A DNA stretch of 34,132 nt. It comes from an uncultured Eubacterium sp. (GTDB lineage: Bacteria; Bacillota; Clostridia; Lachnospirales; Lachnospiraceae). Numbering within the stretch: the stretch's first letter is position 1; every line of letters starts with the position of its first letter. The translations under genes and the position numbers were made by a program. Under the pieces are notes generated by a model. It ran no database searches. It saw only the letters and a program-made list of their open reading frames with translations, and had not been told where the DNA came from. The stretch is from NCBI GenBank assembly GCA_949959185.1, contig CATLIX010000037.1:1-34132 (forward strand), in the 5' to 3' direction. Positions 1 through 34,132 of this stretch are shown here, one piece after another.

Positions 1-40
1 CCGCCGCAGGCGGAGAATCCTGCAAAGCAGGATTCTTTCT
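1..40. repeat. Partial copy of the intergenic hairpin repeat family (end module)
   Basis: A GC-rich segment (CCGCCGCAGGCGG) is followed by a perfect 10-bp inverted repeat, AGAATCCTGC / GCAGGATTCT, at 14-23 and 27-36, with a short T-rich tail on the plus strand. The layout 'CGGAGAAT...ATTCTTT' matches the terminal hairpin of the larger repeat in front of ileS (4741-4768). I therefore read it as the right end of another copy cut by the window edge. It lies just past the typA stop codon and could end plus-strand transcripts entering from the left. The family assignment is inference from shared layout, not a long identity. Confidence 0.45.
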
Positions 41-49
41 TGTGTCCGG

Positions 50-1879
50 CTATTTCCGGAAACCGGCCCGTTTCCGCAGGGTGGGGTCCAGAATCCGTTT
101 GCGGATGCGCAGGCTTTCCGGTGTGACTTCCAGAAGCTCGTCGGTTTCGATAAATTCCAGGGCCTGTTCCAGACTTAAGATTCTGGGAGGCGTCAGAGTC
201 AGGGCCTCGTCCGCACTGGAGGAGCGGGTGTTGGTCAGGTGTTTCTTTTTGCAGACATTCAGCTCAATATCTTCCGGTTTGGCGCTCTGGCCGATTACCA
301 TGCCTGCATAGACTTTTTCTCCGGGGCCGATAAAGAGGGTTCCCCGGTCCTGCGCGCTGAACAGGCCGTAGGTTACGGATTCTCCGGACTCAAAAGCGAT
401 GAGAGAGCCCTGCTTCCGGTAAGCGATATCGCCTCTGTATGGCTCATATCCGTTGAAAATGGTGTTGATGATACCATTTCCTCTGGTGTCTGTGAGAAAT
501 TCGCTGCGGTAGCCAATCAGGCCGCGGGAGGGGATGTTGAATTCCAGTCTTGTATAACCGCCGCTGATGGGCCCCATATTCTGAAGCTCCCCTTTTCGCT
601 GGCTTAATTTCTCAATGACTGCTCCGGTAAATTCATCGGGTACGTCCACATAGGCCAGTTCCATGGGCTCCAGTTTCTTTCCGTTTTCATCTTTGTGGTA
701 TAAAACTTCTGCTTTACTTACTGCAAATTCATAGCCTTCCCGGCGCATGTTTTCAATGAGCACGGATAAATGCAGTTCACCCCTGCCGGAAACTTTCAGG
801 CTGTCCGGACTGTCTGTTTCTTCCACCCGCAGAGAAACATCCGTATTCAGTTCCCGGAACAGACGGTCCCTGATATGGCGGGAAGTGACAAATTTCCCTT
901 CCTGGCCAGCCAGAGGGCTGTCATTTACAATGAAATTCATGGAAATGGTAGGCTCGGAAATCTTCTGGAAATCAATGGCGCAGGGATTCTCCGGGGCGCA
1001 GATGGTATCGCCGATGTGGATGTCCGCAATGCCGGAAATGGCCACGATGGAGCCGATGTTTGCTTCCGCAACGTCCACTTTATTTAATCCGTCAAATTCA
1101 TAGAGTTTGCTGATACGCACCTTTTGCAGCTTGTCCGGTTCGTGGTGGTTGACAACCACAGCGTCCTGATTGATTTTCAGACAGCCGTTATCTACTTTTC
1201 CCACGCCGATACGCCCCACGTATTCGTTGTAGTCAATGGTGCTGATTAATACCTGGGTACTGGCTTTTGGGTCTCCTTCCGGCGCCGGGATATATTCCAG
1301 AATGGTCTCAAATAAGGCAGTCATGTCCTTTTTTTCATCATTTAAATCTTTCACCGCATAGCCGTCTCTGGCAGAAGCATAGATAAAAGGACAGTCAAGC
1401 TGTTCGTCGGAAGCATCCAGATCCATAAATAATTCCAGTACTTCGTCAATCACATCGTCGGGCCTTGCTTCGGGCCGGTCAATTTTATTGATACATACAA
1501 TGACCGGAAGGTCCAGAGCCAGAGCCTTCATCAGCACGAATTTGGTCTGAGGCATGGCTCCTTCAAAGGCATCTACCACAAGAACCACTCCGTTGACCAT
1601 TTTCAGCACACGTTCCACTTCGCCGCCGAAATCCGCATGGCCTGGGGTGTCAATAATGTTGATTTTGGTGTTCTTATAAAAAACAGCGGTATTTTTGGAG
1701 AGGATGGTGATGCCCCGTTCTCGTTCAATATCATTGGAATCCATAACCCGCTCCTGTACCTCCTGGTTGGCCCGGAATACGCCGCTTTGTTTGAGCAGTT
1801 CATCCACCAGGGTGGTTTTGCCATGGTCTACATGGGCAATAATGGCAATGTTACGGATGTCCTCTCGTGTTGTCTTCAT
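50..1879 (-). CDS. typA: Ribosome-associated translational GTPase TypA/BipA
   Basis: This 609-residue translation-factor-type GTPase binds the 70S ribosome and is involved in ribosome assembly and stress or cold adaptation in the family. The G1 loop AHVDHGKT is at about residues 15-22, G3 DTPGH starts at about 77 and G4 NKID is at about 131-134. The switch region is [10 protein letters not shown]. Domain II, EF-G-like domains III and V, and the BipA-specific C-terminal domain ([12 protein letters not shown], then the [15 protein letters not shown] region) follow in order. The length is normal for the family (about 605-615). The start is set by AAGGA eight bases upstream. A promoter with TGGCAA/ATTTTA on the plus strand reads leftwards into it. 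The stop codon is TAG, which matters when judging the amber codon in fbp. It appears monocistronic. Confidence 0.97.
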
Positions 1880-1938
1880 AAAATAATCCTTCTTTCTTAT
1901 TGTCTGTGCACCTGCCGGCGCATAAAATGTCTCTCGCT

Positions 1939-1966
1939 ATTTTACCACATAATTCGTATTTGGCAA
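1939..1966 (-). promoter_or_regulatory. Probable sigma-A promoter of typA
   Basis: On the minus strand TTGCCA (1961-1966) and TAAAAT (1939-1944) are 16 bp apart, which gives a leader of about 55 nt before the typA ATG. Confidence 0.6.
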
Positions 1967-2025
1967 GGAAAAATCCATTTAAAATCCAGGAAAATACATT
2001 TCCGCAACTGTGTTGGAAAAACAGA

Positions 2026-2054
2026 TTGAGAAAACAGGGTAAAATGGGTATAAT
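2026..2054 (+). promoter_or_regulatory. Orphan sigma-A-like promoter pointing into the 3' side of the Ig-like gene
   Basis: TTGAGA (2026-2031) and TATAAT (2049-2054) are separated by exactly 17 bp. No recognisable plus-strand gene follows. The only downstream ORF I can see is 11 codons from ATG 2111, weakly preceded by GGGG. A transcript would run antisense into the Ig-like gene. The rest of the 1880-2224 gap holds only the typA promoter and a terminator hairpin. Confidence 0.4.
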
Positions 2055-2155
2055 AAAAAAGCGATGGCAATAATATGAGGTGAAATTCTCAGGGTTCTGA
2101 CAGGCCGGGGATGGTGAATGGAGCGATGTTAAGTTATGGCAGATAAGGCAGATAA

Positions 2156-2187
2156 AACTCCTCTGCCTTTGAAAAAGCAGAGGAGTT
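2156..2187 (-). terminator. Rho-independent terminator of the Ig-like protein gene
   Basis: A perfect 11-bp stem, AACTCCTCTGC / GCAGAGGAGTT, with a 10-base loop lies 38 bases after the stop codon. On the minus strand the stem is followed by TTATC, so it fits a terminator for the minus-strand gene. Confidence 0.7.
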
Positions 2188-2224
2188 GAAATATCTGATA
2201 AGGTCTTTTAACGGTACGGGAATA

Positions 2225-3172
2225 TCAGTATTTTGTAAAACTGCAGCCAGAGGGCGTGACCGTGGCTTTGTAAGTCTCGAACCGGTGAAGGTTCTGATTG
2301 AAATATGAAATATCAAACACAATGGACGAGTCAAAGGTAATGGTAAAGAAGTCGTCCGGGTTAAAGGATTCAATAGCGAACCAGAGGGTGGTATCAACGC
2401 TTCCCATGGCAACGGGAACGAAACTGCCTGCGTTGTTATTCCACAGGTAGGTTTTATAAATTTTTCCGCCGGTGGTCAGGGTAGCGGGAACCGGGTAAGT
2501 GGAGCCTGCGCTGGATAACATATACTGCTGGTTTCCGCGGTTCTGAATCATTACCTTGGCATTATCTGTAAAACTGCCCACATTTGTAATACGCATATTC
2601 AGAATTCTGGATATGTTCAGCGTATTGCATACCGTACAGATTTCATTCTGATCCCATACATGGGCGCCCAGTCCGCCTTCGGTGGCGCCGCATCGCTGAC
2701 AGGTGGCGGGCCGCTGACAGGTGGCAGGAGACCAGCTGTGGCCCAGTGCTACGCCCCGGCCTGCGCCGCAGGTTGTACACAGGTCCGGTTCCGTACATGT
2801 GGCGTAACCTCTCCATTTATGTACATGCTTTACTGTGATTTTAGCAGTCAGCTTCTTTTTGCCTACTTTGGCAGTAATGGTGGCTGTGCCTTTTTTGAGC
2901 CCTTTTAATGTGGCTTTGGATTTATTGGAGCCGGTTTTTTTCGTGATTTTAACTACTTTGGAATTGCTGGATTTCCAGGTTACTTTTTGTGTGGGATTTT
3001 TCACAGTGAGAGTGAGGGTTTTTCCTTCCTTTACCGTCGCCTTCTTTTTGCTGAGCTTTGGAGCGGCAGCCTCTGCCTGCAGAGGAGTCTGCAGCATGGA
3101 AATAACTGGTACCGCCAGAACAAGTGCAAAGCAGAAGAACAGAATTCGCCAGAAGGGTCTGTGTTGCTTCAT
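2225..3172 (-). CDS. Secreted bacterial Ig-like (Big_2) domain protein with CxxC repeats
   Basis: The protein has 315 residues. An Sec signal peptide covers residues 1-35 (MKQHRPFWRILFFCFALVLA, then an AEAAA cleavage-like region). A lysine-rich Big_2/BID_2 Ig-like domain follows at about 35-115, typified by WKSSNSKVVKITK and LKGLKKGTATITAK. Next come three short Cys-rich repeats with CxxC and HxW elements (about 118-180). The C-terminal beta-rich domain of about 135 residues is one I do not recognise. The upstream in-frame ATG at 3298 was rejected, because AGGAAAGGAAG sits directly before ATG 3172 and the signal peptide begins there. A perfect consensus promoter with an operator palindrome in its spacer lies 150 bp upstream, shared with the divergent XRE gene. 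Probable role: surface-exposed or secreted adhesion or structural protein, regulated by that XRE protein. Molecular function is unknown. Confidence 0.85.
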   Translation of the reverse strand: MKQHRPFWRILFFCFALVLAVPVISMLQTPLQAEAAAPKLSKKKATVKEGKTLTLTVKNPTQKVTWKSSNSKVVKITKKTGSNKSKATLKGLKKGTATITAKVGKKKLTAKITVKHVHKWRGYATCTEPDLCTTCGAGRGVALGHSWSPATCQRPATCQRCGATEGGLGAHVWDQNEICTVCNTLNISRILNMRITNVGSFTDNAKVMIQNRGNQQYMLSSAGSTYPVPATLTTGGKIYKTYLWNNNAGSFVPVAMGSVDTTLWFAIESFNPDDFFTITFDSSIVFDISYFNQNLHRFETYKATVTPSGCSFTKY

Positions 3173-3323
3173 ATGATGACACTTCCTTTCCTGAGAATTT
3201 GTCGTTTCAGATTCGGGTGCTGCGCTCATACCATATATTGCTGTTGTAAATGAATTAATCCACCAATATGTAGTACAAAGCAGGTGTGGTGCACCCATTT
3301 GGCATCCTGAACTTTATAAAAAT

Positions 3324-3352
3324 ATTATAATTGCGCGTGCGCAGTTTGTCAA
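3324..3352 (-). promoter_or_regulatory. Perfect consensus sigma-A promoter of the Ig-like gene
   Basis: On the minus strand TTGACA (3347-3352) and TATAAT (3324-3329) are separated by exactly 17 bp. The spacer contains the palindrome TGCGCACGCGCA. A promoter this strong, with an operator in the spacer, implies it is normally held off. The predicted untranslated leader is about 145 nt. Confidence 0.8.
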
Positions 3353-3360
3353 CATATAAT
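3331..3360 (+). promoter_or_regulatory. Probable promoter of the XRE regulator gene
   Basis: TTGCGC (3331-3336) and TATAAT (3355-3360) are 18 bp apart. The -35 overlaps operator 1 and the -10 directly abuts operator 2. This layout suggests autorepression and overlapping control of the divergent promoter. Confidence 0.55.
3332..3343. promoter_or_regulatory. Operator 1, TGCG-N4-CGCA palindrome
   Basis: TGCGCGTGCGCA sits inside the spacer of the minus-strand promoter and on the -35 of the plus-strand promoter. It has the same TGCG-N4-CGCA form as the site 29 bp downstream. Confidence 0.65.
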
Positions 3361-3372
3361 TGCGTTTACGCA
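3361..3372. promoter_or_regulatory. Operator 2, TGCG-N4-CGCA palindrome
   Basis: TGCGTTTACGCA immediately follows the plus-strand -10 box and covers the expected start of the XRE transcript. Its centre is 29 bp from operator 1, close to three helical turns, which suits cooperative dimer binding. Confidence 0.65.
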
Positions 3373-3400
3373 TATATTTTTGTGAAATCTGGAGTATATT

Positions 3401-3751
3401 ATGGAATCAATAACAGAAAGATTGTCCTGTTTAATGGAAAGAAAAAATATAAAAGCGGTGGAGCTTGCGCAGGCAGTTGCTGTTAATACATCTACCATCA
3501 GCCGGATTTTAAAAGGCACTCAGATGCCGACCAGCGATACCCTTTACAAGTTTGCGCAATATTTTAATGTCACCATGGAATACCTGATGACCGGGGAAAA
3601 TTCTGTGCAGGAAAATTGCGTTTCCGCAAATTATTCCCGGAAGGAAGCACAGTTGCTGGAATATTATAATATTATGGGAAAAGAGGACCAGGAGGAGCTG
3701 ATGGTAATCGCCAGAATGAAGGCCGCAAAAAGAGTCGGAGACCGAATATAA
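3401..3751 (+). CDS. XRE/Cro-CI family transcriptional regulator
   Basis: This is a 116-residue protein with an N-terminal helix-turn-helix of the Cro/CI type at about residues 5-62. The second and third helices are AVELAQAVAVNTSTISRILK, followed by the typical P-x-x-x-T-L-x-K-x-A-x-Y-F-x-V segment and a LMTG turn. The C-terminal region (about 78-116) is charged and helical and probably mediates dimerisation. There is no sensor domain or protease domain. GGAG seven bases upstream sets the start. It is divergent from the Ig-like gene, with two palindromes in the shared promoter region, so I infer it represses both itself and that gene. A third copy of the palindrome lies inside its own coding sequence. 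Confidence 0.88.
   Translation: MESITERLSCLMERKNIKAVELAQAVAVNTSTISRILKGTQMPTSDTLYKFAQYFNVTMEYLMTGENSVQENCVSANYSRKEAQLLEYYNIMGKEDQEELMVIARMKAAKRVGDRI
3617..3628. promoter_or_regulatory. Intragenic operator-like palindrome, TGCG-N4-CGCA
   Basis: TGCGTTTCCGCA, extended by one T/A pair on each side, lies within the XRE coding sequence about 245 bp downstream of operator 2. It matches the two intergenic operators in form and nearly in its spacer bases. It is a candidate auxiliary operator; chance or codon use cannot be excluded. Confidence 0.35.
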
Positions 3752-3758
3752 ATTTTTC

Positions 3759-3787
3759 TTGTATTGTAAAATCAGGTCTGTTATAAT
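3759..3787 (+). promoter_or_regulatory. Promoter of the DUF4190-like gene
   Basis: TTGTAT (3759-3764) and TATAAT (3782-3787) are 17 bp apart, directly after the XRE stop codon. The leader to the ATG is about 110 nt and carries a perfect 12-bp inverted repeat. Confidence 0.65.
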
Positions 3788-3810
3788 GAAATCTGTGACA
3801 ATAGCTTTTT

Positions 3811-3845
3811 ATCATACAGGAAGTCCGGAAGAATTTCCTGTATGA
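3811..3845 (+). repeat. Perfect 12-bp inverted repeat in the leader of the DUF4190-like gene
   Basis: ATCATACAGGAA (3811-3822) and TTCCTGTATGAT (3834-3845) form a perfect stem with an 11-base loop. It lies about 20 nt after the predicted transcription start. No T-run follows, so it is not a classical terminator; it could be an RNA-stability hairpin or a protein-binding site. Confidence 0.5.
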
Positions 3846-3905
3846 TAATCAGGTTTTCCGAAGAGAGGAAAACTGCACTCAGATATAGATAGAGGAGGAT
3901 TTGGC

Positions 3906-4283
3906 ATGAGTGACGAGAATAACACATTTGATAACGGTTTTCAGGGAAATCAGCCCCAGCAGAATTATCAGGCGCCGGATTATAAACCGCCCGGTTCCGG
4001 ATTCGGAATTGCTTCCATGGTCTGCGGTATTCTGGCTTTGATTACCTGCTGTATGTGGTGCACCTGTATTCCGCTGGCAGTGGTATCTATTGTACTTGGT
4101 ATTCTGCAGATTCAGAAAGGTACGGCCAAAGGGATGGCAATTGCAGGAATTGTATGTTCTTCCATCGGGCTGATTCTGTTTATTGCGCTGACCGTATGGG
4201 GCAATTATCTTGAAAGCACCGGATTTTATCAGGAGTTTATGCAGGAATATATGCAGCAGATACAGGAACTGCAGGGACTGTAA
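3906..4283 (+). CDS. Small DUF4190-like membrane protein
   Basis: The protein has 125 residues. A disordered N-terminus rich in N, Q and P (about 1-30, including FQGNQPQQNYQAP) is followed by two hydrophobic helices at about 33-66 and 76-99. These are joined by a short KGTAKG loop, the usual DUF4190-type arrangement (G-x-A-S-M-V-C-G-I then GMAIAGIVCSSIGL). A CC-x(3)-C cluster sits in the first membrane segment. The C-terminus (about 103-125) is an acidic, Q/M-rich helix. GAGGAGG precedes the ATG. The function of the family is unknown. It has its own promoter and is probably monocistronic. Confidence 0.75.
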   Translation: MSDENNTFDNGFQGNQPQQNYQAPDYKPPGSGFGIASMVCGILALITCCMWCTCIPLAVVSIVLGILQIQKGTAKGMAIAGIVCSSIGLILFIALTVWGNYLESTGFYQEFMQEYMQQIQELQGL

Positions 4284-4292
4284 TTTTTGGTA

Positions 4293-4321
4293 TTGACAGT
4301 AAAACGGGCAGCCTGTATAAT
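4293..4321 (+). promoter_or_regulatory. Promoter of the ileS T-box transcript
   Basis: TTGACA (4293-4298) and TATAAT (4316-4321) match the consensus perfectly with a 17-bp spacer. It begins nine bases after the stop codon of the preceding gene. Confidence 0.85.
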
Positions 4322-4327
4322 ATGTAG

Positions 4328-4635
4328 CAGTTTCAGAAAATGAGATATTCAAAGACCATGACGAAGACAGTAGGACAGCATTCCAACGTCACAGCGAGCC
4401 GGGCGGGTGTGAGCCGGTATCAGTAGAGGCTGTCTGAATATCACTTTCAGTCGCTTTGCTGAACTTCCCGTGTCAGATGAGAACTGATAAGGGAACAGTA
4501 GGGAAAGACGGGATATTCCTCCGTTACGGGAATCGCGTATGCTGGCTGAAATTCTGTTTTTGAGCCAAAGTACGGTGTAACAGGTGGTAAACGATGCTAT
4601 GGCCTCGTCCTTTTACAGGGCGGGGTCTTTTTTAT
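4328..4635 (+). promoter_or_regulatory. Isoleucine T-box leader with terminator
   Basis: The leader has the T-box order of elements. It contains a stem I region with GAGCCGGG...GTGAGCCGG, a specifier loop GAATATCAC with the Ile codon ATC at 4440-4442, a central purine-rich segment, and the T-box bulge AGGTGGTAA at 4582-4590. The TGGT in that bulge pairs with the ACCA end of uncharged tRNA. The terminator stem CCTCGTCC / GGGCGGGG (4603-4625) is followed by a T-rich run to 4635. It is expected to terminate when tRNA-Ile is charged and to read through into ileS when it is not. The boundaries, particularly the 5' end, are approximate. Confidence 0.88.
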
Positions 4636-4768
4636 CCACAGGAAAGCAGTCTTTACAGGACTGTTTCCTGTGGATAAAAAAAGTCTGATATGCGCAGCGC
4701 GCGGAGAGGAAATCTATTGCTGCGCAATCCGCTCGCGCGCGGAGAATGCACAGGATGCATTCTTTTTT
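4628..4768 (+). repeat. Intergenic hairpin repeat, copy A, between the T-box terminator and ileS
   Basis: Module 1 is a long hairpin, TTATCCACAGGAAA / TTTCCTGTGGATAA with an inner CAGTC / GACTG stem (4628-4682). Module 2 (4691-4740) carries GCGGAGAGGAAATCTATTGC and GCAATCCGCTCGCGCGC. It closes with a terminator-like hairpin, AGAATGCA / TGCATTCT plus TTTTTT (4743-4768), immediately before the ileS ribosome binding site. The same modules recur near 17852 and 29836. Confidence 0.7.
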
Positions 4769-4788
4769 ATCGAAAGGAGAACTGACTC

Positions 4789-7700
4789 ATGTACAGCAAA
4801 GTAGAAAAAAATCTGAGCTTTGTGGAAAGAGAAAAACAGACGGAAAAATTCTGGAAAGACCATGATATTTTCCGAAAAAGTATGGAAAACAGAAAGGACG
4901 GAGAGACCTATACCTTTTATGACGGGCCGCCCACGGCCAACGGAAAACCTCATATCGGCCATGTGCTGACCCGCGTCATCAAGGATATGATTCCCAGGTA
5001 TCAGACCATGAAAGGGAAGATGGTTCCCCGGAAAGCAGGATGGGATACCCATGGCCTCCCGGTGGAGCTGGAGGTGGAAAAACTGCTGGGACTGGACGGA
5101 AAAGACCAGATTGAAGCCTATGGGCTGGAGCCTTTTATAGATAAATGCAAGGAAAGTGTCTGGAAATACAAAGGCATGTGGGAAGATTTCTCCGGTACCG
5201 TGGGATTCTGGGCCGATATGGACGCCCCTTATGTGACCTATCACAATGATTTCATTGAATCGGAATGGTGGGCCCTAAAAGAAATCTGGAACCGGAAATT
5301 ACTCTACAAAGGTTTTAAGATTGTGCCTTATTGTCCCCGGTGCGGAACCCCTCTGTCTGCTCAGGAAGTGGCTCAGGGGTATAAAACCGTAAAAGAACGT
5401 TCCGCTATTGTAAGATTTAAAGTAAAAGACGAAGACGCTTATTTCCTGGCATGGACCACAACTCCCTGGACTTTGCCTTCCAATCTGGCCCTCTGTGTAA
5501 ATCCGGAGGAAACCTACTGTAAAGTAAAGGCGGCAGACGGAATTATTTATTATATGGCGCAGGCTCTGCTGGATAAAGTGATGGGAACGCTGCTGGATAA
5601 AGAACAGCAGGAATCCGGAGCAAAACCATACGAAGTGCTGGAAACTTATAAGGGAACCGATTTGGAATACCGGGAATATGAGCCCCTGTATGAAGGAGCG
5701 AAAGAAGCAGCCGAAAAGCAGCATAAGAAGGCTCATTTTGTAACCTGCGACAGTTACGTTACCATGACAGACGGTACGGGAATCGTGCATATTGCCCCGG
5801 CGTTCGGTGAGGATGACTCCAAAGTGGGGAGAAAATATGACCTGCCTTTTGTACAGTTTGTCAATGGAAAGGGAGAACTGACAGAGGGAGCGCCCTTTGC
5901 AGGTACTTTCTGTAAAAAAGCGGACCCCATGATTTTACAGGATCTGGAAGACCGGAAACTGTTATTTGACGCACCGAAGTTTGAGCATGAGTATCCTCAC
6001 TGCTGGCGCTGTGATACGCCGCTGATTTACTATGCAAGAGAATCCTGGTTTATTAAAATGACCGAAGTGAAAGAGGATTTAATCCGCAATAACAATACCA
6101 TCAACTGGATTCCGGAAAATATCGGCAAAGGCCGGTTCGGAGACTGGCTGGAAAATGTACAGGACTGGGGAATTTCCAGAAACCGTTACTGGGGAACTCC
6201 TCTGAACATCTGGGAATGTGAATGCGGCCATATGCATTCCATCGGAAGCATTGCGGAATTAAAAGAGATGTCAGAAAACTGTCCGGAAGAAATAGAGCTG
6301 CACCGCCCTTATATTGACGCAGTGACCATCAAATGCCCCGAATGCGGGAAGGAGATGCATCGTGTACCGGAAGTGATTGACTGCTGGTTTGACTCCGGAG
6401 CCATGCCCTTTGCCCAGCATCATTATCCATTTGAAAATAAGGAAGTATTTGAACAGCAGTTCCCGGCAGATTTTATTTCCGAAGCAGTGGACCAGACCAG
6501 GGGATGGTTTTATTCCCTGCTGGCAGAGTCTACTCTGCTGTTTAACAAAGCCCCTTATGAAAATGTAATTGTTCTGGGCCATGTACAGGATGAAAACGGT
6601 CAGAAAATGAGCAAATCCAAAGGAAACGCCGTTGACCCCTTCGAGGCGCTGGAAACTTACGGTGCAGATGCTATCCGCTGGTATTTCTATATCAACTCCG
6701 CACCCTGGCTGCCTAACCGGTTCCATGGAAAAGTGGTGCAGGAAGGACAGAGCAAATTTATGGGAACTCTGTGGAATACCTACGCGTTCTTCGTACTGTA
6801 TGCCAATATTGATGATTTTGACGCCACAAAATATGGGCTGGAATATGGTAAATTATCTGTGATGGATAAATGGCTTCTTTCCAGACTGAATACCATGGTG
6901 GAACAGGTGGACGGCCATCTTGGTAATTACCGGATTCCGGAAGCCGCACGGGCACTGCAGGAATTTGTGGACGATATGAGCAACTGGTATGTGCGCAGAA
7001 GCCGGGAGCGGTTCTGGGCAAAAGGCATGGAGCAGGATAAAATCAACGCTTACATGACGCTGTATACGGCACTGGTAACAGTCAGCAGGGCAGCGGCGCC
7101 CATGATTCCCTTTATGTCAGAGGATATCTACCGGAATCTGGTGTGCAGTATTGACAGTTCCGCGCCGGAAAGCGTGCATCTCTGCGATTTCCCGGAGGCT
7201 GACAGGAGCCTGATGGATGAAGGCCTGGAAAAAAACATGGAAGCAGTATTAAAGATTGTGGTGATGGGAAGGGCCTGCAGGAATACTGCAAACATCAAAA
7301 ACCGCCAGCCCATCGGCACCATGTTTGTCAAAGCGCCGGAGGAACTTCCGGAGCTGTTTACGGATATTATAAAAGATGAGCTGAACATCAAAAAAGTGGC
7401 CTTTACGGAGGATGTGAGCAGCTTCACAGATTATACGTTCAAGCCTCAGCTTCGCACCGTAGGACCAAAGTACGGGAAATTTTTAAAGCAGATTCAGCAG
7501 GCTCTGGGGGAATTAAACGGCAATCAGGCCATGGCGGAACTGAAATCCAAAGGAAGTATTACCCTTGACAGCGTAAATGCAGACGTTGTATTATGTGAGG
7601 AGGACCTTCTTATTACTATGACTCAGCAGGAAGGCTATGTGACAGAAGGAGACAATGAGGTGACTGTTGTACTGGACACCAGCCTGACGCCGGAGCTGAT

Positions 7701-7953
7701 AGCAGAGGGCTTTGTCCGGGAACTGATCAGTAAGATTCAGACCATGCGCAAAAAGGCAGGGTTTGAGGTAATGGATAAGATTCACGTTTTCTACCAGGCA
7801 GAAGAAACCATAGATAAAATTTTCAGAGAGTTCGGCGGACAGATTCAGTCCGAGGTGCTGGCTGTGGATATTACCGGGTCTGAGATAAAAGGCCATTCGG
7901 AAACATGGGATATCAACGGAGAATCTGTGGTACTTGGAGTGGAAAAGGTGTGA
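4789..7953 (+). CDS. ileS: Isoleucyl-tRNA synthetase
   Basis: This 1054-residue class I synthetase charges tRNA-Ile with isoleucine in the cytoplasm. The HIGH motif is at residues 55-58 (within PTANGKPHIGHVL) and KMSKS is at 606-610. The editing CP1 domain contains the WTTTPWTLPSNLAL segment and the D-x-T-G-I-V-H-I-A-P-A-F-G-E-D-D motif. CxxC pairs occur at PYCPRCG and CPECG. The C-terminal anticodon-binding region runs from about 670. The length and these features fit the longer, eukaryote-like type 2 IleRS found in many Clostridia; some type 2 enzymes tolerate mupirocin, but that cannot be read from sequence here. AAGGAG sets the start. The T-box upstream supports the substrate identity independently. 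Confidence 0.97.
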   Translation: MYSKVEKNLSFVEREKQTEKFWKDHDIFRKSMENRKDGETYTFYDGPPTANGKPHIGHVLTRVIKDMIPRYQTMKGKMVPRKAGWDTHGLPVELEVEKLLGLDGKDQIEAYGLEPFIDKCKESVWKYKGMWEDFSGTVGFWADMDAPYVTYHNDFIESEWWALKEIWNRKLLYKGFKIVPYCPRCGTPLSAQEVAQGYKTVKERSAIVRFKVKDEDAYFLAWTTTPWTLPSNLALCVNPEETYCKVKAADGIIYYMAQALLDKVMGTLLDKEQQESGAKPYEVLETYKGTDLEYREYEPLYEGAKEAAEKQHKKAHFVTCDSYVTMTDGTGIVHIAPAFGEDDSKVGRKYDLPFVQFVNGKGELTEGAPFAGTFCKKADPMILQDLEDRKLLFDAPKFEHEYPHCWRCDTPLIYYARESWFIKMTEVKEDLIRNNNTINWIPENIGKGRFGDWLENVQDWGISRNRYWGTPLNIWECECGHMHSIGSIAELKEMSENCPEEIELHRPYIDAVTIKCPECGKEMHRVPEVIDCWFDSGAMPFAQHHYPFENKEVFEQQFPADFISEAVDQTRGWFYSLLAESTLLFNKAPYENVIVLGHVQDENGQKMSKSKGNAVDPFEALETYGADAIRWYFYINSAPWLPNRFHGKVVQEGQSKFMGTLWNTYAFFVLYANIDDFDATKYGLEYGKLSVMDKWLLSRLNTMVEQVDGHLGNYRIPEAARALQEFVDDMSNWYVRRSRERFWAKGMEQDKINAYMTLYTALVTVSRAAAPMIPFMSEDIYRNLVCSIDSSAPESVHLCDFPEADRSLMDEGLEKNMEAVLKIVVMGRACRNTANIKNRQPIGTMFVKAPEELPELFTDIIKDELNIKKVAFTEDVSSFTDYTFKPQLRTVGPKYGKFLKQIQQALGELNGNQAMAELKSKGSITLDSVNADVVLCEEDLLITMTQQEGYVTEGDNEVTVVLDTSLTPELIAEGFVRELISKIQTMRKKAGFEVMDKIHVFYQAEETIDKIFREFGGQIQSEVLAVDITGSEIKGHSETWDINGESVVLGVEKV

Positions 7954-7991
7954 CTTTTAAGACGGAGGCACCAGAGAGGAAGGAGATAGCA

Positions 7992-10457
7992 ATGCAGAAC
8001 AAGATGTTTGAAAAGGAAAAGTTTATTCAGGAGATTAAGGACAACGTAAAGAATCTTTACCGCAAGACGCTGGAGGAGGCTTCACAGCAGGAGGTATACC
8101 AGGCCGTATCTCAGGCAGTGAAGGAAGTGATTATCGACCAGTGGCTGGCAACCCAGAAAACCTTTGAAAAGGAAGACCCGAAGATTTTATATTACATGTC
8201 CATGGAATTTCTGATGGGCCGGGCTCTGGGAAATAACCTGATTAACCTGACTGCATACAAGGAAGTAAAAGAAGCACTGGAAGAAATCGGATTTGATCTG
8301 AATGTGATCGAAGACCAGGAGCCGGATCCGGCATTGGGAAACGGTGGTCTGGGAAGGCTTGCAGCATGTTTCATGGAATCTCTTGCAACTCTGGGCTATG
8401 GAGCATACGGATGCGGAATTCGCTATCGCTATGGACTGTTCCGCCAGAAAATTAAAGACGGATTTCAGATGGAAGAGCCGGATAACTGGCTGAAAGACGG
8501 TTATCCCTTTGAAATGCGCCGGCCGGAGCATACCTTCCAGGTAAAATTCGGAGGCTATGTGCGCTCAGAAGGAGACGCCAACGGTAAAACCAGATTTATC
8601 CATGAAGGATACCAGTCTGTCCGTGCGGTTCCCTACGATATGCCGGTGGTAGGTTACAACAACAATATGGTCAATGTGCTGATTGCATGGGATGCGGAGC
8701 CGGAAAAGTATTTTGAGCTGGACGCATTTGACAAGGGCGATTATAAAAAGGCAGTGGAGCAGGAAAATCTTGCCCGGAATCTGGTGGAAGTGCTCTATCC
8801 CAATGACAATCATATTCAGGGAAAAGAACTGCGCTTAAAGCAGCAGTATTTCTTTGTATCTGCCAGCGTACAGCGTGCAGTGGCCCGCTATAAAAAATAT
8901 CATACGGATTTGCACAAACTGCCGGAAAAAGTGGCAATTCAGTTAAATGATACCCACCCGACCGTGGCAGTGGCAGAACTGATGCGGATTCTTCTGGACG
9001 AGGAAAATATGGAATGGGAGGAAGCATGGGCAATTACCACCAGAACCTGCGCATATACCAACCATACCATTATGTCCGAAGCACTGGAAAAATGGCCCAT
9101 TGAGATTTTCTCCAGACTGCTGCCCAGAATTTATCAGATTATTGAGGAAATCAACCGCCGGTTTATCCTGGATATTGAGAAGAAATTCCCGGGAGACCGT
9201 TATAAAGTTCAGAAGATGGCGATTATTTACGATGGCCAGGTAAAAATGGCTCATCTTGCCATTGCAGCAGGCTGTTCCGTCAACGGTGTGGCAAGACTGC
9301 ATACGGAAATCCTGAAAAACCAGGAGTTGCATGAGTTCTATCAGATGTTTCCGGAGAAATTTAACAATAAGACCAACGGAATTACCCAGAGAAGATTCCT
9401 GTATCATGGCAATCCGCTGCTGGCCGAGTGGGTCAACAAGTATATCGGAAACGACTGGGTAACCAATCTGCCCCACCTGTCCAGACTGGCAGTTTACGCT
9501 GACGACGAAAAGGCACAGCAGGAATTTATGAACATCAAGTACCAGAATAAACTGCGTCTGGCAGCTTATATCCGTGAGCACAACGGAATCAATGTGGATC
9601 CGCGTTCCATTTTTGACGTACAGGTAAAACGTCTCCATGAGTACAAACGCCAGCTTCTGAATATTCTGCATGTGATGTACCTGTACAATAAAATCAAAGA
9701 ACATCCGGAAATGGATTTCTATCCCAGAACTTTTATTTTCGGGGCAAAGGCAGCGGCAGGCTACCGTATTGCCAAGCTGACCATCAAACTCATTAACAGC
9801 GTGGCAGAAATCATCAACAATGACGCTTCCATCAACGGAAAGCTCAAAGTGGTATTTATTGAAGACTACAAGGTATCTACCGCAGAATGGATTTTTGCAG
9901 CGGCAGATGTGTCGGAGCAGATTTCCACCGCCAGCAAGGAAGCCTCCGGAACCGGAAACATGAAATTTATGCTGAACGGTGCCGTTACACTGGGAACCAT
10001 GGATGGTGCAAACGTGGAAATTGTAGAAGAAGTGGGCGAAGAAAATGCCTTTATTTTCGGAATGAGCTCTCAGGAGGTCATTGAACATGAGCAGAAACGG
10101 GATTATGCCCCCATGCAGATATTCAACAGCGACCAGGATATCCGCCAGGTACTGATGCAGCTGATTAACGGAATGTATTCCCATAATGATACGGAACTGT
10201 TCCGTCCCCTGTACAATTCTCTGCTGAATACCCTGGATACCCAGTATGCGGATACCTATTTCATTCTGAAAGATTTCCGCTCCTATGTAAAAGCACAGGA
10301 AGAGGTGGAGCAGGCATACCGGGACGAGAAGAGATGGGCCAGAATGGCCATGCTGAATACGGCTCATTCCGGCAAGTTTACTTCTGACCGTACCATTCAG
10401 GAATATGTGGATGATATCTGGCATCTGGACAAAGTAAAAGTGGAACTGCCGAAATAA
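7992..10457 (+). CDS. glgP: Glycogen/maltodextrin phosphorylase
   Basis: The enzyme cleaves alpha-1,4-glucan ends with phosphate to give glucose 1-phosphate, using PLP. The protein has 821 residues, normal for GT35. YMSMEFLMGRALGNNL is near the N-terminus, followed by EPDPALGNGGLGRLAACFM, the DTHPT segment and the cofactor motif EASGTGNMKFMLNG, whose lysine (residue 658) should carry PLP. The start is MQNKMF at 7992, preceded by GAAGGAGATAGCA; an upstream in-frame ATG at 7905 lies inside ileS and is rejected. It begins 38 bp after ileS and may be partly co-transcribed with it. No other glycogen genes are adjacent. Confidence 0.96.
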   Translation: MQNKMFEKEKFIQEIKDNVKNLYRKTLEEASQQEVYQAVSQAVKEVIIDQWLATQKTFEKEDPKILYYMSMEFLMGRALGNNLINLTAYKEVKEALEEIGFDLNVIEDQEPDPALGNGGLGRLAACFMESLATLGYGAYGCGIRYRYGLFRQKIKDGFQMEEPDNWLKDGYPFEMRRPEHTFQVKFGGYVRSEGDANGKTRFIHEGYQSVRAVPYDMPVVGYNNNMVNVLIAWDAEPEKYFELDAFDKGDYKKAVEQENLARNLVEVLYPNDNHIQGKELRLKQQYFFVSASVQRAVARYKKYHTDLHKLPEKVAIQLNDTHPTVAVAELMRILLDEENMEWEEAWAITTRTCAYTNHTIMSEALEKWPIEIFSRLLPRIYQIIEEINRRFILDIEKKFPGDRYKVQKMAIIYDGQVKMAHLAIAAGCSVNGVARLHTEILKNQELHEFYQMFPEKFNNKTNGITQRRFLYHGNPLLAEWVNKYIGNDWVTNLPHLSRLAVYADDEKAQQEFMNIKYQNKLRLAAYIREHNGINVDPRSIFDVQVKRLHEYKRQLLNILHVMYLYNKIKEHPEMDFYPRTFIFGAKAAAGYRIAKLTIKLINSVAEIINNDASINGKLKVVFIEDYKVSTAEWIFAAADVSEQISTASKEASGTGNMKFMLNGAVTLGTMDGANVEIVEEVGEENAFIFGMSSQEVIEHEQKRDYAPMQIFNSDQDIRQVLMQLINGMYSHNDTELFRPLYNSLLNTLDTQYADTYFILKDFRSYVKAQEEVEQAYRDEKRWARMAMLNTAHSGKFTSDRTIQEYVDDIWHLDKVKVELPK

Positions 10458-10463
10458 GAACCT

Positions 10464-11492
10464 ATGAATAAATTACAGATAAAACATTCCCTGCTGCTGT
10501 TTCTGACTGCCTGTATCTGGGGCGTGGCTTTTGTGGCTCAGAGCGTGGGAATGGATTATGTGGGGCCGCTGACCTTTAACTGCGTCCGGTCCCTCCTGGG
10601 CGGCGCGGTACTGATTCCCTGTATCTGGTTTCTGGAAAAATACGGCAGCCGGGGCAGAAAGTCTGAAAACAGAGAACCGTGCCGGTCGGGACAGCCATTG
10701 GAAAGTAAGGTACAGTCGGGCATTACAGAAAAAATTTCTGACAGCAGGAAACTGGCAGCAGGAGGAATCCTCTGCGGCATTCTGCTGTGTCTGGCCACTA
10801 ATTTCCAGCAGGTGGGAATTGCCTACACCACAGTGGGGAAGGCAGGATTTATCACTGCCTTTTATATTGTGCTGGTTCCCATTCTGGGGCTGTTTTTCCA
10901 TAAGAAGTGCGGATGGACGCTGTGGGCCGGTGTAGTTCTGGCGCTGACAGGACTGTATTTTCTGTGTATGTCAGGTTCCGCCGGACAGAAGGTACAGGAA
11001 CGGTTAATTACAGGCATTCCCATTGGAAAAGGAGATTTTCTGGTATTTATCGGAGCGCTTCTGTTTTCAGTGCATATTCTGGTGATTGATTATTTTACGG
11101 AACGGGTGGATGGAGTAAAAATGTCCTGTATTCAGTTTTGGGTCTGCGGGTTGCTGTCGGGAATCGGGATGTTTCTGACAGAAGAGCCACGTCTGGCAGA
11201 TATTCTGGCAGCCTGGCAGCCCGTTCTGTACGCGGGGGTACTGTCCTGCGGAGTGGCCTATACCCTTCAGATTGTGGGGCAGAAGGGTATGAATCCCACG
11301 GTGGCGGCCCTGATACTCAGTCTGGAATCCGTGGTTTCCGTACTGGCAGGCCTGATACTGCTGGGACAGCATATGACCTGGCAGGAAACAACCGGGTGCG
11401 TGCTGATGTTTGCAGCCATTATTCTGGCGCAGATTCCCGGAAATTCCGTATCACGAAAGAAAGACCGGGAACCGGAGTCTGTACAAAAGTGA
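10464..11492 (+). CDS. EamA/DMT-family transporter
   Basis: This is a 342-residue inner-membrane protein with about ten predicted transmembrane helices in two EamA repeats (about 8-140 and 175-322). The first helix reads LLLFLTACIWGVAFVAQSVG, typical of the drug/metabolite transporter superfamily. A hydrophilic, charged insert of about 35 residues (about 58-93, SRGRKSENREPCRSGQ onward) interrupts the first repeat, and a basic tail closes the protein. Substrate is unknown. The start is only six bases after the glgP stop codon and has no clear ribosome binding site, which suggests translational coupling. Confidence 0.88.
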   Translation: MNKLQIKHSLLLFLTACIWGVAFVAQSVGMDYVGPLTFNCVRSLLGGAVLIPCIWFLEKYGSRGRKSENREPCRSGQPLESKVQSGITEKISDSRKLAAGGILCGILLCLATNFQQVGIAYTTVGKAGFITAFYIVLVPILGLFFHKKCGWTLWAGVVLALTGLYFLCMSGSAGQKVQERLITGIPIGKGDFLVFIGALLFSVHILVIDYFTERVDGVKMSCIQFWVCGLLSGIGMFLTEEPRLADILAAWQPVLYAGVLSCGVAYTLQIVGQKGMNPTVAALILSLESVVSVLAGLILLGQHMTWQETTGCVLMFAAIILAQIPGNSVSRKKDREPESVQK

Positions 11493-11537
11493 ACGGAGGA
11501 CAGAATCAACAGGAAGCAGCCGGAAAGAGAGGGTAAA

Positions 11538-12524
11538 ATGAAATCAGGAAGAATGTCCCACAGAATAAAAAGAAAAACCGCTCTGCTGCTGGCTTTTGCC
11601 CTGCTGGGAAGCACGGTCCTGGCAGGCTGCCAGGACAAAGAAGCATTGGAAAACCAGCAGGCATACCGGCAGCTTGGCATTAATAAACTGAGCGAAGGAA
11701 GTTATGAGGAAGCGGTGGAGGCCTTTCAGAAGGCTCTGGACCAGTCTCAGGCAGTGGTAGGAGATATGGAAATTGATATCTGCTATTATAAGGCCACAGC
11801 CCAGTACCGGGCCGGAGACATCGAAGGGGCTCTGACCACCTGCAAGGCCCTGATTGATTATAATAAAAAGGACGCCAAAGCCAGTTATCTGCGGGGCTGC
11901 ATTTATCTGAAAGAAGGGGACCAGGAAAAGGCCATGAAAGATTACCGGAACGCTTTTGAGAACAGCGGCGGTTATGAAATCTATGTGTCTGCCTGGGAGA
12001 ATCTCCGGAATGCAGGCTGTACGGCAGAAGCGGAGGAAGTGCTGAAAGAAGCATTGAAACAGAAGCCGGAAAAAGCTGCGGATTACCGGGAACGGGGCCA
12101 TATTTATCTGCTGCAGGGCGATTATGAGCAGGCGAAAAAGGAGTTGGACCAGGCCATCAATCAGGAGGATGTGAAAGCATTGCTTTATATGGCCCAGGTA
12201 TATGACGCAGAGGGCAATTCCAGTCAGGCCGACGCCCTGTATGAAAGCTATATTTCCAAAAATAATTCTGATGTGTCAACCCTTGTATCCCTGGGAGACG
12301 CCCAGATGGAGGCAGGTAATTACAGCCAGGCGCTGGATTTTTACCAGCAGGCATTGTCGGTGGAAAATCCTCCCAACGAGCAGCAGATTCGGCGCAATGA
12401 AGTCATTGCCTGTGAACAGATGCTGGATTTTGAGGGAGCCAGAGAAAAAATGTTGGCCTATCTGAAGGATTATCCGGAAGATGAACAGGCTCAGAGAGAA
12501 TATGTGTTTCTGCAGACCCGGTAA
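11538..12524 (+). CDS. Tetratricopeptide-repeat lipoprotein
   Basis: The protein has 328 residues. A basic N-terminus and hydrophobic segment lead to a lipobox, LAGC, with the lipidated cysteine at residue 31, so it should be anchored on the outer face of the membrane. About seven TPR-like units follow (about 40-320), for example YEEAVEAFQKALDQ, GDYEQAKKELDQAI and GNYSQALDFYQQAL. TPR proteins are scaffolds for protein contacts; the partner is unknown. GAGAGGG precedes the ATG at 11538. A second start five codons in (MSHRIK) is possible. It is the last gene of the run from ileS and ends at a strong bidirectional hairpin. Confidence 0.87.
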   Translation: MKSGRMSHRIKRKTALLLAFALLGSTVLAGCQDKEALENQQAYRQLGINKLSEGSYEEAVEAFQKALDQSQAVVGDMEIDICYYKATAQYRAGDIEGALTTCKALIDYNKKDAKASYLRGCIYLKEGDQEKAMKDYRNAFENSGGYEIYVSAWENLRNAGCTAEAEEVLKEALKQKPEKAADYRERGHIYLLQGDYEQAKKELDQAINQEDVKALLYMAQVYDAEGNSSQADALYESYISKNNSDVSTLVSLGDAQMEAGNYSQALDFYQQALSVENPPNEQQIRRNEVIACEQMLDFEGAREKMLAYLKDYPEDEQAQREYVFLQTR

Positions 12525-12525
12525 G

Positions 12526-12568
12526 AACAGGAGGCTGCCGTACTGAAATCAGTGCGGCAGCCTCCTGT

Positions 12569-12569
<1 letters not shown>
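12526..12569. terminator. Bidirectional terminator between the lipoprotein gene and the LacI-family gene
   Basis: An almost perfect 21-bp stem, AACAGGAGGCTGCCG...CGGCAGCCTCCTGTT, has a tiny loop and one U-G pair. T- and A-rich flanks suit termination in both directions. It begins two bases after one stop codon and overlaps the stop of the convergent gene. Confidence 0.85.
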
Positions 12570-13773
<1,204 letters not shown>

Positions 13774-13892
13774 AGCATATATAATCATAACATGCATACA
13801 AATAAAGCAGGGTTCCGGTGTTCCGAAGTATATCCTCAGAACACCGGTTCCGGAGAGGCAGATTTAAAAATAAGTAAAGGTGGGGCATTATC

Positions 13893-15176
13893 ATGAAAGA
13901 AACAAAAGTATTACTGGAAGAATTTGCAGCAAAGCAGCATCAGGAACGTCTGCAGGAGATATATGTGGACACAGGGGTACTGGACTGTCAGAACCGGCGT
14001 TATCAGGATGCAATTCACAAGTATGAAGAACTGTACGGAGCAGGGCCGGTGGAACTGTTCAGCGCACCGGGGCGAAGTGAAGTGGGAGGCAACCATACGG
14101 ACCATCAGCATGGAGAAGTGCTGGCGGCTTCCATCAATCTTGACGCCATTGCAGTGGTAAGCAAATCTCAGGAGCCTGTGATCAAACTCCTGTCTGACGG
14201 GTATCCCATGATTACCGTGGACCTTTCCAGCCTGGAAAAAAACAATGGGGAGGAAGGAACTTCCGCAGGGCTGATTCGGGGTATGGTGTACGGTCTTCAG
14301 AAAAACGGCCATAAAACCGGAGGATTTCAGGCATATGTGACCAGCGACGTGTTAAACGGTGCAGGCATGTCAAGTTCCGCAGCCTTTGAAGTTCTGGTGG
14401 GAACCATCATTTCCGGCCTGTATAACGAAATGTCCATCAGTCCGGTGGAAATTGCGCAGGTGGCACAGTATGCGGAAAATGTATATTTCGGAAAGCCCTG
14501 CGGCCTCATGGACCAGATGGCATGTTCCGTGGGCGGGCTGATACATATTGATTTTGCAGATCCGGAACATCCTGTTGTGGAAAAGGTGGAAGTGGATTTC
14601 AGCGCTTACAACCACAGTCTCTGTATTACGGATACCAAAGGTTCCCATGCGGACCTGACGGACGAGTATGCGCTGATTCCCCAGGAAATGAAGCTGGTGG
14701 CTGACTTTTTCGGAAAAGGGTTTCTGAGGGAAGTGAAAGCGGAAGAATTTTATAAAAAAATTCCGGAAATCCGCAGAACATGTGGCGACCGTCCCGTACT
14801 GCGGGCCCTTCATTTCTTCGAAGAAGACAAGCGGGTGGAAAAGGAAGTTTCCGCACTGAAAAAAGGGGATTTTCAGGGATTTCTGGATACGGTGCAGGAT
14901 TCCGGGAATTCTTCCTTCAAATATCTTCAGAATATCTATACCAATAAAGATGTGCAGAACCAGAGTGTTTCCATGGGCCTTGCAGTCAGTGACAGTATTC
15001 TTTCCGGCCATGGAATCAGCCGGGTGCATGGAGGCGGATTTGCCGGAACCATTCAGGCATTTGTGGCAGATGATTTTGTGGAAGAATACCGGAAAACACT
15101 GGATGGACTGTACGGAGAAGGTTCCTGCCATGTGCTGAAGGTAAGGCCTTTCGGCGGAATAAAAGTTCTGGACTGA
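13893..15176 (+). CDS. galK: Galactokinase
   Basis: The enzyme phosphorylates galactose to galactose 1-phosphate with ATP, the first Leloir step. It is a 427-residue GHMP kinase. The galactokinase signature appears in variant form as GRSEVGGNHTDHQHG (about 60-74). The ATP loop LNGAGMSSSAAFEV is at about 154-167, and the C-terminal GHMP motif HGGGFAGTIQAFV is at about 378-390. A 25-residue longer N-terminus and the G-N-H-T-D-H signature are typical of Firmicute GalK. AAGGTGGGG sets the start. galT follows 43 bp downstream, forming a galKT operon without galE or galM in view. Confidence 0.95.
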   Translation: MKETKVLLEEFAAKQHQERLQEIYVDTGVLDCQNRRYQDAIHKYEELYGAGPVELFSAPGRSEVGGNHTDHQHGEVLAASINLDAIAVVSKSQEPVIKLLSDGYPMITVDLSSLEKNNGEEGTSAGLIRGMVYGLQKNGHKTGGFQAYVTSDVLNGAGMSSSAAFEVLVGTIISGLYNEMSISPVEIAQVAQYAENVYFGKPCGLMDQMACSVGGLIHIDFADPEHPVVEKVEVDFSAYNHSLCITDTKGSHADLTDEYALIPQEMKLVADFFGKGFLREVKAEEFYKKIPEIRRTCGDRPVLRALHFFEEDKRVEKEVSALKKGDFQGFLDTVQDSGNSSFKYLQNIYTNKDVQNQSVSMGLAVSDSILSGHGISRVHGGGFAGTIQAFVADDFVEEYRKTLDGLYGEGSCHVLKVRPFGGIKVLD

Positions 15177-15219
15177 ACAGGAATCTGTGAGTATTGTCTG
15201 AAATAAGGAGGGAATTCTT

Positions 15220-16722
15220 ATGATAAATGAAGCAATTAAAAAACTGGTTTGTTATGGACTGGAGCGGGGACTGATTGGGGAAGAAGACATTATTTATACT
15301 ACCAATCAGCTTCTGGAAACCCTTAAAATAGAAGAATATGAGGAACCGCAGGAAATTTATCGGAATGTGGAACTGGAGCCGGTATTAAAAGAACTTCTGG
15401 ACTATGCGTATGAGCATGGGGTGCTGGAAGAAAACGGTGTGGTATACCGGGATTTGTTTGACACGAAGCTGATGGCAAAACTGATGCCCCGGCCCAGTGA
15501 AGTGATTGGGAGGTTCTGGGATATTTATTACCGGGACGGTGCCAGGGCAGCCACTGATTTCTACTATCAGTTAAGCCAGGACAGCGACTATATTCGCCGT
15601 TACCGGATTGCAAAAGATGTAAAATGGAAAGCGCAGACTCCTTACGGAGAACTGGATATCACCATCAACCTTTCCAAACCGGAGAAGGACCCGAAGGCCA
15701 TTGCAGCGGCGAAAAATGCGAAACAGAGCGGATATCCCAAATGTCTGCTGTGCGTGGAAAATGAGGGGTATGCGGGACGCATCAACCATCCTGCAAGGCA
15801 GAATCACCGGATTATTCCTGTGACCATTCAGGACAGCCGCTGGGGATTCCAGTATTCTCCCTATGTATATTATAATGAGCACTGTATCGTATTTAATTCT
15901 CAGCATATACCCATGAAAATTGAACATGGGACTTTCTGCAAACTGTTTGATTTTGTAAAACAGTTCCCCCACTACATCGTGGGCTCCAATGCAGATCTGC
16001 CCATTGTGGGAGGCTCTATTTTAAGCCATGATCATTTCCAGGGAGGGAGCTATGAATTTGCCATGGCCAAAGCTCCGGTCGAACGGGAATTTACAGTAAA
16101 AGGCTTTGAGGATGTAAAGGCCGGCATTGTAAAATGGCCCATGTCCGTGATTCGGATTGCCGGAGAAGATACGGAGCGCCTGATTGGACTGGCAGATAAG
16201 ATTCTGACATCCTGGAGAGGATATACGGATGAAGACGCATTTATTTTTGCAGAGACAGACGGGGAACCCCATAACACGATTACGCCTATTGCAAGAAAAC
16301 GGGGAGATTTATACGAACTGGATCTGGTGCTGCGCAATAACATCACCACAGAAGAACATCCTCTGGGCGTATACCATCCTCATGCAGAACTGCACCATAT
16401 CAAGAAAGAAAATATCGGCCTGATTGAGGTAATGGGCCTGGCGGTGCTTCCGGCACGTCTGAAAGACGAAATGGAGCGGCTGGCAGAGGCCATTGTAGAG
16501 AAAAAGGATATCCGTGCAGACGAAATCCTTGCAAAACATGCAGACTGGGTGGAAGAATTCCTTCCCGCATACGGAGAAATCACAGAGGACAATGTGATGG
16601 ATATACTGCAGAAGGAGATTGCCCTGGTGTTCAGCCAGGTGCTGGAACATGCAGGGGTCTATAAGAGAAACGAAGAAGGTCAGAAAGCCTTTGACCGGTT
16701 TGTGGAAAGCCTGAACAGGTAA
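15220..16722 (+). CDS. galT: UDP-glucose-hexose-1-phosphate uridylyltransferase, class II
   Basis: The enzyme exchanges UMP between UDP-glucose and galactose 1-phosphate. The protein has 500 residues, the length of the Firmicute class II GalT rather than the about 350-residue E. coli type. Visible conserved parts are the SGYPKCLLCVENEGYAGR segment, DLPIVGGSILSHDHFQGG (about 262-279) and the HPHAELHHIKKENIGLIEVM region near 388-407. The Zn-binding histidine triad of class I is not expected in this class. AAGGAGGG precedes the ATG. It is co-transcribed with galK and ends before a clear terminator. Confidence 0.95.
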   Translation: MINEAIKKLVCYGLERGLIGEEDIIYTTNQLLETLKIEEYEEPQEIYRNVELEPVLKELLDYAYEHGVLEENGVVYRDLFDTKLMAKLMPRPSEVIGRFWDIYYRDGARAATDFYYQLSQDSDYIRRYRIAKDVKWKAQTPYGELDITINLSKPEKDPKAIAAAKNAKQSGYPKCLLCVENEGYAGRINHPARQNHRIIPVTIQDSRWGFQYSPYVYYNEHCIVFNSQHIPMKIEHGTFCKLFDFVKQFPHYIVGSNADLPIVGGSILSHDHFQGGSYEFAMAKAPVEREFTVKGFEDVKAGIVKWPMSVIRIAGEDTERLIGLADKILTSWRGYTDEDAFIFAETDGEPHNTITPIARKRGDLYELDLVLRNNITTEEHPLGVYHPHAELHHIKKENIGLIEVMGLAVLPARLKDEMERLAEAIVEKKDIRADEILAKHADWVEEFLPAYGEITEDNVMDILQKEIALVFSQVLEHAGVYKRNEEGQKAFDRFVESLNR

Positions 16723-16800
16723 CAGGGGAGTGAGACATTTACAATATGCGGGCTATGTGCCTGTGGGGATGACAATGGTTTTAACTGTAATACGGTTTTG

Positions 16801-16834
16801 GGCAGGAGCGAATCAGGCTCCTGCCTTTGTTTTC
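16801..16834 (+). terminator. Terminator of galKT
   Basis: GGCAGGAGC (16801-16809) and GCTCCTGCC (16817-16825) make a 9-bp GC-rich stem followed by TTTGTTTTCTT. Confidence 0.85.
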
Positions 16835-17020
16835 TTATAGGAAAGAACTTGTCACGCTAAAGTGTGAAAGTGTCTTCCTATAAGAGAAAAGTAATATGCG
16901 CGCTCGTGCAACAGGTATTAGTCGCTAAAGTGACTGCACTCGGCGCAGCAAACCGTCCAGATCCCTCATTCATGAGGGATTCAGGGAGCTGATGCGGACC
17001 TGTCCGCTTCGGTCCTGAAT
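16833..17020 (+). repeat. Intergenic hairpin repeat, copy B
   Basis: Module 1 is the hairpin TCTTATAGGAA / TTCCTATAAGA (16833-16885), enclosing GTCACGCTAAAGTGTGAAAG. A divergent middle part follows. Module 3 starts AGCAAACCGTCCAG (16947), has the small inverted repeat TCCCTCAT / ATGAGGGA, and ends with GCGGACC / TGTCCGC hairpin sequence (16994-17007). It fills the whole space from the galT terminator to the stop codon of the convergent DUF134-NifX gene. Confidence 0.7.
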
Positions 17021-17761
17021 TTAGTGGCAGCTTTCCGAACCGCAGCCGTGATTTCCGCAGTCATGACCGTCTTCGTGGGAGTGATGGCTGCATACGGTGT
17101 CGGGGTCATAGACGAGCTGTCCCTTTAAGAAAGATTCTACCTGAGCGTCAGCGTCTCCGGTAGCTCCGGGATAAAGTTCAATTCCGGCTTCTGCCAGGGC
17201 ATTTCTTGCGCCGCCGCCAATTCCGCCGCAAATCAGTACATCCACGCCGCCGCCGAATAAAAAGCCTGCCAGAGCGCCGTGGCCCTGTCCGTTGGTGTCC
17301 ACAATTTCGGAAGAAACAATCGTTCCGTTTTCCACTTCATACACTTTAAACTGGCTGGTGTGTCCAAAATGCTGGAATACCTGTCCATTTTCGTAAGTAA
17401 CTGCAATTTTCATAATAGATTCTCCTTTTTTTCTGTTCTGACAGTTTTTCAGGCAGTTTTGGCCGGGACAGAGCTGATAACTGCCGCCTGAGATGGTAAG
17501 GGGAAATCCTTCCACCAGGAAACGGGCCAGCTTCCGGCGTGCCTGTGTGTACAGGGCCTGTATGGTAGTGCGTCCGGTATTCATCTGTGCGGCAGCTTCC
17601 TGCTGGGTGAGCCCCTGATAATCCAGCAGGCGGATTACCTCATATTCTTCAATACTGAGCTGCAGTCCCCGGCAGTCTGCAGAATGTGGGGGATTTCCCG
17701 CGTAAAAACAGGTGCAGGCCGGCATACGGCATACACGCCTTGGTTTGCTGGGACGTGCCAT
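17021..17761 (-). CDS. DUF134 DNA-binding domain fused to a NifX/NafY-like Fe-Mo cofactor domain
   Basis: The protein has 246 residues. Residues 1-105 match the DUF134 family: MARPSKPRRVCRMP, a Cys-rich patch, then a sigma-70-region-4-like helix-turn-helix (LTQQEAAAQMNTGRTTIQAL). A Cys-rich linker follows. From about residue 117 there is a dinitrogenase iron-molybdenum cofactor/NifX-type domain (MKIAVTYENGQVFQHFGHT, then GGGVDVLICGGIGGGARNAL). The C-terminus is rich in His and Cys and probably binds metal. AGGAGG sets the start at 17761, and a strong promoter lies just upstream. Related proteins often neighbour Mrp/NBP35-type ATPases in other genomes; none is seen here. Role: probably a metal- or Fe-S-linked regulator (inference). 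Confidence 0.88.
   Translation of the reverse strand: MARPSKPRRVCRMPACTCFYAGNPPHSADCRGLQLSIEEYEVIRLLDYQGLTQQEAAAQMNTGRTTIQALYTQARRKLARFLVEGFPLTISGGSYQLCPGQNCLKNCQNRKKGESIMKIAVTYENGQVFQHFGHTSQFKVYEVENGTIVSSEIVDTNGQGHGALAGFLFGGGVDVLICGGIGGGARNALAEAGIELYPGATGDADAQVESFLKGQLVYDPDTVCSHHSHEDGHDCGNHGCGSESCH
17413..17428 (-). promoter_or_regulatory. Internal ribosome binding site and start for the NifX-like domain
   Basis: Within the fused gene, AAAGGAGAATCTATT directly precedes an in-frame ATG (17411-17413) that begins MKIAVTY. This is a textbook start for a free 131-residue NifX-like protein, so the gene may make two products or be a recent fusion of two adjacent genes. Confidence 0.55.
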
Positions 17762-17795
17762 AATGATTTCCTCCTGAGTTCTGTCTGATAAGAAC

Positions 17796-17824
17796 AGTAT
17801 ACAGAAGTTATTAACATATGTCAA
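17796..17824 (-). promoter_or_regulatory. Promoter of the DUF134-NifX gene
   Basis: On the minus strand TTGACA (17819-17824) and TATACT (17796-17801) are 17 bp apart. The start codon is about 35 bases further on. Confidence 0.82.
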
Positions 17825-17851
17825 TAATTAGTCGCCGGAAACTTTTTAGAT

Positions 17852-17976
17852 GAAATTTATTGCTGCGAAATCCGCTCGCGCGCGAAGAATGCGCCTGCGC
17901 AGCAAACCGTCCAGGTCCCTCATGATGAGGGATTCAGGGAGTTGAAGCGGACCTGTCCGCTTTGTTCTTTACATAG
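17852..17976 (+). repeat. Intergenic hairpin repeat, copy C, between two divergent promoters
   Basis: It holds module 2 in short form (GAAATTTATTGCTGCG then AAATCCGCTCGCGCGCG) and a small AATGCGC / GCGCA hairpin. Module 3 follows from AGCAAACCGTCCAGGTCCCT (17901) to AAGCGGAC / GTCCGCTT (17945-17962). It begins about 28 bp beyond the -35 of the minus-strand promoter, and its right edge overlaps the -35 of the hflX promoter. Confidence 0.7.
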
Positions 17977-17996
17977 GGCCGGAATATTGTTATACT
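17968..17996 (+). promoter_or_regulatory. Promoter of the hflX operon
   Basis: TTTACA (17968-17973) and TATACT (17991-17996) are separated by 17 bp, about 75 bases before the hflX ATG. The -35 box is part of the repeat end TTCTTTACATAGG. Confidence 0.65.
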
Positions 17997-18072
17997 TTTA
18001 TGCAACCCAACCCTTCATTTGTATTCTGCAGGATTCTGCGGGAAACACATTGCCGAGCAAAGGAGGAATATT

Positions 18073-19362
18073 ATGCCGGAACCATTTAAAATAGAAGAAA
18101 TAACAGAAAAACTGATTCTTGTGGGAGTGAGTCTGCAGGAAGATGACGATACGGAAGATTCCCTGACGGAACTGGCGGAACTGGTGGAAACAGCCGGCGG
18201 GCAGGTGGTGGGAGTCACCGTACAGAACCGGGAATCCATACATCCTGGTACCTATGTGGGAAAAGGAAAGCTGCAGGAGCTGCAGCAGATGATACAGGAA
18301 CTGGAGGCGGACGGAATTGTCTGCGACGACGAGCTGTCCCCGGCCCAGCTTCGGAATATGGAAGATGTGCTGGAATGCAAAGTGATGGACCGGACGCTGG
18401 TGATTCTGGATATTTTTGCGGCCAGAGCTTCCACCAGCGAAGGAAAAATACAGGTGGAGCTGGCTCAGTTAAAGTATCGGATGAGCCGCCTGACAGGCCT
18501 TGGAATCAGCCTTTCCCGGCTGGGCGGCGGCATCGGTACCAGAGGGCCCGGTGAGAAAAAGCTGGAAATGGACCGGAGGCTGATTAAAAGCAGGATTGCC
18601 CAGTTAAACCGGGAACTGGTACAGGTGCAGAAGCATCGGGAGATTACCAGAGGGCAGCGGGAACACAACCAGACAAAAGTGGCGGCCATTGTGGGATATA
18701 CCAATGCAGGGAAATCCACCCTGCTGAATCATCTCACCCATGCATCGGTGCTGGAAGAAGATAAGCTGTTTGCCACGCTGGACCCCACCACCAGAAATCT
18801 GAAGCTGGACAGCGGACAGGAAATCCTGCTCACCGATACGGTAGGATTTATCCGGAAACTGCCCCATCATCTGATAGAAGCATTCCGGAGTACCCTGGAA
18901 GAAGCCAGGTATGCGGACATTATTCTGCATGTGGTGGACGCTTCCAGTCCTCAGAGGGAAAAGCAGATGGAGATTGTATATGAGACACTGCGGAATCTGG
19001 GCGTATCGGGAAAGAAAACCATAACCCTCTTTAACAAACAGGATAAAGTGGAAGAGCAGGAGGGGCAGAAGGATTTTCAGGCGGACAAATCCCTGAAAAT
19101 TTCTGCCAGGTCCGGTCAGGGACTGGAAGAACTGAAAGAAGCTCTGGAGGAAATTCTGCGGGAGGACAAACGTCTTCTGGAAGGCGTGTTTCCCTATGAC
19201 CAGGGAGGTCATATTCCCGTTATCCGCAAATACGGCGAACTGCTGGAGGAAGCATATCAGGAACAGGGCATTTATGTAAAAGCATTTGTTCCTGCGGAGC
19301 TGTATCAAAATCTGGAGAAACATATGCTGGTTTCGGATAAACAGACCGGAGAGATGTCATGA
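18073..19362 (+). CDS. hflX: Ribosome-associated GTPase HflX
   Basis: The protein has 429 residues. HflX binds the large ribosomal subunit and splits stalled or stressed ribosomes. The HflX-specific N-terminal domain includes YVGKGKLQEL and VLDIFAARASTSEGKIQVEL, followed by the glycine-rich GGGIGTRGPGE segment (about 152-162). The GTPase domain has G1 GYTNAGKS (208-215), G3 DTVGF (255-259) and G4 NKQD (321-324). AGGAGG sets the start at 18073; the in-frame ATG at 18019 is rejected. Its stop overlaps the start of yaaA (ATGA), and four genes in tight succession follow as one operon. Confidence 0.96.
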   Translation: MPEPFKIEEITEKLILVGVSLQEDDDTEDSLTELAELVETAGGQVVGVTVQNRESIHPGTYVGKGKLQELQQMIQELEADGIVCDDELSPAQLRNMEDVLECKVMDRTLVILDIFAARASTSEGKIQVELAQLKYRMSRLTGLGISLSRLGGGIGTRGPGEKKLEMDRRLIKSRIAQLNRELVQVQKHREITRGQREHNQTKVAAIVGYTNAGKSTLLNHLTHASVLEEDKLFATLDPTTRNLKLDSGQEILLTDTVGFIRKLPHHLIEAFRSTLEEARYADIILHVVDASSPQREKQMEIVYETLRNLGVSGKKTITLFNKQDKVEEQEGQKDFQADKSLKISARSGQGLEELKEALEEILREDKRLLEGVFPYDQGGHIPVIRKYGELLEEAYQEQGIYVKAFVPAELYQNLEKHMLVSDKQTGEMS

Positions 19363-20126
19363 TGAAAATTATCATCTCCCCCGCAAAGAAAATGAAGCAG
19401 GACAGGGACACGCTGGCATACGACGGGCTGCCGGTGTTTCTTAAGAAAACAGAAAAGCTGAAAACTTACGTGCAGAGCCTCACGTACCAGGAAGCGAAAA
19501 CTCTGTGGAAATGCAATGACAGGATTGCGAAGCTGAATTTTGAACGGTTTGCCGGAATGGAGCTGGAGAGGGACCTGACGCCTGCTCTGCTGGCCTATGA
19601 AGGCATCCAGTATCAGTATATGGCTCCGGCGGTATTTGAAGACCAGTCCCTGGAATACGTTAAAAATCATCTCCGCATTCTGTCAGGCTTTTACGGGGTC
19701 TTAAGGCCCTTTGACGGAGTTGTGCCCTACCGGCTGGAAATGCAGGCCAGGATTCAGATGGGCCGGTACCGGAATCTGTATGATTACTGGGGCCGGGATA
19801 TCTGCCAGGAGGTTTACCGGGAAACAGATTTTGTGCTGAACCTGGCTTCCAGGGAATACAGCCGCTGCCTGTGTGAATATCTGACGTCACAGGATTTGTT
19901 TCTGACCTGCCGGTTCGGAGAATTAAAAGACGGAAAAGTGGTGGAACAGGGAACGCAGGTGAAGATGGCCCGCGGGGAGATGGTGCGTTTCCTGGCCGGA
20001 AACCGTGTGGAGCACCGGGAGGGAATCAAAGAATTTCAGGGCCTGGGCTATCGGTATACAGAAGAATTTTCCGATAAAAATACATATGTATTTCTGAAGG
20101 AGAAAAAGGATGACAGACATGATTAG
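19359..20126 (+). CDS. yaaA: YaaA family protein (DUF328/UPF0246)
   Basis: The protein has 255 residues, the usual family length. It starts MMKIIISPAKKMK, the signature opening of YaaA. Further conserved parts are GIQYQYM, LSGFYGVLRPFDGVVPYRLEM and a region around LNLASREYS. In E. coli the homologue limits intracellular iron during peroxide stress; whether that holds in an anaerobe is unknown. Either of two adjacent ATGs (19359 or 19362) could be used. Its 3' end overlaps the next gene by 17 bp, so translation is probably coupled. Confidence 0.93.
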   Translation: MMKIIISPAKKMKQDRDTLAYDGLPVFLKKTEKLKTYVQSLTYQEAKTLWKCNDRIAKLNFERFAGMELERDLTPALLAYEGIQYQYMAPAVFEDQSLEYVKNHLRILSGFYGVLRPFDGVVPYRLEMQARIQMGRYRNLYDYWGRDICQEVYRETDFVLNLASREYSRCLCEYLTSQDLFLTCRFGELKDGKVVEQGTQVKMARGEMVRFLAGNRVEHREGIKEFQGLGYRYTEEFSDKNTYVFLKEKKDDRHD

Positions 20127-21018
20127 AGTAGAAAACCTGAGGAAAAACTTTGGAGAATTCTGTGCCCTGGACGGTGTGGACATGCATGTGCCGGGCGGGA
20201 GCATCTATGGGCTGGTGGGGCCGAACGGCGCCGGAAAAACCACGCTGTTGCGGCATATTATGGGCATTTACCGGCAGGACGAGGGAAGTGTTCTGGTGGA
20301 GGGAAAGCCCGTATATGAACAGCCGGATGTGAAAAAGGATATGATTTTGATTTCGGATGACCTGTTTTATTTCCAGCAGGCAGACACACTGGAAATGAAA
20401 GGGTTTTACAAAGGGATTTATCCCGGTTTTGACGAAAAACTCTTTGAAAAGCTGCAGGAAGTGTTTCGGAATATTGATGTAAAGCGCAGAATCCGGAAGC
20501 TGTCAAAGGGTATGCAAAAGCAGGTGTCTTTTTGGCTTGGGCTTTGCAGCAGTCCCAGGATTCTGATTCTGGACGAGCCGGTGGACGGTCTGGATCCTGT
20601 CATGCGCAGGCAAATCTGGAATCTGCTTCTGGCTGAAAAAAAGAAACGGGGCATGACGGTACTGGTGTCCTCCCACAATCTGCGGGAGCTGGAAGAAGTA
20701 TGTGATTATGTGGGAATCATGCATCAGGGCAGAATCCGGATGGAACGCTCTCTGCAGGAACTGCAGGGATGCGTGTCAAAAGTTCAGACAGCATTTGAAC
20801 AGGGAATGCCCGTATTGCCGGAAACCTTTCAGGTGCTTCATATGTCCAATCTTGGGCGGGTGTATACCATGATTGTAAAGGGGGATTCCGAAAAAGCCAG
20901 AGGAGAGCTGGAAAAGCTGCATCCGCTGTTTGTAGATGTGCTGCCTCTGACTCTGGAGGAAATTTTCATTTATGAGATGGGAGGGGCAGATTATGGGATT
21001 CAGGAAATTCTGCTTTAA
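20110..21018 (+). CDS. ABC transporter ATP-binding protein
   Basis: The protein has 302 residues. Walker A is GPNGAGKTTL (37-46), the signature is LSKGMQKQ (from about 131), Walker B is ILILDEP (151-157), and the D-loop is VDGLDP. The H-loop histidine is in VLVSSHN. About 70 C-terminal residues form the accessory region common to drug- and bacitracin-type exporters. AAGGAG precedes the ATG. It overlaps the permease gene by 26 bp and pairs with it as an exporter of the YtrB/BcrA type. The substrate cannot be deduced. Confidence 0.93.
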   Translation: MTDMIRVENLRKNFGEFCALDGVDMHVPGGSIYGLVGPNGAGKTTLLRHIMGIYRQDEGSVLVEGKPVYEQPDVKKDMILISDDLFYFQQADTLEMKGFYKGIYPGFDEKLFEKLQEVFRNIDVKRRIRKLSKGMQKQVSFWLGLCSSPRILILDEPVDGLDPVMRRQIWNLLLAEKKKRGMTVLVSSHNLRELEEVCDYVGIMHQGRIRMERSLQELQGCVSKVQTAFEQGMPVLPETFQVLHMSNLGRVYTMIVKGDSEKARGELEKLHPLFVDVLPLTLEEIFIYEMGGADYGIQEILL

Positions 21019-22900
21019 CAGTACCATATTCCGTAAAAATGTCAGGAGTTACTGGCCGATATGGTTTTCCTGGCTTCTGGTATGTCTGTGGATACTTCCG
21101 GGCTATACCTGGCTGCAGATACATGCGTATACGGAAGCGGGGGCACTGGAACAGGCCAGGCAGGAGGCGGAAAAGCTGCGGTATGCGGTGGAAAGCCTTT
21201 CTCCCGCCATTTCCCCCTGGCCGGTATTTTTATTTGGGGCTGTCAGCGGAATCGCGGTATTTTCCTACCTGTACCAGTCCAGGAGCGCCAATATGATACA
21301 CGCGCTGCCGGTGCGGCGGGAAGCCCTTTTTCTGACAAATTATATTTCCGGGCTGCTGTTTTTGCTGATTCCTCAGTTCCTGGCATTTGTGGTAACTGTA
21401 TTCGTGTGGTTTGGACATGGGATTACCCATCTGGAATATCTGCTTCGATGGCTGGGACTGGCAGCGGGAGAAGCCTTTCTGGCCTACAGTCTGGCTGTGT
21501 TTGCGGCCATGCTTACGGGACAGGCTGCTGTTGGGGCAATCTGTTACGTGGCCCTGAATTATCTGTATAAAGGAGTGGTCAGCATTGTCAGCGCCACCAT
21601 GGGAATGCTGGTGTACGGCATGAACCGGGAGACAGGAGAATCCTGGGGGGACTGGCTGTCGCCCATATCTTTTCTGCAGAAAAATATACAGCTTGCCGTA
21701 CGGGAGAACAATCAGGAATTTGCCATACCGGAGATTCAGGGCACGGACTGTCTGTTCTGGTACGGACTTCTGGCATGTCTGCTGACAGGAGCGGCTCTGG
21801 CAATATACAGGAGCCGGAATCTGGAGGCGGCATCGGATGTGGTTGCCATTTCCTGGCTGAAACCGGTGTTCCGCTGGTGCGGCGGAATTGCGGCCGGAGG
21901 ATTCTGTACGTACATGGTGTGGGGGATGCTGTTTCCAGACAGGTTTGGAAATCTGTTCCGGTTTGTACTGCTGTTCGGCAGCGTGACGGCGGCCGGAGGA
22001 TTTTTTCTCTGTGAGATGATAATCCGCAAAAAATTTCTGGTGTTTACCGGAAAACGTCTGAAAGAATGCGGTCTGTTTCTGGCGGTTCTGGTATTGTTTC
22101 TGGTGTGTGTGGAAAAGGATGTGTTAAAGCTGGAACAGAAGGTGCCGGAAGAAGAGGAAATTTCAGGTATTTATCTGGAAGGAAGTTACCGGATGTATCT
22201 GGAAAAACCGGAGGAAATCCGCAGGTGTCTGGAGGTTCATCAGTGTGTCATCCAATCCAGGAAGGAATTTGAGCAGTATTTTCAGGAAAATTGCCGGGAC
22301 AGAGAGAAACGTTCTGCAATGAAATGGAGTCTGACGTATCGGCTGAAAAACGGCAGAAGCCTGACCCGTTCCTATGATCTGCCCCTGGAGGACTGTTATG
22401 TGGAAGATTCAGAGGGAGCCATGGGAAAACTGTTTGCCCTGGAATACAATCCCCGGAAATATCTGGAATACTATTTTTCTGCCGCACCGGAACAGCTGAA
22501 ACTGACCGGAGAGAGCAGTTTCCATCATATTAACGGAAAAGGAGAATATCGGAGCCATGAGTTGTCGGAGGAAGAAGAGGAAAGAATGTATCAGGCTCTG
22601 AAAGAGGATATCCTGTCCGGCAATTATCGGATTTATCCCTGGGAATATAAGAAGCGGGATACGGAAAATTATGCGGATTTCCTCGCATTCAGTTACAGAC
22701 TGCCCAAAGGAACCAGAACCTTTCAGGAAATGGGAGAAAGTTTTTACACCGGAAAATACCCGGAGTACATCACAGTGCCTTTGACCAGAGGCTGTGAGAA
22801 AACCATAAACCTGCTGCGGGAGCTTGGGATACTGGATGGGAATGAGCATATTATGACAGAACGGGAATTTCAGAATATAGCAGAAGATATGGAATTTTGA
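20993..22900 (+). CDS. ABC transporter permease with large extracytoplasmic/C-terminal domain
   Basis: The protein has 635 residues. The N-terminal half has about eight hydrophobic helices (about 20-360), beginning near YWPIWFSWLLVCLWILPG. The segment RSANMIHALPVRREALFLTNY is typical of clostridial ABC-2-type permeases encoded next to YtrB-like ATPases. After a final helix (about 360-375) a hydrophilic domain of about 260 residues follows, resembling the DUF6449-type domain found in such permeases. GGGAGGGG precedes ATG 20993; the ATG at 20972 is rejected as lying deeper in the ATPase gene without such a site. The gene ends on a 23-bp perfect inverted repeat. Confidence 0.85.
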   Translation: MGFRKFCFNSTIFRKNVRSYWPIWFSWLLVCLWILPGYTWLQIHAYTEAGALEQARQEAEKLRYAVESLSPAISPWPVFLFGAVSGIAVFSYLYQSRSANMIHALPVRREALFLTNYISGLLFLLIPQFLAFVVTVFVWFGHGITHLEYLLRWLGLAAGEAFLAYSLAVFAAMLTGQAAVGAICYVALNYLYKGVVSIVSATMGMLVYGMNRETGESWGDWLSPISFLQKNIQLAVRENNQEFAIPEIQGTDCLFWYGLLACLLTGAALAIYRSRNLEAASDVVAISWLKPVFRWCGGIAAGGFCTYMVWGMLFPDRFGNLFRFVLLFGSVTAAGGFFLCEMIIRKKFLVFTGKRLKECGLFLAVLVLFLVCVEKDVLKLEQKVPEEEEISGIYLEGSYRMYLEKPEEIRRCLEVHQCVIQSRKEFEQYFQENCRDREKRSAMKWSLTYRLKNGRSLTRSYDLPLEDCYVEDSEGAMGKLFALEYNPRKYLEYYFSAAPEQLKLTGESSFHHINGKGEYRSHELSEEEEERMYQALKEDILSGNYRIYPWEYKKRDTENYADFLAFSYRLPKGTRTFQEMGESFYTGKYPEYITVPLTRGCEKTINLLRELGILDGNEHIMTEREFQNIAEDMEF

Positions 22901-22923
22901 AATTCCATATCTTCTGCTATATT
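22874..22923. terminator. Long bidirectional terminator between the permease gene and fabH
   Basis: A perfect 23-bp inverted repeat (22874-22896 and 22901-22923) has a TTGA loop. Core arms are AGCAGAAGATATGGAATT and AATTCCATATCTTCTGCT. The loop contains the permease stop codon, so the left arm encodes the last residues. Flanking ATATTTC suits termination of both convergent transcripts. Confidence 0.75.
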
Positions 22924-22988
22924 TCATGCAGCCGGAAAAATTACAGTAATGCGTACCATTTCGATAATTTCATCCTGCAACAGCCTTT

Positions 22989-23957
22989 TTACCATTTCAG
23001 CAGTGCGGCTCCCCAGGTGAGTCCCGCTCCGAATCCTGACAGGAGAAGAATATCTCCGGGAGACAGTTTTCCTGCTTTGTGCACTTCGTCCAGCAGGATG
23101 GGGATACTGGCGGCAGAAGTATTTCCGCAGTGCGCTACATTCGCGGGGAATTTTTCCGGAGGAAGTTTTAATTTCCGGGCAATGGAGGCGATAATCCGGT
23201 AATTGGCCTGATGAAGCAGGAAATACGTCACCTCGGAAAGGGCCATACCGGCCTGGGCCAGAAGTGCCTGAATACATTCCGTTTCTTTTTTTACAGCAAA
23301 TTTAAAGACTTCCTGACCGTCCATATACAGATAATCCAGGGACTTGTCAGTGGAAATCCAGGGGTTGTTGCTGGTGCGGTTTTTGCATACCAGCACATGG
23401 CTTCCCCTGCCGTCGGAGCCCTGCAGAGAAGCAATCATTCCGTTTTCCGCGGCTTTTACCACTGCCGCACCGGCGCCGTCTCCGAAGAGAACGCAGGTGG
23501 AGCGGTCAGACCAGTCCAGAAGTTTGGACAATGTTTCCACGCCGATAATCAGGGCAGTGCGGTAAATACCTGCCTGAATATAAGCATCCACCGTGTTCAG
23601 GGCATACAGAAAACCGGAACAGGCGGCATTTATGTCAAAAGCAGCGGCGTGGCAGGCTCCCAGTTCTTTCTGTACCAGACATGCGGCGGCCGGAGTGATA
23701 TAATCGGAAGAAACCGTGGCCACTATAATTAAATCCAGCTCCTGCGGAAGAATATCTGCGTCTTCCAGAGCCTCCCTGCCTGCCTGAACGGCAAGGGAAA
23801 TGGTGGTTTCAGTTTCTGAAGATACCAGATGACGCTCCCGGATACCGGTCCGGCTCTGAATCCACTGGTCGCTGGTGTCCATTATGGCGGAAAGATTCTC
23901 ATTTGTTATAATTTTCTCCGGAAGGCAGCTTCCGGTTCCGATAATTTTTGCTCTCAT
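22989..23957 (-). CDS. fabH: Beta-ketoacyl-ACP synthase III
   Basis: The enzyme condenses acyl-CoA with malonyl-ACP to start fatty acid synthesis. It has 322 residues, the normal length. The catalytic triad is visible as Cys113 in DINAACSGFLYAL, His249 in LLHQANYR and Asn279 in AHCGNTSAASIP. The N-terminus MRAKIIGTGSCLPEK and SDQWIQSRTGIRER are typical. No other fab genes adjoin it, which suggests a second FabH or a dispersed pathway. AAGGAAA sets the start. A strong promoter and a FabT-like palindrome precede it. Confidence 0.95.
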   Translation of the reverse strand: MRAKIIGTGSCLPEKIITNENLSAIMDTSDQWIQSRTGIRERHLVSSETETTISLAVQAGREALEDADILPQELDLIIVATVSSDYITPAAACLVQKELGACHAAAFDINAACSGFLYALNTVDAYIQAGIYRTALIIGVETLSKLLDWSDRSTCVLFGDGAGAAVVKAAENGMIASLQGSDGRGSHVLVCKNRTSNNPWISTDKSLDYLYMDGQEVFKFAVKKETECIQALLAQAGMALSEVTYFLLHQANYRIIASIARKLKLPPEKFPANVAHCGNTSAASIPILLDEVHKAGKLSPGDILLLSGFGAGLTWGAALLKW

Positions 23958-23977
23958 AATTGTTTCCTTATCTATAT

Positions 23978-23994
23978 AGTTTGATAATCAAAAT
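23978..23994. promoter_or_regulatory. FabT-like operator upstream of fabH
   Basis: AGTTTGATAATCAAAAT contains the near-palindrome TTTGAT-A-ATCAAA. It resembles the FabT (MarR-family) box known from streptococci, of the form TTTGATTATCAAA. It lies just downstream of the predicted start of transcription, where a bound repressor would block elongation. Confidence 0.6.
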
Positions 23995-24005
23995 AATATA
24001 CAATC

Positions 24006-24034
24006 ACTATAAACGTCAGAGGGAGATTTGTCAA
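24006..24034 (-). promoter_or_regulatory. fabH promoter
   Basis: On the minus strand TTGACA (24029-24034) and TATAGT (24006-24011) have a 17-bp spacer. The transcript would start near 23999, just before the FabT-like box. Confidence 0.75.
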
Positions 24035-24263
24035 TGGGAAAACGCAATAAAATGCCGTTTTGATTTCCTGTAAATGATACTGTAAAAACTGCGAATCATA
24101 CCATGCGGCTCAAATCGAAATTTTTATTTGCTATAATAATCTGACTGCAAAATATAAATTTTTATGAAAAGCAGGATATCGGTAAAAGAAGACCGGAAGA
24201 CAGCAAAAACGAGAGTAAGGGATACGGCATATGCGGTTTTCCCCATCAGGAAGGGCGAAAAAG

Positions 24264-25391
24264 ATGAACAGAATTTTTTCACAGGAAGAAATAAATACCG
24301 GGCGGCAGAGGGAGTTTGATTATCTGAAAGGGATTTTTATGGTGCTTATATACCTGATTCATGCCTTTCAGGCGACGTTGTCCGAGGAGGATTTCATAAC
24401 TCAGGGAATCTATATGTTTGCGACAATGTCCGGTGCGGCTGTTTTTATCTTCGTTTTGGGAGTCGGGACTGTTTACAGCAGGGAGACAGCACCGGCGGCA
24501 TTTGTAAAAAACGGTATACGCATGGTGATTTATCAGTATCTGAACAACATTTTGTATGTGGCTGCGCTGCTGCTCCCTTATCCTTTCGTATACAAAACTC
24601 TGTCGGAAACCGGGAGAGAGAATGTCCGGTTTCTGGCGGAGCTGTACATTCAGTATACCAATATCTTTTTTATTACCGGAATCATATATTTTGTACTGGC
24701 ACTGTTTCAGAAACTGAAGATGAAAGCTGTCTGGTATATAATCATCGGTGCGGCAGTCAGCATGGCAGCTCCCTTTCTTTATGGAACGCCTGTGAATGTG
24801 CCGGTATTTGGGTATGTGATAAAACTCCTGATTGGAGAAGCAGATTTCGTTTCTTTTACGCCCCTTTATTTTCTGTCCTATGCGCTGTTCGGCGTTGCTT
24901 TCGGCAAAATTCTGCGTCATGTGAAAGATAAAGCGCGGTTTTACCGATTGCTGGCCATTCCCTGTGTCCTGCTCGTTATCGCATGGTGGGTACAGGTATT
25001 TGGGAAATATGGTTCGGACATATCAGAAATGCGGAGGGTGCTGGGCGACGCATATACACAGCCGGACCCCTGGCATGTGGCGGCAGGCATGGCGCATATT
25101 ATTCTGCTTGCCATAATCTTTTTCTTTATGGAAAGAATCGGCAGTAAGGATAGGGAAACGGGCAGATCAGGGAACCCTGTTGCCAGGCAGATTCTGTATT
25201 ACAGCAAACATATTTCCAAATATTATGCGCTGCATATAATTGTATTTTTTATTGCTCTTGGAATGAACGGGTATGAGAGCTTTAAAAGTTATGAATGCTG
25301 GCTTCTTGCGCTGCTGTCAATGATTGTGACAGAATTTCTGGTAAGAGGATATAATGCGCTCAGAGAGAAGAAATCCGCTTCAACGCCCTGA
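24264..25391 (+). CDS. Multi-pass membrane protein, DUF1624/acyltransferase-3-like
   Basis: The protein has 375 residues and about ten hydrophobic helices. The N-terminal REFDYLKGIFMVLIYLIHAF (about 16-36) resembles the first helix of acyltransferase-3 and HGSNAT/DUF1624-type proteins, with a histidine in the expected place. These families move acyl groups onto envelope sugars or polymers, but the match is by pattern only and no substrate is indicated. AGGAAGGG precedes ATG 24264. An alternative in-frame ATG at 24231 also has an AAGGGA upstream, so the start is uncertain. A TATAAT at 24132 may be its -10. The 23958-24263 gap otherwise holds the fabH control region. Confidence 0.65.
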   Translation: MNRIFSQEEINTGRQREFDYLKGIFMVLIYLIHAFQATLSEEDFITQGIYMFATMSGAAVFIFVLGVGTVYSRETAPAAFVKNGIRMVIYQYLNNILYVAALLLPYPFVYKTLSETGRENVRFLAELYIQYTNIFFITGIIYFVLALFQKLKMKAVWYIIIGAAVSMAAPFLYGTPVNVPVFGYVIKLLIGEADFVSFTPLYFLSYALFGVAFGKILRHVKDKARFYRLLAIPCVLLVIAWWVQVFGKYGSDISEMRRVLGDAYTQPDPWHVAAGMAHIILLAIIFFFMERIGSKDRETGRSGNPVARQILYYSKHISKYYALHIIVFFIALGMNGYESFKSYECWLLALLSMIVTEFLVRGYNALREKKSASTP

Positions 25392-25464
25392 ATCTCTCGT
25401 TCATGAGGAACTTGGCGTTTTGCAGACAGAGGCTCCCGGTACATTTATTGTGCCGGAAGCCTCT
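25382..25464 (+). terminator. Two successive hairpins after the membrane-protein gene
   Basis: AACGCC (25382-25387) pairs with GGCGTT (25414-25419), followed by TT, and overlaps the stop codon. A second stem, AGAGGCTCCCGGTACA (25428-25443) with TGTGCCGGAAGCCTCT (25449-25464), has one mismatch and one U-G pair and is followed by CTTTG. Together they plausibly end transcription. Confidence 0.6.
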
Positions 25465-25578
25465 CTTTGATTCCGGGACAATCAGAAACGTCTGTTTCCA
25501 GACACATTTTGCCTGTATCTGCATACTATAGAGGAAAATACCTGTTTGTGCCGTAAACAGGCACAGAAAGGAGAAATC

Positions 25579-26340
25579 ATGGCAGTTACAATAATTCTGG
25601 ACGCCGGGCACGGGGGCTATGATAACGGGGCTTCCTATAATGGAAGGAGAGAAAAAGACGATACTCTGCGGGTAGCTCTTGCAGTGGGAGAAAAACTGGA
25701 AAACGCCGGGTACAATGTGCTGTATACAAGAACCACAGACCGTTACGACTCGCCTTTTGAAAAGGCTCAGATTGCCAACCGTTCCGGAGCGGATTATTTT
25801 ATTTCTTTCCACCGGAATTCCGGAGCCACGCCAAATACTTACAACGGGACACAGGCGCTGGTATATGAGACAGGTACGGAGGCGGAAAGACTGGGAAGAA
25901 CCATCAATGATCAGCTTGTTAAATTTGGATTTAAGGATTTGGGAGTGGTGGAGCGCCCTGGTCTGGTGGTGCTCAGAAGAACACAGATGCCGGCTGTGCT
26001 GATGGAACTTGGGTTTATCAACCACGATGGAGATAACCAGATGTTTGACCAGCGTTTTGATGAAATGGTGGACGCCATTGTGACAGGGGTGGAACAGGCA
26101 ATCCCCCTGACCGGATCTTCCGGAAAATACGGAGTGCAGGTGGGCCTGTACCGTTATGAATCCAATGCGGAATATATGAGAGAACAGCTGGAAAGCCAGG
26201 GATATCTGGCCACCGTACGGCGGGAAGGGCCGTATTATGCGGTGGTTGCCGGAAGAGAAGACAGTCTGGATGATGCCAGGGCTCTTCAGAACCGGCTTCG
26301 GCAGGACGGATATGATACGCTGGTAGTCAATATGGAATAG
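25579..26340 (+). CDS. N-acetylmuramoyl-L-alanine amidase (Amidase_3) with C-terminal SPOR domain, no signal peptide
   Basis: The enzyme should cut the amide bond between MurNAc and the stem peptide. The protein has 253 residues. The Amidase_3 zinc and catalytic residues are visible: His11 in ILDAGHGG, Glu25, His78 in ISFHRNSG and Glu143 in VLMELGFI. A SPOR peptidoglycan-binding domain covers about 183-251, beginning GKYGVQVGLYRYESNAEYM. There is no signal peptide or membrane segment at the N-terminus, unlike housekeeping CwlD/AmiC. AAGGAG precedes ATG 25579; the earlier ATG at 25546 has this site inside its reading frame and is rejected. The gene ends with TAG. It may be released by lysis or act as a lysin-type enzyme. 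Confidence 0.92.
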   Translation: MAVTIILDAGHGGYDNGASYNGRREKDDTLRVALAVGEKLENAGYNVLYTRTTDRYDSPFEKAQIANRSGADYFISFHRNSGATPNTYNGTQALVYETGTEAERLGRTINDQLVKFGFKDLGVVERPGLVVLRRTQMPAVLMELGFINHDGDNQMFDQRFDEMVDAIVTGVEQAIPLTGSSGKYGVQVGLYRYESNAEYMREQLESQGYLATVRREGPYYAVVAGREDSLDDARALQNRLRQDGYDTLVVNME

Positions 26341-26552
26341 TGAAACAGATTATTCTAAACTTTTTATAAAATCGGCAAAATCATATTTACAATTCCGGAA
26401 GATTTCTGTATGATAAACATATCTTTTGTTCAACGTACCGAAATCTCTGTACGGAATTTCCAGATATAAATTGTAAAACATGATTCGTTTCCGGATTTAT
26501 TTCAGATACCTGACGCGAGAATGCTCCCCTTCTGTAAAACAAGGAGAGAAAA

Positions 26553-27458
26553 ATGAAAATAGCGTTTTGGAGTGAAGAGGAACAGACAGCAACCGCCTGG
26601 CATACGGGGCTGGTGGCCTGTGCCTGCGCGTTAAAGTATCCTCTGTGTGTTGCAGTAGTTCCCGGCGGTTACAGCGGGGAAGAGCTGGAGCAGAATTTCC
26701 TGCGAGGGGAACGGAGTCGGACGCAGCTGGAGCAGGCAAATGGATCTGCCGGCGGCCGGAGACCTCAGGGGCTGTCTGCGGACAGCAGTTTTCTTACAGG
26801 CAGTCAGAAAGAAGACTGCCTGCTGGCAGCCGAACAGCAGGAGTATTTTCTGGCAGGAGGTCTGGACTGTCTGCTGAGCATGATGCCGGAAGAACTGACT
26901 GCACCGGTCATCCGGGGCAATATGCGCCAGATTCTGGCAGGAAGCCTGTACTGTCTGCCCGGAAGCCGGAGAAAGGAACGGGAATGGTGGCAGGAAGACC
27001 CTCTTTTTACAGGGCTGAAAAGAGTGCTGGATGCAGTGGAGCATTGTTTTGATGTTATGTTTGTGGACTGCGGCAGCAGGAAAGATGACGTTGCCCGGAA
27101 TCTTCTGTCAGAAGCTGACGTCTGTGTGCTGAACATGAATCAGGAATCGGAATTAATCGGGGAATATTACAGGAATCCGCCCAAATTCCGGGGGAAAACC
27201 TTTTTTCTGATAGGCAATTACTTTGAGAACAGCCTGTATACAAGGAAGAACCTGGAGCGGATTTACCGGGTGGATGAAGATATGCTGGGAGCTGTGCCCT
27301 ATCATCCCTGGCTGCAGGCGGCCGGAAGAACCGGCAGGGCCGGAGCAGAGGTTCAGAAATACCTTGGGAAGAATATCAGGGGGAAAAGCGTGTTTTTTGA
27401 GCAGGAACTGGCGAGAACGGCCAGACTGATTTTAAAACTGGCGGGAGTGATTCAGTAA
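26553..27458 (+). CDS. Degenerate ParA/MinD/TadZ-like protein without a P-loop
   Basis: The protein has 301 residues. The fold pattern of a MinD/ParA-type ATPase can be followed: a first strand MKIAFWSEE; a DVMFVDCGSRKDD strand like the Walker B D-x-x strand; a VCVLNMNQESELI strand; KTFFLIGNYFE; and a closing LGAVPYHPWLQAAGRTG region like VPYDP in TadZ/CpaE proteins. The P-loop should fall at about residues 7-20, but the segment EEEQTATAWHTGL has no G-K-T/S, so ATP binding is probably lost. AAGGAGAG precedes the ATG. No tad or pilus genes adjoin it. Function unknown; a regulatory or scaffold role is inference. Confidence 0.6.
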   Translation: MKIAFWSEEEQTATAWHTGLVACACALKYPLCVAVVPGGYSGEELEQNFLRGERSRTQLEQANGSAGGRRPQGLSADSSFLTGSQKEDCLLAAEQQEYFLAGGLDCLLSMMPEELTAPVIRGNMRQILAGSLYCLPGSRRKEREWWQEDPLFTGLKRVLDAVEHCFDVMFVDCGSRKDDVARNLLSEADVCVLNMNQESELIGEYYRNPPKFRGKTFFLIGNYFENSLYTRKNLERIYRVDEDMLGAVPYHPWLQAAGRTGRAGAEVQKYLGKNIRGKSVFFEQELARTARLILKLAGVIQ

Positions 27459-27473
27459 GTACGGTTTCCGTTC

Positions 27474-27512
27474 CTGTTACGGATTTCCTGTATGAGAGAA
27501 AATCCGTAACAG
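27474..27512. terminator. Hairpin between convergent ParA-like and cyclophilin genes
   Basis: CTGTTACGGATTT (27474-27486) and AAATCCGTAACAG (27500-27512) form a perfect 13-bp stem with a 13-base loop. There is no immediate T-run on either strand, so efficiency is uncertain. Confidence 0.5.
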
Positions 27513-27527
27513 ATGAAAACAGACTTT

Positions 27528-28049
27528 TTAACAGGTTTCCGGTTCCGGGTAAGTTTCTCCGAAAGTTTCAACCGTAACCTTTTTCAGCACCTGGGGCTCC
27601 ATGGGGCGGTCGGAATAGTCCGTTGCGGTTTCTGCAATCCGGTTGACAACGTCCATCCCTTCTGTAATCTGTCCGAATGCCGCATAGGCCCCGTCCAGAT
27701 GAGGAGAGTCTTTGTGCATAATGAAGAACTGGGAACCTGCCGAATCGGGAGCCATAGTGCGGGCCATGGACAGGACTCCGGCCTGGTGTTTTAAATCGTT
27801 ATCAAAACCGTTCTGAGAGAATTCTCCCCGGATACTGTAGCCGGGGCCGCCGGTTCCGGTTCCTTCCGGGCATCCGCCCTGAATCATAAATCCCCGGATG
27901 ACGCGGTGGAAGCAGAGTCCGTCATAATAGCCTTTCTGAATCAGGCTGATAAAATTATTTACTGTGTTGGGGGCAGTCTGCGGGAAAAGCTCCGCTTTCA
28001 TGACGCCGCCGTCTTCCATTTCAAAAGTTACAATTGGATGTTGAGCCAT
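27528..28049 (-). CDS. Cyclophilin-type peptidyl-prolyl cis-trans isomerase
   Basis: The protein has 173 residues. It catalyses proline isomerisation during protein folding, in the cytoplasm since no signal peptide is present. Conserved active-site parts are LCFHRVIRGFMIQGG, the SAGSQFFI segment and LDGAYAAFGQ. The upstream ATG at 28151 is rejected in favour of MAQHPI at 28049, preceded by AGAGGT. It is an isolated gene, convergent with the ParA-like gene and divergent from the SSB-like gene. Confidence 0.94.
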   Translation of the reverse strand: MAQHPIVTFEMEDGGVMKAELFPQTAPNTVNNFISLIQKGYYDGLCFHRVIRGFMIQGGCPEGTGTGGPGYSIRGEFSQNGFDNDLKHQAGVLSMARTMAPDSAGSQFFIMHKDSPHLDGAYAAFGQITEGMDVVNRIAETATDYSDRPMEPQVLKKVTVETFGETYPEPETC

Positions 28050-28246
28050 AATCGTTACCTCTTTTCGAAATATAGTATAGTGCCTGTCAATATTACCTCT
28101 GATATTATACCTGGAATTGCTGTTTTCGTAAAGAGTAAATCCTGTCGACAAGAAGTGCGAATATTTTCAGAAAACCAATGGTATTCTTTTAGAAAAATTT
28201 ATACTTCGTCGATGTGCCGTCGATATACGAAAGGGGACTAATACTC

Positions 28247-28873
28247 ATGGCAGATAAAATATTTGAAAACAATCAGGTTACAATTACAGGTGAAATCGTA
28301 TCAGATTTCCAGTATAGTCACGAGGTGTTTGGGGAAGGCTTTTATATGGTAGAAGTATCGGTAAACAGGCTGAGCAATTTTGCAGATATTATTCCGATGA
28401 TGATATCCGAACGCCTGATTGATACCCAGAGCAGTTACATAGGACAGTACATACGGGTGGACGGACAGTTCCGCTCCTACAACAGACACGAGGAAAAGAA
28501 GAACCGTCTGGTGCTGTCCGTATTTGTAAGAGAGCTGGAATTTGTAGATGAGATTCCTGAGGGAGAGAAAAGCAATCAGATTTTTCTGGATGGATATATC
28601 TGTAAAGATCCCATTTACCGGAAAACGCCTCTGGGAAGAGAAATTGCGGATTTGCTCATAGCAGTGAACCGTTCTTACGGAAAATCCGATTATATCCCAT
28701 GTATCTGCTGGGGAAGAAATGCCAGATATGCTTCCGGATTTGAGGTGGGAGGCCATGTGCAGGTGTATGGAAGAATCCAGAGCAGAGAATATGTGAAAAA
28801 ACTTTCGGAGATGGAAGTGGAACACAGAGTTGCCTATGAAGTATCTGTAAGTAAAGTGGAATATATTGAATAA
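28247..28873 (+). CDS. SSB-like protein with two OB-fold domains
   Basis: The protein has 208 residues. The second half (about 106-208) reads as a single-stranded DNA-binding OB-fold: NQIFLDGYICKDPIYRKTP, LLIAVNRSYGKSDYIPCICW and GGHVQVYGRIQSREY. The first half (about 6-100) has the same order of strands in a more diverged form (NQVTITGEIVSDFQYS then RLSNFADIIPMMISERL), suggesting an internal duplication. Housekeeping SSB has one such domain and an acidic DDDLPF-like tail, which is absent here. AAGGGG lies upstream of ATG 28247, and the ATG at 28214 is rejected. Role in DNA repair, recombination or plasmid-like functions is unknown. Confidence 0.8.
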   Translation: MADKIFENNQVTITGEIVSDFQYSHEVFGEGFYMVEVSVNRLSNFADIIPMMISERLIDTQSSYIGQYIRVDGQFRSYNRHEEKKNRLVLSVFVRELEFVDEIPEGEKSNQIFLDGYICKDPIYRKTPLGREIADLLIAVNRSYGKSDYIPCICWGRNARYASGFEVGGHVQVYGRIQSREYVKKLSEMEVEHRVAYEVSVSKVEYIE

Positions 28874-28924
28874 TTGTAAAAATGTAAAAATTAAGTTCAG
28901 TAAACAGTTTATACATAACAATAA

Positions 28925-28939
28925 TCTGTTATTAACAGA
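28925..28939. promoter_or_regulatory. Candidate operator palindrome upstream of the BtuR-like gene
   Basis: TCTGTTA-T-TAACAGA is a perfect 15-bp palindrome with one central base, in a 177-bp gap. A TTGACA follows at 28948, but no -10 at proper spacing is evident, so the promoter is not defined. Confidence 0.3.
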
Positions 28940-29050
28940 CACAGAATTGACAAAAATTTGCATTTTCCAGTGGTTTGTGGTATTTTAAGAAAAGATTTGG
29001 AGCAACTGCTTTGCACAGTTACGATTTGCAATGTAAGAAAGGAAAATGAC

Positions 29051-29536
29051 ATGTGTAAGAAAAAAGTTACTGTTTATTGCGGTAATGGAAAAGGTAAAAC
29101 AGCGGCGGCCCTTGGGTATGCGATACAGTCTGCAGGTCAGGGAAAGAATTCCATCATTATTCAGTTTATGAAAGGGAAAAAGGAAAAAGAGATAGAACAG
29201 CTGCTGAGCCGGCTGGAACCGGAAGTGAAGTTTTTCTCATTTGCAAGATTTGAGAAGGATTTTTCGGAGCTTTCTCAGGAGGAGCAGCAGGAAGAAAGCA
29301 TGAATATACGCAACGGGTTTAATTTTGCCAGGAAGGTTCTGGTTACAGGAGAGTGCAATCTGCTGATACTGGACAGTTTTCTGGAGCTTCTGGACAACGG
29401 AATGATTTCCGGCGAGGATCTGGAAACTCTCATGAACGCCAGTTCAGAAGATACGGAGATTCTGTTTACCGGAAAGCATGTGAATGACGCCCTGCGCGAA
29501 TATGCGGAAAAAATTTATGAAATTCATGCGGACTGA
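29051..29536 (+). CDS. BtuR/CobA-like corrinoid adenosyltransferase-family protein
   Basis: The protein has 161 residues, a little short for the family. The P-loop GNGKGKTAAALG is at residues 11-22, as in ATP:corrinoid adenosyltransferases, which transfer the 5'-deoxyadenosyl group from ATP to cob(I)alamin. The IIIQFMKGKKEKE and TGKHVNDALREYAEKIYEIH parts also follow the family. The normally acidic pair after the Walker B strand, LDE, is LDS here (Asp108, Ser109), so activity is uncertain. AAGGAAA precedes ATG 29051, and the upstream in-frame ATG at 28958 is rejected. No cobalamin genes adjoin it. Confidence 0.72.
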   Translation: MCKKKVTVYCGNGKGKTAAALGYAIQSAGQGKNSIIIQFMKGKKEKEIEQLLSRLEPEVKFFSFARFEKDFSELSQEEQQEESMNIRNGFNFARKVLVTGECNLLILDSFLELLDNGMISGEDLETLMNASSEDTEILFTGKHVNDALREYAEKIYEIHAD

Positions 29537-29547
29537 CCATATCGCTG

Positions 29548-29576
29548 TTGACTTTATGGCTGGAAAATGCTATAGT
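29548..29576 (+). promoter_or_regulatory. Promoter of the lysine-riboswitch/dapAB transcript
   Basis: TTGACT (29548-29553) and TATAGT (29571-29576) are separated by 17 bp. Transcription should start near 29583. Confidence 0.8.
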
Positions 29577-29598
29577 AGCGTTAGTAAAACATATGAAT

Positions 29599-29764
29599 AG
29601 ATAGAGGTTGCGTAATTCATGAGTAATTTATCGGATGTGACAGGCACAGAGGATGATAACTGAAAGGGAAGAACGCCGAAGGAAGTTCTTTTCCTGGAGA
29701 GAAGTTCCTGGGCATATAGTGAAGAATTATATGACTGTCATCAGTGGATGGAGTGCTATCATGG
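29599..29764 (+). promoter_or_regulatory. Lysine riboswitch (L box)
   Basis: Conserved L-box pieces appear in order: ATAGAGGTTGCG, GAGTAA, GAAAGGGAAGAACGCCGAAG, GACTGTCATCAGTGG and GGAGTGCTATC. A terminator follows about 45 nt later. With lysine bound, transcription should end before dapA. The genes downstream, dapA and dapB, are the first dedicated steps of lysine synthesis, consistent with this ligand. Confidence 0.93.
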
Positions 29765-29808
29765 ATTATGAGCAGAGAACAGAGTTTTTTGCAAATGTCA
29801 GAATCTTT

Positions 29809-29837
29809 AAGCCGACTTGTCCAGTCGGCTTTTTTTA
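29809..29837 (+). terminator. Terminator of the lysine riboswitch
   Basis: AAGCCGACT (29809-29817) and AGTCGGCTT (29823-29831) form a 9-bp stem with a five-base loop and a run of seven or more T. Confidence 0.9.
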
Positions 29838-30070
29838 TCTTATAGGAATACTGTTCCACTGTGAAGTGTTAAAGCGTATAGATTTCCTATAAGATAAAGC
29901 CCTCCGGGCAGGATGCGCAGCTCGCGGAGAGGAAATTTATTGCCAGGCAATCCGCTCGCGCGCAGCAAACCGTCCAGGTCTTTTCTTTCAGGCTGAGAGG
30001 GGAGGACGATATGTTCAGCATACCGTGTATGCTCTGACATACCGTAAATGAAGCGGACCTGTCCGCTTTG
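29836..30070 (+). repeat. Intergenic hairpin repeat, copy D1 (all three modules)
   Basis: Module 1 is the hairpin TATCTTATAGGAA (29836-29848) / TTCCTATAAGATA (29884-29896). Module 2 (29911-29963) has ATGCGCAGCTCGCGGAGAGG and GGCAATCCGCTCGCGCGC. Module 3 runs from AGCAAACCGTCCAGGTC (29964) to the perfect hairpin AAGCGGAC / GTCCGCTT (30051-30068). This is the most complete copy in the window. It lies between the riboswitch terminator and dapA. Confidence 0.75.
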
Positions 30071-30197
30071 TTCTCTTACAGGAATACCGTGTCACGCTAA
30101 AGCGTGAAAGTGTCTTCCTGTAGAATAAAACTATTATCCGCACGCGTGCAGGCGTATGTTCTGACATACCGTAAATGAAGCGGCTCTGTCCGCTTTG
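30071..30197 (+). repeat. Intergenic hairpin repeat, copy D2, in tandem with D1
   Basis: Module 1 (TTACAGGAA...TTCCTGTAG) shares GTCACGCTAAAG and GTGAAAGTGTCTTCCT with copy B. The end part repeats the D1 end: a perfect 24-bp direct repeat (30033-30056 and 30160-30183) runs from TCTGACATACCG into GAAGCGG. It closes with a hairpin AAGCGG...CCGCTT (30178-30195), about 15 bases before the dapA ribosome binding site. Confidence 0.72.
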
Positions 30198-30224
30198 CGA
30201 TTGAATCATTAAGGAGGAAAGCAT

Positions 30225-31115
30225 ATGGCAATTTTTAAAGGCGCAGGCGTAGCGCTTGTTACACCAATGAAGGAAAATATGGAAGTGGATTATGACAAAC
30301 TGGGGGAAATTCTGGAGGATCAGATTCAGAATGGAACAGACAGTATTATTATTACGGGGACCACAGGAGAGGCTTCCACTCTGACGGTAGAGGAACATCT
30401 GGAAGTAATCCGGGCTACCGTTGCCATTGTGGATAAACGGATTCCGGTGATTGCGGGAACCGGCTCCAACTGCACCCAGACGGCCGTAGAACTTTCCTAT
30501 CAGGCTCAGCTTGCGGGAGCGGACGGACTTCTGGTGGTAACGCCTTACTATAACAAGGCTACCCAGAAAGGATTAATTGAGCACTATATCCGGGTGGCGA
30601 AATATGTGGATATTCCCATTATCATGTACAATATTCCAGGCAGAACAGGCTGCAGGATTGAAGCGGAGACAGCAGCCGCACTGAACCGGGAAGTGGAACA
30701 TATCGTGGGAATGAAAGACGCAGTGGGGGATATTTCCTATACACTGAAGCTGATGGAGCAGACCCAGGGAGATTTTGACGTGTATTCCGGCGAAGACGGG
30801 CAGGTCATTCCGCTGCTTGCCTGCGGCGGAATCGGAGTGATTTCCGTGCTCTCCAATGTTGCGCCGAAATTCACCCATGACATGGTTATGAATTATCTGA
30901 ACGGGAATCATAAAGAAGCGCTGGAAATGCAGATAAAAGCCCTTCCTCTGGTGGACGCCCTGTTCTGCGAGGTGAATCCCATTCCGGTGAAAGCGGCAAT
31001 GAACCTGATGGGATGGAACGTAGGTTCCCTGCGGGCGCCCTTAAGCGAAATGGAGCCGGAGAATGTGAAAAAATTATCAAAAGCCATGAAGGAATTCGGT
31101 ATTCCTCTGGCCTGA
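30225..31115 (+). CDS. dapA: 4-hydroxy-tetrahydrodipicolinate synthase
   Basis: The enzyme condenses pyruvate with aspartate semialdehyde, the first committed step to lysine and diaminopimelate. It has 296 residues, the normal length for this TIM-barrel aldolase. The Schiff-base lysine is Lys164 in HIVGMKDAVGD, the catalytic tyrosine is Tyr136 in MYNIPGRTG, and GTTGEAS (about 45-51) forms the substrate site. AAGGAGG precedes the ATG. Transcription is controlled by the lysine riboswitch about 390 bp upstream, through a repeat-filled gap. dapB follows 61 bp downstream after a hairpin. Confidence 0.97.
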   Translation: MAIFKGAGVALVTPMKENMEVDYDKLGEILEDQIQNGTDSIIITGTTGEASTLTVEEHLEVIRATVAIVDKRIPVIAGTGSNCTQTAVELSYQAQLAGADGLLVVTPYYNKATQKGLIEHYIRVAKYVDIPIIMYNIPGRTGCRIEAETAAALNREVEHIVGMKDAVGDISYTLKLMEQTQGDFDVYSGEDGQVIPLLACGGIGVISVLSNVAPKFTHDMVMNYLNGNHKEALEMQIKALPLVDALFCEVNPIPVKAAMNLMGWNVGSLRAPLSEMEPENVKKLSKAMKEFGIPLA

Positions 31116-31124
31116 CTAATTTAA

Positions 31125-31155
31125 GAGCTGTCCCCAGCAGGACAGCTCCGTTTTT
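31125..31155 (+). terminator. Terminator-like hairpin between dapA and dapB
   Basis: GAGCTGTCC (31125-31133) and GGACAGCTC (31140-31148) form a 9-bp stem followed by CGTTTTTAT. It lies 10 bases after the dapA stop codon and could reduce dapB expression relative to dapA. No separate promoter for dapB is visible. Confidence 0.75.
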
Positions 31156-31176
31156 ATACACAGGAGGAAAACAGAA

Positions 31177-31938
31177 ATGGTGAGAATGATTATGCATGGC
31201 TGCAACGGCAAAATGGGACAGGTAATTTCTTCCATCTGCCAGGAGGACAGCCATATTCAGATTGTGGCAGGCATTGACCCCTATGACGGAATAAAGAATA
31301 CCTATCCGGTGTTTCAAAGGATAGAAGACTGCGGGGTGGAGGCAGATGTGGTGGTGGATTTTGCGGCGGCGTCTGCTGTGGACGGCCTGCTGGAATACTG
31401 TGTGCATCATCAGCTCCCGGTGGTTTTATGTACCACAGGACTGAGTGAGGAACAGAACAGGAAGGTGGAAGAAGCCGGCAGGAAAATTGCCGTGCTGAAA
31501 TCGGCCAATATGTCTCTGGGCATAAATGTGCTGATGGAAATACTGCAGCAGGCAGCCAGAATCCTGGCCCCGGCAGGTTTTGACATGGAAATTGTGGAAA
31601 AGCACCACAACCAGAAAGTGGACGCTCCCAGCGGGACAGCTCTGGCGCTGGCAGACTCCATCAATGAAGCGCTGGGCAATTCATACCGGTATAAGTATGA
31701 CCGCACCCAGGAAAGAAAGAAACGGGAGAAAAATGAAATCGGTATTCAGGCAGTCCGGGGCGGCAGTATTGTGGGGGAACATGAGGTAATTTTTGCCGGG
31801 CTGGACGAAGTCATCGAAATCCGGCACACCGCTTATTCCAAAGGGATATTCGGAAAGGGCGCAGTGGAAGCGGCCAAATTTCTGGCAGGAAAACCGGCAG
31901 GGAGATACGATATGAAAGACGTAATAGGTGCCGGATAA
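31177..31938 (+). CDS. dapB: 4-hydroxy-tetrahydrodipicolinate reductase
   Basis: The enzyme reduces the DapA product with NAD(P)H. The protein has 253 residues. The dinucleotide-binding loop is MHGCNGKMGQ (about 6-15). VDFAAASAVDGLLEYC and CTTGLSEEQ (about 86-94) follow. The active-site segment is EKHHNQKVDAPSGTALALAD (about 143-162), with the expected histidine pair, lysine and PSGTA motif. CAGGAGGAAA precedes the ATG. It completes the two-gene lysine cassette; later dap genes are not in the window. Confidence 0.96.
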   Translation: MVRMIMHGCNGKMGQVISSICQEDSHIQIVAGIDPYDGIKNTYPVFQRIEDCGVEADVVVDFAAASAVDGLLEYCVHHQLPVVLCTTGLSEEQNRKVEEAGRKIAVLKSANMSLGINVLMEILQQAARILAPAGFDMEIVEKHHNQKVDAPSGTALALADSINEALGNSYRYKYDRTQERKKREKNEIGIQAVRGGSIVGEHEVIFAGLDEVIEIRHTAYSKGIFGKGAVEAAKFLAGKPAGRYDMKDVIGAG

Positions 31939-32004
31939 TCATCCTGAAAGGCTGAAAACAGTATGGACAAAGAAAAGATAAGGTGAGAGGACAGGGAGAT
32001 TAAA

Positions 32005-33960
32005 ATGGAGACAGGAGAAATCAGGTATTTAAAAGGGCTGGCAAAACAATATCCCACGATTCCTGCGGCAGCTACGGAAATCGTGAATCTGTAGGCAATT
32101 CTGAGCCTGCCCAAAGGGACGGAGCATTTTATTACGGACATTCACGGGGAGTATGACCAGTTTCAGCATGTGATGAAAAACGGCTCCGGAGCAATCAAAC
32201 GGAAAATTGAAGAAGAATTTGGTAACAGCCTCTCCGTGGCGGAGAAAAAAAGCATTGCCATTCTCATTTATTATCCGGAATTAAAATTAAAACAGGTGTT
32301 AAAACAGGAAGAAAATCTGGAGGACTGGTACAAGGTGACATTGTACCGTCTGATTCGTATCTGCAAAGGGGCTTCTTCCAAGTACACCCGTTCCAAGGTA
32401 CGCAAGGCGCTGCCGAAAGATTTTGCCTATGTCATAGAAGAACTGCTCACCGGCCGGCCCGATGTGACAGACCAGGAAGCATACTATAATGAAATTATCA
32501 ACTCGGTGATTCGCACCGGAAGAGCCTCGGAGCTGGTGGTTGCATTCTGCAATTTAATCCGGCGGCTGATTGTGGACCACCTTCATGTGGTGGGGGATAT
32601 TTACGACAGGGGTCCCTATCCCAATCTGATTATGGATACTCTGATGGAGCACCATTCCGTGGATATCCAGTGGGGCAATCATGATGTGCTGTGGATGGGA
32701 GCGGCGGCGGGTAATCCTGCCTGCATCGCAAATGTCATTCGCATTTCCGCAAAATACGGGAATCTGAATACGCTGGAGGACGGGTACGGAATCAATCTGA
32801 TTCCGCTGGTAAGATTTGCGCTGGACAAATATGCAAAAGATCCCTGTGAAGTCTTCCATCTGGATTACCGGGAGGACGAATACGATGTGAAGGACGTACA
32901 GTTAGACGAGAAAATGCATAAGGCCATCGCCATTATCCAGTTTAAGCTGGAAGGACAGCTTATAAAGAAACATCCGGAATTTCAGATGGACCACCGGCTT
33001 TTGCTGGATAAAATGGATCTGGAAAAAGGGACCGTAGAAGTGGAAGGGAAAACCTATCCTCTGAAGGATACCTGTTTCCCCACCATAGACAGGAATAATC
33101 CCTACGAGCTGTCCCCGGAGGAAGCGGATGTGGTGGACCGTCTGGTGACAGCTTTTATCAACTGTGAAAAACTGCAGAAGCATATCCGGTTCCTGTTTAC
33201 CAAGGGAAGCCTGTATAAAGTATACAACGGGAATCTTCTGTACCATGGCTGCGTTCCTTTCAATGAGGACGGAACTTTTAAGAAGGTGCGCATTTACGAC
33301 GGAGAATACAGCGGCAAGGCGTTGTATGATGTACTGGAGCACTATGCAAGGAAAGGTTATTATTCTATAGATAAGACCGAGAAGCAGAAAGGGCTGGATA
33401 TTCTGTGGTTTATCTGGCAGAACGCCAATTCCCCGGTCTTTGGAAAATCCAAAATGACCACCTTTGAGCGGTACTTTATTGCAGATAAAAAGACCCATAA
33501 GGAGCCGAAAAATCCCTATTACCGACTGCTGGAGCAGGAGGAAATCGTCAATAAGATTCTGCGGGAATTCGGCCTTGAGGACGAGGATTCCCATATCATC
33601 AACGGTCATGTGCCGGTGGAAACAAAGCGGGGAGAATCTCCGGTAAAATGCAACGGAAAGCTGCTGATTATAGACGGAGGCTTTTCCAAGGCCTATCAGC
33701 CCAAAACGGGAATTGCAGGCTATACGCTGATTTACAATTCCTACGGACTGCTCCTTGCCGCCCATGAACCTTTTGAATCGGTGGAAAAAGCCGTACAGGA
33801 CGGAAGCGACATTCATTCCCATATGATGCTGGTGCAGCATGTGAATCTGAGAAGGACAGTGGCTGACACGGATGTGGGCAAGGAAATCAAAGAAAATATC
33901 ATAGAGCTGGAGAAACTGCTGTGTGCCTACCGGGAAGGAACCATCGTGGAGCGGCAGTAA
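32005..33960 (+). pseudogene. fbp: Type III fructose-1,6-bisphosphatase interrupted by an in-frame TAG
   Basis: Read through the amber codon, this is a 651-residue Firmicute type III fructose-1,6-bisphosphatase, which makes fructose 6-phosphate in gluconeogenesis. AGGGAG precedes ATG 32005. The frame gives RYLKGLAKQYPTIPAAATEI, then TAG at 32092-32094 (codon 30), then AILSLPKGTEHFITDIHGEY. In the family a Gln follows NL (NLQAIL), so a single C-to-T change (CAG to TAG) explains the stop. Restart at GTG 32170 or ATG 32173 would lose Asp45 and His47 of the first metal motif DIHGE. The later metal motifs GDIYDRGP and WGNHD are intact, as are all remaining codons. Hence a recent mutation, a base-call error or a strain suppressing TAG; two other genes here stop normally at TAG. 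The symbol is by family. Confidence 0.85.
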
Positions 33961-33994
33961 GTTTACAAAACAGTAACAGTTCAGCTCACGCCCC

Positions 33995-34132
33995 AAAAAA
34001 AACAGGCAGCAGACCGCCTGACAGTCAGGCTGACCGCTGCCGAAGCAGCTCCTGTCTGAGGCCTGGGGTGCGTTCCGCACATAGCCTGCATTTTGAGCTC
34101 ATGCATACCAGTATGATTCGCCCGCAATGCAG
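33995..34132 (-). ncRNA. 3' end of a highly structured minus-strand transcript of unknown family
   Basis: On the minus strand the stretch folds into a chain of stems. They are CTGCATT / AATGCAG, an inner CATAC / GTATG, GTGCG-GAA-CGCAC and AGCTGC-TTCG-GCAGC. It ends in a nested hairpin GGCAGC...GCCTGA-CTG-TCAGGC...GCTGCC (34005-34041), followed by TG and eight T (33995-34002). The last T-run is a clear terminator. The GGCAGC arm is shared by two mutually exclusive stems. I do not recognise the RNA; it could be a non-coding RNA or a riboswitch-like leader whose 5' part lies outside the window. It is convergent with fbp. Confidence 0.45.

Follow-up and report, generated by a model that had tools for sequence, protein, structure and literature searches.

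A structure-conserved repeat family lying behind intrinsic terminators in Lachnospiraceae, and its probable origin as a mobile element

What are the hairpin-rich repeats that recur between the genes of this locus, and how did they come to be there? The window, that is the whole stretch of 34,132 nucleotides analysed here from an uncultured Eubacterium sp. of the Lachnospiraceae, had been reported in a preliminary description to hold modular intergenic repeats near positions 1, 4628, 16833, 17852 and 29836-30197. We propose, with a probability of about 0.6, that they are copies of a non-coding, non-autonomous Lachnospiraceae mobile element which inserts directly 3' of intrinsic terminators, perhaps by a one-ended, terminator-primed route.

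Copies in the window and spread of the family

A full unit, approximately 160-195 bases long in the complete copies read, runs from the M1 hairpin through the M2 hairpin to M3, a terminator-like hairpin (Table 1). Module HMM profiles were made from copies in a second genome of the same species (G061); because these profiles include orthologues of the window copies, their scores indicate presence and not independent discovery. M1 was matched at 49-54 bits, M2 at 19-57 bits and M3 at 19-67 bits (in the enlarged M3 of copy 4, at 29964-30040 and 30049-30079), and the ceilings in 20 shuffled windows were 8.1, 10.1 and 6.3 bits, respectively. The copies from 4628 onwards were borne out in this way, with the qualification that the M1 hairpin at 4628 is there but differs in sequence, and was not scored by the M1 profile. 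Near position 1 a remnant is present, consisting only of the distal M2 end and M3a at the contig edge. We conclude that the copies named earlier are present, and that the family exists and extends beyond what was first seen.

Table 1. Repeat modules and their terminator targets in the window.
Feature	Position	Strand	Basis
Distal remnant (M2 end + M3a hairpin GAATCCTGCAAAGCAGGATTC-TTT), contig edge	1..42	+	read from sequence
Copy 1 target: host intrinsic terminator + T-tract, T-box-type leader of ileS	4603..4633	+	sequence
Copy 1 M1 hairpin, own stem sequence TTATCCACAGGAA..TTCCTGTGGATAA	4628..4682	+	read from sequence; unscored by M1 profile
Copy 1 M2	4692..4740	+	HMM 50.5 bits
Copy 1 M3a terminator-like hairpin GAATGCACAGGATGCATTC-TTTTTT	4741..4768	+	read from sequence
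Copy 2 target: host terminator after galT	16801..16829	+	sequence
Copy 2 M1	16829..16889	+	HMM 54.4 bits
Copy 2 M2, variant stem GTGCA/TGCAC	16900..16946	+	HMM 18.9 bits
Copy 2 M3b, AGCAAACCGTCCAG...GGACCTGTCCGCTT	16947..17019	+	HMM 64.7 bits
Copy 3 partial M2, without M1	17848..17883	+	HMM 31.7 bits
Copy 3 M3b	17901..17970	+	HMM 67.0 bits
Lysine riboswitch of dapA; its terminator is the copy 4 target	29594..29766	+	Rfam RF00168, 116.3 bits
Lysine riboswitch terminator AAGCCGACTTGTCCAGTCGGCTT + T-tract	29809..29836	+	sequence; same terminator in G024
Copy 4 M1	29834..29898	+	HMM 51.1 bits
Copy 4 small GC hairpin GCCCTCCGGGC	29899..29909	+	sequence; analogues read in other genera
Copy 4 M2	29915..29963	+	HMM 56.7 bits
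Copy 4 M3b (enlarged), ends AAGCGGACCTGTCCGCTTTG, the copy 5 target	29964..30070	+	HMM 27.6 + 19.0 bits
Copy 5 M1, stacked on copy 4 M3	30070..30129	+	HMM 49.1 bits
Copy 5 degenerate M2/M3 remnant before dapA	30130..30197	+	direct repeat D7

Copy 1 lies upstream of ileS (TIGR00392), its M3a ending 20 bases before the ATG at 4789; the T-box assignment of this leader was made by eye and has no Rfam match at gathering, and the terminator hairpin has an energy of -19.9 kcal/mol (G061 orthologue, 1863628). At the position of this M3a, a genome of another species of the genus (G024) has a different stem sequence. The terminator behind galT, a gene named by NCBIfam, is of -22.8 kcal/mol (G061 orthologue, 1851422), and the gene downstream of copies 4 and 5 is dapA (TIGR00674; ATG at 30225). 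The preliminary description had not remarked on the terminators behind which copies lie, on the terminator-like nature of M3 or on the occurrence of copies inside attenuated leaders.

The modules recur well beyond the window, and the earlier refuting condition, that they be found nowhere else in the genome, is clearly contradicted by the matches. A 401-base probe gave 61 matches in the genome to which the window belongs (G000), itself included. A covariance model, proposed earlier as a follow-up, was built from 29 copies of that genome and gave 145 matches in G061 (150 of 2257 candidates scored), some being reverse-strand readings of the same hairpins; across a Lachnospiraceae sample it matched in 142 of 397 genomes, covering 128 of 334 genera. 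No Rfam family reached the gathering threshold on the element itself, and gathering matches beside copies were to riboswitches, T-boxes, an L10 leader, tRNA and rRNA only. A relaxed Rfam search returned sub-threshold matches, the best being mir-965 for M1 (E 0.0046) and one of E 0.14 for copies from other genera. The earlier view of a mobile-looking, structure-conserved family holds, and the family has no Rfam counterpart. Carriage by phage or plasmid was considered and rejected, since a 239-base own-species probe had no blastn match there at E 1e-3 and the only exact-pattern match in viral contigs was a truncated copy adjoining a tRNA.

Conserved structure and position behind terminators

The paired stem changes reported earlier are real. 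Both sides had changed in 11 of 32 pairs among the 29 own-genome copies, a figure reached by 0 of 500 shuffles. For 35 matches in other species the figure was 25 of 32, with an alignment that had been fitted to the structure; both counts use alignments related to an M1 structure drawn by hand from the sequences, RNAalifold alone having recovered only M2. Across genera, 176 double-change cells were counted against 42 when shuffled (five reverse-strand palindrome readings included). When stems were located by sequence anchors only, with 9 of the 29 loci dropped because anchors could not be found, 170 of 180 stem positions in 20 loci were complementary, the best of 10,000 shuffles giving 78%. We conclude that the stems covary across genera and that the structure is conserved.

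The mismatches bear on which strand is kept. Read on the sense strand, M1 of other species has 3 G.T against 22 A.C mismatches, whereas the host terminators adjoining copies have 33 G.T against 4 A.C; M1 is therefore not maintained as RNA of the sense strand, and its lean is towards the bottom strand. The A.C excess is smaller in the own species (18 G.T against 30 A.C, p 0.11), where the model-based M1 count is dominated by two columns. M2 gives a mixed G.T and A.C picture. The mismatches of M3 are A.C-biased (2 G.T against 10 A.C), which speaks against M3 being a maintained, working sense terminator. The earlier suggestion of selection on RNA or DNA structure can be narrowed in that the sense RNA strand is not what is selected in M1.

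We found that copies lie directly behind intrinsic terminators. At -12 kcal/mol such a terminator was directly upstream of 60 of 70 copies (9 shuffled), and at -10 kcal/mol the counts were 61 in this same set (15 shuffled), 28 of 29 in a 29-copy set (0 shuffled) and 17 of 20 in a 20-copy set (1 shuffled), the controls being one mononucleotide shuffle per copy. Units point in the same direction as the terminator they directly follow, and a terminator-like hairpin was seen downstream of M2 in 35 of 70 copies (7 shuffled) and 23 of 29 (4 shuffled). The terminators are those of mRNA ends, tRNA genes, riboswitches and T-boxes, and this variety of targets argues against one single regulatory role. 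Attenuated leaders also hold copies, between the riboswitch or T-box terminator and the gene. Along the direction of replication in G061, 109 of 117 elements were co-oriented against 262 of 362 ORFs; this count used 117 of the 145 matches (after removal of contigs C2 and C3, of rows matching part of the model and of those below 44.8 bits) and a replichore switch set at 3.48 Mb, the point at which the elements change strand. The turn of GC skew to positive falls between 3.52 and 3.70 Mb, and with a later switch the count was 105/117 (3.60 Mb) or 102/117 (3.70 Mb).

Evidence for movement and competing explanations

Mean identity is 97% among eight copies in one genome (G310), whose flanks are 20-22% identical, and 94% among six copies in another (G235), whose flanks are at 26-27%; because near-identical units have unrelated flanks, the element has moved. 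Tandem units of approximately 195 bases also occur, with the terminator joined to M1. Loss of the distal end is the commoner, 38 units keeping the M1 end only and 8 the M3 end only (p 9e-6), a count inflated because M3 is harder to recognise than M1; the M1-only hairpins could be a separate element. Both ends abut T-tracts, and in the comparisons made, all with other species, no target-site duplication was separable from them. In the near-identical units read, the inverted repeat forms the M1 hairpin at one end, and M3 makes up the distal end. The element thus has none of the paired ends of a MITE, there being no terminal repeats at both ends, and the MITE-like character suggested earlier is not shown. 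No empty sites were seen within the species: of the 30 best copies in G061, 21 are collinear in G000, and no counterpart was retrieved for the other nine. Many of the orthologous sites in G024 carry another M1 hairpin, a difference for which gene conversion or selection by the host could also account, and some are without the element.

No mobilising enzyme was found in these searches, and the candidates fare unequally. That the repeats are REP/BIME-type sequences mobilised by a RAYT (Y1) transposase, as the REP-like label of the preliminary description implied, would fit the many palindromic intergenic copies and the presence of PF01797 in the genus, where 18 of 29 genomes have it and G061 has it seven times. 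However, PF01797 has no match in G000 or in five copy-bearing genomes of the genus (G024, G009, G010, G021 and G006), and four Y1 loci inspected among the matches listed (L061-L064) are IS200-type with ends unrelated to those of the element. RAYT mobilisation is contradicted in these genomes, an earlier loss of the RAYT being conceivable, and we consider it scarcely credible. A degenerate group IIC intron, of the class that inserts behind terminators, would share target and orientation with the element, but no intron matched in Rfam at gathering or relaxed thresholds and the structure is by eye unlike domain V. The association with group II maturase is weak (53 of 142 element-positive against 71 of 255 element-negative genomes, p 0.055), and of 45 genomes having at least six scored matches, 27 have no such maturase. 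In G000, RVT_1 was matched in one place only, a group II-type gene broken across two frames, and no intact reverse transcriptase was found. We regard an intron origin as very improbable, and do not need it to account for the element.

Copies situated between riboswitch or T-box terminators and genes, together with the conserved structure, could point to a regulatory RNA read from the sense strand, whether an attenuator, an antiterminator or a 3' UTR element, that was amplified for its usefulness; this is decidedly improbable, since the M1 mismatches are A.C on the sense strand whereas adjoining host terminators show the expected G.T excess. An antiterminator switch, pairing the start of M2 with the 3' arm of M3a, was noted by eye in some copies and dropped, as that pairing is absent at ileS in both species. 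A host-maintained double terminator or insulator, homogenised by gene conversion and without recent mobility, would explain why G024 often has another M1 hairpin at the corresponding position behind an orthologous terminator, and why all three modules persist in the ileS leader of both species with stem sequences that differ. Against it are the near-identical units with unrelated flanks, the absence of the element from some orthologous sites and the many kinds of terminator occupied, and we think it improbable. Movement as DNA, with no RNA copy, by a transposase acting in trans on the terminator hairpin or on a hairpin in the single bottom strand, is a real possibility, though at less than even odds. 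The adjacent target hairpin, the lack of a separable target-site duplication and the leading-strand bias all suit it, and IS1272 is reported (PMC5678879) to target a stem-loop structure and not a sequence, with no target-site duplication reported. The IS1272 target stem-loop is reported to be replaced, however, whereas the target hairpins are kept here, and DNA transposition would require neither one-sided distal loss nor a lean of M1 to the bottom strand. Of 92 ORFs neighbouring 29 retrieved copies, 69 were scanned and matched 115 Pfam families; the 25 commonest of these families include no transposase or autonomous partner, a survey that could miss a rare one.

Proposed route of insertion and comparison with known systems

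For the non-autonomous element that we favour, a trans-acting enzyme would copy or insert the unit starting from the M1 end. The terminator T-tract, as a top-strand 3' end, could pair with the A-tract closing M1 on a bottom (antisense) copy, and synthesis would then proceed from M1 to M3, often halting early. Priming at the T-tract is the likeliest step, and is put forward tentatively. Such a scheme would parallel SINE-type retroposition in a bacterial setting; its specific form, in which an antisense element transcript ending 3' in the M1 hairpin and A-tract is reverse transcribed from the terminator T-tract, is doubtful. Terminators would on that view be both primers and safe harbours, each complete insertion making the next target. 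Since insertion is 3' and the far end is a terminator-like hairpin, the host terminator is kept and a new target added each time, and therefore units can stack.

Taken as a whole, the earlier reading of the repeat family is partly supported. If our reading is right, a structured mobile element that has no name and is tied to transcription termination is present in about a third of the sampled genomes of the Lachnospiraceae, which are common in the gut. It would offer a natural system for how mobile elements recognise terminators and let one ask whether bacteria host SINE-type retroposition. Because the element lies in riboswitch and T-box leaders (dapA, ileS), attenuation output may change, and annotation of terminators, UTRs and ncRNAs may be confused.

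Eukaryotic SINEs are non-coding and mobilised in trans, with one end fixed at a T/A-tract junction and the other truncated. The element resembles them in having one fixed and one truncated end (38 against 8 units, subject to M3 detection and sampling), and differs in its bacterial host, its terminator target and the lack of a known helper reverse transcriptase. Group IIC introns insert 3' of terminator hairpins in the sense orientation; unlike them, the element has neither Rfam intron domains nor a reverse transcriptase, and ends in a terminator-like hairpin. REP/BIME sequences with their RAYT are palindromic intergenic repeats of many copies, as is the element, although several copy-rich genomes here have no Y1 transposase match. 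The BOX, SPRITE and RUP repeats of Streptococcus pneumoniae are modular small structured interspersed repeats judged parasitic (PMC3049150); they are best tolerated when downstream of genes, a composite RNA is formed by one BOX together with T-box riboswitches, and SPRITE is terminator-like. The likeness to these small Firmicutes repeats is one of modular, structured architecture. Unlike BOX, the element is spread over many genera within one family, and we found no helper IS whose ends match its own. Most of its copies directly follow a terminator, the unit starting in the T-tract and ending in a terminator-like hairpin. With IS1272 the element shares a stem-loop structure as target; IS1272 encodes a transposase and is reported to replace the stem-loop by IR-replacing transposition, whereas the element encodes nothing and keeps the hairpin behind which it lies.

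Anatomy and spread of the repeat family

The preliminary description proposed that three hairpin modules make up the intergenic copies, and this was borne out: the module profiles, which speak of presence only because they derive from copies in a second genome of the species (G061) that include orthologues of the window copies, score 19 to 67 bits in the sequence, whereas no score above 10.1 bits arose when the window was shuffled 20 times. A complete unit runs T-tract, M1 hairpin, small GC hairpin, M2 and M3. The left side of M1 consists of TTTT, about five lineage-specific bases and ATAGGAAA, followed by the loop, and its right side of TTTCCTAT, the complement of the lineage-specific bases and AAAA. 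In M2, GATGCGCA and a stem precede a purine-rich bulge that contains AGGAAA, after which come a hairpin, a stem and GCGC. M3 is a terminator-like hairpin of either of two types.

Of the 29 fetched loci in which the M1-M2 plan was readable, 28 come from other genera; the remaining one, L232, belongs to a different species of the window's genus. The lineage-specific M1 bases vary between lineages yet remain complementary: in the 20 loci that could be anchored (9 of the 29 were dropped), pairing is kept at 170 of 180 anchored positions (94%), whereas shuffling gave a mean of 66% and a best of 78% in 10,000 trials. In a model-fitted alignment of 35 matches, including five reverse-strand readings of the palindrome, double-sided change was seen in 25 of 32 pairs (176 cells, against 42 when shuffled). 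The closing pairs of M1 join the T-tract with the A-tract, and two of these are invariant across the 35 rows.

Coordinates of element features in the window and in compared genomes
Sequence	Position	Strand	Feature	Remark
Window	3807-3853		M1-like hairpin, other stem bases (TTTTTATCATACAGGAA..TTCCTGTATGATAA)	6.2 bits (weak); no clear terminator upstream
Window	25374-25423	-	Lone M3 remnant	28.7 bits; overlaps ORF end
Window	30070		Stacked units
G061, locus L293	5315		M1 seemingly lost by internal deletion	T-tract and last M1 bases remain
G024 (other species, same genus)	C49_10151		Element absent	Terminator retained
G024	C17_42363		Element absent	Own copy there has lost M3 as well

The family is genome-wide, since a 401-base probe matches 61 places in the window's own draft genome (G000), itself included. 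Two contigs of this draft, C42 at its end and C21 at its start, break off inside element copies, and copy number in draft genomes is therefore probably underestimated. The RNA model of the family (R1), built on 29 copies of the own genome and a hand-drawn stem structure, gave 145 matches in G061, some of them being hairpins already counted and read again on the reverse strand. With at most eight candidates scored per genome, 142 of 397 Lachnospiraceae genomes (128 of 334 genera), the own genome included, were positive, as were 5 of 391 genomes in a class-level sample, all five of them Lachnospiraceae. A plain DNA probe detected far less: within the genus it matched 24 of the 27 further genomes, in other Lachnospiraceae genera 1 of 9, and in other families of the order 0 of 24.

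Position behind terminators and mobility

A hairpin of −12 kcal/mol or below lay immediately upstream of 60 of 70 G061 copies, against 9 when shuffled (61 against 15 at −10); at −10 the figures were 28 of 29 against 0 in other species, and a second set of 20 genomes from other genera gave 17 against 1. The element follows terminators of many kinds, those at mRNA ends and behind tRNA genes as well as attenuators. Within the window, a lysine riboswitch (RF00168), a terminator and then two stacked units precede dapA, and a T-box-like terminator followed by a full unit precedes ileS. An Rfam scan of 68 G061 loci (the set of 70 less two members of an array) found one FMN, two cobalamin and three T-box leaders upstream of copies; the ileS and aspS T-boxes were recognised by eye and go unreported at the Rfam gathering threshold. 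An M3-like terminator follows M2 in 35 of 70 G061 copies (7 shuffled) and in 23 of 29 others (4 shuffled). The M3 of one unit can serve as target for the next, which explains the stacking, seen also in a G061 tandem array of 195-base units, and much of the apparent module mixing. A viral contig (L284, IMGVR_UViG_3300019371_000266) carries a shortened unit downstream of a tRNA-like 3′ end; its M2 is cut, and read by eye this locus may be a provirus edge.

Near-identical units are dispersed in two further Lachnospiraceae genomes: eight copies in G310 are on average 97% identical (94-100%) with flanks at 20-22%, and six in G235 are 94% identical (90-97%) with flanks at 26-27%. Between the near-identical G061 and G000, 21 of the 30 best G061 copies are collinear at 99% or more; the other nine had no counterpart among the fetched G000 loci, and this comparison yielded no within-species empty site. 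Between species, we aligned 55 orthologous regions and read 23 junctions. Some G024 sites are without the element (see table), and at many others the same terminator is followed by a different M1 hairpin. Target-site duplications could not be separated from the T-tracts at the junctions read. We conclude that mobility is shown by dispersed near-identical units rather than by a witnessed insertion.

Strand bias, one-sided loss and a proposed direction of insertion

A hairpin maintained as RNA tolerates G.U on its own strand, and a sense-strand RNA is thus expected to show G.T rather than A.C mismatches. Using a single stem finder, in which Watson-Crick pairs alone are rewarded, we found 42 G.T against 4 A.C in the host terminators directly upstream (p 5e-9), and 21 against 44 in M1 (p 0.006). 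Taken by set, the M1 ratio was 18:30 for G061 (p 0.11) and 3:14 for the other species (p 0.013). In the second, independent set of 20 genomes host terminators showed a ratio of 15:1 and M1 one of 0:8, and pooling the other species gave 33:4 and 3:22 (p 1.6e-4), respectively. By model alignment, M1 and M2 together gave 7:31 in other species; the corresponding G061 total, 63:96, is dominated by two columns. M2 was mixed, at 6:0 by stem finder and 32:35 (G061) and 5:17 (other species) by model. M3 showed 2:10 along with many other mismatches, which is not the pattern expected if it were maintained as a functional terminator on the sense strand, and we therefore term it terminator-like only. The A.C excess in M1, against the G.T excess in host terminators, indicates that the M1 hairpin is not kept as sense RNA; its constraint leans towards the bottom strand, whether in the form of antisense RNA or of single-stranded DNA of that strand.

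A census of 60 stretches of 20 kb in G061 (20 evenly spaced, 40 hand-picked, some with known copies) left 89 units after removal of 3 at edges. The M1 end without M3 was seen in 38 and M3 without the M1 end in 8 (p 9e-6), a ratio that is an upper estimate because M3 escapes recognition more easily than M1 does and stretches were hand-picked. Eleven units break off within M1 while their terminator side is preserved, six of them at the point where the right M1 arm would start. Co-orientation with replication was found for 109 of 117 G061 copies (between 102 and 109 according to where the replichore switch is placed), against 262 of the 362 ORFs counted in the regions sampled; core genes may exceed these ORFs in orientation bias.

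Mobility, strand bias, one-sided loss and orientation together suggest that insertion would begin at the terminator side and run through M1 to M3. Should an antisense copy ending in M1 and the A-tract meet the 3′ end of the top-strand T-tract, copying would account for the junction and direction seen, for the constraint on the bottom strand and for the loss of the distal end. We infer a SINE-like mode of insertion, to which movement by a transposase acting on DNA is a close rival. Y1 transposases are present in 18 of 29 genomes of the genus and were not found in several copy-rich genomes. As for reverse transcription, RVT_1 matches a single place in the own genome, a broken group II-type enzyme split over two frames (contig C97, L059). 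A maturase is present in 53 of 142 element-positive against 71 of 255 element-negative genomes (p 0.055), an association that is not clear, and is absent from 27 of the 45 genomes in which at least six matches were scored, G310 included. The searches for reverse transcriptase, maturase and Y1 transposase thus identified no mobilising enzyme. Contig C1 of G061 carries seven equal-scoring Y1 transposase copies; none was found in the draft G000.

Relation to known elements

No Rfam family reaches threshold on the element, and a literature search, largely by title and with the subscription literature aside, returned no title describing it; the part of a MITE review available to us names no family of this sort (PMC10969869). 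We therefore file it as a newly found variant among small non-autonomous mobile repeats, outside REP, MITE, BOX and group II introns. It has a stem-loop target in common with IS1272 (PMC5678879). Nearest in kind are BOX and SPRITE of pneumococcus, which are modular, structured and tolerated 3′ of genes, with one BOX fused with T-boxes (PMC3049150).
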